DNA of 64,000 bases from Rugalucina vietnamica (lineage: Eukaryota > Mollusca > Bivalvia > Lucinida > Lucinidae): positions 28,736,278-28,800,277 of the forward strand of contig OZ024876.1 in the NCBI GenBank assembly GCA_964017185.1, given 5' to 3'. Both the position numbers and the translations under genes were made by a program. Below the pieces are notes generated by a model. It was not told the origin of the DNA and did not search any database. It saw only the letters and a list, made by a program, of their open reading frames with translations. The first letter of the stretch is position 1. Each line of letters opens with the position of its first letter. Of the stretch, positions 1-64,000 are shown one piece after another.

Positions 1-1
1 A

Positions 2-2761
2 GCACAACCAAAGAGTAATACGGCCTATGTCATCACACCTCAAGATTCACATATAACTACACCAGACATTGTCATCACTCCTGTTCATGATCCAGAGCCA
101 CAACAAGCTCCTGGTACAGAAACAACAGAGAACCCGATTAAACAAGATAACACTGTCAATGAAAGTATACACGAACATCTCTTAAATCCAGTTGTCACCA
201 GCCAAATTTATGATGATAACAATGAGATGAAGGTTGATATAGCGGCGACGTCTTGTTTGTACATAGATTCAGAGATGTTTGACACAAATGTGAAACTCTT
301 GGTTGACACAGGGTCACCTTACTCTATCTTATCACAGAAACACTTTGAGAAACTACAACAAGAACACGATATTAAACTGTACAGTCATCCTATTAAACTT
401 ACAGCTGCAGATGGAAGCAAGTTAGACATCAGTGGAAAAGTGACCATTAACTTTCGTACAATGGGTATCACCTATGAACAGGATTTTATCGTAGCGAGAA
501 TTCAAGGTATAGTCGGTGTCTTAGGCATGGATTTCCTGACAAAATACGATGGTAGTATAAAGGTGCGTAAACAGACCCTCAAAACATCTAAAGGAAAATT
601 AAAGTTGAATAAACAACCATCCACCATTGAAACATTCAATTATCAAATACAATACAGACCAGGCAGACAACACCAAAATGCTGACACCCTTTCACGAAAG
701 CCGAACCGGAAATGCCCGAACACTTCATGTCCGGATTGCTATCCCTCAAGTGTAAATGTAGGTCAAGATGATAATGGAGAAGCCGATAGCTTGATGTTGG
801 TCACTGCGACCAACAAGATCGAGGAATGTCCTTCCTACCAGTCACCTGCTACTTCTCCTAGTCTCGCGCCGGGGCCAGCTGTGCTGCAGCAAACTGATAG
901 GGAGACAGCGAAGGTCGCTGACTCGACTCGAGGTAGATCACCTACCTATTGGTCACCTATCGGCCCACTCGTTCCTGAAACGAGAACGGAATTGTCGGAT
1001 AGAAGGGATAGCACCGCGAACTGGCTACCAACGTGGAGCCCATCTGAGTTGAGCAAAATGCAGTTAGATGATTCTTCCTTAAGCGTTATTCTCGAACGCA
1101 GGTTATGTAATGAGAAGCCAACGTTAGCTGAAATAGATCAAACTAACTACATAGCTAAGGCATTATGGTACCAGTGGAATGAACTTAAGGTGGTAGACGG
1201 AGTTCTTTATCGCAAGTGGTTAGACAAAAGAGGGAATTGTATTTATCAGGTGGTCGCACCAGAAACAATAAGGGACCTTATATTCGCAAACCTTCATTCA
1301 GCGCGAACAGCAGGTCATTTCGGTAGAGATCGCACCATCGAAAGTATTCAGCGTCGATTTTACTGGCCGGGTTATAGAAAAGACATAAACCGGTGGGTAA
1401 AGGAGTGTGACACTTGCGCACGGATAAAGCCTGGCCCAGGAAGAGGAAAGTCCGAACTTCGTCAGTTTCGCGTAAATGAAATTATGCGTTGCGTGGCCAT
1501 AGATATTTTTGGGCCTTTGCCTCTAACAGAGGACGGAAATGAGTATATAATCGTGCTCGGTGATTACTATTCGAAATGGGTAGATGCATGGGCAGTGCCC
1601 GACCACACTGCTCAGACTGTTGCGGACAAAGTGGTCGTAGAATTCTGTACAAAATTCGGTTGTCCGGGCCAAATTCATACCGATCAAGGCAGAGAATTTC
1701 AGTCTCAGTTGTTTAAACTGCTTTGTCAGAAGTTAGGGATACAACAAACGCGGACTGCGCCCTATCGGCCGAATTCGGACGGGTTAGTAGAGAGGTTTAA
1801 CCGTACACTCAAACAAATGCTTAGAGTCTTTTGTTCAGAGAATCCGAAAGATTGGGATGATCACCTGCCTTACTTACTCATGGCATACAGAGCATCAGAA
1901 CATAAAAGCACTGGTTGTACACCAAACTTACTGTTTCTCCAACGAGAAATTTCATGCCCTCTTGATCTTATGGTAGGACCACCACCAAATACGTTAGAGG
2001 AGGTCTGTCCAATACATTATATTGAGTGGGTAAGAGCTGCTATGCAACTGACTCATGAATTCACATTCAAACATTTAGGAGTTGCAACTACAAGACAGAA
2101 AGCATATTATGATCGCGGGCTAAAACCTCGTGTGTATGAAGTAGGTGACTGGGTATGGAGGTTCTACCCACCGACAGATGGTCCAAAAATCGGTCAGGGT
2201 TGGATTGGGCCATACCTAGTTGTTCACAAAGTCACCGATTTGACATATTCAATACAGAAATCTGACACCTCACCCATCGTTAATATTCACGTGGATGATA
2301 TGAAACCATATGAAGGCCATAACCAGCCTCGAAATTGGTTGAATGCACCTCAGGGTTCAAATGAACACACATCTGTTGACAATTCACAATTAGCAGATAG
2401 TATAACTGAAACTGCTGATGAGCATGTATGTGACAATTCACAATCAGCTGAACATACCTTTCAGAGTACACATGAATACATGTCAGATGACAGGTCACAA
2501 AACGTAGAAACTGAATTTGAGCCAGCATCAAACGTTGACCCAAACATTAACTCGCCTGAAATCGAATATGATGTTCAGAACACTCTTAATTCATCCAACA
2601 ATAATCTTCCAATTACATACGACGGTAGTTCAGTTACTTTCAATAATGAAACGGTATCAAGTTCTGCAAAAGAACCAGAACGGCGTAAGCCAAAAGTACC
2701 AGTCATTCGGTCTAGGCGGGAAAGAGTAGTTAAACCACGGCAAATGTGGTCGCCCTCATAA
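2..2761 (+). CDS. pol: Ty3/Gypsy pol polyprotein, in-frame deletion of reverse transcriptase (partial, 5' end off window)
   Basis: The frame is open from base 2 with no stop, so the first ATG at 227 is internal and the real start lies upstream. Counting from that Met: an aspartic protease with DTGS at 27-30 and the GVLGMDFL motif near 95-105; then at about 138-160 a YQIQYRPGRQHQNADTLSR-like stretch, which is normally the end of RNase H. Roughly 450-500 residues of RT and RNase H expected between them are absent, yet the frame is kept. Next comes the integrase zinc-binding HHCC domain (His near 356 and 362, Cys at 394 and 397), then the integrase core with Asp near 426, Asp in TDQGREF near 486 and Glu in ERFNRTL near 522; the last two are exactly 35 residues apart, as in DDX35E integrases. 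A GPY/F-type WIGPYLV follows near 660, then a low-complexity Asn/Ser/Glu region and a basic tail ending WSPS. Protease and integrase look intact. Confidence 0.92.
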   Translation, partial: AQPKSNTAYVITPQDSHITTPDIVITPVHDPEPQQAPGTETTENPIKQDNTVNESIHEHLLNPVVTSQIYDDNNEMKVDIAATSCLYIDSEMFDTNVKLLVDTGSPYSILSQKHFEKLQQEHDIKLYSHPIKLTAADGSKLDISGKVTINFRTMGITYEQDFIVARIQGIVGVLGMDFLTKYDGSIKVRKQTLKTSKGKLKLNKQPSTIETFNYQIQYRPGRQHQNADTLSRKPNRKCPNTSCPDCYPSSVNVGQDDNGEADSLMLVTATNKIEECPSYQSPATSPSLAPGPAVLQQTDRETAKVADSTRGRSPTYWSPIGPLVPETRTELSDRRDSTANWLPTWSPSELSKMQLDDSSLSVILERRLCNEKPTLAEIDQTNYIAKALWYQWNELKVVDGVLYRKWLDKRGNCIYQVVAPETIRDLIFANLHSARTAGHFGRDRTIESIQRRFYWPGYRKDINRWVKECDTCARIKPGPGRGKSELRQFRVNEIMRCVAIDIFGPLPLTEDGNEYIIVLGDYYSKWVDAWAVPDHTAQTVADKVVVEFCTKFGCPGQIHTDQGREFQSQLFKLLCQKLGIQQTRTAPYRPNSDGLVERFNRTLKQMLRVFCSENPKDWDDHLPYLLMAYRASEHKSTGCTPNLLFLQREISCPLDLMVGPPPNTLEEVCPIHYIEWVRAAMQLTHEFTFKHLGVATTRQKAYYDRGLKPRVYEVGDWVWRFYPPTDGPKIGQGWIGPYLVVHKVTDLTYSIQKSDTSPIVNIHVDDMKPYEGHNQPRNWLNAPQGSNEHTSVDNSQLADSITETADEHVCDNSQSAEHTFQSTHEYMSDDRSQNVETEFEPASNVDPNINSPEIEYDVQNTLNSSNNNLPITYDGSSVTFNNETVSSSAKEPERRKPKVPVIRSRRERVVKPRQMWSPS

Positions 2762-3317
2762 GAGACTTATCAGAAAAATAACGTGTGTAAATAGAGTAAG
2801 AATCTGTATGTAAATACATGTTAAAATGGCATTAGATGTCAACTGTATATAAATACGAAAATGCGTTCTAAAATACGCTCATATACTGATAAGAATGTAC
2901 ATGTACATATAAAAACATTTACATAGAAATATATATAAAAATTCAACAAAATGCATTATATGGCAATTAAGTATCTAATGATATAGGTATGCTAAAATCA
3001 TGACTTAAAATTAAACGAGCATGCATGTCTATGTCATACTAGGATATCAATAAATGTTCATATCTCAAATTCCAATATACATATGAATCATAGCCTGGAT
3101 AAGAATTACTTATGAAGTTATGAATAAATACTTTAACTAGATTTCTTCTCTAAAAACATCAACTTGTAAAAAGAGAGACCAGGAATTGATGCAATTAAAT
3201 TTAAAACCTAAACATAAACAGGAAAAGATATCACAGATATTCATTTTTTTCTTGACCCTTCAATATGTCAATTTGAAAAAAAAAATGCACTTTCATTTCA
3301 TTTCAAATTAAATCATT
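2762..3317 (+). other. Non-coding spacer between pol and ORF3 of the Gypsy element
   Basis: This is AT-rich sequence with scattered ATGs and no sustained frame. It separates the pol stop from the third ORF. I see no splice or promoter signal that I would defend. Confidence 0.5.
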
Positions 3318-3395
3318 TTGTTGACTGGCCGAACATCAACGACAGGGAGGTCCACTGCAAAGTTTTCTGCAAAGCCATGTACAATCTATTGCAGA

Positions 3396-3968
3396 ATGGC
3401 GGATATATCCATGGGTATCGAAGAAGAAGTTGCTGAATTCATAAGAAATGAGAGACCACTGTGGTCACAAACAGCTACATCCTGCCCTGTTCAGCAATGT
3501 AGGGACGGCCACAAGTTCAGCTCTTTCAATGACTTTATAATTCACTGGAGAGAGATGCATCACGAGACAGACACTCACTACAAGTGCAAATTATGCATAC
3601 GGAGTTATGGGACATTGAAGCATAAGAAGTCTCACGAGAAGTCTAAATGTCATACAGGACAAACTGTTGAATTCGAGACTATTAAAATACAAAACCCAAG
3701 ATACATTGACCCAAAAGATGAACTGCCATATAAGTTGGGATCGACAAATTATAGAAAAGAAATGCGACAAATTCAAAGACAGCTACACAGCGTACAACGC
3801 CGTATTGAGGCAAATAAGTGGCAGAAATCAATTTCTGAACTTCCGGAAGAAGAAAAACATTATCGTCTATGCAGAGATGAGAGAGTCGTCGAGCGAGATG
3901 GTGTGCTCTACAAAGACTCAAATATGTGGGATGAACCTTCACGTCGTAAACGAGTGAAATTCGAATAA
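3396..3968 (+). CDS. Third ORF of the Gypsy element, C2H2-type zinc-finger protein
   Basis: An ORF of 216 codons opens at 3318. The second Met at 3396 (190 aa, MADISMGIEEE) is a more natural start, because the first 26 residues are low-complexity Ser/Thr/Lys. Counting from 3318, a first finger-like unit has Cys56, Cys61, His76 and His81/82, and a second has Cys90, Cys93, His102 and His106. The C-terminal half is charged and probably helical, with many Lys, Glu and Gln, and ends in a basic RRKRVKFE. The ORF lies on the sense strand between pol and the polypurine tract, where envelope or accessory ORFs occur in some Gypsy elements. It has no signal peptide or transmembrane segment, so it is not envelope-like. 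It could be a captured host zinc-finger fragment or a lineage-specific nucleic-acid-binding accessory protein. Function unknown. Confidence 0.72.
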   Translation: MADISMGIEEEVAEFIRNERPLWSQTATSCPVQQCRDGHKFSSFNDFIIHWREMHHETDTHYKCKLCIRSYGTLKHKKSHEKSKCHTGQTVEFETIKIQNPRYIDPKDELPYKLGSTNYRKEMRQIQRQLHSVQRRIEANKWQKSISELPEEEKHYRLCRDERVVERDGVLYKDSNMWDEPSRRKRVKFE

Positions 3969-4087
3969 CTTGTGTGCTTTATTCATATTAAAATACCAAA
4001 TCTTATCAAGCGCCTGTTCTATTTTCATTGCTGTCTCTTCATTAAAATTTATTTTAGTTTAAATAAATTTTTCTGAGGTGGGAGGAA

Positions 4088-5040
4088 TGTGATAGAAGCA
4101 GGTATGTGTTTGGTATTTTAATTAATTCAATAATTAATTTATAGTGTATTCATTTATATTTACGTGTCACTCGCAGTGTCAAGGACATAGAAAGCATTCA
4201 TGGACGTGGAAGAACTTATTAGTTGTTCCCCTTGGAAAAACTCACTATTTTCATACACAGTTACTTCCCTTGGAAAAACGTTTTATATACGTTTTATAAA
4301 TACCTTAATATGTTTGTCAAGATAATATGTCATTCCAGGCTGAACATAAACCAGAATGCTAATTCAATAGATATTAGCTTAAGCTCCTGACATTTTGATA
4401 TATTACATCTATGTATATCATTTACTTTCTTTGTAACAGCTTATTTTCATGTACACCGTTTACTTGAAATATTCTCAGCAATATAACTGCTATGGAGTTC
4501 ATGCACTTTTCGCCAGTCACGATAGTCAAACCGATCAGGTGGGCTATATTCCCTTACTCGTTTTTGTTCTCATAGGACACCAGACGATTAAGGCAGAGTT
4601 TCCATTTTTGTTCTCACAGGACACCAAGTGGATTCTCTAAAAGCTTACTGCTTTTGTCCCCACGGGACACCCAAGTAGTAGCTTTTTCTAAATTCTAAAT
4701 TATAGAGTTTAATTACTATTCCCCGGCATCCAGTCAGGGGATTTAATCTTAGAAAGTGCATTTACTTTTTCTAAGTTCTAACATTTCTCATAACCATTTT
4801 CCTTTTGTAAATAAACATAGTAAAATTTGTCCATCTTGTATTCTCCGAAAACCATATCCAGAGATTCGAACCTGATCTCATACAAACCTAATACTTTCCG
4901 GTATTCTGTCGCTACGACCGTCCGTCCGTCCGTCTGTCTTCGACTCAGGGAAAGTCCATAAACAAAAACACAACGCGAAGTACACCGTAGACCTGGTTAG
5001 CAAAGCAGATACTGCATGCTTAGCCTGGTCTACTATTACA
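4088..5040 (+). repeat. 3' LTR of the Gypsy element (953 bp)
   Basis: It starts TGTGATAG directly after the purine-rich GAGGTGGGAGGAA and ends CTATTACA, a near-perfect inverted match to the start and a proper TG...CA boundary. Inside are a TATA-like TTTTATAAATACC near 4290, an AATAAA at 4810-4815 and a run of CCGT tetramers at about 4918-4938. The 5' LTR is not visible, so identity between LTRs, and hence age, cannot be judged. Confidence 0.85.
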
Positions 5041-5584
5041 ATTCTATAAAAATATACAATTTCAAGGGAAAGTACTCAATATTTCAGCTTCTCGAATAAG
5101 TCCATAGAAAATGCTTCCTACGATAATTGTCTCAAATATAAATACATTTTAGCATATTAATATAAATTCAGATTTTACAAACAGCAAATACGCATCTCTA
5201 ATATCTACAACAGCCTAGTTTCATTATAAATAATAAAATTTTATTATACCTTTTTACAGTAATATTTGGTTTATTCTTAATCTTTTCCCTGTCGTATATG
5301 CGTTTAACCTGGTTTTACACCAGTTACTTTGCCTTCTTCTGCGTCATGCTGTAAGTGATATCCGTGCCAATGATTTAAATCCGAGGCCTGCGTATCGCTA
5401 TTGCACAACAGCAAAGTGCTGGAGAAGGTTCAAGTTCAGCACAATGTTGAACGAGGTTCCGCTCGGGCTTAGCCTGGGCGAAGAGCGTTGGTGCTATGCC
5501 TTCGCTTCTACTAAGCGGTTTCCTCGGTGAGGGTCCGCACATCTGGGTTGGGGTCAGGGCCTTGGGGAAAAGAAAGGGTGCGTC
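5041..5584. other. Unassigned AT-rich then mixed sequence
   Basis: This is the flank of the Gypsy LTR. I see no coding frame or clear repeat until the G-rich array begins. Confidence 0.4.
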
Positions 5585-5848
5585 GGGAATTATGGGTGGG
5601 AATAGGTAAGTGGTTGGGTCCGGGCTTCTCAGTGGGATGGATATTGGTTGGGGCTTGTAGGTGGGATAGGTAAGGGTTGGGTCTGGGCTTGTGGGTGGGG
5701 ATAGGTTATGGTTGGGTACGGAGTTTGTGGGTGGGGAAATGTTAGGGTTGGGTCAGAGCTTGTGGGTGGGGATAGGTTATGGGATGGGTCGGGGTTGCGA
5801 TGGGTTTAGGGATGGGTCGGACTTGTGGGTGGGTATAGGTAACTTCAG
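5585..5848 (+). repeat. G-rich minisatellite, about 36-bp unit
   Basis: There are about seven degenerate units built on GGGCTTGTGGGTGGGGATAG plus TTATGGTTGGGTC. Almost every unit carries several GG or GGG runs on the + strand, so the array could form G-quadruplexes. The 63-aa minus-strand ORF at 5777-5968 is a by-product. Confidence 0.8.
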
Positions 5849-6312
5849 GTAAGGCGTATCTAACTGGGTGTTGCTACCTAACTGGGAATCCGAAGTTGGC
5901 GACTGCCCATCCACTAACATGTTCATTACATCCTTTAAAACTAAGCTATGAAACGTCTTTGTGAACATTGTACAATGCGCCTTTATATTTCTGCATCTTC
6001 TATAGGTAAATTACGTAGACCGTGACGCTTGAACTCACGTGATGAAGTTTTGTATACACGTTAAAAGGGACACCTAGATTGGTTTGTCAAATTTTTTCAA
6101 ACATATTAGCCTTAAGGCCAATTTAGACGATGTGCTTTTCACGTATATTGGCTGTGCCCATGTGTAAAACATACCATCTAAATTGAGATATGCACTGCTA
6201 TGCTTTAGCACGTGTGCTAAACATATGGAATAGAACATGTTCTATTCTTGTTTTTATCACTCGTTTTCAGTGGCAAATCAGCAGAGAGTTCAATGGGGTT
6301 TATTGCTTTTAT
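5849..6312. other. Unassigned sequence
   Basis: It holds no supported gene. A short CACGTGTGC-type dyad lies near 6209. The stretch runs into a truncated S1 tail. Confidence 0.4.
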
Positions 6313-6318
6313 AACGTT

Positions 6319-6395
6319 AATGTTGGACAAAAGTCCCCCAAAAATGGAGGCCATGTTGACTGGGGCGTACAGCCTCAATTCAAACAAACAAAAAG
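6319..6395 (+). repeat. S1 SINE-like repeat, 3' tail only
   Basis: It matches the S1 tail found elsewhere: AATGTTGG, AAAGTCCC, AATGGAGGC, then TGTTGACTGGGGCGTA and a CAAACAAACAAA end. The front part is missing. Confidence 0.7.
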
Positions 6396-6456
6396 AATGT
6401 GTCAGGTGCACAGGTTCTGCTGAGATTTGCATTCATGTAAAGTTCTCCAAATTTAA

Positions 6457-7398
6457 GGATGTTCGCTGCCAATGAAAAAGTATTCAAACTTTTTTTCTAA
6501 CCACTCTTTTTTGATTCCAAAATACAACACAAGACATCTGAAAACAAAATAAATATAGGGTAGTGTGCATTTTTTCAAGCTACAGGCCTCTGAATGAGAC
6601 CTCTGAGCACCATGTTTTAAATTTGGTAAAATTAATTTAATTTTTAATTCTTTGAAACATACCTGTCTTGAACAAAAATACACCTAGAATGCTTTCAAAA
6701 GTCAAAATATTTACGTAGCGCAGACAATTTTGGACCAAAAGCATAAAAAATGTGCAGCTTGGAGTGGATGACAAAATTTAACGATTCCTTTTCCAACCCT
6801 ACCCCCATACTTGAAAAGTCGGAAAAAATCAATATTTTGAAATGTACCAAACCCATATTTGTTGATTCAAACTTTTTCTTGTATTTTCACACAACATAGA
6901 ACTTGGTAATATTGTTCGAATAAAAGAAAGAAATATATAGGGTAGTGAGCATATAAGAGAGAACCAACAACTTGAAAATCGCCATTTTCAGCCTTTTTTC
7001 GGCTGTTTTGTTTCTAAAAGCCCATTTCATAAAACCACCTTAAATTTTAAAACCAGCACACCAAAGACACAAAGAATGACTTAGAAGACCATGTACACAT
7101 ATACTGCTGCTAAAATAAACATAGAACTAGTGCAATTAATTTGAGGACGTGTAATATTTAAGTTTTATCTACCCTACCCCCTAAATTTTACTGACAACTA
7201 AAATTTTCTGAAAAGTAGCAGAAAATGGGGTAAAAAAATGAAGTTTCTTAGATTGACAATTTGTATGGCTCATTCAATGCAGATTATCAATATGTATTCA
7301 AATTTAAAATATTAGGAAAATATCTGCAACCGTTTACGAGATATTCAAGAAAAGAAAACCGGAAGTTCCGAAATGTCAAATGTTAGCAGCGAACATCC
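6457..7398. mobile_element. Non-autonomous DNA element with 13-bp inverted ends at TTAA (942 bp)
   Basis: GGATGTTCGCTGC at the left end is repeated inverted at the right end, and each end abuts TTAA (6453-6456 and 7399-7402). A TTAA duplication is the piggyBac hallmark, but the terminal bases are not the usual CCY...GGG, so the superfamily is open. The interior is AT-rich and has no transposase. Confidence 0.7.
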
Positions 7399-7665
7399 TT
7401 AAGTCTCTTTTTTGTTACACAAAACATTACGCGTAGTGTCTAAATACAACAGAAACATAACCTTTTTTCAACTGCAATAAAATAATTCCAATGCATGGAA
7501 CTTGAAATTTTGAAAAATTATTGGGCATCTCATATAGAGAACAATTTTCCGAAATTCCTGGTTTAGGTGCAGTCCGCCAAATACATTGAAGCTACCATTA
7601 TAGACAACCTAGAATGGGCCATTTTTCGATATTTGTTTTGTTGATAAAAATTGAGGGTATCCATC

Positions 7666-7896
7666 CTTTTTGTTTGTGTTTTACGCCCCAGTCAACAGCT
7701 TTGACCATGTCGGGACATTGCCCCCATTTTAAGGGACTTTTACCCCAAAATCAGGACGTCATGACATCCAAAAAGTGCTTCAAATATAACCACCCAAGTA
7801 AGCCTGTAAGGCATATATGTACGGAAAGGCATATATGTACGGAATGCTTGACTTGAAACCACTTACCTGGACAGTCTCAGAACGGAGCGGTTATGC
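7666..7896 (-). repeat. S1 SINE-like repeat, minus-strand copy
   Basis: On the minus strand it shows the S1 order: a GTGGTTTCAAGTC-like segment, GGGTGGTTATA, AAAGTCCC, a CCCGACATGG core and a GACTGGGGCGTAAAA tail. A 17-bp CATATATGTACGGAA-type piece is duplicated inside. Confidence 0.75.
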
Positions 7897-8724
7897 TGAA
7901 ATAAAATATTGTTTGAGTGTCCTTTACCGCACTACCCACAATTTACCCCCCCCCCCCCCCCGATTCAAAAAATTAGCCTATATTGCATTTCCCTGAAGTT
8001 TTATCGTCGTCCACTAGGATTCCGGTTTTTATCTACATGTATTTAACTAGTTCGATGGTTCGACGGACCTGCGTCCCGATATACCACCAGAAGCTTTGTT
8101 GGCCCCTTTACGGCGATAGTCAAGATTTAATCAATCATGACCAGTTGTAGACTCACTGTGACTCGAGAACTACATTTCATGAATTCTGCTCCGTAAAACG
8201 TGAGAGCCGATCTACTTAGACTCTGCTTTGTAGAGCTCTGGAAATTGCTTGAGGTTTCATGTCAAATTTCAAAATCATAGGCCTTCTGATTCGGAAGGTT
8301 TTTGCTATTTATAGCCATGGCGGCCATCTTGTTCATTAACCTGTAAGGCTAAGGTAGTGATATCATTTCAACTTGTACATGTGACGACAATTTATACAAA
8401 TTTTCTTTCCCCTTTACTAAGGATGTTCCACATGAAATTTGGCTTTGATCGGCCAAGCGGTTTTTGATCTTTGGCATCTTTGAAAATGTGAACGACGAGG
8501 CTCAGGTGAGCTAATAAAAGAACATTTATTTTTTAACAAAGTCTTCCCTAGAAACTCCAACGATCTAAATGTTGCCTACCAGAGCTTACTTCATAAATTT
8601 ACGATTTTTCTAATAAACACACCGCTACAAGTTCTTGTTTCGAATTTTGCATAAACTATTTCTGAGTGACTTCGATCTCAGACCATAGTCTGGTTCCTGA
8701 AGATGTTATTGCGCATCATATATT

Positions 8725-8771
<47 letters not shown>

Positions 8772-9406
8772 TCACATGACATGTTCTGCGTATGATTTTA
8801 TAGTCTAGTTATTTCCCTTATTTCTCCATATTTATATTAGCATACAGAATGTGGGATTATTTCTCCATATTTATATTAGCATACTTTTTTTTTTTAGGAT
8901 TTTTCTTTATTCTAGATAGAAAGTTTTCAGTGTTCATTATTATTTCAAACAGAAATCTAAACATTAGTACCTATGTCCTCATCATCCTCTAATAATTGTA
9001 TTTGCCTTTCATTCAGGAATTATGATCATTCTTTTAAAAGGGATGGGCGATGATTTAGTGGTAGCCTTGATCAGCCTTGCCCGAGGCTTATATTTTTAGA
9101 AATATTCTCTTGTAAAATATAATTTTCAATCTCTGTGGCCAGTCTATAGGTGTGGCTCAATTTTTAAAACTCAGTCAACTCTACTGCAGAAAAATTCATT
9201 TATAGACTAGCTGGACTCTTAAATTTAAAATAGGCGAAACTAAAAACAAATATTGAAACAATACCATTTCGAAATAATTATACCGTTTCGAAATAATTTA
9301 TTTTACAGACTAGTAGATAGTCTAATTTAGTGGTGGCGTATAGGACATTGATTCGAGAAGCACCGGTACTACTCGGGACAGTATTTGCTCCGTACCTATA
9401 TCACTA
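7897..9406. other. Unassigned AT-rich sequence with minor repeats
   Basis: It holds a poly-C run at about 7949-7962, a 41-base poly-A at about 8727-8767, a direct duplication of a 28-bp TTATTTCTCCATATTTATAT-type piece at about 8818-8845 and 8857-8884, and at about 8140-8515 a minus-strand relative of the repeat at 41570-42550 (shared CACATGAAATTTGGCTTTGA). No gene seen. Confidence 0.5.
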
Positions 9407-9995
9407 GGGCCGTGAGAAATAGATGGACTGCTTGTGGGCCCAGGCAAAGCTTAAACATTACTGACTGACCATCTGTTTCTGGATAACCGCTCTGACGGTC
9501 AGATCCTGCCCAGGAAAAGTGGTTAAATTCAAAGAATCCATACATATAAGCATTAGATGTTTACTAGAGTGATTATAAATATCTTCAAGCACATTTTAGG
9601 TGTCATCACATCCTAAATTCCTAATGCTGGATAGAAGTCCCATAAATTAAAGGCAACGTCTCGACATGGCCGTAGCCGTTGGTTGGGACGCTAAAGGGTG
9701 GTCGGGTGGGAATAGGAGAAATAGATGGGTTGCTTGTGCCTCCGGGCAAAGCTTCTAAACTACTGACCGACCATCTGATTACTGGTTAACCGCTCAAGTC
9801 TGAGCCTGCCCAGGAAAAGTGGTTTAGTCAAACCATTCATACATATAAGCCGTATTAGTTTTTATGGGTGGTTATATTTCTGAAGAACATTTTGAGTGTC
9901 ATGACAATCTAATGTTGGGTAAAAGTCCCATAAAATGGAGGCAACGTCCCGACATGACCATTGCTGTTGACTGGGGCGTAAAGCATCAATTCAAA
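9407..9995 (+). repeat. Two tandem S1 SINE-like copies
   Basis: Copy 1 runs 9407-9697 and copy 2 runs 9712-9995. Both show the S1 order: AATAGATGGnCTGCTTGTG, AGGCAAAGCTT, CTGACCGACCATCTG, TGGTTAACCGCTC, CCTGCCCAGGAAAAGTGG, AAGTCCCATAAA and a CGACATGnCC...GACGCTAAAG tail. Confidence 0.85.
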
Positions 9996-12105
9996 ATTCA
10001 ATAAAATAATGATATCGACGCACATGAAAAACTAGATATTGTTGTACAAGACTGTTTGAGATAAGAATGCAACATTACTAGAGACTCCGATTTAAGAACT
10101 TGGTATATCATACTCACCTTTCTTGGACATATAACATTTGTCTCAACTTTTTCAACTTACCGATAATTTAAAATACGTTTTGCAGCGCCATCCATCTTTG
10201 ATTCTTGGCCCTCTTTCCTAGTTGGCTCAATATTGATCTGGCTATTTTCTTATCTGGCTTGGAAATCAGACCTCGGTGAACATCAGTTGAATAACTTTTT
10301 TCCTGGAGGCTGAGAGACGGCTTGCGGATAATTTGATTTTGTTCCGTCGCTTGTCGGTAAATTATCGCCAGACAGAGTCTTTATTTTTGGCATAAATTTT
10401 ATAATTTCATTAATTATTTTATCGTTTCCTTCCTTTTTGCCGTAAATTTATTTTATTTTCTGTAGAATCATTTACAAGCGTATTTATCAAATAAGGCGCG
10501 CTCTTAACTTTAATCAAGCCACAAGATAACGGAAAATAGTTAGATATGTGTTCTCTGCGAGTTGCACAAACTTTATACTTTTACTAGACCTGTTGATCTC
10601 CATCTGTGAAAGATTTACACATGTACCAGTATGTACCTTTAAAAAAAAAAAGAAAAGAAAAAAAAAAGCTTTTATATAGGGCTCTATAACAATACATCCT
10701 TAAAAAGGCTGACACATCATCTGATAAACATGATTGAAAAACATATCATAATTTAGAATATTTATTATCAGATAAACACGTACGTTTCCTTGTAAGAACT
10801 ATTTTTGTTTGCAGAAACTGTTTCCAAGAAATAACTTCCAGAGGAAAACCTTCGGTTAATAGAAGCTTACTTATTTATCACTAGGTAGAATGACGACACT
10901 CTATCCACTGTCTCTATACATTTAAAACAATTTCGAAGCTCTCCATCCCTATATAGTGGAAGCATTTAGCATTTAACATGATTTTGCTGTTATGACTACA
11001 AGCTACCTCGACTCGTTTTAAGTGAGAAAAAAGATCAAAAATCGATTGATTTGATCATCTAATAGGTCTGATAATAGCAGATGAGTTTAAGTAATTGAAA
11101 ATTGTAATTTTGCTTAATGCACAAATGGGAAAATAGCCTTAGAAGAGAGTGGAAAAAAGTTACTAAATGTACTAGCGCTATTATAAACCGTCATTAGAGA
11201 AATTGCTATCCTGTTGACGTTTCTCATAAAAAGCAGGCGTAAAAAGTGCTCTTCTACTACTCCAGGGTATCCAGATTCAGAAACATACAACAAAGAGGCC
11301 CAAGATGGGTGATATTGTAGTATTATAACAACTTGACAAAGTAATTCAAAGAAAAATATTGTTTTAAGAGACGAACACAAGCATGAGCAATTGAAATTCT
11401 GTATGCATAGATAGAATGAAAAAATTCTATAATAGTTTGCAATCACACCTAGAACTAACAACATGAAAACTGACATATCTTACTATTTAAAGTGGAACAG
11501 GTCAAATGAATGCTAATTTGTACAAATGTACTTTCGTTTTGCTGCCAATCATTAAAAACTAACGACTGCTAAATATAGTGTTCCTACAGATACTAGGTAG
11601 CATTCAGTATGGTTGAAATTGTTGAGAAAAAAAAATAAATGAAAATTTAAATTTTGAACTCCCAACTTTATTTTTGTTATAACGTTTCTCCCCATCGGAA
11701 GCCTTCCAAATATGGCCTCCATTTCAATTTCAATTTACTATATTCAGTTTTGGTTCCTGTAAGAGCTTTTAGGAATCCATCATGAGGAGAAAACGCTTTT
11801 AAGACTTAATAAATCGAACCGACGAAGCTTTTAAGACATGACAAGTCTTTTAGTGATGAATGTGAATTAACACCATAGTGAAATCTTGGTTACAGGCTCT
11901 TAGGATAAAAGCTAATGGATATGAATGGTTTATTGCTACACAGGCTTGCATTCCAATATAGGCTTTACAAGGAAAGAAGAGAGAAACTCGATTCTGTAGC
12001 AGATCAAAATGACCTTTCATGACATCTTCGTGCCAGCTTCAGTGAACAGGTATAGCGGTGTATTCATACTTGTAGAATGGGTTAATATTAAATGCTCTCA
12101 AAACA
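9996..12105. other. Unassigned AT-rich sequence
   Basis: I see no domain-bearing ORF, RNA gene or clear repeat here. A 120-codon minus-strand ORF at 11114-11476 has no recognisable motif and is probably chance. Confidence 0.45.
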
Positions 12106-12299
12106 GGGCCCCGCCCATTGCGACATAAAGAAATAAAGGGCTCCTTGTGCCTCCAGGCAAAGCTTATACGCTACTGACTGACCATCTGATTACTGGAAAA
12201 CCGCTCTGGTTATAGCTTGCCCAGGAAAAGTGGTTCAAGTCAAACCATCCATGCATATACGCCTTTGTGGCTGACTTGGTTATATTTTAAGCACATCAC
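12106..12299 (+). repeat. S1 SINE-like copy, 3' end replaced by a hairpin MITE
   Basis: The S1 head and middle are present (CCCGCCCATTG, CTCCTTGTGCCTCC, CCAGGAAAAGTGG). The match stops at the first base of the hairpin MITE at 12300 and does not resume after it. Confidence 0.75.
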
Positions 12300-12561
12300 A
12301 TCAGGAAAACATGTCCATGTAATATTTACCCCTTTATACCCCACTTTCATATAGCAGCACTGGGGTATGCAGGGATATATCTATTTTTCTTATTTTTGCT
12401 CCAAAACATAGATTGTGGGTACTCGTTAGAACCTAACGTGTACCCACAATCTACGTTTTAAGTAAAAATAAGAAAAATATCAAAACATTTCAGTAGATTT
12501 TTTTCAATATTTACAGTATAAGAAAAATCAGAATATTACATGGGTGTGTTTTCGTAATGAT
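12300..12561 (+). mobile_element. Hairpin MITE, copy 1
   Basis: Short inverted ends (ATCAGGAAAACA and TGTTTTCGTAATGAT) frame a 262-bp element. Its centre, 12403-12459, is a 27-bp-arm hairpin with loop AAC and two mismatches (arms begin AAAACATAGATTGTGGGTAC). Three further copies occur at 43910, 55692 and 61989. Confidence 0.8.
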
Positions 12562-13564
12562 ATGGTAATAGTAAGATTCGTCAAGTAGGCTTTAAGGGAT
12601 AGATCGTCCAGAAACAAAAGACAAACAATGTTTTATTACCAGAAGCGTCTGCTAACTGCCATATTTAACGTCGAGAAACTTCAACCTTTCCGTGTAGAAA
12701 CCGACTGTTAGCTTGTTAGCTAGGCAGATTAAGTCAATTTTCAATAAAAATCGTGCATTTAGTGAAACAAGCATGAAATTTGGCATGTAGGCTCAGAATG
12801 CCCAACTGTTTTGAAAAATATCGTTGTCCAGCCAAAAATTCAAAATGGCGGACAAAATGGCTGTCATTTTCAAAATGGCCGCCCTGAAAGACTACAGATC
12901 ATAGTTTGCTCTCTAAAACTTCACTGCATTGACTGATTTTCAGGTTTTTGATGTCAACGACCATGTTTAAGAACCCATTGAATCTAAATTTCCACTTAAT
13001 ATTCAAAATGGCGGACAAAATGGCGGAAATTTTCAAAATGGCCGCCACTGAAGACTTGAATTACAGTTTTTCATCTTACATTTCAGTGCATTGACCGATA
13101 TTGATGCTTTTGGTGTCTAAATGTATGTAAATGAACCAATAGAATATGAATATACACATAGTTTTCTTGTATTTATCATTTGCCATGACATATTTGTCAA
13201 ATGTAAAGCAAAAACCTCATCCTTTAATGAGCAAAATGCAGTTTATATGTAGCCGTCTGATAAAATATAATGATTTTAGTTGCCCTTAATTTTGTATGAA
13301 GTTGATTATTCCTTCTTTTAAAAACTTCACTACATTGACTGATTTGTTACGTTTTCGGTGTCAATGTCCATGATTAAGAGCCCATTGAATCTAAATGTTT
13401 ATTGATGATTTCTGACAAAATGGCGACCATTTTCAAATTTGACGCCACTGAAGACTTGAATGACAGTTTTTCATCTTACATTTCACTGTGTAAATGAACA
13501 TATAGAATATAAATATTTACATAGTTTTCTTGTATTTATCATTGGTCATGGCATACATGCCAAT

Positions 13565-13865
13565 ATATAGAGGATCTTACACGAGTGGTCATTTCATATG
13601 AAATTTATTCAACGAGCCTTTGGCGAGTTTAATAAATTTCATATGAAATTACCACGAGTGTAAGATTCGTTTTATCATATGACTTTTAAAATAGGATTTT
13701 ATCGCCTTCGAAGTGGACATATTTTCAATGAAAATTTACATTGTTGTTACGGACGTCGTCAATGACGTTACGTATTCCCGCAAAAGTGTTAATACACGTG
13801 TGGTCATACGATTTTTATGACATGACGTTATCCACTGGAAAACAGCGACGTCATATGATAAAAAG
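13565..13865. mobile_element. Palindromic MITE in the left arm only
   Basis: A roughly 44-bp-arm imperfect palindrome spans 13574-13666, with arms starting ATCTTACACGAGTGG and a short TTTGG loop. TTTTATCATATGAC at about 13669 is repeated inverted near 13851-13864. The right arm is uninterrupted at the matching place. Confidence 0.65.
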
Positions 13866-14556
13866 CAATAACATCAGCCTTTAATGTGCAAAATGCACTT
13901 TATATGGAGCCGTCTGATGAACATAACAATTTTAGTTGCATTTATTTTTGTATGAATTTGATATGAATATGTCAGGTGATTATATTTAATGATTATCTCT
14001 TTTATTTTTTAGCAATTAACACTATTAAAAATCAAAATGGTGGCCATCTTTTATCCATACAGGTACTTTACCTAATAAATTGTAATTAACCCTTTTGATT
14101 GTAAAATGGGACCGTTGTATAAATGAGATTGTTATTTTTTGCGTTTATCTTGTGAAAGGAGAGTGAAATCAGTCCTTCTTTTAAAATAAATGCACCATAA
14201 ATGTCTGTAATTTACAATTATTGTATGGATTTATGGTCACTTGAAATGCTGTCTGTAAGACAGGTGTAAGTATCAGTGCCATGTTTGTGGTAGTTGCGTG
14301 CATTGGATACACAATAAATGTAATGGCATGAAGGGGCTTTAAGGGCACAATGTGTCCTTGCCCTGATTTCAACTGTGCTTCATGCTTGGGCTTAGCTAGT
14401 CCTATGGATGTAACAGACAAAATGGAAGTGGAGTTTGGTGATGAAAAGAAACAGAGGGAGAACACCCATCAAGAAGCATCTAAAGAAGTTATGACGCCTT
14501 GGTTGGCGTCGAGGACCAATATGTCAAATAATGTGGAACATGTCACATAATTTTGC

Positions 14557-15021
14557 TATTTAGGGATTTGGTCTCTGTTGGTGGCTGTGATCTACTTTAA
14601 CCCGATAGCGGGTGTAGTCAACCTGCGTGAGAAGTGTCGTGTTTCATGCTTCAGACACTTGAACAATGCCTGTGACTACTCTGAACCATATTCAATGCCA
14701 TGGCAAGCAATGGTTCATTTGATTTGTAATGCTAAACAAAATGATGAAGCTAGGTCTTTCTCTCAAAGCTTTCAACTCTCGTACTTTGCACACTAACAGA
14801 ATGAGATGGTTTGGGTATGTCGTGTTTAACGATGGAAAGATTGTCCAAGTACGCAAACTGCACAGAAGAGACAATGCAGGCCAAAGAAAACTTGGGATGA
14901 ATTATTTCGAGATGGCAGAAAGAAACTTGGAATTGATTTAACCATCCTGAAAACCGGTCTGAACAGACGGGGGCATTTGCGGGGAAGACTTGTCAACCCT
15001 CATATGAGGAAAATGGACTAG
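14557..15021 (+). pseudogene. 3' remnant of a non-LTR retrotransposon reverse transcriptase
   Basis: Conceptual pieces in different frames match the end of LINE ORF2 proteins: an AMVHLICNAKQND segment (about 14700-14752), then NRMRWFGYVV (about 14797-14826), then PKKTWDELFRDGRKKLGID and GRLVNPHMRKMD up to a stop at 15019-15021. In related LINEs this order is ICNVK, RWFGHV, GRPKKTWDE near the C-terminus. Frameshifts separate the pieces and the RT core is missing, so it is dead. The same remnant lies inverted in the right arm (38911-39110 and 34196-34413), so it was part of the unit before the inverted duplication. Confidence 0.75.
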
Positions 15022-15290
15022 AAACTGGATATAATGATAGTATGATGATAAAATTAGACTCATGTTTTCAGACTTTTTCTAACCATATTCATGTTAGATG
15101 TATCAAATTTCTGTCACATCTAACAGTGATGTGCTTGTGCCCTGCTTGTGTATAGACAGACAATCTTTTTCTCTACACCTACACAATTTAATGGCAGAAA
15201 ATTGATACATCTAACCGGAATATGATTAGAAAGGCCTGAAAACAAAAATCTTATTCATCATCATAACATCATTAAATCCAGTTTATAGTC

Positions 15291-15440
15291 CATTTTCTTC
15301 TACTGAGGGTTGTAGCAACGATAAGTGTCCATCAACGACTTCTGTTCACCATGGACAATAGTCGTTGCGGCCGCAACGACTTCTGTCCACTAGCTAAATG
15401 GACAATAGTCGTTGAGCATGTAGATATAAAAATTATTTTC
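15291..15440. repeat. B'-type dyad block, left
   Basis: It contains repeated CAACGACTTCTGT and its inverse ACAGTAGTCGTTG-like forms, including a perfect palindrome around GTCGTTGCGGCCGCAACGAC with a NotI site. It matches 33990-34185 inverted. It is related to satellite B yet lies outside satellite A. Confidence 0.8.
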
Positions 15441-15559
15441 AACGACTACTGTTCATTTTCATAGAGCACTGCGAAAAATCCTGATTACTGTTAAAATCGT
15501 TCTGTAAGTACATACCTTGACACCCATTTAGCAAACAACATTCACAGATGGACTGACTT

Positions 15560-17300
15560 GTGTGTTTTCACGGTAAGGATCGGTTGACCTACTTTCCATG
15601 GTGCAGTGATTTTGCCTTATATCTTGACACTCAATTAATATATTTTCTTACTTCTTTCAGATTATGAGTAAATATGACCAGATCTTTGACCCCAATATAT
15701 AGGTCATTGTGACCTAATTTCACGGTTCAGTGATTTTGCCTTATATCTTGACACTCAATCAGTATATTTTCATACTTTTTTCAGATTATGAGTGTGTATG
15801 ACCAGACCTTTGACCCCAATATACTTATAGGTCACTGTGACCTTATTTCACGGTTCAGTGATTTTGCCTTATATCTCGGCACTCAACTGGTATATGAACA
15901 AACTTCTTTCACACTATGTTTGCGTATGACCAGGCCTTTGAACCCAATATACTTATAGGTCACTGTGACCAAATTTCACGGTTCAGTGATTTTGCCTTAT
16001 ATCTTGACACTCAATCAGTATATTTTCATACTTTTTTCAGATTATGAGTGTGTATGACCAGGCCTTTGACCCCAATATACTTATAGGTCACTGTGACCTT
16101 ATTTCACGGTTCAGTGATTTTGCCTTATATCTCGGCACTCAACTGGTATATGAACAAACTTCTTTCACACTATAATTGCGTATGACAAGACCTTTGACCC
16201 TTAAGTAGTCATAGGTCATTATGACCTAATTTCTCGGTTCAGTGATTTTACCTTATATCTCGACACTCAGGTGGTTTATGAACATACTGTTTTCATGATA
16301 TGTTTGCGTATGACAAGACCTTTGACCCTTAAAGTTAAGTAGTCCTAGGTCATTATGACCTAATTTCACGGTTCAGTGATTTTCCCTTGTATCTCGGCAC
16401 TCAATTGGTATATGAACATACTGTTTTCAGGATATGTTTGCGTATGACAAGACCTTTGACCCTGAAGTATTCCTAGGTCACTGTTACCTAATTTCATGGT
16501 TCAGTGATTTTGCCTTATATCACTCAATTAATATATTTTCTTACTTCTTTCAGATTATGAGTAAGTATGACCAGGCCTTTGAACCCAATATACTTATAGG
16601 TCACTGTGACCTAATTTCACGGTTCAGTGATTTCTTGACACTCAATTGGTTCATGACCAACTTCTTTCACACTTTGTTTGGGTATGACAAGACCTTTGAC
16701 CCTAAAGTAGTCATAGGTCATTATGACCTAATTTCACGGTTCAGTGATTTTCCCTTATATCTCGGCACTCAATTGGTATATGAACATACTTCTTTCATAA
16801 TATGTTTGCATATGACAAGACCTTTAACCGTTAAGTATTCCTGGGCCACTGTGACCTAATTTCATGGTTCAGTGACTTTGCCTTATATCTTAAACTCAGT
16901 TGATATCTTTTCATACTTCTTTCTGATTATAAATGAGTTTGACCAGACCTTTATTCCAAACATACTTATATGTCACTATGACCTAATTTCATGGTTCAGT
17001 GATTTTGCATTATATCTCAACACTCAATATGTATATGATCATATTTCTTTTACATTATGAGAAATTATGACTAGACCTTTGACCCTGAAGAACTTTTAGG
17101 TCATTGTGACCTTATTTCACAGTGAGTTTGCCTTGTATCTTGGCACGCATTTGGTATATGAACACTCTTCTTTCACAATATGAGTGAGACCTTTAAATCT
17201 TAGGTAGTTATAGTTAACTTTCATGGTTGAGTGATTTTGCCTTGTTGAATCAAGGAAAAGAGATGTATGAGCATAATGCTTTAGGTTACAGGTCAGGTTT
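15560..17300 (+). repeat. Satellite A array, left arm, main block
   Basis: There are about 13 units of roughly 120-130 bp. Landmarks per unit: TTTCACGGTTCAGTGATTTT, CCTTATATCTTGACACTCAA, TATGACCAGACCTTTGACCC and TATAGGTCACTGTGACCT. Perfect AGGTCACTGTGACCT palindromes occur at 15829-15843, 16084-16098 and about 16597-16611; most other units carry one or two changes. ORFs at 16434-17060 are by-products. Confidence 0.9.
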
Positions 17301-18060
17301 GGCCTTATGTTTGTCAAAGGTCAGAAGCAGTCGAGCGCGCTGTCCTGCGACAGCTCTTATTTTTTACAAAGAGTTCATATCTTGACAACAACTTATCATT
17401 AAACATTCATAGTTCATACACATTAGGTTCCCTGGGTCGGAGTCAGGGGCGGGGCTAGAGGGCAAAATCTAGAACTGCCTAAATATTGTTTTTAGCTCGA
17501 CTACACAAAGGGCATAGATTTGGTATTCACCGCGGTCGTCCACGTTCCCGTGCGCGTGCGCGTTACACTTGCGTTTAAGGTTTCTAGAATCTTGACAACA
17601 ACTCATCAGAAAGCATTGATACTTAGACTATTGATACCCTGTAGGGTTAGCTTTCATTTCATGGCATCGAGCCCCTAGGTCCAGTCCCGAGAGGGGGGTG
17701 CTGGAGGTTTAAAAATCTAACACACCATTATTGATGGCTTTTCTGTGATATAGTATTCTAGAAGTCTATATCTTTAAAATCTTTTATCAGTGGGCTTTCA
17801 TACTTGAACCATAGGTACCTTGTAGGGTTGAGTTTCATTGCATGGCATTAGATCCCTGGGTCCATGCCTGGGGGATGGAACTAGAGGTTAAAAACTAGGG
17901 CACTGTAAAAATGGATGTACTGCTGTGTAACTTGTACGAAGAAAGATATCTTACTTCATACAATTTAGGTTCCATGACATCGGACCTCTGGGGTAAAAAT
18001 CTAGAACTCGCTACAATATTTTTGGCGATTTATATCTAAATAGAAACAACTTACTAAGAT
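17301..18060. repeat. Insertion within the left satellite A array
   Basis: It begins after a GTCGAGCGCGCTGTCCTGCG segment and holds three degenerate units with CTTGACAACAACT, GGGTTAG or TTAGGTTCC, GGGCGGGGCTAGAGG and AAAATCTAGAAC. It is absent from the right arm. No coding frame. Confidence 0.6.
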
Positions 18061-18625
18061 GGTTGGTCATTCAACATTGTGACAATGGCTTGTGTGTCAT
18101 GACGGTAAGATTGCGTTGACCTACTTTTCGTGGTACAGTGATTTTACATCTTGACACACAATTAGTATATTTTCTTACTTCTTTCAGATTATGAGTAAGA
18201 ATGACCAGACCTTTGACCCAAAATATACTTATAGGTCAATGTGACCTAATTTCACGGCTCAGTGATTTTGCCCAGTATCTTGACACACAATTGATATATT
18301 TTCATATTACCTTCAGATTATGAGTGAGTATGACACCAATATACTTATTGATCACTGTGACCTTATTTCACGGTTCAGTGATTTTTCCTTATATCTAGAC
18401 ACTCAATTGATATATTTTCATACTTCCATCAGATGATGAGTGAGTATGACCAGACCTATGACCCCAATATACTTATAGGTCACTGTGACCTTATTTCACG
18501 ATTCAGTGCTTTTGCCTTATATCTCCGCACTCAATTGGTATTTTTTCATACTTCTTTCAGATTGTGAGTGAGAATGACCAGACCTTTGACCCAAATATAC
18601 TTACAGGTATAGGTCACTGTGATCA
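18061..18625 (+). repeat. Satellite A array, left arm, second block
   Basis: It restarts with the same leader as the first block (GACGGTAAGATTGCGTTGAC; compare 15560-15610), then has four units. A perfect AGGTCACTGTGACCT lies at 18477-18491. The last unit is cut inside its receptor palindrome, where satellite B begins. Confidence 0.85.
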
Positions 18626-19837
18626 ACGTAACGACTCCTATGAACAGTTGTCGTTGAAAGCTCAACCGGTTCTGTCCATCATGTACAAAAACATTTGAAC
18701 TTGTCTCATACTAGTTCCGAACGCCACGATTAATTGTTATAAGATAGATTTTTTTAACAGGAACTCTTACTGTGTTACGATTGACTGATTTATATGATTT
18801 TATCTGTCGTGAACAGAACTCGTTGAAAACGTAACGACTTCTGTCTACTATGAACAGTTGTCGTTGAAGCTTCAACTGGTTCTGTCCATCATGTACAAAA
18901 GCCTTTGAACTTGCCTCATACCATTTCAGAACGCCACGATTCATTGATTTAAGATATATTTCTGTATTAGGAACTTTAATTGTTAAAAGATTGACTGACT
19001 AATGTGATTTCATCTGTCGTGAACAGAAGTCGTTGACAACGTAAAGACTTCAGTCTGCTGTGAACAGTTGTCGTTGTAAACTCAACCGGTTCTGTCCATA
19101 ATGAACACAAATCTTTGAACATATCTCATACTAGTTAAGAAAGCCACGATTTGTTGTTTTTAGATAGATTTTTGTATCAGGAACTTAAATTGATATTAGA
19201 TTGACTGACTTATATGATTTCATCGTTCGTGAACAGAAGTCGTTGACAACGTAACGACTTCTGTCTTGTGACCAGTTGTCGTTGAAAACTCCACTGGTTC
19301 TGTCCTGTCCATCATGTACAAAATTTTTAAATTTGTCTCATGCTTGTTCAGAAAGAACATGATTACTTGGTTTAAGATATATTCGTATATCATGAATTTT
19401 CATCGTTATAAGATTGACTGATTTCTATGATTTCATCTGTCGTGAACAGAAGTCGTTGACAACGTAACGACTTCTGTCTGCTGTGAACAGTTGTCGTTGA
19501 AAACTCAACCGGTTCTGTCCATAATGAACACAAATCTTTGAACATATCTCATACTAGTTAAGAAAGCCACGATTTGATGTTTTTAGATAGATTTGTGTAT
19601 CAGGAACTTAAATTGATATCAGATTGACTGACTTATATGATTTCATCGTTCGTGAACAGAAGTCGTTGACAACGTAACGACTTCTGTCTTGTGAACAGTT
19701 GTCGTTGAAAACTCAACTGGTTCTGTCCTGTCCATCATGTACAAAATTTTTAAATTTGTCTCATGCTTGTTCAGAAAGAACATGATTACTTGGTTTAAGA
19801 TATATTCGTGTATCAAGAATTTTCATCGTTATAAGAT
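18626..19837 (+). repeat. Satellite B array, left arm, first block
   Basis: There are about six units of 200-210 bp. Landmarks: GAACAGAAGTCGTTGACAAC, GTAACGACTTCTGTCT, GTGAACAGTTGTCGTTGAAA, CTCAACCGGTTCTGTCCATC, GAAAGCCACGATTAGTTGTT. Interrupted at 19837 by a solo LTR. Confidence 0.92.
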
Positions 19838-20867
19838 TGTGATGAAGAGAGTTTTTAATTTGTCAAAAGCCATAACTTGTTTAAATCTGTTACTCGTACG
19901 TACCGGTACCCGATGTCGATCCCGTCGAATTATTGATAAATAAAAAGGCCGGTATCGCGGAAGTAGTTTGAAATGGCGCATTTTAGTTAAGGGTATCACA
20001 GACGATTTTATGTCTTTAAGCTAACAAATAAAATAATTAATATTGGTGGCAAAAGTATGCATTTCGAGTATTGAAGGATAGATTTGAATATTTGTTAATT
20101 GGGAGATTTATTTTGCATTTAGGAAATGATAGATTTAATGACTAGAAAATGTGGACTACCCCATAGGTAATAATGGACTGAACTTTGGGGGTATATAAGG
20201 AGAGCGAACAGTGTGAATCACGTCTATGTCGGTTTGAAGTCGAGGAGATCAGCTGCTCATTAGTATTGCACTAAGAGTAGAAAGAGTAAGTTGTCTAGCA
20301 TTGCGCTAACAACAAGCCGTATTCGAGATAGTCGAGTTAGTTGTTATGTGAGATAGAGTATTTGGTGGTGTGAAGTCAGAGAAACTTCATTGCTTACTAG
20401 TATTGCACTAGGAGCATTTAGGTTGTTTCAGAACGTGGTTCTGGAATTTGTGTTGTTCAGAAGACAGAGGGTCGTTCTGAATCAAGGGTAAATTGCATTG
20501 GTTGAATTATTTATTGTATTTTCAAAATCATTGCAAATCATTGGGAAATCATTTGTTTTAAAATAAGTTGATTATCGAAATCATATTTATGCATAAATCG
20601 AATCATTTGGCAAAGCAGCCTGAGGAAAATTACTTATAGCCAAAAGGCAATTCATGTTTGAACCGCTCGATAAGCTACGTTGTTACATTTTGGTTGCAGC
20701 GGTGGGATAAAAGAGTTGAAAAACCCACTCGTTGCTTCGATGTTACATTTTGGTGGCAGCGGTGGGATAAAAGAGTTGAGAAACCCACTGGTTGCTTCTA
20801 TGTTACATTTTGGTGGCAGCGGTGGGATAAAAGAGTTGAGAAACCCGCTCGTTGCTTCTATGTTACA
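19838..20867 (+). mobile_element. Solo LTR inserted in satellite B, with a triplicated LTR-end/primer-site segment
   Basis: It starts TGTGATGAAG and ends TGTTACA. AGAT flanks both sides (19834-19837 and 20868-20871) and the satellite B unit resumes exactly after it, so this is a clean insertion with a 4-bp duplication (5 bp if the end is TGTTAC). A TATA box, GTATATAAGG, is at 20191-20200. The last 180 bp are three 60-bp tandem copies, each starting TTTTGGTGGCAGCGGTGGGA (first copy GGTTGC), which looks like an LTR end plus tRNA primer-binding site, and each ending TGTTACA. Confidence 0.85.
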
Positions 20868-23800
20868 AGATTGACTGATTTCTATGATTTCATCTGTCGT
20901 GAACAGAAGTCGTTGACAACGTAACGACTTCTGTCTGCTGTGAACAGTTGTCGTTGAAAACTCAACCGGTTCTGTCCATCATGTACACAAACCTTTGACC
21001 TTGACTCATACTCGTTCAGAAAGCCACGATTAGTTGTTTTAAGATAGATTTGTGTATCAGGAACTTTAATTGATATTAGATTGACTGGCTTATATGATTT
21101 CATCTTTCGTCAACAGAAGTCGTCGACAACGTAACAACTTCTGTCTGCTATGAACAGTTATCGTTGAAAACTCAACTGGTTCTGTCCATCATGTGCAAAA
21201 AAACTTGAAATTTGTCTCATGCTTGTTCAGAAAGAACACGATTACTTGGTTTAAGATATATTCGTGTATAAAGAATTTTCATCGTTATAATTGTCGTTGA
21301 AAACTCAACCGGTTCTGTCCATCATGTACACAAACCTTTGAACTTGTCTCATACTAGTTCAGAAAGCCACGATTAGTTGTTTTAAGATAGATTTGTGTAT
21401 CAGGAACCTTAATTGATATTAGATTGACTGATTTCTATGATTTCATCTGTCGTGAACAGAAGTCGTTGGCAACGTAACGACTTCTGTCTGCTGTGAATAG
21501 TTGTCGCTGAAAACTCAACTGGTTCTGTCCACCATGTACAAAAAACTTTAAATTTGTCTCATGCTTGTTCAGAAAGAACACGGTTACTTGGTTTACGATA
21601 TACTCGTGTATGAAGAGTTTTCATCGTTATAATTGTTGTTGAAAACTCAACCGGTTCTGTCCATCATGTACAAAAACCTTTGAACTTGTCTCATACTATA
21701 TAGTTCAGAAAGCCACGATTAGTTGTTTTAAGATAGATTTGTGTATCAGGAACTTTAATTGATATTAGATTGAATGATTTCTATGATTTCATCTGTTGTG
21801 AACAGAAGTCGTTGACAACGTAACGACTTCTGTCTGCTGTGAACAGTTGTCGTTGAAAACTCAACCGGTTCTACCCATCATGAACACAAAACTTTGAACA
21901 TGCCTCATACTAGTTCAGAAAGCCACGATTTGTTGTTTTTAGATAGATTTGTGTATCAGGAACTTTAATTGTTATAAGATTGACATACTTATGTGATTTC
22001 ATCTGTCGTGAACAGAAGTCGTTGACAACGTAACGACTTCTGTCTGCTGTGAACAGTTGCCGTTGAAAACTCAACCGGTTCTGTCCATCATGTACTAAAA
22101 ACCGTTGAACTTGTTTCATACCAGTTTAGAAAGCCACGACTAGTTGTTTTAAGATAGATTTTTGTATCAGGAACTTTAACTATGATTTCATCTGTCGTGA
22201 ACAGAAGTCGTTGACAACGTTACGACTTCTGTCTGCTGTGAATAGTTGTCGTTGAAAACTCAACCGGTTCTGTCCATCATGTACAAAAACCTTTGAAAAT
22301 GTCTCATACTAGTTCAGAAAGCCACGATTTGTTGTTTTTAGATAGATTTGTGTATCAGGAACTTTAATTGTTATAAGATTGACATACTTATGTGATTTCA
22401 TCTGTCGTGAACAGAAGTCGTTGACAACGTAACGACTTCTGTCTGTTGTGAACAGTTGCCGTTGAAAACTCAACCGGTTCTGTCCATGTACTAAAGACCG
22501 TTGAACTTTTCTTATACCAGTTTAGAAAGCCACGGCTAGTTGTTTTAAGATAGATTTGTGTATCAGGAACTTTAATTGTTATTAGATTGACTGATTTCTA
22601 TGATTTCATCTGTCGTGAACAGAAGTCGTTGACAACGTTACGACTTCTGTCTGCTGTGAATAGTTGTCGTTGAAAACTCAACCGGTTCTGTCCATCATGT
22701 ACAAAAACCTTTGACAATGTCTCATACTAGTTCAGAAAGCCACGATTTGTTGCTTTTAGAAAGATTTGTGTATCAGGAACTTAAGTTGTTGAAAGGTTGA
22801 CTGACTAATGTGATTTCATCTGTCGTGAACAGAAGTCGTTGACAACGTAACGACTTCTGTCTGCTGTGAACAGTTGTCGTTGAAAACTCAACCGGTTCTG
22901 TCTATCATGAACAAAAATCTTTCAACATGTCTTATACTAGTTCAGAATGCCACGATTTGTTGTTTTTAGATAGATTTGTGTATTAGGAACTTTAATTGTT
23001 ATTAGATTCACTTACTAATGTGATTTCATCTGTCGTGAACAGAAGTCGTTGACAACGTAACGACTTCTGTCTGCTGTGAACAGTTCTCGTTGAAAACTCA
23101 ACCGGTTCTGTCCATCATGTACAAAAACCTTTAAAAACTTGTCTCATACTCGTTCAGAAAGCCACGATTAGTTGTTTTAAGATAGATTTGTGAATCAGGA
23201 ACTTTAATTGATATTAGATTGACCAACTTATATGATGTCATCTTTCGTTAACAGAAATCGTTGACAACGCAACGAATTATGTCTGCTGTGAACAGTTGCC
23301 GTTGAAAACTCAATCGGTTCTGTCCATCATGTACTAAAAACCGTTGAACTTGTCTCATACCAGTTTAGAAAGCCACGACTAGTTGTTTTAAGATAGATTT
23401 TTGTATCAGGAACTTTAACTGTTATTAGATTGGCTGACTTAATATATGATTTCATCTGTCGTGAACAGAAGTCGTTGACAACATAACGACTTCTGTCTGC
23501 TGTGAATAATTGTCGATGAAAACTCAACCGGTTCTGTCCATCATATACAAAAACATTTGAACATGTCTCATACTAGTTAAGAAAGCCACGATTTGTTGTT
23601 TTTAGAAAGATTTGTGTATCAGGAACTTAAGTTGTTAAAAGATTGACTGACTGATGTGATTTCATCTGTCGTGAACAGAAGTCGTTGACAACGTAACGAC
23701 TTCTGTCTGCTGTGAACAGTTGTCGTTGAAAACTCAACTGGTTCTGTCCATCATGTACAAAAACCTTTGAACTTGTCTCATACTCGTTCAGAAAGCCACG

Positions 23801-25247
23801 ATTAGTTGTTTTAAGATAGATTTGTGAATCAGGAACTTAAAATGATATTATATTGACTGACTTATATGATGTCATCTTTCGTGAACAGAAGTCGTTGACA
23901 AGGTAACGACTTTTGTCTGCTGTGAACAGTTGTCGTTGAAAACTCAACTGGTTCTGTCCATCATGTACAAAAAAACTTTAAATTTGTCTCATGCTTGTTC
24001 AGAAAGAACACGAATACTTGGTTTAAGATATATTCCTGTATCAAGAATATTCATCAATATAAGACTGACTGATTTCTATGATTTCATCTCTCGTGAACAG
24101 AAGTCGTTGACAACGTAACGACTTCTGTCTGCTGTGAACAGTTGTCGATGAAAACGCAACCGGTTCTGTCCATCATTTACAAAAACCCTTGGACTTGTCT
24201 ATTACTAGTTCCAAATGCCACGATTAGTTGTTATAAGACAGATTTATGCATGAGGAACTTAAATTGTCATACTACTGATTGATTTATATGATTTCATCTG
24301 TCGTGAACAGAACTCGTTGACAACGTTACGACTTCTGTCTGCTGTGAACAGTTGTCGTTGAAAACACAACCGGTTCTGTCAATCATGTACTAAAAACCTT
24401 TGAACTTGTCTAATACCAGTAAAGAAAGCTTAGATTAGTTGTTTTAAGATAGATTTTTGTATCAGGAACTTTAGCTGTAATTAGATTGGCTGACTTATAT
24501 GATTTCATCTGTCGTGAACAGAAGTCGTTGACAACGTTACGACTTCTGTCTGCTGTGAATAGTTGTCGTTGAAAACTCAACCGGTTCTGTCCATCATTTA
24601 CAAAAACATTTGAACATGTCTCATACTAGTTCAGAAAGCCACGATTTGTTGTTTTTAGAAAGATTTTGTGTATCAGTGACTTAAGTTGTTAAAAGATTGA
24701 CTGACTAATGTGATTTTCACTGTCGTGAACAGAAGTCGTTGACAAAGTAACGACTTCTGTCTTCTGTGAACATTTGTCGTTGAAAACTGAACTGGTTTTG
24801 TCCATCATGAACACAAATCTTTGAACATGTCTCATACTAGTTCAGAAAGCCAAGATTTTTTTGTTTTTAGATAGATTTGTCTATCAGGAACTTTAATTGT
24901 TAGTAGATTGACTTACTTGTGTGAATTCATCTGTCGTGAACAGAAGTCGTTTACAACGTAACGACTTCTATCTGCTTTGAACAGTTGTCGTTGGAAACTC
25001 AACTGGTTCTGTCCATCATGTACTAAAGACCGTTGAAGTTGTCTCATACCAGTTCAGAAAGCCACGATTAGTTGTTTTGAGACAGATTTTTGTATCAGGA
25101 ACTTTATTTGTTATTAGATTGGCTGACTTATATGATTTCATCTATCGTGAAGAGAAGTCGTTGACAACGTAACGACTTCTGTCTGCTGTGAACAGTTGTC
25201 GTTGAAAACTCAACCGGTTCTGTCCATCATGTACTAAAGACCGTTGA
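20868..25247 (+). repeat. Satellite B array, left arm, main block
   Basis: There are about 21 units of mostly 210 bp, one shortened to about 188 bp near 22190. Two subfamilies alternate in places: one with GCCACGATTAGTTGTTTTAA and one with GAACACGATTACTTGGTTTA. Most units carry AACCGGTT, some AACTGGTT. The array stops at 25247 and continues inverted. Short ORFs across it are repeat by-products. Confidence 0.93.
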
Positions 25248-28200
25248 TATCTTAAACCAAGTAATCGTGTTCTTTCTGAACAAGCATAAGACAAATCTAA
25301 AGTTTTTTTGTACATGATGGACAGAACCAGTTGAATTTTCAACGACAACTGTTCACAGCATACATAAGTCGTTACGTTGTCAACGACTTCTTTTCACGAA
25401 AGATGACATCATATAAGTCAGTCAATCTAATATCAATTAAAGTTCCTGATTCACAAATCTATCTTAAAACAACTAATCGTGGCTTTCTGGACGAGTATGA
25501 GACAAGTTCAAAGGTTTTTGTACATGATGGACAGAACCGGTTGAGTTTTCAACGACAACTGTTCACAGCAGACAGAAGTCGTTACGTTGTCAACGACTTC
25601 TGTTCACGACAGATGAAATCACATAAGTCAGTCAATCTTTTAGCAACTAAAGTTCCTGATACACAATTCTATCTAAAAACAACAAAGCGTGGCTTTCTGA
25701 ACTAGTATGAGACAAGTTCAAAGGTTTTTGTACATGATGGATAGAACCGGTTGAGTTTTCAACTACAACTGTTCACAGCAGACAGATATGTTACGTTGTC
25801 AACGACTTCTGTTCACGACAGACGAAATCACATCAGTAAGTCAATCTAATAACAATTAAAATTCCTGATACACAAATCTATCTAAAAACAACAAATCGTG
25901 GCTTTCTGAACAAGTATGAGACAAGTTCAAAGATTTGTGTTCATGATGGACAGAACCGGTTGAGTTTTCAACGACAACTGTTCACAGCAGACAGAAGTCG
26001 TTACGTTGTCAACGACTTCTGTTCACGACAGATGAAATCACATAAATCAGTCAATCTTTAAACAACTAAAATTCCTGATACACAAATCTATCTAAAAACA
26101 ACAAATCGTGGCTTTCTGAACTAGTATGAGACAAGTTCAAAGATTTTTGTACATGATGGACAGAACCGGTTGAGTTTTCAACGACAACTGTTCACAGCAG
26201 ACAGAACTTGTTACGTTGTCAACGACTTCTGTTCACGAAAGATGAAATCATTTAAGTAAGTCAATCTATAATCATTTAAAGTTCCTGATACACAAATCTA
26301 TCATAAAACAACTAATCGTGGCTTTCTAACCTAGTATGAGACAAGTTCAAAGGTTTTTAGTACATGATGGACAGAACCGGTTGAGTTTTTAACGACAACT
26401 GTTCACAGCAGTCAAAAGTCGTTAAGCTGTCAACGAGTTCTATTCACGACAGATAAAATCATATAAATCCGTAAATTGTATAACAATTTAAGTTCCTGAT
26501 ACATAAATCTATCATATAACAACTAATCTTGGCTTTCGGAAATAGTAAGAGACAAGTTCAAATGTTTTTGTAAATGATGGACAGAACCGGTTGAGTTTTC
26601 AACGACAACTGTTCACAGCAGACAGAAGTCGTTACGTTGTCAACGACTTCTGTTCACGACAGATGAAATCATAGAAATCAGTCAATCTTATAACGATGAA
26701 AATTCTTGATACACGAATATATCTTAAACTAAGTAATCGTGTTCTTTCTGAACAAGCATGAGACAAATTTAAAGATTTTGTACATGATGGACAGAACCAG
26801 TTGAGTTTTCAACTACAACTGTTCACAGCAGATAGAAGTCGTTACGTTGTCAACGACTTCTGTTCACGACAGACGAAATCACATCAGTAAGTCAATCTAA
26901 TAACAATTAAAATTCCTGATACATAAATCTATCTAAAAACAACAAATCGTGGCTTTCTGATCTAGTATGAGACATGTTCAAAGATTTGTGTTCATGAGGG
27001 ACAGAACCGGTTGAGTTTTCAACGACAACTGTTCACAGCAGACAGAAGTCGTTACGTTGTCAACGACTTCTGTTCACGACAGATGAAATCACATTAGTCA
27101 TCAATCTTTTAACAACTAAAGTTCCTGATACACAAATCTATCTAAACACAACAAATCGTGACTTTCTGAACTAGTATGAGACAAGTTCAAAGGTTTTTGT
27201 ACATGATGGACAGAACCGGTTGAGTTTTTAACGACAACTATTCACAGCAGACAGAAGTCGTAACGTTGTCAACGACTTCTGTTCACGACAGATGAAATCA
27301 TATAAGTCAGCCAATCTAATAACAATTAAAGTTCCAGATACAAAAATCTATCTTTTAACAACTACATGTAATAGTGGCTTTCTTAACTGGTATCAGGCAA
27401 GTTCAAAGGTTTTTAGTACATGATGGACAGAACCGGTTGAGTTTTCAACGACAACTGTTCACAGCAGACAAAAGTCGTTACGTTGTCAACGAGTTCTGTT
27501 CACGACAGATGAAATCATATAAATCCGTCAATCGTATAACAATTTAAGCTCCTGATTCATAAATCTATCTTATAACAACTAACCGTGCCTATCGGAATTA
27601 GTAAGAGACAAGTTCAAAGGTTTTTGTAAATGATGGACAGAACCAGTTGAGCTTTCAACGACAACTGTTCACAGCAGACAGAAGTCGTTACGTTGTCAAC
27701 GACTTCTGTTCACGACAGATGAAATCTTAGAAATAAGTCAATCTTATAACGATGAAAATTCTTGATACACAAATATATCTTAAATTAAGTAATCGTGTTT
27801 TTTTCTGAACAAGCATGAGACAAATTTAAAGTTTTTGTACATGATGGACAGAACCAGTTGAGCTTTCAACGACAATTGTTCACAGCAGACAGAAGTCGTT
27901 ACGTTGTCAACGACTTCTGTTCACGAAAGATGAAATCATATAAGTCAGTCAATCTAATATCAGTTAAAGTTCCTGATACACAAATCTATCTTAAAACAAC
28001 TAATCATGGCTTTCGAACTAGTATGAGACAAGTTCAAAGGTTTGTGTACATGATGGACAGAACCGGTTGAGTTTTCAACGACAACTGTTAACAGCAGACA
28101 GAAGTCGTTACGTTGTCAACGACTTCTGTTCACGACAGATGAAATCACATACGTAAGTCAATCTAATAACAATTAAAATTCATGATACACAAATCTATCT

Positions 28201-30450
28201 AAAAACAACAAATCGTGGCTTTCTGAACTAGTATGAGACATGTTCAAAGATTTGTGTTCATGATGGACAGAACCGGTTGAGTTTTCAACGACAACTGTTC
28301 ACAGCAGACAGAAGTCGTTACGTTGTCAACGACTTCTGTTCACGACAGACGAAATCACATCAGAAAGTCAATCTAATAACAATTAAAATTCCTGATACAC
28401 AAATCTATCTAAAAACAACAAATCGTGGCTTTCTGAACTAGTATGAGACAAGTTCAAAGGTTTTTGTACATGATGGAAAGAACCAGTTGAGTTTTCAACG
28501 ACAACTGTTCACAGCAGACAGAAGTCGTTACGTTGTCAACGACTTCTGTTCACAAAAGATGAAATCATTATAAGTAAGTCAATCTAATATCATTTAAAGT
28601 TCCTGATACACAAATCTATCATAAAACAACTAATCGTGGCTTTCTAACCTAGTATGAGACAAGTTCAAAGGTTTTTAGTACATGATGGACAGAACCGGTT
28701 GCGTTTTCAACGACAACTGTTCACAGCAGTCAAAAGTCGTACCGCTGTCAACGAGTTCTGTTCACGACAGATGAAATCATATAAATCCGTAAATCGTATA
28801 ACAATTTAAGTTCCTGATACTTTTAAATCTATCTTATAACAACTAATCGTGGCTTTCGGAACTAGTAAGAGACAAGTTCAAAGGATTTTGCAAATGATGG
28901 ACAGAACCGGTTGAGTTTTCAACGACAACTGTTCACAGCAGACAGAAGTCGTTAAATTGTCAACGACTTCTGTTCACGACAGATGAAATCATAGAAACCA
29001 GTCAATCTTATAACGATAAAAATTCTTGATACACGAATATATCTGAACAAGCATGAGACAAATTTAATGATGGACAGAACCAGTTGAGTTTTCAACGACA
29101 ACTGTTCACAGCAGACAGAAGTCGTTACGTTGTCAACGACTTCTGTTCACGAAAGATGAAATCATATAAGTCAGTCAATCTAATATCAATTAAAATTTCT
29201 GATACACAAATCTATCTTAAAACAACTAATCGTGGCTTTCTGAACTAGTATGAGACACGTTCAAAGGTTTGTGTACATGATGGACAGAACCGGTTGAGTT
29301 TTCAATGACAGCTGTTCACAGCAGACAGAAGTCGTTACGTTGTCAACGACTTCTGTTCACGACAGATGAAATCACATTAGTCAGTCAATGTTTTAACAAC
29401 TAAAGTTCCTGATACAAAAATCTTTCTTAAAACAACTAATGGTGGCTTTCGGAACTAGTATGAGACAAGTTCAAAGGTTTTTGCACATGATGGACGGAAC
29501 CGGTTGAGCTTTCAACGACAACTATTCACAGCAGACAGAAGTCGTTACGTTGTCAACGACTTCTGTTCACGACAGATGAAATCATAGAAATCAGTCAATC
29601 TTATAACGATGAAAATTCTTGATACACGAATATATCTTAAACCAAGTAATCGTGTTCTTTCTGAACAAGCATGAGACAAATTTAAACTTTTTTGTACATG
29701 ATGGACATAATCAGTTGAGTTTTTAACGACAACTGCTCACAGCAGACAGAAGTCGTTACGTTGTCAACGACTTCTGTTCACGAAAGATGAAATCATATAA
29801 GTTAGTCAATCTAATATCAATTAAAGTTCCTGATAGACAAATCTATCTTAAAACAACTAACCGTGGCTTTCTGAACTAGTATGAGAAAAGTTCAAAGGTT
29901 TTTGTACATGATGGGCAGAACCGGTTGTGTTTTCAACGACAAGTGTTCACATCAGACAGAAGTCGTTACGTTGTGAACGACTTCTGTTCACGGCAGATGA
30001 AATCATATAAATCCGTCAATCGTATAACAATTAATGTTCCTGATACAAAATCTTTCTTAAAACAACTAATCGTGGCTTTCGGAACTAGTATGAGACAAGT
30101 TCAAAGGTTTTTGCACATGATGGACAGAACCGGTTGAGCTTTCAACGACAACTGTTCATAGCTGACAGAAGTCGTTATGTTGTCAACGACTTCTGTTCAC
30201 GGCAGATGAAATCATAGAAATCAGTCAATCTTATAATTATTAAAGTTCTAGATAAACGAATCTATCTTAAAACAAGTAATCGTGTTCTTTATGAACTAAT
30301 ATGAGACAAAGTTAAAGTTTTTTGTACATGATGGACAGAACCGGTAGAGTTTTCAACGATAACTGTTGACAGCAGACAGAAGTCGTAAATTGTCAACGAT
30401 ATCAGTTTGTGACAGATGAAATCCGTTAAACTTTTACAATTTAAGTTCCT
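25248..30450 (-). repeat. Satellite B array, right arm (inverted)
   Basis: Same unit as the left block but reversed: AACCGGTTGAG, TTTTCAACGACAACTGTTCA, CAGCAGACAGAAGTCGTTAC, GTTGTCAACGACTTCTGTTC. About 25 units. The junction at 25247/25248 joins two different points of the unit with no spacer. The array decays near 30360-30450. Confidence 0.93.
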
Positions 30451-30840
30451 GATACACAAAGCTAATTTTCTTTTTATTTTATACAACACACGGACATTTT
30501 CCAAATCACAAGGCAGGCGGTGAAAATGCAAAAACCAAAAATTGTTGAAAACACATTGTTCCTCACTTTCTAACTAAGAAAATGTTTTCGTTAATAAATT
30601 ACGGAGTTATAGGCGATTGAATTTCTGAAGTGAAACACATTTAATGACGTCAAGTAAATGGAAACGTCAGAAGTAATCCAAGCTCTACAGTGAAGATATA
30701 GGCTGATACCAGTCACTAGTAACTTTTGATATCAGTGAGATTTGATATCAGTGAAATTTCATATCAATGAAAATACCAATTTTATCAAGTTTTGATATAC
30801 ACTGGTTTTCACTGTAATGTATAAAATAAAAATCAGAATT
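30451..30840. other. Spacer between right satellites B and A
   Basis: AT-rich sequence with three TTTGATATCAGTGA-type repeats near 30725-30800. The left arm has no clear match here. No gene. Confidence 0.5.
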
Positions 30841-31171
30841 ACTGAAACATGAAATAAGGTTATAGTGACCTTTACGTTCAAAGGTTTGGTAACACTCATT
30901 CATAATCTGAAAGAAGTCTGAAGATTTACTGATAGCGTGTTAAGATATAAGACAAAATCACTTAACCATGAAATTAGGTCACAGGGACGTAAGACTAGTT
31001 TGTTGTCAAATGTCGGGTCATACTTACTCATATTGTGAAAGATGTATGCCCATATACTAATTGAGTGGTGTGATATAAGGCAAAATCACTGAATCATGAA
31101 ATTAAGTCACAGTGACGTAGGATTACTTGTAGGTCAAAGGTCTGCTCATACACCAACATATAGTGAAAGGA

Positions 31172-31312
31172 AAGAAGTATAGCTGCTCATTCGGCTTACG
31201 ATGTTTTCATCGTATAAGTACCTGATTATTAATTTAGTTTTTTCCCACCTCGGTTTTTGGAGTGGGAATCATTTTCTGATTGCGCCTTTTCCTGATCTTT
31301 GCCTACTTGTAC
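31172..31312 (-). repeat. Family D dispersed repeat inside satellite A
   Basis: On the minus strand it reads GTAGGCAAAGATCAGGAAAA, GGCGCAATCAGAAAATGATT, CCACTCCAAAAACCGAGGTG and ends near GAATGAGCAGCT. The same block occurs at 45575-45715, 50440-50585 and truncated at 63960-64000. Confidence 0.75.
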
Positions 31313-33848
31313 TCTATCATATACCAGTTGAGTGCCGAGATACAAGGCAAAATCACTGAACCGTGAAAAAAGGTCACAGTGACCTGTAAGTAATTTAGGG
31401 CCAAATGTCTGGTCATACTCACTCATAATCTGAATATCGACTGCTCTGACCTTTGTCAAACATAGGGCCAAACTCGACCTGTAACCCAAAGCAATATGCT
31501 CATACATCTTTTGCCTTGATGTTATACAGAACAAAATCACTCAACCATGAGAGTTAACTACAACTTATAACTACTGAAGGTTTAAACGTCTCAATCATAT
31601 TGTACATCAAGTATATTAATACACCAACTGAGTGCCGAGATACAAGGCAAAATCACTGAACCGTGAAATAAGCTCACACTGACCTATAAGTACTTTAGGG
31701 TCAAAGGTCTTATCATACTAATTCATAATAATAAAGACGTATGAAAATATATCGAGTGTCAAGATATAAGGCAAAGTCACTGAAGCATGAAATTAGGTCA
31801 CAATGACCCAGAAATACTTTAGGGTCAAAGGTCTTGTCATACGCAAACATAATGTAAAAGAAATATGTTCATATACCAAAAGAAAACCGAGATAAAAATG
31901 CAAAATCACTGAACCATGTAATCAGGTCACAATGACCTAGGACTACTTTAGGGTCAAAGGTCTTGTCATACACAAACATAGAGTGAAAGAATTATGTTCA
32001 TAAACCAATTGAGTGCAAAGATATAAGGTAAAATCACTGAACCATGAAATTAGGTCACAGTGACCTATAAGTATATTGTGGTCAAAGGTCTGTTCATACT
32101 CACTCATAATCTGAAGGAAGCAAGGGAATATCATAATTGAGTGTCAAGATGTAAGGCAAAATCACTGAAACATGAAATTAGGTCACACTGACCCATAAGT
32201 AGAATGGGGTCAAAGGTCTAGTCATACTAACTCATAATCTGAAAGAAGTACGAAAATATACTAATTGAGTGTCAAGACATAAGGTAAAATTACTGAACCG
32301 TGACATTAGGTTACAGTGACCTATAAGTATATTGGGGTCAAAGCTCTGCTAATACTCACTCATAATCTGAAAGAAGTATGAAAATATACTAATTGAGTGT
32401 CAAAATATAAGGCAAAATCACTGAACCGTGAAATTAGGTCACAGTGACCTATAAGTTTATTGGGGTCAAAGGTCAGGTCATACTCACTCATAATCTGAAA
32501 GAAGTATGAAAATATACTAATTGAGTGTCAAGATATAAGGCAAAATCACTGAACCGTGAAATAAGGTCACAGTGACCTATAAGTATATTGGGGGGTCAAA
32601 GCTCTGGTCATACTCACTCATAATCTGAAAGAAGTATAAAAATATACTAATTGAGTGTCAAGATATAAGGCAAAATCACTGAACCGTGAAATTAGGTCAC
32701 AGTGACCTATAAGTTTATTGGGATCAAAGGTAAGGTCATACTCACTCATAATCTGAAAGAAGTATGAAAATATACTAATTCAGTGTCAAGATATAAGGCA
32801 AAATCACTGAACCGTGAAATTAGGTCACTGTGACCTATAAGTTTATTGGGATCGAAGGTAAGGTCATACTGACTCATAATCTGAAAGAAGTATAAGATAT
32901 ACTAATTCAATGTCAAAATATAAGGCAAAATCACTGAACCGTGAAATAAGGTCACATTGACCTATAAGTGTATTGGGTGTCAAAGGTCTGGTCATACATA
33001 CTCATAATCAGAAAGAAGTATGAAAATATACTAATTGAGTGTCAAGATATAAGGCAAAATCACTGAACCGTGAAATTAGGTCACATTGACCTATAAGTTT
33101 ATTGAGGTCAAAGGTCAGGTCATACATACTAATAATCTAAAAGAAGTATGAAAATATACTAATTGAGTGTCAAGATGTAAGGCAAAATCACTGAACCGTG
33201 AGATTAGGTCACAGTGACCTATAAGTATATTAGGGGTCAAAGCTATGGCCATACTCACTCATAATCTGAAAGAAGTATAAAAATATACTAATTGAGTGTC
33301 AAGATATAAGGCAAAATCACTGAACTGTGAAATTAGGTCACAGTGACCTATAAGTTTATTGGGGTCAAAGGTAAGGTCATACTCACTCATAATCTGAAAG
33401 AAGTATGAAAATATACTAATTCAGTGTCAAGATATAAGGCAAAATCACTGAACCGTGAAATTAGGTCACAGTGACCTATAAGTTTATTGGGGTCAAAGGT
33501 AATGTCATACTCACTCATAATCTGAAAGAAGTATGAACATATACTAATTCAGTGTCAAGATATAAGGCAAAATCACTGAACCATGAAATTAGGTCACAGT
33601 GACCTATAAGTATATTGGGGGTCAAAGCTCTGGTCATACTCACTCATAATCTGAAATAAGTATGAAAATATACTAATTGAGTGTCAAGATATAAGGCAAA
33701 ATCACTGAACCGTGAAATAAGGTCATAGTGACCTATAAGTATATTGGGGGTCAAAGCTCTGGCCACACTCACTCATAATCTGAAAGAAGTATGAACATAT
33801 ACTAATTGAGTGTCAAGATATAAGGCAAAATCACTGAACCGTGAAATT

Positions 33849-33893
33849 AGGTCACAGTGACCTATAAGTATATTGGGGTCAAAGGTCAGGTCA
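33849..33893 (+). promoter_or_regulatory. Example of the paired receptor-type motifs in a satellite A unit: IR3 plus DR1
   Basis: AGGTCACAGTGACCT at 33849-33863 is a perfect inverted repeat of AGGTCA with a 3-bp spacer. At 33876-33888 lies GGGTCAAAGGTCA, a direct repeat with 1-bp spacing, followed at once by GGTCA. IR3 is the classical estrogen-receptor site; DR1 is bound by RXR, HNF4 and PPAR-type receptors. These are sequence matches only; binding is not shown. Confidence 0.6.
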
Positions 33894-33989
33894 TACATAC
33901 TCATAATCTGAAAGAAGTATGAAAATATACTAATTATGTGTCAAGATATAAGGCAAAATCACTGCATCTTACTCAAGTTTCTGGATTTT

Positions 33990-34185
33990 TCAGAAATGGA
34001 CAGTTATCGTTGACACTGCAGATCATATCTACCACAGCAACGACTTCTGTCTACAATGGACAGAAACGGTTGAAAAATCAACGATTACTGTCTAGTGGAC
34101 AGAAGTCGTTGCGGCCGCAACGACTTTTGTTCATGGTGAACAGAAGTCGTTGATGGACACTTATCGTTGCTACAAGGGTTGAACT
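33990..34185. repeat. B'-type dyad block, right
   Basis: Inverted counterpart of 15291-15440. It contains GTCGTTGCGGCCGCAACGAC, ACAGAAGTCGTTGATGGACA and an ACGGTTGAAAAATCAACGAT dyad. It separates satellite A from the outer arm. Confidence 0.8.
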
Positions 34186-34413
34186 TTCTGCCAAGTCTTC
34201 CTCGCAAATGCCGTTCAGACCGGTTTTGAGGGTCGATAAAGCTAAATCAAATCCATTCCAAGTTTCTTTCTGCTATCTTGCAATACTTCATCCCAAGTTG
34301 CATTATCTCTTTTGTGCAATTATCTTTCCATCGCAACACTCCACATGCCCAAACCGTGCAAAGTGCAGCATCAAAAGTTTGGATGTCATGCTTTTAGAGA
34401 AAAAGCTAGCTTT
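34183..34413 (-). repeat. Outer right arm, inner piece (LINE remnant)
   Basis: It is the inverse of about 14770-15000 in the left arm (shared TTCAGACCGGTTTT, TTCCAAGTTTCTTTCTGC, CATCCCAAGTT). It is cut off at 34413 by the LINE insertion and continues at 38911. Confidence 0.8.
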
Positions 34414-34859
34414 ATCATTTTCTTTTTTTTTAATTTAACAGCATTTCAATCAATACACACAATATCTATATTATGTTATGATAATTTGTATAATGTATAT
34501 GGTTATACTATAAAGTCACTATACAAAAGGAGCCATGGATGAGTACTAAAGAATATTTAATCATGGTCATGGTGAAAGATTGTTAAGCAATAATTTTCAC
34601 ATGCATGTTCCCTTTTGTAAGTAACATCCTTCCCATTAAGTATGATGTCTAAACAAAAACCAATATACATAATAAAAATATGAAAATTTATGTATGCATG
34701 TGGAAGGTTGAAAAAAAAACAACAACAATGAACCTTCAGGCAGAGCTGAATAATAACCTTTCAGTTATAGTTTACTTAGAATTGAGGTTTTGTTCAAAAC
34801 ATACATTTTAGAAATTTAAATAGTCAGTCAACACATAGAAAGCATACACATATTAAATT

Positions 34860-36239
34860 TTATTTTTCATCCATGAAGTAATGATAAATAGAAGACCACA
34901 TTCCTAGAAACTTATCATATGTATTGTTTATTTTAGCTATATACATTTCGTTCTTGAATTTGACTTTAACATATGATTCAAAGCCTTTTATATTAAGAGT
35001 TTTATGATAAAATTTATTTTTATAGATGTAGTATTTCGCCAATACTATTAGGTAATTAAGCAATGAACACTTTGAAAAAGCTGAATAAATGATATCTTTA
35101 TCACTAAGGTTGACCTCTGTATTTATTCTTTCGCCTACCCATTTTTTGAAATTGTTCCAAAATACCTTAACTGTATCACATGTACACAGCAGATGATGTA
35201 TATTTTCAATATCTTTCTGACAAAAGGAGCATAAATTATTTTCTGCTTTATTAATTTTATATAGAAAGGAATTAGTCACCAATATTTTATTGTTAATTTT
35301 GAATTGAAAATCTCTTAATTTTACTTCATTTATATATTTTAAACTTGAATTGACTTTTCTTTGTTCCTCATTTGTTATTGGACCAACTTCTTCATTCCAC
35401 TTGTTATTTGCAATTTGCTCCCTCACTGGTATTAATTTATCATATATTGCTCTACATCCCCTTTTGTCTTTAAGTATTAATTTTAGGTATAGATTTATCT
35501 GTACATTATATTTCAAAATTTTGCACTTGCCATTATGGTCATTTATTGTTTCCAGCCAGGTCTTAGGTATTTTTCTTATTAATCTTTGGTAATCAAGGAA
35601 AGTTCCCTTTAGACTGTATGTTCTTTGTAACTCTTCAAAATTATACAAATGTCCGTTTATATCAACTATATCGAAAATGTTCCTTATTCCTTTATCAAAC
35701 CAATCTTTAAAAATAAAAGTTTCATTGTTAAGTGAAAAATTTGAATTACACCATATAGGCGAGCAGAGGATATCCTCAATTTCTTGTGGTTTAACAGCTA
35801 TGCAGAATAAATATAAACTATATGTTAAGTCCTTCCAAAATGGATTAGATAACTTTTTAGATATACTTTTAAAATGACAATCTCCTAAACTAACTATTTT
35901 ACTGAAATCTATACCTGATAACATACTCCAATTATCTGTTTCCGAATTTAAAATTATACGTCTAAGCCATGTTATCTTTAGTGAGTTTATAAATGCGTGT
36001 ATTTCAACCATTCTCAATCCTCCTGCCTCTATATCTTTTATCATTTGCTTCCTACTAATTCTATCAGGTCCTTTATTCCATAAAATTTTGAAGAACATTC
36101 TCTCTAGGTTCTTAATTAACTCTCCTGGTGGATTGGGTAAAGCTAGGAATAAATATGCAAATTTAGAGAACATTAAATATTTTATTACTGTGATTCTACC
36201 AATTAGTGTTAGTTTTCTTCTTGACCAAATGCTAATCAT
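34860..36239 (-). pseudogene. LINE ORF2, C-terminal part
   Basis: An open frame of 459 codons continues the reverse transcriptase thumb and C-terminal region (WSRRKLTLIGRITVIK at the start is typical of Tx1/L1-type ORF2). Near the end is a Cys/His cluster, CSFCQKDIENIHHLLCTC, followed by VFWNNFKKW, the usual C-terminal zinc-knuckle-like motif of these elements. It is separated from the preceding RT frame by a one-frame slip next to an eight-base T run at 36247-36254. Confidence 0.85.
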
Positions 36240-36243
36240 ACCT

Positions 36244-37017
36244 TTAACTTTTTTTTATAACATTATCTAGATTGTGGTCCCAAATATCAAAAACTTCTGG
36301 GGAAAAAACTACACCTAATATTTTTAAAGGTTTCTGTTCCCAATCAATACTAAATTCTTTACACAGTATCTTAGATGACTTACACATCGATCCTATCCAT
36401 AAAGCTTTAGTTTTATCTAAATTAACATTTAAACCAGACATCTGGTAGAACTTTTGTAAAATAACTAATGCTTGTTTTAGTGATGTTTCTGATCCATCCA
36501 AAAACATTTGCGTGTCATCGGCATATTGACTTAATTTAAATTCCATGTTATTTATTTTAATTCCTTTAACATCTTTTGATTTCCGAAACATCATTCCTAA
36601 AACTTCCACGCACAAAATAAAAATATATGGGGATATGGGATCACCCTGTCTACAACCGCGTTTTAAAAGGAAGAAATCAGACATAAAACCATTTTGGAGA
36701 ATACAAGATTCAACACCAGTTTGAAACAATTTTACCCAACGCTGAATCGAAGGTCCAAAGTTAAAATAATTTAAAACTTTATGGATGAATTTCCACGAAA
36801 TTGAATCGAAGGCTTGTTGGAAATCAATAGAGAGCAGTAAACCTGGTATTTCTTGCTTTTTTGTTTCAAATAAAACATCATACACTAACCTTATATTCTC
36901 TCCAATAAATCTACCTGTTATGAATCCTTTTTGATCCTGATTTATTAATTTATTTAAAACGGTTTTTAGTCGATTAGCTATTGCTGATGACATTAATTTA
37001 TATATGACATTTAACAA
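36244..37017 (-). pseudogene. LINE ORF2, reverse transcriptase catalytic part
   Basis: The 257-codon frame carries the RT palm: KGFITGRFIGENIRL, then LLSIDFQQAFDSISW with the first catalytic Asp, GCRQGDPISPYIF, and SQYADDTQMF with the catalytic YADD box. All three catalytic aspartates are present. It overlaps the upstream frame at a seven-base T run (about 37034-37040) where the expected WRPISLLN-type motif is broken by a frameshift. Confidence 0.88.
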
Positions 37018-37648
37018 AGAAATCGGTCGCCAATTTTTTTAAAATGTTTCTGGCTTTATTTGGTTTTGGAAGACATGTTATAATACCCTGTTTTTGAGTA
37101 ACTGATAATAAACCATTTCTGTATGCATAATTTATAGATCTTAAAATATATTTTCCTAAATCAACCCAAAAGAATTTAAAAAACTCAGCAGTAAAACCGT
37201 CATTTCCCGGACTTTTAGAATTTTTCATATTCTTCAACGCTAATGTCAGTTCTTCGTATGTTAATTCTCCTTCTAAAGATTGAACTTCTTCGTTGTTAAG
37301 CTTGTTTTCATTTTCCCCAATCAATTCACAAATGGGGGTTTCATCAATTTGAATTTTTTCATCATACAGATTTTTATAATATTTTTTTTGAGTCTCTAAT
37401 ATATCCTGTGTTGTATAAACTTCCTCTCCGTTTTCATCTATTAAATTATTAATAACTTTTTCCTGATAATTCCTACTTTCAAGGTTTAAAAAATATTTTG
37501 TTGGCTTTTCACCTAAATCTTCATATCGACATCTTGATCTTAACATTACCCCTTCTAGTTTAACTTTTCTAATTTCCTGTAATTTTTCTTTTTTATCATT
37601 TAACACCAAAATGTCTTCCATAGATATACAGTTTAAATTTTTTTGCAC
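36998..37648 (-). pseudogene. LINE ORF2, region between endonuclease and RT
   Basis: The 216-codon frame includes RCRYEDLGEKPTKYFLNLE and KNMKNSKSPGNDGFTAEFFK, the conserved N-terminal RT motif in which SPG(N)DG leads into the fingers. It then runs out of frame at NILKKLATDF, where related proteins have NWRPISL, confirming a single slip at the T run. Confidence 0.85.
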
Positions 37649-37697
37649 ACGCTCCTCTATTTGCTTTATACTTTTCTCTAATTCTAGCTCTTGCTCA

Positions 37698-37940
37698 TTA
37701 TTCTTTTTTTTTATATGAACTGTATTTTATAGTTTCTCCCCTAATCATAAGTAAAATTGTTTCCAATAGCAGTTGATCATTTATGCTAAAACTATTTCCA
37801 TCTATTGTATCTTTATTGTTATTATTATTATTATTATTATTATCATTCTTCTTATTATTATTATTGTTGTTGTTGTTGTTATTCGTATTATCAGTACTGA
37901 CATCTTTTAAACGGTATCTATCTAAATTTTCATTTATCAC
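37698..37940 (-). pseudogene. LINE ORF2 linker with AAT/AAC microsatellite
   Basis: The frame gives VINENLDRYRLKD, then a long Asn tract from ATT/GTT repeats at 37817-37890 on the + strand, then a short LLLETILLMIRGETIKY segment. The microsatellite has expanded inside the coding region of the linker between endonuclease and RT. The frames on either side are also shifted. Confidence 0.7.
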
Positions 37941-38114
37941 CTGTTTAACCTTTTTAACATATGCTACATCCTTAAGTAAAGTGTTATTAAACTTCCAATA
38001 TCCCCGACCTTTTTCAGTATCAAAATTGATTTGTAGTTTTAAAAGTACCCCTGAGTGATCAGATCTATACCCTGGGATTATTTCACATGCATGCAGGAAG
38101 AAAAAAAAAAGTGA

Positions 38115-38744
38115 CTAATTAAAAAATAATCCAAACGTGCTTGCTTTTTTTTCTGGTTGCAATCTTCTCCAAGTAAACCCTTTCTTGTCTTCATTTAATA
38201 GCCTCCATGCATCCATATAATCCATATCTAAAAAACTAAGCACAACCGACCTGGCATTTGGATTATTTACTGATTTGTAGTTTTCTGTATCTTTATTAGG
38301 GTCTATAACCAAATTCCAATCGCCACAGATTATAACATTCTCATTGTCAAATTCATCAATTTTTTGTTTAAGGTTGTTATAAAACTGAGGTCTGTCTTCG
38401 TTTGGGCCATAAATATTTGCCAGCGTGAATTTTTGATTTTGCGTGGTTATTTCCAAAATAATATAGTTGCCGTTTGGATCTTTAATAACTTTTGTTACTT
38501 CCTGATCAAAGTTATTACTTATCAGAATCATTACTCCTCTTTGGTTACTTGACAATCCACTTAGGTAAATAGAATATCCCCATTCATTTTTTATAAAATT
38601 TTCCATCTTATTTTCTAAGTGTACATCTTGTAAACAAATAATGTTGTACTTTTTCTTCCTCAAATAATGAAAAACATCTCTTCGTTTTTGAGAACAGTTC
38701 AATCCCCTTGTGTTCTGACTATAAATGGTTATAAAATCAGCCAT
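38115..38744 (-). pseudogene. LINE ORF2, N-terminal apurinic/apyrimidinic endonuclease domain
   Basis: The 209-codon frame starts MADFITIYSQNTRGLN. Motifs in order: the SQNTRGLN strand; IICLQDVHLE, where most L1 elements have QETH, so Asp stands for the metal-binding Glu; TLANIYGPN; VIICGDWNLV with the catalytic Asp and Asn; and FTWRR near 190. The expected SRLDFFLIS motif is lost to a frameshift in an A-run just before the stop. The terminal SDH motif is recognisable in another frame around 38055-38065 (YRSDHSG). It would nick the target for target-primed reverse transcription; here it is broken. Confidence 0.87.
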
Positions 38745-38910
38745 TATCTAGTTTCATACCTTTCAATCTTGAAAAAATATTCAGCTCCACCGAAGGTACA
38801 TTGATGAGAGAAAGTACATAATATCCTGTGTAATTGAGACAAAATGCTGAAATATTACTCCAAAATGAACTAGAAAAAATCATTTTCCGGCTCTGGTCAT
38901 CATTTTCTTT

Positions 38911-40274
38911 GACATTACAAATCAAATGGACCACTGCCCTGCCATAACACTGGTGATGGTTTAGAGTAGTAACAGGCATGGCACAAGTCTCTGCAGCATA
39001 AAACATAACACTTCTCATACAGTCTGATTACACCTGCTATCGGGTCAGATGCGACAGTTTGCAGTTTACAAGGGGATGCAGTTGGCGCTACTTTCCTCAA
39101 ACTGATCTCCAGCGTGTAACAGCAGCCAGTTCACAGCCACCACAAGAGACCATATTCCTAAATAGCAATACTATGTGACCCGTTCCACCTTATTGGACAT
39201 ACTGGTCCTCGACGTCAACTAAGTCTGCAGGACTTCTATAGACGCTTCTTGATGGGTGTTCTCCCTCTGTTTCTTTTCATCACCAAACTCCACCTCCATG
39301 TTGTCTGTTCCATCCATAGGACTAGCTAAGCCCCAGCATGAAGCACAGTTGAAATCAGGGCAAGGACACATTGTGCCCTTCATGCCATTACATGTATTGT
39401 GTATCCAATACACGCAACTACCACAAAATTGGCACTGATACCTATACCTGTATTACAGACACCATTTCAAGTGACCATAAATCCATATATTCCATACAAT
39501 AATTGTCAAGTACAAAGGGTGTCATGGACATTTATGGTGCATTAATTTAAAAAGAAGGAATAATTTCACTTGTGTTACACAAGATAAGGCGCAAAAATAA
39601 CAATCCCATTGATACAATGGTCCCATTTTACAATCAAAATGGTGAATTGCCAGTTTTGAAGGAAAGTACCTGTATGGACAAAACATGGCAACCATTTTTA
39701 TTTTAATAGTGTAAATTGCTAAATACATTAAATGCAAAGAGATAATCATTAAATGTAATCACCTGATATATTCATATCCACTTAATACAAAAATAAAGGC
39801 AACTAAAATCATTATATTTTATCAGACGGCTGCATACAAAATGCAATTTGCACATTACATGCTGACGTTTTTGCTTTACATTTGACAAATATTTCATGGC
39901 AAATAATAAATACAAGAAAACTATGTGTATATTCATAATCTATAGGTTCCTTTACATACATTTAGACACCAAAAGCATCAAAATCGGTCAATGCACTGAA
40001 ATGTATGATGAAAAACTGTAATTCAAGCCTTCAATGGCGGCCATTTTGAAAATGGCCGCCATGTTGTCGGCCATTATGAATATTAAGTGGAAATTTAGAT
40101 TCAATGGGTTCTTAAACACGGACATTGACACCAAAAACCTAAAAATCAGTCAATGCAGTGAAGTTTTAGAGAGCAAACTATGATCTGTAGTCTTTCAGGG
40201 CATTCTGAGCCTACATGCCAAATTTCATGCTTGTTTCACTAAATGCACGATTGTTTCACTAATCTGCCTAGCTA
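38911..40274 (-). repeat. Outer right arm, outer piece
   Basis: The inverse of 12717-14740. It shares the LINE remnant (AMPVTTLNHH...HLICNVKEND on the minus strand), the CCCTGATTTCAACTGTGCTT block, the TTTTATCAGACGGCTGCATA block and the ATGGCGGCCATTTTGAAAAT block. Small ORFs at 39219-39413 (minus) and 14350-14550 (plus) are the same conserved stretch in the two arms. Confidence 0.85.
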
Positions 40275-40349
40275 TGTAGATACATGTACTAGATGTCGAT
40301 GAAAACATGCCTTTTTATGTGGTTAGAATGATTTGATAATTGTCATGCC

Positions 40350-40530
40350 AGTTGGTTGGTTGATTTGGGGGTTTAACGTCCCACCATCAGCTAATGCCAT
40401 ATGGAGACAGGACCTCGGTTTATGGTCTCATCCGACAGACTGGAGAAGCCCGGTATCGAACCGGCGACCCCTGGACAACCAACTAGTATATTACAAAGCG
40501 AGTGACATAACCACTGCGCCACGGAGACTT
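40350..40530 (-). repeat. tRNA-derived SINE
   Basis: On the minus strand there is an RNA polymerase III A box, TGGCGCAGTGG (40511-40521), and a B box, GGTTCGATACC (40452-40462), correctly ordered about 50 bp apart. A unique body follows, then a GGGACGTTAAACCCCC tail ending in CAACCAAC. Head and tail are typical of molluscan tRNA-SINEs. Confidence 0.88.
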
Positions 40531-40571
40531 CTCAGGTCGAAGTCGCTTTTGTCACGAATAAAGTTTCATAT

Positions 40572-40765
40572 TTGAGCCTTCGCATGAGAAACCCAACAAT
40601 TTGTGTTGCCTACCAAGTCCGACACAAACCGGCTTGTACAGCCCCAGAAGCAGGCTAGTAGCTTGAGATTTTGTATTTTAGAGGGATTGTATTATCCGTG
40701 TAGCTAAACCAAAGATGCTGATCAGCTGTATAGTTACTGCAAAGCTGATGTGCGCCTTTGGTTTT
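40572..40765 (+). repeat. Family E dispersed repeat
   Basis: It reads CGCATGAGAAACCCAACAAT, CCGACACAAACCGGCTTGTA, AGGGATTGTATTATCCGTGT, GATGCTGATCAGCTG. The same order is seen at 47340, 54408 (minus), 57000, 58688 (minus) and 58998 (minus). Confidence 0.75.
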
Positions 40766-41117
40766 GCATGTCCATCACGGGTGTTGGTTTTCTCATGCGG
40801 TGGCTCATTATATCATTGTATGACTTTGCGTGTGCCCAAAACCCTTCGTTCCAGTAAATTGGCGAAGCACAATAACTGAACGGCACTAATCGCCCTTCAT
40901 GCATTTGCAATAACACAATAACTGATTAAAGTGACATCCTAGTCATTGTCGTTCAATTAACTGATGAATTTTATTAATTTTTCATGAACCAATGAAATAC
41001 ATCACGATCTTCAGAGCAGATGTGGAACAAAGATAGACCAACAGTTTGAGCGAACGAGTCCAAGACAATATAATGATATGAACTTTGATCGTATTTTGTT
41101 TCCCAATTATTGCTTGT
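40766..41117. other. Unassigned sequence
   Basis: No gene or clear repeat seen. Confidence 0.4.
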
Positions 41118-41216
41118 TGGTCACCCAAATAAACATATGCATGGTCACCCAAATAAACATGTGCATGGTCACCCAAATAAACATATGCATGGTCACCCAA
41201 ATAAACATATGCACAT
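41118..41216 (+). repeat. 24-bp minisatellite, four copies
   Basis: The unit GGTCACCCAAATAAACATAT plus GCAT is repeated four times with one or two changes. It reads through as an ORF on both strands because the unit is a multiple of three. Confidence 0.9.
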
Positions 41217-41569
41217 GCATACGTCATGGCAACTATATTCATACAGATACAGTGGTTGACGACTGTCAAATATGATTGCCTTATAGTGCGATTTCTTTGA
41301 CTATGCCAGCTGATCTTTGATAACAGATATGTATTCGCTGATCAGACTGTTTCAAAAAGACTTTTTAAGTAACGGCATTCTGATCATTCAAATAAGACAT
41401 GCCCACGCATTTCATGGGACACTTAAAACATCTAAAGAGGGAGAGTAGACTCTAGTAGAAACTCCTTCGCTGTTATTTTCAGACAGTTGTCTCAAAAGGT
41501 AAAGCGGCACGGTTAAAAATAATAAAAAATAATAATAATAGTTCTGCCTGTGTTTTGTTTTTACCACAC

Positions 41570-42550
41570 CTGAGCCGAAGGCTCGCGGGTGAGCTTAAAG
41601 AATAGGCATGCTTTGGCGTCCCGGTCGATGATGTCTTTTACATTATTAAAACATCTCCTCTGAAATCGCTGGGCCAATCAAAGCCAAATTTCATGTGGAG
41701 TATCCTTAGGATGAGGGAACGAAACTTTATTTAAACGGTCCAGGTCACATGACCAAGATGGTCGCCAGGGCTAGATATAGCAAAAACCTTTCAAAATCTC
41801 CGGTACCGGTCGGCCGATTTCAACGAAACTTGGTATGTAGCATGCATTGGGGACTGGCCTATCATAGTTTATGTAAATCATGAACATTCTTTGACATTGG
41901 CCTACTTTACGGAAAGGTCAAATTTGGGCATATGTTTTTCAATTGGAAAACGTGGAAACATTGGATTTTTCGGGAAGTTTTGAAGCACGTGACCTGAAAC
42001 TTTGAAGGTACAGACGACTTACTGATTTTATGAAATGTATGAGTATTCAAGGTCAATGTTATTTCTTGACCTTGGTCAACAGTTACTGTCATTTTCATAT
42101 TGAAATTTAAACTTAATTTCCTCAGAAGCCTCTCGGCTAATCAAAACCAAATATTATGTAAAGTCTCCTTTGGAAGTGGGAACAAAGGTTTATATAAATG
42201 ATCACGGTCACATGACCAAGATGCCGTCATGCTCATATATGGTAAAAACCCTTTAAAAATCGCCTCTTGTACAGGTGATCGAACGAAACTTGGTATGTAG
42301 CATCAGGGACTCTAGTCCATCATAATATAATACAAATCATGGCCTTGTGTTAACTTTGTTCTAATTTACGGCATGGACAAATTTGGTCACATCAGCTTTT
42401 CAAACGTTAAAAAAAGTAAGCAGTGTTTTGAGCTATGATCTGAAAATTGGTACTGATACTGACCATTTACTGAATCATTGAAATTATGAGAGTATTCAAT
42501 GTCAAGGTTATTTTTTTTCCTTGGTCAAAGGTTTTGTTTCAAAGACCAAA
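41570..42550 (+). repeat. Two diverged tandem units of a dispersed repeat (about 440-540 bp each)
   Basis: Unit 1 (41570-42116) and unit 2 (42117-42550) share the order CCAAATTTCATGTGGAGT or its variant, GTCACATGACCAAGATG, CGAAACTTGGTATGTAGCAT, AAATCATG and GAGTATTCAAGGTCAA. It begins with the hairpin-like GAGCCGAAGGCTC. A diverged minus-strand relative lies at about 8140-8515. Confidence 0.7.
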
Positions 42551-42726
42551 TCTTAGGATAGCGCTCTCGAGACCATTTGTCCTCTGGTCTACTTTTAGAG
42601 CTTCACGAGTGAAATTCCAATCCAGTGTGAAAGATTCTAAATAGCGAAGGAATAACAGCCTGTAGAATAATCGCAAACCACACCAGCGGTAGCCAGTTAC
42701 TGACAGTTGTTCCTGAAGGACCCGTG

Positions 42727-44550
42727 ATATTTCGTCTAAAACCATTTCGTCTAAAGGACATTTAATCTTAAAGACATTTCGTCTAAGGGAAATTTCGTTT
42801 AAGTGTCATTTTGTCTAATGAACATTTCGTCGAATACGACATTTCGTCTAAAATTCGTCTATAAACGCCTAACAGTCTACTAAAACTCGCCTAAAACATA
42901 AATGACAAGGAAATATTTCTGTTTTGATGTAATATTCATGACATTTAATAGCAAATTGTAGCCAATCCCTTGTAGACAATCCATATATTTATATTTAAAA
43001 TGGTATAATAAAATATACTAGGCAAAATAAATTTAGCAATTTTTTATGTTACATATAGTTTTGATCACCTTAGAGCAATTTTGAACATTTCTTTAATCTA
43101 AATAACAAGAACAGTGCCTTAGGCACATGATACGATTAATTTAAAAATGCCACTCTTTAATGAGGCTTCTGGCACGACCAAGAAATACAGGAAGGGTGTG
43201 AATGCAAAATTCTTAATCATTGAACACAATGCAAACAATTGACTTTTGTTAAGCCCATTTGACCCATCCTTTTCACCCCTTCTGTAATGAACGTTGTTGA
43301 TAATGTGTGAAGTGAGATTGGTCTTTTTCGGTACAAACTTTACCTGCCAAAAACCGACGTCAACGCGCCGTCAAGTGGTCGAAATTGCCTTAATTTCGAG
43401 TAACTTGATTTCCGTTAATTTTCATAAACTTAACAAAACAAACAAAGCACAATAAAGCCAATACCGTGGTCAGTTACACTTGAAAGTTTCAGAGCCATAA
43501 CGTGTCATGCTAGTGAGATAACGCTGACGTTAAGCTCATTATTTAAAGTCACGTTAAGAAGCCACGTTAGGGATTTTTTCCAACTCTCTTTATATTAACA
43601 TATCGGTATGCATCAGACATTTAAACTCATTGGCGATTTTTTGGGAAATTCCAATTAGAAACGTAACTGTAGGAGACGAAGAAAAAACGTCGAATTCAAA
43701 AACTTACGATCTTTATTTCTCGGCGATAAAGTTTTGTTCCCAAACGTTTTCAATGTTTTTCTTTGTTTTGATGACTAAACAGTTGCTTAAGCATGATTTT
43801 GGTTTCCCACTTTATGCAGACTTGCATGTTTTGATCATGTGTCTTAAAGTGTAACATTACGTCAGTATCGCCGTTAGGTTTGACTTTTCCAAAATTTTTC
43901 GCTTGCAAGTCATTACGAAAACTCGCCCATGCAATATACAGAGAATTTTTTCAGCTGTAAAAATTGAAAATTTCGTTGAAAAAATTTTGATATTTTTAAT
44001 ATTTTAGCTTAAAACATACATTGTGGGTACTCGTTAGAACCGCCTCATCGAGGCGGTTCTAACGAGTACCCACAATGTATGTTTTGGAGCAAAAATAAGA
44101 AAAACAGGTATACCCCTGCATACCCCCGTTTTGCTATATAAAAGTGGGGTTTGAGGGGGTAACCATTTCACGGACATGTTTTCCTGATGTCTTGCCGAAT
44201 GGTTACCACTCACGCCCATATTCCAAAATATGACGTTTATTCATTATGTGCAGCGACTGGAGAATGTTACGAAAATTGCTAAATTTAATTTGCCTAGTAT
44301 ATATACGTTAGATCAATGAAAGCAGTGAAAACAAAGGGAGATGTTGCGCAATTTCGGTTAATGAACCCGCAGCAGTGACCGTTATAAACAGCCAATGAAA
44401 TTCAGACAATATTGATGAAATTGCACCTGCTTGATTTTTAGACGAAATATCTTTTAGACGAAAAGCCATTTAGACGAAATGTCATTTTAGACCACATGTC
44501 CTTTAGACGAAATATCATTTAGACGAAATGGTTTTTAGACGAAATGTCCT
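42727..44550. mobile_element. Foldback-like element with 16-bp tandem repeats in both inverted ends (1.8 kb)
   Basis: The left end, 42729-42861, has about eight 16-bp units of the type ATTTCGTCTAAAGGAC. The right end, 44438-44550, has seven of the same unit inverted (TTAGACGAAATGTCCT). The interior has no transposase and contains hairpin MITE copy 2. TCCTGAA occurs just left of the element (42711-42717) and at its right end (44547-44553) and may be a target duplication, but the exact ends are uncertain. Confidence 0.75.
43910..44189 (-). mobile_element. Hairpin MITE, copy 2 (nested in the foldback-like element)
   Basis: Reverse orientation to copy 1. The centre, 44011-44085, is a perfect hairpin: 36-bp arms and a 3-base ATC loop. 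A TATATAAAAG sequence lies in the right half near 44135. Confidence 0.88.
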
Positions 44551-45574
44551 GAACTCTTTCTGAAAGACATTTTCCTCAGGTGATATCATGTGAACACTCA
44601 GATTCTAGGATAAGGTTTTCTCTCCCTTCGTTAGAAAATGTTATGATTAAGTTTGTTGTTTGTTCGATATTTCACGTCGCCCCAGGTTACCACTAGATGA
44701 TAAACAGTTTCTGAAAGAAGAACATGTCTGTTTATGAAAGTCGTCTGTCATTCGTTGATTATTAGCCCACAGGGTAATAAATTCTACAAGAATTTTTATT
44801 AATTTGAATGAAATCATGACTGACCTTCAAAACAATGTCTGTTTCTATACACAACAAAACGATAAAAATATTTGCACACGTTTCCACTGTAAAATTCATC
44901 AAAATGCACGCGACATGCACGTGCCTTGATTTCTCACGTGAATTGAATGGACACTGTTTATCGGACGATCATTCTCTCGCGATAGTGCATTACAGATCCA
45001 ATGCAGTTTTTATTCAAATTAATGACAATTTTAGAGAGTCAAAAATTGTTTTTCTACACTATCAGGTCTCGTTCTATTCTGCTACTGCCGCGAGACAAAT
45101 GAGTTCCTTATTCAAAACGAGTCTCATGAGACACAAAATATAGTCGAGATGATATCTCAATATGGCGACGGGTTGGGTTGTCATCTCTCTGGAGACTTTT
45201 GATAAAGAATGGTTCTCTCATGAGAGATATGCTTATAATCCATTGTAATTAATTGGCTTCTTGTGGCTAATTAAGAATTATGCCACTATCTAAACTATTC
45301 AGTAACTTTCGCAGCGGGAAAAAGGGAACAAAGTATGCAATTATCAGGAAATGTCGCAGTCAGAAAGAAATTCCGACTCCAAAAACATGTGGAAAAAACT
45401 AAATCGACAATGAGGTTCTAAAATATTTTTGCTTCCAGTTGATTTTCACAGAGGAAAACACACTGTCTGTTCCTGTGCATTGCTAACTATTAAGCATATT
45501 GCGTACTGTCACCGAAAGACTTCATAGGCATGTTGCTGTTGCTGTTGCTATATTAGCCAACTTACATAAAGAGG
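44551..45574. other. Unassigned AT-rich sequence
   Basis: A partial relative of family D may lie at 45345-45420 (GTCAGAAAGAAATTCCGACT). No supported gene; the 102-codon ORF at 44835-45143 shows no motif. Confidence 0.4.
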
Positions 45575-45965
45575 TATAAGTAGGCAAAGATCAGAAAAAG
45601 GCGCAATCAGAAAAAGATTCCCACTCCAAAACCGAGGTGGGAAAAAACTTAATTAACAATCAGGTACTTATACCATGAGCAAATATCGTAAGCCGAATGA
45701 GCAGCTGTTTTCCCAACAGGTGGCCACTCAGTTACCTAAACTTAACTAAAAATATGAAAACATGCATAAGGCGCCAACAGCACAAAAAGATTTAAACACG
45801 AAGACATAAAACAAAAAGAATCGCCACAGAAGTATCGCCTTGGAACGATCAGTAACACAAAATTACTGGCAGCTTAAACCGGTTTTACATGACCATAACC
45901 TCACCCTCAGCTTCTGAAATGGTTCATAACATTTAGTTAGTTCTTCGGTCCTCGTGGTGAATCTC
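45575..45965 (+). repeat. Family D dispersed repeat, longest copy
   Basis: It reads GTAGGCAAAGATCAGAAAAA, CCACTCCAAAACCGAGGTGG, CGTAAGCCGAATGAGCAGCT, GGTGGCCACTCAGTTACC and ends near TCGGTCCTCGTGGTGAA. 50440-50680 has the same order. Confidence 0.75.
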
Positions 45966-47150
45966 TAACTAGTCAATGAATCATCAAGAACAAGCAAATA
46001 AATCATGATAAACATTCTGATGAATCAAAAACCAGGACTCACAGATTGAGTAAGCTGCCCGACGATGGAGATCCCTGGGCGCCAACAAATTAATGTTCAC
46101 GAATTGGTAGCCAGGTTAGTCCAAAGTTGTCGGATACATGAAGATTCAACAACCGACCCGAATCTGTTGTGTGACAGATTCAACGGTAGTAGGGCGGAAG
46201 TGAACGGACAACTGCTGTTGACCGGAAAGTCGCGTCACTTGCGATGTTGTACATTGGAGAAACCCGTCACTTGCTGTATTAATTTTTTGTTAACACCATA
46301 CGAAATATTCCGTCTTAAAAAAAAAAAAAAAGAAAAACAAAAAGACTTTGGCTTTTCTGTTATATATGTGTAGTCTTATGCCATTGTATCGTCAGCTCTC
46401 CTTGATGCTGAATTTCGATCACTTTTATTTCAAGGTATCATGTGAAAATGTTAGCACGAATAAAACGTGTGCAAATATGTAAAACGACTGTCGTTCAAAT
46501 AATAACCATTGCTAAGAAAATCAAAAGAAAATTGGGTCGAAACTGTCCAAGGATGCGAAAGATAGACGAAAAAGCACGCAAAACACCATAGATTTGATGA
46601 CGTTAAAAGCAAGTGACCGATTAGATCGTCTTTAGAAGGAAGACCGACCCTTCCAATGTACATGTAAATCGCAAGTGCCGTTACTAACTTTCATGGAAAC
46701 GTAGGTGAAATTGTTTGCATGTTTTAGTTCAGCGTTTTCGCCGTAACTAAACGCCAGATTCATTCATCAGTTTCTAGAATTAGTACAAATGTTTGGCTTA
46801 TCTTCAAATCTTAAAATAATGTGAAGGAATCGATACCAAGCTGATGGACTTCTCATGTTTCTTTATTGATTTAAAATTAACAAGACTCTTAATTACTGGG
46901 AATAAGCCAGCCCATGAGATTGTTCCGAAGCTTACCGCGCATATCTAGAGCATTTTCTGTAAATGTATACGGTGTAGCCTTTTTTGCGCACAACCAGTGA
47001 TTCAGAAAAACGGATTCGACAGGTGGTCGCCCTTTATAACACATCGTATGGCTGCACTCGCAGGTTTTAAGATGCAGTATTAACCGCTCTTGTGTGAACG
47101 AGTTGGTGTGAATCGGGAACCATGTTTTGTCTGTCTCAGGAACAGTTTTG
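45966..47150. other. Unassigned sequence
   Basis: Contains a poly-A run at about 46318-46331. A 102-codon ORF (46065-46373) has no recognisable domain. Nothing else seen. Confidence 0.4.
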
Positions 47151-47340
47151 TATGAACCCATATATGACGAATGGATTTGCCCATCATTATCATTTGGGTG
47201 AGTCCACTGTCAGATTTAGGGGCTTCAGAAGTGGTTTTTAATTTGTAATCCATGTTTCGATGAAATTCCTCCACGCAAACAGAATAGCGGCGTCCAATCT
47301 GGGGCTATAACTGTGTGCCTATGTCCCACAAAAAGGACAA
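47151..47340 (+). mobile_element. Second hairpin MITE family, copy with decayed hairpin
   Basis: It shares with 48330-48560 the order ACCCATAT.TGACGAATGGAT, CATCATTATCATT, GGGTGAGTCCACT, TTTCGATGAAA, ACAGAATAGC, TCTGGGGCTAT, GCCTATGTCCCA. The left half of the central palindrome is largely missing. Confidence 0.72.
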
Positions 47341-47512
47341 AATGTGGTTTCTGAACAAGTTCGACACAAACCAAGCTGTACTAGCACAGACGATGGCTAG
47401 AGACGGGAAATTTTGGATTTAGAAAGTAGAGGAATTGTACTATCCGTGTAGCGAAAACAAATTGTACTATCCGTGTAGCGAAAACAAAGGCGCTGATCAG
47501 CTTCGCAATTTA
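47341..47512 (+). repeat. Family E dispersed repeat with an internal duplication
   Basis: TTGTACTATCCGTGTAGCGA plus AAACAAA occurs twice in tandem (about 47446-47500). It ends GGCGCTGATCAGCTTCGC. Confidence 0.75.
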
Positions 47513-47788
47513 CGTAGTATATACATTATCTTACATACATTATCTTACATATTCATGAGGGATTATGAGGGACTGGGTTCTAGAGAATTCTGAAACATCA
47601 GAACAACAGACGGTATACGCAGACGACAATCACATGGCATCCTGTTATTCACACCGATCAGCAGAAGAAACATCTGTCATGGTGATTTTCTATCATTTTA
47701 TGGCGGAAAATCTTGTCAACTCGAGTTGCACGGTGAATTTCAAGATATAGATTAGGGGTCTGTTAATCACACACCTTGTATCGCACTT

Positions 47789-48098
47789 ATTCTTTGCGCG
47801 GAGTTTTACAAGTGTTACAGGAACTGAAACTAATGGCGTTGTACATGTAGCACGATTATCTTGATATGGTACTTTTTTATTGTTTCAAGTGATAAAACTA
47901 AACTGTGAGTCTCATGTTGACAATATCAGGGCACTTTAAGAATTTATTCTTTGCGCGGAGTTTTACAAGTGTTACATGAACTGAAATTAATGGCATTGTA
48001 CATGTAGCACCATTATCTTGATATGGTATTTTTATTGTTTCAAGTGATAAAGCTAAACTGTAACTCTCATGTTGACAGTATCAGGGCACTTTAAGAAT
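47789..48098 (+). repeat. Tandem duplication, about 155-bp unit
   Basis: Both units start TTCTTTGCGCGGAGTTTTAC and end ATATCAGGGCACTTTAAGAA or a close variant. They differ at few positions. Confidence 0.88.
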
Positions 48099-48612
48099 AT
48101 GGGCCCCATCCATTGGAGCCGTGCCGGAAAATAGATGGGCTGCTTGTGCCTCCAGTCCAAGCTTATAACCGACTGACTGAAAACTGGTTAACCGCTTTGA
48201 AGGTCTTGGCCTGCCCAGGAAAAGTGGGTTATTCAAACCACTCGTACATAAGAACCTCACTGGAATGGCTATTTTAAAGTACGTTTCACATGTGATAACT
48301 GACATCCCATTGTTGGGTAGTAGTGCAATTTAACCCATATTTGACGAATGGATTCTCCTATCATTATCATTAGGGTGAGTCCACTTTCATTTTTAGGGGC
48401 GTCAGGAGTGATTTTCAAATTTTATTCAATTTTTCGATGAAAATTCTCTAAGCGAACAGAATAGCCCCAGATGGGACGCCGCGTTCTGCGGCGTCACATC
48501 TGGGGCTATTCTGTTTGCCTATGTCCCATAAAAGGGACGCCAGGCTTAAATGAGTTAATGGAGGCAACATTCAGACAACACCATGGCTGCTGACTGGGAA
48601 GTAAAGCAGCGA
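48099..48612 (+). repeat. S1 SINE-like copy split by a hairpin MITE
   Basis: S1 head and body at 48099-48329, tail at 48561-48612 (AATGGAGGCAACATTC...GACTGGGAAGTAAAGC). The intervening 230 bp is a member of the second hairpin MITE family. Confidence 0.8.
48330..48560 (+). mobile_element. Second hairpin MITE family, copy with intact hairpin
   Basis: The centre has 28-bp arms, 48455-48482 and 48488-48515, with a GTTCT loop and a single mismatch (arms start AACAGAATAGCCCCAGATG). It sits inside an S1 copy. Confidence 0.82.
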
Positions 48613-49059
48613 ATCAAACAAAACTGTTTAAATAAAAGTGAAATATACATAATTGACTGAAATGTTGACTGAATGAGTGATCCATAGGTAGACTGTTTGC
48701 CTGACGAAATGTTTCAGACAGCTATGATTCTAACAGCCTCGAACACATATTATATTCCGACTCTGTGGTTCATAAGAAATATTCTGATGTAAACAACACA
48801 TGTATAATTAAGAAGAATTTCAAAGGTATAAGTATTATACTGTAATGGGATATTCTGGAAATGTATAATACAGAAATTTTATTCTGTCGTTTTCTCTCTC
48901 TTTTACTCATCATTTTGGCAACTAGAGAAATGGTCCTGTAAACGCGCACCTGAGATCTGCTGTATATGCATATCTTATGCAGGAAGACGAGACAAATTGG
49001 AGTATCTGGACACTTAGGTTGACACACTGCTAGAGAATGAGAACAAATGACGTTGCATG
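48613..49059. other. Unassigned AT-rich sequence
   Basis: No gene or clear repeat seen. Confidence 0.4.
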
Positions 49060-49790
49060 TCATTGGAATTTGAGTGAAATTACAACTTGTCGAGGGAACC
49101 TAGAAGAAATGGTAAATTGGGGGAACCCAGGAAAACTGGGGAACCAAAGAAAACTGGTTAGATGAAGGAAACACTGCTGCAAAACGAAAATAGATGCCGT
49201 TCTGCATGTCATTGAAATGTGTGTGAAACTGCAACTTGTCGGGGGGACCCAGGAGAACTGATAAACTGGGGGAACCCAGGAAAACTGGTTAGATGAAAGA
49301 AACATTGCTAAAAACCAGAACAGATGACGGTCTGCATGTCATTGGAATGTGAGTGAAATTATAACTTGTCGGGGGAACCCAGGAGAACTGATAAACTGGG
49401 GGAACCCAGGAGAACTGGTAAACTAGGGGACCCAGGAAAGCTGGTTAGATGAAAGAAACGCTACTAAAAACGAGAACAGATGACGGTTTGCATGTCAGTA
49501 GAATGTGAGTAAAATTACTTGTCGGGGGAACCCAGAAGAACTGGTAAATTGGGGGAACCCAGGAAAACTGGTTAGATGAAGGAAACACTGCTGCAAAATA
49601 AGTACAGATGCCGCTCTGCATGCCAATTAAATTTGTGTGAAACTGCAACTTGTCGGGGGAATCCAGGAGAACTGGTAAACTGGGGGAATCCAGGAAAACT
49701 GGTTAGATGAAGGTAACCCTGCTGCAAAACGAGAACAGATGGCGGTCTACATGTCATTGAAATGTGTGTGAAACTGCAACTTAACAAAAA
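49060..49790 (+). repeat. Minisatellite, about 125-165-bp unit with internal 27-bp repeats
   Basis: Five to six units. Landmarks: GGAACCCAGGAAAACTGG, TTAGATGAAAGAAAC, GCTGCAAAACGAGAACAGAT, GTCTGCATGTCATTG, GAAACTGCAACTTGTCGGGG. A GGGGGAACCCAGGAGAACTG subunit is itself repeated once to three times per unit, which explains the variable period. Minus-strand ORFs (SWVPP repeats) are by-products. Confidence 0.88.
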
Positions 49791-50439
49791 TAAACGTTAA
49801 ACTTCCTTTCGCATTTTTACATGAATTCGAGCATAAATGCTAACTCGCAAAGCCAGGGGACAATATGACCTATTTCCAAGAATCAAATACTCGCTTTGTA
49901 CTGAAAATGTAATAAATTTACATTAAAGGCATCAAATTTGTTTTCAATATGTTAAGCAATTAGGTTATTTGTAGCCACAGCTACAGTGTGACTGCAATAC
50001 AATGCATCAATGTCAATCAAATAATAAAGTCATTTATCATGGCCCGACCTTTCAAACAAAAATGTTTATTTCTGCCGCAAAAAAAAACGTCCCAGGCGTG
50101 ATCTTGTATTTCCTGGAACTATTTTCGGGTCACGTGTCACCAGCTCGCGATTCAGATCTAATAAGGGTAATGCACGTTCTCGGCTTTTGGCGCGAAATCT
50201 CGCGAGATCAGTGCTGCACGTCTGTCGTTGGTCTGATTCACATGTGAAAGCTGAGAAAAATATTGGCATCTGTATTGTCCGAATATTTTTCTTTTTCTTT
50301 CTTTGACCTTGTTATTTATATCAAATTAATTCTATTGGCACTACAAAATATATACGTTTAAAAGAAAAAGTGCACAAAGTCAGTGAATATTGTCCCAGAA
50401 TAATTATGGCCAAGATGATGCATGTAAAGACATCAAAAA
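49791..50439. other. Unassigned sequence
   Basis: A locally GC-richer patch (50090-50230) with CTCGCGAGATC stands out. No gene seen. Confidence 0.4.
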
Positions 50440-50680
50440 ATAAATGAAAGCAACGATCAGGAGATGGAGCAATCGGAACGAATGTCTCATTCCACAACCG
50501 AGGTGAGAAGAAACCTAAATTGTCAATCAGGCGCCAATACAAAGAGAACATATCGTAAACCGAGTGAGCAGCTATTTCTCAATAGGCGGCCACTCAGTTA
50601 CCCGGACGTAACTAAAATGTATGGAAACGTACATAAGCTTCTGCAGTGGTTCACAGTGTTCAGTCCTCGTGGTGAAACTA
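50440..50680 (+). repeat. Family D dispersed repeat
   Basis: GCAACGATCAGGAGATGGAG, TCCACAACCGAGGTGAGAAG, CGTAAACCGAGTGAGCAGCT, GCGGCCACTCAGTTACCC and a TCAGTCCTCGTGGTGAAAC end. It abuts the S1 copy that holds the 45-bp array. Confidence 0.75.
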
Positions 50681-53600
50681 GCCCCGCCCATTGGGGTCTT
50701 AAGGCTGTCTGTGCCTCCAGGCAAAGCTTATAACTTAACTGACTCGCTATCTGATTACTGGTTACCATTCGCAATATTTGAGCCTGCCAATGAAAAGTGG
50801 TTGGACTTACCATTCACAATATTTGAGCCTGCCCATGAAAAGTGGTTGGACTTACCATTCACAATATTTGACCCTGCCCATGAAAAGTGGTTGGACTGAC
50901 CATTCACAATATTTGAGCCTGCCAATGAAAAGTGGTTGGAATTACCATTCACAATATTTGAGCCTGCCCATGAAAAGTTGTTGGACTTACCATTCACAAT
51001 GTTTGAGCCTGCCCATGAAAAGTGGTTGGACTTACCATTCACAATATTTGAGCCTGCCAATGAAAAGTGGTTGGACTTACCATTCACAATATTTGAGCCT
51101 GCCAATGAAAAGTGGTTGGAATTACCATTCACAATATTTGAGCCTGCCCATGAAAAGTTGTTGGACTTACCATTCACAATGTTTGAGCCTGCCCATGAAA
51201 AGTGGTTGGACTTACCATTCACAATATTTGAGCCTGCCAATGAAAAGTGGTTGGACTTACCATTCACAATATTTGAGCCTGCCAATGAAAAGTGGTTGGA
51301 ATTACCATTCACAATATTTGAGCCTGCCCATGAAAAGTTGTTGGACTTACCATTCACAATGTTTGAGCCTGCCCATGAAAAGTGGTTGGACTTACCATTC
51401 ACAATATTTGAGCCTGCCCATGAAAAGTGGTTGGACTGACCATTCACAATATTTGAGCCTGCCAATGAAAAGTGGTTGGACTTACCATTCACAATATTTG
51501 AGCCTGCCCATGAAAAGTGGTTGGACTTACCATTCACAATGTTTGAGCCTGCCCATGAAAAGTGGTTGGACTTACCATTCACAATATTTGAGCCTGCCCA
51601 TGAAAAGTGGTTGGACTGACCATTCACAATATTTGAGCCTGCCAATGAAAAGTGGTTGGACTTACCATTCACAATATTTGAGCCTGCCAATGAAAAGTGG
51701 TTGGACTTACCATTCACAATATTTGAGCCTGCCCATGAAAAGTGGTTGGACTGACCATTCACAATATTTGAGCCTGCCAATGAAAAGTGGTTGGACTTAC
51801 CATTCACAATATTTGAGCCTGCCCATGAAAAGTGGTTGGATCTACCATTCACAATATTTGAGCCTGCCCATGAAAAGTGGTTGGACTTACCATTCACGAT
51901 ATTTGAGCCTGCCCATGAAAAGTGGTTGGACTTACCATTCTCAATATTTGACCCTGCCAATGAAAAGTGGTTGGACTTACCATTCACAATATTTGAGCCT
52001 GCCCATGAAAAGTGGTTGGACTTACCATTCACGATATTTGAGCCTGCCCATGAAAAGTGGTTGGACTTACCATTCACAATTTTTGAGCCTGCCCATGAAA
52101 AGTGGTTGGACTTACCATTCACGATATTTGAGCCTGCCCATGAAAAGTGGTTGGACTTACCATTCACGATATTTGAGCCTGCCCATGAAAAGTGGTTGGA
52201 CTTACCATTAACGATATTTGAGGCTGCCCATGAAAAGTGGTGGACTTACCATTCACAATTTTTGAGCCTGCCCATGAAAAGTGGTTGGACTTACCATTCA
52301 CGATATTTGAGCCTGCCCATGAAAAGTGGTTGGACTTACCATTCACGATATTTGAGCCTGCCCATGAAAAGTTGTTGGACTTATTATTCACAATATTTGA
52401 GCCTGCCCATGAAAAGTGGTTGGATCTACCATTCACAATATTTGAGCCTGCCCATGAAAAGTGGTTGGACTTACCATTCACGATATTTGAGCCTGCCCAT
52501 GAAAAGTGGTTGGACTAACCATTTACAATATTTGACCCTGCCAATGAAAAGTTGTTGGACTTATTATTCACAATATTTGAGCCTGCCCATGAAAAGTGGT
52601 TGGATCTACCATTCACAATATTTGAGCCTGCCCATGAAAAGTGGTTGGACTTACCATTCACGATATTTGAGCCTGCCCATGAAAAGTGGTTGGACTTACC
52701 ATTCACAATTTTTGAGCCTGCCCATGAAAAGTGGTTGGACTTACCATTCACAATTTTTGAGCCTGCCCATGAAAAGTGGTTGGACTTACCATTCACAATT
52801 TTTGAGCCTGCCCATGAAAAGTGGTTGGACTTACCATTCACAATTTTTGAGCCTGCCCATGAAAAGTGGTTGGACTTACCATTCACGATATTTGAGCCTG
52901 CCCATCAAAAGTGGTTGGACTTTCCATTCACGATATTTGAGCCTGCCCATGAAAAGTTGTTGGACTTATTATTCACAATATTTGAGCCTGCCCATGAAAA
53001 GTGGTTGGATCTACCATTCACAATATTTGAGCCTGCCCATGAAAAGTGGTTGGACTTACCATTCACGATATTTGAGCCTGCCCATGAAAAGTGGTTGGAC
53101 TAACCATTTACAATATTTGAGCCTGCCCATGAAAAGTTGTTGGACTTATTATTCACAATATTTGAGCCTGCCCATGAAAAGTGGTTGGATCTACCATTCA
53201 CAATATTTGAGCCTGCCAATGAAAAGTGGTTGGACTTACCATTCACGATATTTGAGCCTGCCCATGAAAAGTGCTTGGACTTACCATTCACAATATTTGA
53301 GCCTGCCCATGAAAAGTGCTTGGACTTACCATTCACGATATTTGAGCCTGCCAATGAAAAGTGGTTGGACTTACCATTCACGATATTTGAGCCTGCCCAT
53401 GAAAAGTGGTTGGACTTACCATTCACAATATTTGAGCCTGCCCATAAAAAGTGGTTGGACTTTACCATTCACAATATTTGAGCCTGTCCATGAAAAGTGG
53501 TTGGACTTACCATTCACAATATTTGAGCCTGCCCATGAAAAGTGGTTGGACTTACCATTCACAATATTTGAGCCTGCCAATGAAAAGTGCTTGGACTTAC

Positions 53601-54262
53601 CATTCACAATGTTTGAGCCTGCCCATGAAAAGTGGTTGGACTTACCATTCACAATATTTGAGCCTGCCCATGAAAAGTGGTTGGACTTACCATTCACAAT
53701 ATTTGAGCCTGTCCATAAAAAGTGGTTGGACTTTACCATTCACAATATTTGAGCCTGCCCATGAAAAGTGGTTGGACTTACCATTCACAATGTTTGAGCC
53801 TGCCAATGAAAAGTGGTTGGACTTACCATTCACAATATTTGAGCCTGCCCATGAAAAGTGGTTGGACTGACCATTCACAATATTTGAGCCTGCCAATGAA
53901 AAGTGGTTGGACTTACCATTCACAATATTTGAGCCTGCCCATGAAAAGTGGTTGGACTTACCATTCACAATATTTGAGCCTGCCCATGAAAAGTGGTTGG
54001 ACTAACCATTTACAATATTTGAGCCTGCCCATGAAAAGTGGTTGGACTTACCATTCACAATATTTGAGCCTGCCCATGAAAAGTGGTTGAAGTCCAACCT
54101 CCCATTCATACAAGCTTTAGTTGTTTACTAGGTAGGTTATATTTTCTAGCATCTTTTGTGTGTCAAGACACCCTAATGTCGGGTTAAATGGAGGCAACAT
54201 CCCGACATGACAAGATCTGTTGACTGGGACGTAAAGCGTAAATTCAAATTAACAATTAATAA
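50681..54262 (+). repeat. S1 SINE-like copy expanded by an internal 45-bp array
   Basis: S1 head at 50681-50760 (CCCGCCCATTGGGG, TGTGCCTCCAGGCAAAGCTT, CTGATTACTGGTTAcc) and S1 tail at 54091-54262 (CCATTCATACAAGC, GGTTATATTTT, AATGGAGGCAACATCCCGAC, GACTGGGACGTAAAGC). Between them the normal GAGCCTGCCCAGGAAAAGTG segment has become about 74 tandem units. Confidence 0.9.
50762..54090 (+). repeat. 45-bp minisatellite, about 74 copies
   Basis: The unit is CCATTCACAATATTTGAGCC, TGCCCATGAAAAGTGG, TTGGACTTA. Since 45 is a multiple of three and the unit lacks stops in several frames, long ORFs appear in at least three frames on both strands; none is a gene. Higher-order structure is visible: a 180-bp block of four variants repeats three times at 50938-51400, and a TTGTTGGACTTATTATTC plus TTGGATCTACC pair recurs near 52371, 52551, 52961 and 53136. 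Confidence 0.97.
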
Positions 54263-54407
54263 ATGAAGCATAACAGACAAAAAAAAAAAAAAAAAAACAT
54301 AACAGAAAAAAAAAACATCATGATTAATCAATAACGAGGACTCTCTAATACAATAATTGAGCCGCGTCATGAGAAAATCGGGCCTTTGCCGATGCGTAAA
54401 TAAGGAC
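54263..54407. other. Short spacer with poly-A runs
   Basis: Two A-rich runs (about 54280-54297 and 54306-54315) separate S1 from family E. Confidence 0.6.
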
Positions 54408-54600
54408 ACAGATCAGCTGTGCAGCTGATCAGCACCTTTATTTTCGCTACACGGATAGTACAATTCCTCTGCCACTTTTCGCAAATTTTTAAACCTATAG
54501 CTTTATTCTGTGACTGTACAGACCTGTTTATGTCGGATCTGGTCGGAGACCCCGAAGACCGGTTTTCTGGCGACGCGGCTCAATATTATGCTGCCCGGTT
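54408..54600 (-). repeat. Family E dispersed repeat, minus strand
   Basis: GATCAGCTGTGCAGCTGATC palindrome at the edge, then TTTTCGCTACACGGATAGTA, CTGTACAGACCTG, GGTCGGAGACC and GACCGGTTTTCTGG. A 102-codon ORF running through it to 54727 is not a convincing gene. Confidence 0.75.
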
Positions 54601-54814
54601 ATTGGAGATCGCTGGAAAGCCAAACAAACTCACCGAAAATCCGGAGCCAAAAGAACACCAGCTGAGTCCCGGTGGGCCAATCAACACACAAGAAGCCTCG
54701 GTCCCAACCAAAATGAATAACTTTTAGTCAGGGCCTTCCTAGAGTCTGACGTCCGACCCACCGGCGTGCAATTAAAAATGAAGCATAGTGATCAACCGTG
54801 GTTGCGTGCAGGCT

Positions 54815-55135
54815 GGTAGCGCCCATTGGGTCCCTTACAAATAGATGGGCTGGTTGTGCCTCCAGGCAAATCTTATATACTACTGACTAATCATATGTAT
54901 ACTGGTTAACCGCTCAGAAGGTATGGGTCTGCCCATAAAAATGGTTCATAATTATCAAACCACCCATACATATAAGCCTTTCTTTGGTTTATTAGGGTGG
55001 TTATTTTTCAATCACATTTTGGGTGTTATGTGGCAGTCAGATGTTGGGTAAAAGTCACATAAAAAGGAGGCAACGTCCCGACAAGACCATGGTTGTTGAC
55101 TGGGATGATTAGCCACGACTCTAACAAACAACCAA
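54815..55135 (+). repeat. S1 SINE-like copy
   Basis: Near complete: GCGCCCATTGGGTCCC, AATAGATGGGCTGG, CTCCAGGCAAATCTTAT, TGGTTAACCGCTCAGAAGG, CACCCATACATATAAGCC, GGCAACGTCCCGACA, TTGACTGGGATGA. Confidence 0.85.
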
Positions 55136-55691
55136 ACAAATTATATTCTTTGTGTTTGTAACGTATACTGATTTTTCTAAACTGAAGAGAAAAAATATTC
55201 CTACCTATCAGCTTTGTAAATTTGTAAACGTGGGGTTGGAAACTCAAAGCCATATTAAACTTAAGTATCTCTTATGGTGAATAACTGAAAAGGACTTTAA
55301 GTTACAGTGAGAACTTAACAGCATCGTAACTTTGGCCAAAGAAATGACCCCCAAATTAATATTTAGACAATCGTAGAACGATCTTAAGCGATCTTAAGCG
55401 CAGTGGGACCGGCACTTTAAGTATGTCGTAAGTAAGGTGACTTCGAGTTACTGGGCCCAGGTCTTCATTAAAAGCTGGTAATTCCATAAAAGGCCATCGC
55501 GTCAACCGAACATTTAATTTGGAAATCAATTTATAGTTTAGGCCTAATTGAACTATAAGACGTTTATTTATATGCCCATCATTTTGTGTGAACCTGAAAA
55601 GTCTGACTAGCCTGGCATGACTTTCCGTTGTGTATGCAACATGTTGCAAATGGACATGATGAAATTTCGTTCTGATAAAAATTTTAAGAAC
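55136..55691. other. Unassigned sequence
   Basis: A direct GATCTTAAGC duplication occurs near 55380-55400. No gene seen. Confidence 0.4.
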
Positions 55692-55972
55692 TCATAACGA
55701 AAACTTGCCCATGCAATATACAGAGATTTTTTCCGCCGTAAAAATTGAAAATTTCATCAGAAAAAATGTTGATATTTTTCTTATTTTTGCTTAAAACATA
55801 GATTAAGAGTACACATTAGAACCGCCTCGCCGAGGCGGTTCTAACGAGTACCCACAATCTATGTTTTAGAGCGAAACTAGGAAAAAATGGGTATACCCCT
55901 GCATACCCCAATTTTGCTATATAAAAGTGGGGTTCAAGGGGGTATACATTACACTAACATGTTTATGTGATG
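55692..55972 (-). mobile_element. Hairpin MITE, copy 3
   Basis: Hairpin at 55793-55867 with 37-bp arms, several mismatches in the left arm and a perfect CCGCCTCGccGAGGCGG-type tip. Same flanks as copy 2. Confidence 0.85.
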
Positions 55973-56999
55973 TTTTGTTCTGATGGAATTTTGAAGTCAC
56001 TGATGTCAAGTTTCTCAAATAATTTTCGTCGATATCTGAAACACTCAGTTTCATGGGTGGTATTTTTGGGTATTTGCTATAAACAGCGGCAGTATTTCAA
56101 ATTAAAAATTTTGGAATAAAGTATAATCCTGCGTTTATCGCAGATGCTCAGTCAGATGGGGCGATCCGGCGCCAAAACCCACATTTCACGGGATACATGG
56201 TTCATGGGACTGAGAGCGCGGATGAAGATATCAAAAATATATTAAGCCGATAAATCATATTAACTTCTCTTGATAAGGATAGTAATTATTTACGGATCAT
56301 TTCTTTAGTTATTAACGATATGCTTTTTTGGGTTTAAAATTTACTTTTAGTTCTCTGAAATCCGATGTGGTTTGATCAAGATCAGTGCATATCTTACAGC
56401 CAAAGATTTGGGCGGCTGAAAGTCTTGTTAAAACTGACCAGTAGTAGAACACCAAACCACACGGGATGTTTAAACCAATATGCGTTAACGATAGAATGGA
56501 GGCAATGTCCCGACATGACCATAGCTGTTGACTGGGACGCTAAGTCACAAATGAAACAAACAAATAAGAGGGTAATCACCCAACTAATCCCAACCATGTC
56601 TGGTGCCAAGGAGTATATAGGGGTATGCCAAATGTACGAAACGTGCACAACGTACAACAAAACAGGCACATACTCCTGTCAATTTTTCTTAGTCATACAA
56701 AAGCTCATTAATCATATTTTAATCTTTTAAATTTTTAAGTTTCAAAACTTTAAATCAAGCCTGAAGGGATGTAATTAGAATTTCATTTTCGGAAAAAAGT
56801 TTCCTTTTTTTTCTTATTTTTCTTTTCGAACATGTGCGAAACAGAATTATCCACTATATTTGAAATTAAATTCCTATTTTAGACAGTCGTCATATAGGAA
56901 AGTAACAAAAGAAATGACAAAGGAAATCGAGAATAAAACATAAACTAAACAATGTGGGATTTGAAGTAACAGACATTGATACATGTATATGAACATTCG
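55973..56999. other. Unassigned sequence with one S1 tail
   Basis: 56493-56572 is a truncated S1 tail (AATGGAGGCAATGTCCCGAC, GTTGACTGGGACGCTAAG, AAACAAACAAAT). The rest shows no gene or clear repeat. Confidence 0.5.
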
Positions 57000-57156
57000 C
57001 ATGAGAAAACCAACAATCTGGGTTTCCGACCAGGTCCAACACAAAACGGTCTGTACAGCCCAAGAAGCAAGGAAATAGCTTGGAATTTCGGATTTATTAA
57101 GAAGAGGGATTGTACTATCCATTTCGCGAAAACATAGGCGCTGAGAAGCTGTACAC
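57000..57156 (+). repeat. Family E dispersed repeat, left inverted partner
   Basis: CGCATGAGAAAACCAACAAT, CCGACCAGGTCCAACACAAA, GGTCTGTACAGCCC, AGGGATTGTACTATCC, GGCGCTGAGAAGCTG. It directly abuts the 25-bp array. Confidence 0.8.
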
Positions 57157-57159
57157 TTA

Positions 57160-58660
57160 CCGTCAATCTGAAAAGTGTCTGTCAATGTCAGTCTGAAATG
57201 TTCTGTGACTGTCAGTCTGAAAAAGTGTCTGTAAATGTCAGTCTGAAATATGTAAATGTCAGTCTGAAATATGTCTGTAAATGTCAGTCTGTCTGAAATG
57301 TGTCTGTAAATGTCAGTCTGAAATGTGTCTGTGACGGTCAGCCTGAAACATGTCCGTTAATGTCAGTATGAAATGTGTCTGTGGATATCAGTCTGAAATG
57401 TGTCTGTGAATGCCAGTCTGAAATGTGTCTGTGAATGCCAGTCTGAAATGTGTCTGTGAATGTCAGTCTGAAATGTGTCTGTGAATGCCAGTCTGAAATG
57501 TTTCTGTGAATGCCAGTCTGAAATGTGTCTGTGAATGTCAGTCTGAAATGTGTCTGTGAATGCCAGTCTGAAATGTGTCTGTGAATGCCAGTCTGAAATG
57601 TGTCTGTGAATGCCAGTCTGAAATGTGTCTGTGAATGCCAGTCTGAAATGAAATTTGTCTGTGAATGCCAGTCTGAAATGTGTCTGTGAATGCCAGTCTG
57701 AAATGTGTCTGTGAATGCCAGTCTGAAATGTGTCTGTGGATTTCAGTCTGAAATGTGTCTGTGAATGCCAGTCTGAAATGTGTCTGTGGATTTCAGTCTG
57801 AAATGTGTCTGTGAATGCCAGTCTGAAATATGTCTGTGAATGCCAGCCTGAAATGTGTCTGTGAATGCCAGTCTGAAATGTGTCTGTGGATTTCAGTCTG
57901 AAATGTGTCTGTGAATGCCAGTCTGAAATGTGTCTGTGGATTTCAGTCTGAAATGTGTCTGTAAATGCTAGTCTGCAATGTGTCTGTGAATGCCAGTCTG
58001 AAATGTATCTGTAAATGTCAGTCTGAAATGTGTCTGTGAATGCCAGTCTGAAATGAGTCTGTAAATGTCAGACTGAGATGTGTCTGTGAATGCCAGTCTG
58101 AAATGTGTCTGTGAATGCCAGTCTGAAATAAGTCTGTGAATGCCAGTCTGAAATGTGTCTGTGAATGCCAGTCTGAAATGTGTCTGTGAATGCCAGTCTG
58201 AAATGTGTCTGTGAATGCCAGTCTGAAATGTGTCTGTGGATTTCAGTCTGAAATGTGTCTGTGAATGCCAGTCTGAAATGTGTCTGTGGATTTCAGTCTG
58301 AAATGTGTCTGTAAATGCCAGTCTGAAATGTGTCTGTGAATGCCAGTCTGAAATGTGTCTGTGAATGCCAGTCTGAAATGTGTCTGTGGATTTCAGTCTG
58401 AAATGTGTCTGTGAATGCCAGTCTGAAATGTGTCTGTAAATGTCAGTCTGAAATGTGTCTGTAAATGTCAGTCTGAAATGTGTCTGTAAATGTCAGTCTG
58501 AATTGTGTCTGTGAATGCCAGTCTGAAATGTATCTGTAAATGTCAGTCAGAAATGTGTCTGTGAATGCCAGTTTGAAATGTGTCTGTGAATGCCAGTCTG
58601 AAATGTGTCTGTGAATGTCAGTCTGAAATGTGTCTGTGACGGTGTCTGAAATGTAACTGA
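57160..58660 (+). repeat. 25-bp minisatellite, about 60 copies
   Basis: The unit is AAATGTGTCTGTGAATGCCA plus GTCTG. Three common variants differ in the middle: GTGAATGCCAG, GTGGATTTCAG and GTAAATGTCAG. GTGGATTTCAG often alternates with GTGAATGCCAG, giving 50-bp pairs (57730-57960 and 58215-58310). The 77-codon ORF at 58443-58676 is a by-product. Confidence 0.96.
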
Positions 58661-58687
58661 TAATGTAACTTTGCATATGCGGTAACC

Positions 58688-58850
58688 ACGAAGCTGATCA
58701 GCGCATTTGTTTTCGCTACAGGGATAGAACTTCTAAATTTGAAATATCCAGCCTCTAGCTGTCTTCTGTGGCTGTACAGCCTGGTTTGTGTCGGACCGTG
58801 TCGGAAAGCACATCGTTGATTTTCTCGTTTCGCGGCTCAAATATAAATAA
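58688..58850 (-). repeat. Family E dispersed repeat, right inverted partner
   Basis: The inverse of 57000-57156: GAAGCTGATCAGCGCATTTG, TTTTCGCTACAGGGATAGA, TGGCTGTACAGCCTGGTTTG, TGTCGGACCGTGTCGGAAA, TTGATTTTCTCG. Confidence 0.8.
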
Positions 58851-58997
58851 AAATTACAATCTTGATACTCTGGATTTGATATTGTTATTTTTGCGGCGCA
58901 GTACGATATATAAGAAATAATGCAGGGATCCTAAGAATATTTTGTTGAGTATATTTAAGCAGTGTCATGATAAAACTGGAGTTTTGCCCAGTGTTTA

Positions 58998-59425
58998 AAC
59001 AAAGGCGCAGATCAGCAGTGCAGTAACCTCATTTGTTTTCGCTTAAATGGATAGGACAGTCCCTTTTCTTCTTTAATCTGAATTTGTAAGCTTCTGACAT
59101 GCTTCTGTAACTGTACAGGCCGGTTTGTGCCGGACCAGGTCCCAAGGTTATAAAACATTTTTCATGCTCAACTCAGCCGAACATAAAATTTAAACTGCTC
59201 ATAAATGGCAAAATAGCACGCATAGATTGAAATTCTAGTTTAGATCACCAAAGCCTGTAATTTATCCTGCTTATTAATGTTAAAATGCCAACAATTGTTG
59301 GCATTTTAACATTTATAAGCAAGATAAATTTTAGTCTCCCCTGAACTGAGCATGAAAAAAAGTTTTATAACCTTGGGGTCAGGGCGAAAACCCGATGACC
59401 GGTTTTCTCGCTTCCCAGCTCATTT
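58998..59425 (-). repeat. Family E dispersed repeat split by a MITE
   Basis: E sequence runs to GGACCAGGTC at 59141 and resumes at 59377-59380 (GGTC) with GATGACCGGTTTTCTCGC. The gap is a 235-bp inverted-repeat element. Confidence 0.82.
59142..59376. mobile_element. MITE, 235 bp, GGTC target duplication
   Basis: Ends CCAAGGTTATAAAAC and its exact inverse, flanked by GGTC (59138-59141 and 59377-59380). Homology between the ends continues for about 30 bp with few changes (CATGCTCAACTCAG / CTGAACTGAGCATG). A second, inner palindrome of about 30-bp arms is centred on CAATTG near 59293. No coding capacity. Confidence 0.9.
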
Positions 59426-59740
59426 CGTTTTGATAGAGACGTCAATATCTGCAAAAAGTCATTAATACCTTCACATCCATCGCATTAGATATAAATTAGT
59501 TGATATACCTAGCAACTGAAACGGCCCTTTTATTCAAACCAATGATCTTTAAATACTAAAGATCACTTTTGCTGATAAATAGAAATAAAATGATACAATT
59601 TCGACTAATTTTGCTCGCTTCGGCGGCTGGATTGTAACGAAATTTCTATGCCCCAACGAAAGCTGGTACAGCGAATCAGATATTCGGAAGTCTTGTGGGC
59701 GACAGTCCTCCGAGTTTGATAAAACGATAGAAAGTCGTAC

Positions 59741-59788
<48 letters not shown>

Positions 59789-60387
59789 AGAATACTTTGG
59801 AATTGACTGAGTGACCACCTATATCGCAGTACCTGCTTTATTTATTACGGGTACTTAGTATTGTAGTATTGTGATCCTCTTGCCGAAGTGAACGTTATGA
59901 AGCGAAAAAATACCTCTGATTACTGCCCTGAGTTTCAGATAGATGGTAACGGAAAGAAATATTACTTCCGGGGGTCGTTCAGACAGTAATGACACCTGTT
60001 TCCGGTCACGTGAAGATCGAAAATGAGGGCGTGGTACCTGTCTGTTTGGGCTTTCAATGCTGTCTTTTGTAACGAGTCAAATTAACTGTTAAAATGGAAA
60101 ACTGATACAACAGGCACGCGTGCGATGACATACGATGGGTGCTCATATGTTAAAATGTGCTGGTGTCGGAACGTTATAACTAGCACATGCGCGAACATTA
60201 AGGGTGGTTTCATTTTTCCAGCCTTGTAGCATATTTTCCGACTATGAAATTGCCAGTAGGATCAGAATGTTTGGCCAGAATGTTTGGATTATGCTAAGAG
60301 TCGGGAAACAAAGTTTTCGATCAATTATGTAGACATAAATAATTCGGGTATCTTCTACTGTACAAGGGTGGTCGGATGAAAATATGG
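59426..60387. other. Unassigned sequence
   Basis: Contains a poly-A run of about 40 bases at 59745-59785 and an AATGATCTTTAAATACTAAAGATCA dyad near 59540-59565. No gene seen. Confidence 0.45.
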
Positions 60388-60675
60388 GCTCCGCTCATTT
60401 CATTTGGGCCTTAAGAAATAGATGGGCTGCTCCAGGCAAAGCTTGTACACTTCTGACTGACCAGCTGAATACTGGTTAACCGCTCAGGTCTGGGCCTACC
60501 CAGGAAAAGTGGTTTGATGTCAAACCATCCATACGTATAAGCCTTATTGGCTTAGTTGGGTGGTTATATTTTGAGCACTTTTTGGTAAAAATCCCATAAA
60601 ATGGAGACAACGTCCCGACATGACCTTGGTAGTCGACTGGGACGTAAAGCATCAATTCAAGCAAACAAACATTGT
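60388..60675 (+). repeat. S1 SINE-like copy, near complete
   Basis: Good reference copy: GGGCCTTAAGAAATAGATGG, CCAGGCAAAGCTTGTACAC, CTGGTTAACCGCTCAGG, CCTACCCAGGAAAAGTGG, GGGTGGTTATATTTTGAGCA, AATGGAGACAACGTCCCGAC, GACTGGGACGTAAAGCATCA and a CAAGCAAACAAAC end. A weak pol III B-box-like GGTT(C)AAGTC lies in the middle of several copies. Confidence 0.85.
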
Positions 60676-61988
60676 AATATACAGTGCCCAAACAATAGTT
60701 TTATATGCGTTTAATATTGGATAGATTTATACAGTGTAAGGGAAGCTATACAGATTTAGCAAAATTACATTTCTGCCTAGCGTTGTTTGTCAGAAGGTTT
60801 CTTAAATAGACCACAAAATAGAAGCCTGCGTAGTTGTTTAGCAACTCGCCTTGTAAACCAGAAGTCGTGAGTTAAAAATCCAGTCTTTCCGATGATGCTA
60901 TATACCGAGATCCCGTCATATACCTTTGCGGTTTAGAGTGACATAAAGTCATAAAACGTGTCAAAATACGACAACAGTAAATCCGTCGCAGGTAACAAAA
61001 TAGAGCGTTCATTCTTAATAATCTACGGAGTCGTGTGCAACATTTAAAAACAGAGGACCATTGGTCCTGAAACGCTAACCTGACATTAATTAAGTTGGTC
61101 GACCTCGGCGTAAAATAGGTCAAGGCATCCAAGTGTCATGGTTAATATATACGTTTCCCTCCCCTAGAAAATCTTCACATGAAATTTGCAGTTTGACTGG
61201 CCAAATGTTTTCATAGAAGACGTTTGAATTGAATGACATTGCCGTAAAATAGATCAATGCCATCTTACGTTTTAGTGTCATTAAATTATATTTAACCGTC
61301 ATGCAACCAGATTTATTACAGATTTATGCAACACCACAAGACGCCACACAAAATGTATTGCAAGATCGACCTACAACATTGATGCAGTGATTTTTTTCGC
61401 TGTAGGCTGTTGTCGAATTTATAATGCCTCACTATACATTGATGCCTAGTCCATCCGGCCTCCAAAAATCAAGGCACACCCTTTCATCACACAAGTCAAT
61501 TAATGATCGATCAATCTGCGCTGTACAGACTGCAGGAGGATCCTACCTGAGTTTTGTTTGGCCCTTTTCTGAAGAGAAAAAAGAGAGAAAAAGTGAAATA
61601 AAATAATTCTATTAGTTACTGCCCCAAGTTTACCCGTGGTGCATCCAAATTATACTAACAGTGCATATTTATGCAATATCAAACGTCACGTGACGAAATG
61701 GGTTGTGTTGATTGGAAATCAGATTGTTTGGGTAACAACCTACAGCGAGACAATGCACTCTTCGATGTATATTGTTACCGATAATTCCCCTCTGTACATA
61801 TTGTCGCCCAGTCGATCTGTCTGTCAGTAAATGCAATCCCTTCCGTCACGGTTCGAGTCTTCGCTGTAAGAAATTTGGTTGCATACCGGGGCGAAACCAT
61901 AACGGAGGGCTGGGTTGAACCATGGTCCCGGAAATGACGCCACTATAGTCATACTAGACTGAATTATGTTTAACGTTTTATATCAATC
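60676..61988. other. Unassigned sequence
   Basis: A diverged duplication with GTAAAATAG(G/A)TCAA.GCCAT and AGTGTCAT.G.TTA lies near 61107-61150 and 61240-61300. A CACATGAAATTTGCAGTTTG segment near 61178 is a short relative of the 41570 repeat. No supported gene. Confidence 0.45.
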
Positions 61989-62235
61989 ATCATGAAAACA
62001 TGTCCGTGTAATGTATACCCCCTTGAACCCCACTTTTATATAACAAAACTGGGGTATGCAGGGCTATACCTATTTTTCTTATTATTGCTCCAAAACATAG
62101 ATTGTGGGTACTCGTACCCACAATCTATGTTTTGAGCAAAAATAAGAAAAAATATCAAAATTTTTCAGCTGAAAATTTTCAATTTTTAAAGCTCAAAAAT
62201 CTCTGTTTATTGCATGGGCGTGTTTTCGTAATGAT
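61989..62235 (+). mobile_element. Hairpin MITE, copy 4
   Basis: Ends ATCATGAAAACA and TGTTTTCGTAATGAT. The centre, 62092-62133, is a perfect 20-bp-arm hairpin with a 2-base loop, the shortest stem of the four copies. Confidence 0.87.
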
Positions 62236-62690
62236 CATATTTAACTATAGATCAATTTAGAATGGATTTTAACAATTTTCAAATGCTTTGTGATGTGAGT
62301 TATATATGCCCTATGTGGTGTTTTATTCTAGAGGCATGTTTTATTCAGACCATCTTTTATATCTGAAGCCTACATAACTTGTATAACAATTTATATTTTT
62401 TGTAAATATTGTATATATGTTTTTAATATATTGTTTGCATGAATATGCTTAGAGGGCCATAAGGTAGACTAGCCTTTGGCTAATTGTGTACACTCTTTTG
62501 ATATCGTATAAATAAATAAAAAAAAAAAAAATCGATGCTTAGACGGAGTATAGAGTCTATATAGAGGGGGAGGGGGAAGACCCTTTTCTGTGACGTGTGT
62601 TTGGCCTTTTCTAATGTCTGTGATTTGTGAAAAAGCAAAATTTAACTCTGTGATTTGTGACAGAGGTATTTTCTGTGATGTGTGAAACAC
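62236..62690. other. Possible LINE 3' tail and CTGTGATTTGTGAA words
   Basis: AGGGCCATAAGGTAGACTAG, CCTTTGGCTAATTGTGTACA and ATAAATAAATA followed by poly-A (to about 62532) look like the 3' end of a LINE, but no coding part is attached. Downstream, CTGTGATTTGTGAA-like words occur four times (62586-62685). Confidence 0.5.
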
Positions 62691-62839
62691 AAAGGCCTAG
62701 GGAATTTAAGGCCTGATTTCGGCCTCATGTGTTGATAAAAAACTGAATTTTGAGATATTGAGGAGAAACGTATTGCAAATAGCAGGTATAGATCCCTGCT
62801 TATAAACGCTAGCACAACTATCACATTCAAATTACACAT

Positions 62840-62853
62840 GTTGCCATGGCAAC
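62840..62853. promoter_or_regulatory. Perfect X-box-type palindrome (left arm)
   Basis: GTTGCCATGGCAAC is a 14-bp perfect palindrome that fits the RFX consensus GTNRCC-RGYAAC with a 2-bp spacer. Sequence match only. Confidence 0.5.
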
Positions 62854-63115
62854 GCTCCGAAAACCATAGAAATATCACTTTTTGCAATTTTGGGTCTATT
62901 TTTCACCATTCAACATCATTTTCAACTACCGGCCCACGCGACGAACAATTTCTTATTGTGAAATAATTATGAAGTATCATCCAGAGATATTATATGCTGA
63001 GTATAATTTTGTTCGGAGTGTGGGCTGGCACTTAAAAATTAAAAAAATGTGTTCAGAAATGGTCCAAAATAGACCAAAAACTGCAGAATGTGCTCTATCT
63101 AAGGTTCTTCTGGGC

Positions 63116-63129
63116 GTTGCCATGGCAAC
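63116..63129. promoter_or_regulatory. Perfect X-box-type palindrome (right arm)
   Basis: The same 14-bp palindrome as at 62840, kept intact although the arms around it have diverged. Confidence 0.5.
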
Positions 63130-63277
63130 GCATGTAGGATAAAAGAAGTACTTGTTCTTGTTTTTAATAGAGGAGACATATGGCTGTTTTAAGGAATAGT
63201 TTTCTCACCTAAATTCCAAAATTTACTTTTTAGCAAACTCTGAGGCCAAAATCGGGCATTAAATGCCCTAGTCCTTT

Positions 63278-63959
63278 AAATCCCTGTGATCTGTGATTTG
63301 TAAATTTTCAAGTCTGTGAGTTGTGATTATCATCATTCCTTGTGATTGTAAAACCAATGGTCTAAAAGTGCATTAAAATTGCATCCATGGACCTCCAGAG
63401 TTATAAAGTTTTCTCGGGGGAGATCCCCCGAACCCCCCCCCCCCTTCAACAATAAGCATACAATATCCCTTTGCAACTTGGCTTTAACATTTTGTGGACG
63501 ACAGGTCTGGTGACTGACAGAAATAAAGCTATCATGCATAGAATTACCATTTTCATTTGAGGTTTAAGACTGTACATGTATTTTAAAGCTGTTAATATAC
63601 TGACCAATACCAGAATAAAATATTGATGCATATCATATTAAAGTTTAAATAGAGGTTTTTGTTATACTTTTTAGACAGTTAGTAAAATGATTCCATTTTC
63701 CTCCGAACCACCGCGAAAAGGCAAGAGTCTCTACCATACACATGTAATGTAAGTCTAAGGTATTCTTATTTTACAAGTAACTATGAAATAATGAGTTAAA
63801 ATGACACATTACTTTTATATTTGATACGAATAGTTATTTTTTAGTAACTGAGAAGTTATATGCTGAACATCAGTCAAAACATTTGCCAAATAACTGAATT
63901 CTCTGTGATTACGAAAATTCATTGTCTGTGATTTGTGAAATCACCATATAAAATGCTAC
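63278..63959. other. Unassigned sequence
   Basis: CTGTGATTTGTGAA-like words near 63284, 63313 and 63901-63940. A TCGGGGGAGATCCCCCGA hairpin followed by a 14-base C run lies at 63414-63445. No gene. Confidence 0.45.
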
Positions 63960-64000
63960 AAGTGGGCAACGATCAGGAAAAGGCTCAATCAGAAAGAGAT
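63960..64000 (+). repeat. Family D dispersed repeat, cut by the window end
   Basis: GTGGGCAACGATCAGGAAAA then GGCTCAATCAGAAAGAGAT matches the start of the other family D copies. Confidence 0.7.

Follow-up and report, generated by a model that had tools for sequence, protein, structure and literature searches.

A role for foldback transposons as cradles of satellite DNA has already been suggested, and the examples compared here have arms of about 1.7 kb or less, as far as the available parts of their reports describe them. Tetris, a foldback transposon of Drosophila virilis for which membership of the Mutator superfamily has been proposed, is thought to have seeded satellite arrays; it is non-coding, with inverted arms, a flanking domain and tandem repeats of about 220 bp that share a stretch with that domain, all of which recur in the inner element described below (PMC4079207, available sections). 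Galileo, of the P superfamily in Drosophila, resembles that element in being foldback-like, with long arms that contain internal tandem repeats (about 210 bp in one subfamily) and many non-autonomous copies (PMC3573991, available sections). The TCAST transposon-like elements of Tribolium share with it the presence of satellite sequence within terminal inverted repeats (PMC3411249, in the part available), and Ginger elements share 5' ends of the form TGTNR (PMC2836005, in the part available). Here we describe a locus of the lucinid bivalve Rugalucina vietnamica, in a stretch of 64,000 nucleotides (contig OZ024876.1, positions 28,736,278 to 28,800,277; assembly GCA_964017185.1) that we call the window and in which all coordinates are given; the genome searched comprises 1.09 Gb in 47 contigs.

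The 27.6-kb interval from 12717 to 40274 is occupied by two nested transposons and a separately inserted LINE, rather than by a single element of that length. An earlier note had described the interval as a nested palindrome with satellites arranged as mirror images, and self-BLAST of the window together with Tandem Repeats Finder (satellite periods of 128 and 210) reproduced both places and order, namely outer arm, satellite A and satellite B, followed by the same components inverted. The outer arms match between 12881-14593 and 39128-40201 (main pieces at 84-92%), satellite A between 15585-18622 and 30823-33966, and satellite B between 18624-25247 and 25248-30464, with the strand switching at 25247/25248. 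The arm length of 10.2-10.5 kb given in that note sums the arms of two different elements. Searches with Rfam (gathering thresholds) and ARAGORN gave no matches. The components are as follows.

12717-40274 less insertions, about 4.2 kb: outer element, whole, a non-coding inverted-repeat element
12714-12716, unstranded: left copy of the outer element's target duplication, TGT (pairs with 40275-40277)
12717-15310, plus strand: left portion of the outer element from its terminus TAGCTAGGCAGATTA, dyad block included
15306-15310, unstranded: left copy of the inner element's target duplication, AGGGT (pairs with 34175-34179; uninterrupted site in L026)
15311-34174, 18.9 kb: inner element, whole, with its own termini TGTAG...CTACA
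15311-15393, plus strand: inner left terminal repeat TGTAGCAACGATAAG..., identical to its right-hand counterpart at 81 of 83 bases
15394-15584, plus strand: left subterminal region; five copies of a 16-bp motif (up to three mismatches) when counted jointly with the adjoining terminal repeat
15585-17188, plus strand: satellite A (128-bp unit), left arm (self-BLAST, Tandem Repeats Finder)
17189-18116, plus strand: block X within satellite A, in one arm only, common to other copies
18117-18622, plus strand: satellite A, left arm, continued (self-BLAST, Tandem Repeats Finder)
18624-19839, plus strand: satellite B (210-bp unit), left arm (self-BLAST, Tandem Repeats Finder)
19840-20860, unstranded: block Y, resembling a solo LTR and carrying terminal 60-bp repeats at one end; private insertion of the window copy
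20861-25247, plus strand: satellite B, left arm up to the centre (self-BLAST, Tandem Repeats Finder, copy comparison)
25248-30464, minus strand: satellite B, right arm, inverted (self-BLAST, Tandem Repeats Finder, copy comparison)
30465-30822, unstranded: block Z between right-arm satellites B and A, within unbroken alignments of copies C2 and C12
30823-33966, minus strand: satellite A, right arm, inverted; includes a dispersed MITE-like repeat at 31179-31312
33967-34091, minus strand: right subterminal region; four copies of the 16-bp motif when counted jointly with the adjoining terminal repeat
34092-34174, minus strand: inner right terminal repeat ...CTTATCGTTGCTACA, 83 bp
34175-34179, unstranded: right copy of the inner element's target duplication, AGGGT (pairs with 15306-15310)
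34180-34425, plus strand: outer element, middle part (comparison with other copies)
34414-34425 (left copy) and 38899-38910 (right copy): 12-bp duplication ATCATTTTCTTT of the LINE, within the outer element
34426-38898, minus strand: separately inserted LINE, with frames for an endonuclease and a reverse transcriptase
38899-40274, plus strand: outer element, right part to its terminus (comparison with other copies)
40275-40277, unstranded: right copy of the outer element's target duplication, TGT (pairs with 12714-12716)

The sequence TAGCTAGGCAGATTA stands at both outer ends of the interval, and the genome copies with the same outer ends (TAGCTAGGCAGATT) for which the earlier note had suggested a search do exist. 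The left terminus of the outer element is matched from the first base of the query by 39 other loci (40 loci scored), and a 3-bp target duplication borders 17 of the 19 other copies that have both ends, as well as the window copy; such duplications match superfamilies with 3-bp duplications, e.g. Zator. One outer copy, L014, has no stop-to-stop frame longer than 95 aa. The LINE, whose reverse transcriptase has 2510 relatives in a protein search, is missing from the other outer copies (20 compared). A SINE-like motif, suggestive of a mollusc, lies at 40370. The same copies bear on the suggestion, also made earlier, that the whole 27.6 kb is one giant non-autonomous transposon whose inverted ends are compound. 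The satellites, like the outer ends, do all show mirror symmetry about roughly one centre, but in 20 of 20 other outer copies fetched there are no satellites between the arms, the satellite block has termini, a target duplication and copies at unrelated sites of its own, and the insertion site of the inner element is present uninterrupted in L026. A single compound element is thus highly improbable, and of that suggestion only the giant and non-autonomous character stands.

The inner element belongs to a multi-copy family with sharp ends, 5-7-bp target duplications and mirrored order elsewhere in the genome. Its ends number 135 left and 149 right genome-wide, reversed controls giving 0, and among the matches listed (the first 100 left and the first 100 right ends) a facing right end accompanies 68 left ends and a non-facing one none, with a median distance of 17.6 kb. 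The pairs include one of 4.0 kb, at C15:14961264-14965268. For each edge, 39 further loci were scored and have sharp ends, the edge identities pertaining to the best-scoring 40 candidates. Exact duplications of 5-7 bp lie outside TGTAG...CTACA in 10 of 12 full elements (5 bp in five, 6 bp in four, 7 bp in one); the remaining two have none, and several elements are rearranged. A candidate duplication of 7-8 bp with ends GTAGC...GCTAC was dropped after 12 copies had been lined up. As in foldback elements, long inverted arms contain tandem repeats and target-site duplications occur at many loci (the 10 of 12 above). Read from the end inward, the arms of 9-10 kb consist of the 83-bp terminal repeat, the 128-bp satellite A and the 210-bp satellite B, which then follow in mirror image, and copies elsewhere are colinear with the window element, with array lengths that vary. 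In the window copy, where frames were read, those of 17189-20860 are short and the long ones inside the element fall in the satellites; no transposase was found.

Some of the one-armed insertions had been regarded as private to the window copy, and this holds for the LINE and for the solo-LTR-like block Y, which none of the five inner copies compared contains; the left block at 17189-18116, however, occupies an identical position in all three copies covering that point (C2, C10 and C12) and is therefore a component of the family. Long palindromes are a known cause of assembly error, which counts for a fold-back artefact. Against this, the two arms differ from each other, block X is one-armed in several copies, and the inner and outer elements are each bounded by matching target duplications; we agree with the earlier note in rejecting a recent fold-back and find such an artefact barely conceivable. 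The difference of 10-20% between the arms would suit the alternative offered there, a local inverted duplication that became fixed long ago, but many loci have these ends in the same mirrored arrangement, along with target duplications, and since these copies exist the explanation fails; we consider it extremely improbable. Furthermore, the nearest neighbours of individual monomers lie in the same arm (216 of 228 and 85 of 87), and because monomers resemble those of the corresponding arm in other copies rather than those across the centre, the palindrome is older than the dispersal and moves as a unit. The inner arms, in other words, diverged before the family dispersed.

Clusters of satellite B elsewhere are mirrored, plus then minus, in 11 of 15 cases (8 at most in shuffles) and not simply mirrored in four, where the 15 clusters represent the first 100 of 815 matches in contig order (C1, C2) and the test drew on listed exact matches, a left-arm query being unable to probe the right arm. 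The centre formerly placed at 25247 agrees with the strand switch in the window, but five other copies have in common a different centre. Five satellite loci had been chosen for comparison because both strands had been seen there. The centre pattern (12 matches at 0-1 mismatch, 456 at up to three) includes ordinary monomers and is accordingly a poor marker.

All 83 matches of the 16-bp terminus motif in the window (up to two mismatches) fall in the two inner edges or in satellite B, where each monomer carries four copies. These follow the same alternating strands and the same 19- and 22-base steps as at the ends, and a 59-base match between satellite B and the terminus scores 48, against a shuffle maximum of 26. 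The best reading makes the inner element a giant non-autonomous foldback-like transposon and satellite B an amplified, putative transposase-recognition region. The terminal motif clusters would be recognised by a transposase that a putative separate element provides in trans; satellite B may have been born by tandem amplification of one such cluster and may still offer many extra transposase sites; cut-and-paste would then shift the whole palindrome and take both satellites to new places. It is possible, if doubtful, that the arrays are instead passive cargo, having grown inside the inner transposon by replication slippage or unequal exchange with no role in transposition. The motif was sought in satellite A and none was found, so that the binding-site idea does not explain this satellite; conservation at the motif columns of satellite B is only mildly above that of the remaining columns (out of 205 circular shifts, counting the actual one, 8 perform as well); and, as noted, array lengths vary. 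These points favour cargo, whereas the repetition of the terminal motif in satellite B, with strands and steps preserved, argues against it.

The duplications place the inner family awkwardly among the superfamilies compared. All ten duplications found (5-7 bp) are shorter than the 8-10 bp of Mutator; the 7 bp of the P superfamily and Galileo appear in one of ten and the 6 bp of Polinton/Maverick in four of ten; and the 4 bp of Ginger1 and 4-5 bp of Ginger2 differ from the family, although its termini TGTAG conform to the TGTNR of both. It is somewhat unlikely that the mover is an integrase-type transposase (of the Ginger, IS3EU or IS481 kind) in place of the Mutator- or P-type enzymes suggested for other foldbacks. 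TGTAG...CTACA does fit Ginger TGTNR and the TGT...ACA of IS481EU, and 5-7 bp is near the values of Ginger2 and Polinton and below that of Tetris, yet it coincides exactly with none of these three, and no CCGG occurs among the ten duplications. Rather unlikely, too, is a composite claim: that TGTAG...CTACA ends and 5-7-bp duplications define a DNA transposon group outside the superfamilies compared, with kilobase satellite arrays as inverted repeats, that satellite B is a working transposase-binding array, so that selection for mobility builds and spreads the satellite, and that two satellites are dispersed genome-wide as one palindromic unit. As a whole, the locus is very probably best explained by two unrelated inverted-repeat DNA transposons, nested, the outer one non-coding and of about 4.2 kb and the inner one from a giant non-autonomous foldback-like family. 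The mechanism proposed above for a trans-acting transposase and satellite B is the conjectural part of this reading.

The inner family shows one route by which satellite DNA can be transported around a genome. With a motif common to the ends and satellite B but missing from satellite A, a single genome makes testable both the origin of a satellite through tandem amplification of transposase-binding sites and the intact movement of mirrored satellite palindromes. It also offers a caution, as a long nested palindrome in an assembly may represent two ordinary insertions stacked by chance.

Set beside the described systems, as the available parts of their reports present them, the inner family stands apart in its arms of two satellites, its many copies and its near-identical termini. 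The TCAST elements have inverted repeats of about 269 bp in an element of up to 1,181 bp, with a 3-bp ACT duplication and single monomers instead of arrays (PMC3411249). Ginger1 elements, of about 2.6-7 kb, encode an integrase-like transposase and, unlike the inner element, have 40-270-bp inverted repeats and 4-bp CCGG/CCGT duplications (PMC2836005). Galileo differs in having a known transposase, duplications of 7 bp and arms that range from 18 bp to about 1.26 kb (PMC3573991). Tetris has one repeat family in arms of up to 1,735 bp, whereas the inner element has two satellites in 9-10 kb; its duplications are 8-10 bp long as opposed to 5-7 bp; and three structurally complete copies are reported for it, against at least 67 paired copies of the inner family (PMC4079207).

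The mirrored order claimed in the earlier note, in which outer arm, satellite A and satellite B appear in turn and then again inverted, was borne out by comparing the window with itself, far above chance (BLAST E-values as low as 0):

12881-14593 and 39128-40201: outer arm, the second stretch inverted relative to the first
15585-18622 and 30823-33966: satellite A, likewise inverted
18624-25247 and 25248-30464: satellite B, likewise inverted
34426-38898: LINE with endonuclease and reverse transcriptase domains and a 12-bp duplication

Tandem Repeats Finder gave repeat units of 128 bp (A) and 210 bp (B) for the satellites in the window. The interpretation was settled on the whole genome (1.09 Gb, 47 contigs), in which the window is C8:28736278-28800277. 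The palindrome is real and informative, yet it is a nested pair of elements, and the inner family is the part of the finding that deserves attention.

When the sequence from 12717 was used as a query, 1815 candidates passed a loose first look and 40 of these were scored, among which 39 other loci matched, all from the first base of the query. Twenty of these loci were fetched, each with about 9.5 kb of inward sequence. In 18 of the 20, sequence corresponding to the window up to 15242-15312 joins directly to that from 34170-34175 onward (the junction is lost in L020 and L023); neither satellite lies between the arms in any of the 20, and some have other insertions or deletions. The right end of L017 lies outside the fetched stretch, and the 19 copies with a located right end measure 1.9-5.6 kb, eight of them 4.1-4.2 kb. 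The element has TAGCTAGGCAGATTA at both ends and a 3-bp target duplication in 17 of these 19 copies, L023 and L027 being without one; the window copy is flanked by TGT/TGT. The outer ends of the proposed 27.6-kb palindrome are thus genuine transposon ends, but they belong to an element some 4.2 kb in length. One of its copies, L014, is near-palindromic end to end (pieces at 84% and 79%, the central one at 75%) and has no stop-to-stop frame longer than 95 aa. In L027, satellite A (6948-9391) adjoins the outer-element copy, outside that copy.

The satellite block within this host starts at 15311 with TGTAGCAACGATAAG and stops at 34174 with CTTATCGTTGCTACA; its terminal 83 bases are mutually inverted, 81 of them identical, and AGGGT stands at either flank. 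The uninterrupted site, CTACTAAGGGTTGAAC, was read in an outer-element copy without the inner element. With the left edge (15303-15584) as query, 39 other loci among the best-scoring 40 of 709 candidates matched at 98-100% identity; the match begins at base 8 or 9 of the query (base 9 being 15311) in 34 of them and slightly earlier in five. The right edge (33967-34181) likewise matched 39 other loci at 99-100% among the best-scoring 40 of 794; these identities describe the best-scoring copies, not the whole range of the family. A pattern count allowing up to two mismatches found 135 left and 149 right ends genome-wide, the window included, with no matches for reversed-pattern controls. Among the first 100 ends listed of each side, 68 left ends are paired with a right end that faces them at a distance of up to 60 kb, a range in which combinations that do not face each other are absent; the 68 pairings, 67 of them distinct since one right end serves two, span 4.0-51.3 kb (median 17.6 kb). 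Exact target duplications flank 10 of 12 full elements inspected at both ends (5 bp in five, 6 bp in four, 7 bp in one), C2:16098073 and C11:47788797 having none. The right flank of the latter (C11:47788797-47809099, L051) is AGTCGTTGATGGACAC, which resembles a second terminus and suggests two adjacent ends or a rearrangement.

The mirrored order is kept in the inner family. Copies on contigs C12 (read whole) and C2 (whole but for a short stretch within the left end, fetched apart as L058) are colinear with the reversed inner element, the gaps being array-length differences or insertions, and three more are colinear across satellite B on either side of the centre. These five were chosen for having both strands close together in a satellite B search (40 scored of 1115), and an exact 61-bp satellite B core is a less biased test; it occurs at 815 places (422 forward, 393 reverse), with no matches for controls. 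The first 100 of these fall into 15 clusters, located on C1 and C2, of which 11 are ordered '+ then -', three have a single orientation (one ends with the listing) and one reads '+-+-'; when strands were shuffled within clusters, '+ then -' arose on average 1.9 times and at most 8 times. Rearranged inner elements also occur: the orientation switches at about 0.3-0.4 of the length in four elements, left-arm-type monomers lie at 0.56-0.76 of the length in elements on C13, C7 and C15, and C3:52835193 has inverted monomers at 0.34-0.42. Five copies have one centre in common, and that of the window is not the same as theirs.

Of 228 satellite B monomers from six elements, 174 have their nearest neighbour in the matching arm of a different element, 42 within their own arm, and 12 in an opposite arm, where chance would give about 111; among 87 satellite A monomers from four elements, the neighbour is in the same arm for 85, against about 44 by chance. 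This predominance of same-arm neighbours shows that the arms predate dispersal: the palindrome formed first, its arms diverged next, and the element spread as one unit thereafter. As to insertions thought private to the window, the LINE is found in the window copy only and 19840-20860, within satellite B, is absent from all five copies compared, but 17189-18116 lies at the same point in all three covering copies (C2, C10, C12). The 19840-20860 insertion ends in 60-bp repeats (3.2 copies), which we take to resemble a retrotransposon primer-binding region. Within satellite A, 31179-31312 is a MITE-like repeat of about 134 bp, seen also in flanks of outer copies L009, L015, L016, L021, L025 and L028 and matched in L030 and L031.

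Elsewhere in the window, Tandem Repeats Finder reported arrays at 50762-54089 (45-bp unit, 73.9 copies, 94% matches; open in several frames, e.g. 51755-53752, a 665-aa frame with a 15-aa repeat) and 57167-58639 (25-bp unit, 58.7 copies, 88% matches), and, at 42729-42852 and 44436-44548, short arrays that lie on opposite strands and have related 16-bp units. Four copies of a dispersed repeat some 270 bp long are present (74-78%; 12290-12560, 43910-44190, 55692-55981, 61985-62234), and self-comparison found self-inverted stretches at 62691-63277 (67%) and 59141-59377 (69%).

The edges and satellite B have a 16-bp motif in common, CAACGACTTCTGTTCA. At up to two mismatches all 83 sites in the window fall in the left edge (3), the right edge (4) or satellite B (76), with none outside them; at up to three, the counts are 5, 4 and 102 (111 in total), and the nine edge sites compare with at most one in edge shuffles. 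Edge sites alternate in strand, at steps of 19, 22, 25 and 41 bases on the left and 58, 22 and 19 on the right; the satellite B consensus holds four (-,+,-,+) at steps of 22, 19 and 22, so that the 19- and 22-base steps are found in both. An ungapped alignment of this consensus with the terminal repeat spans 59 bases, 45 of them identical (score 48; maximum of 1000 shuffles, 26); satellite A scores 16, where shuffles average 15.3. The columns of satellite B that hold the motif are somewhat more conserved (0.965) than its other columns (0.916), but 8 of the 205 possible circular shifts, counting the unshifted arrangement, reach at least this level, so that the conservation lends weak support. 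We infer that satellite B probably grew out of a terminal cluster of putative transposase-binding sites, and that a transposase would act on the inner element.

In searches of open-licence papers, the titles and abstract openings listed showed no comparably giant element with satellite arms, nor did passages of PMC8268682, PMC6431247, PMC10294476, PMC12628747 and PMC5139131. The TGTNR of Ginger (PMC2836005) fits the TGTAG ends of the inner element, but the duplication length does not. The inner element behaves like a foldback element. The arms of Galileo reach about 1.26 kb and its duplications measure 7 bp (PMC3573991), and TCAST elements have inverted repeats of about 269 bp containing satellite sequence (PMC3411249). 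Among the systems compared, nearest in plan is Tetris of Drosophila virilis, a foldback element that is non-coding and whose arms, of at most 1,735 bp, comprise a flanking domain and repeats of about 220 bp; it has a 37-bp shared stretch and 8-10-bp duplications, and its authors propose that transposase sites in tandem repeats may raise transposition (PMC4079207).
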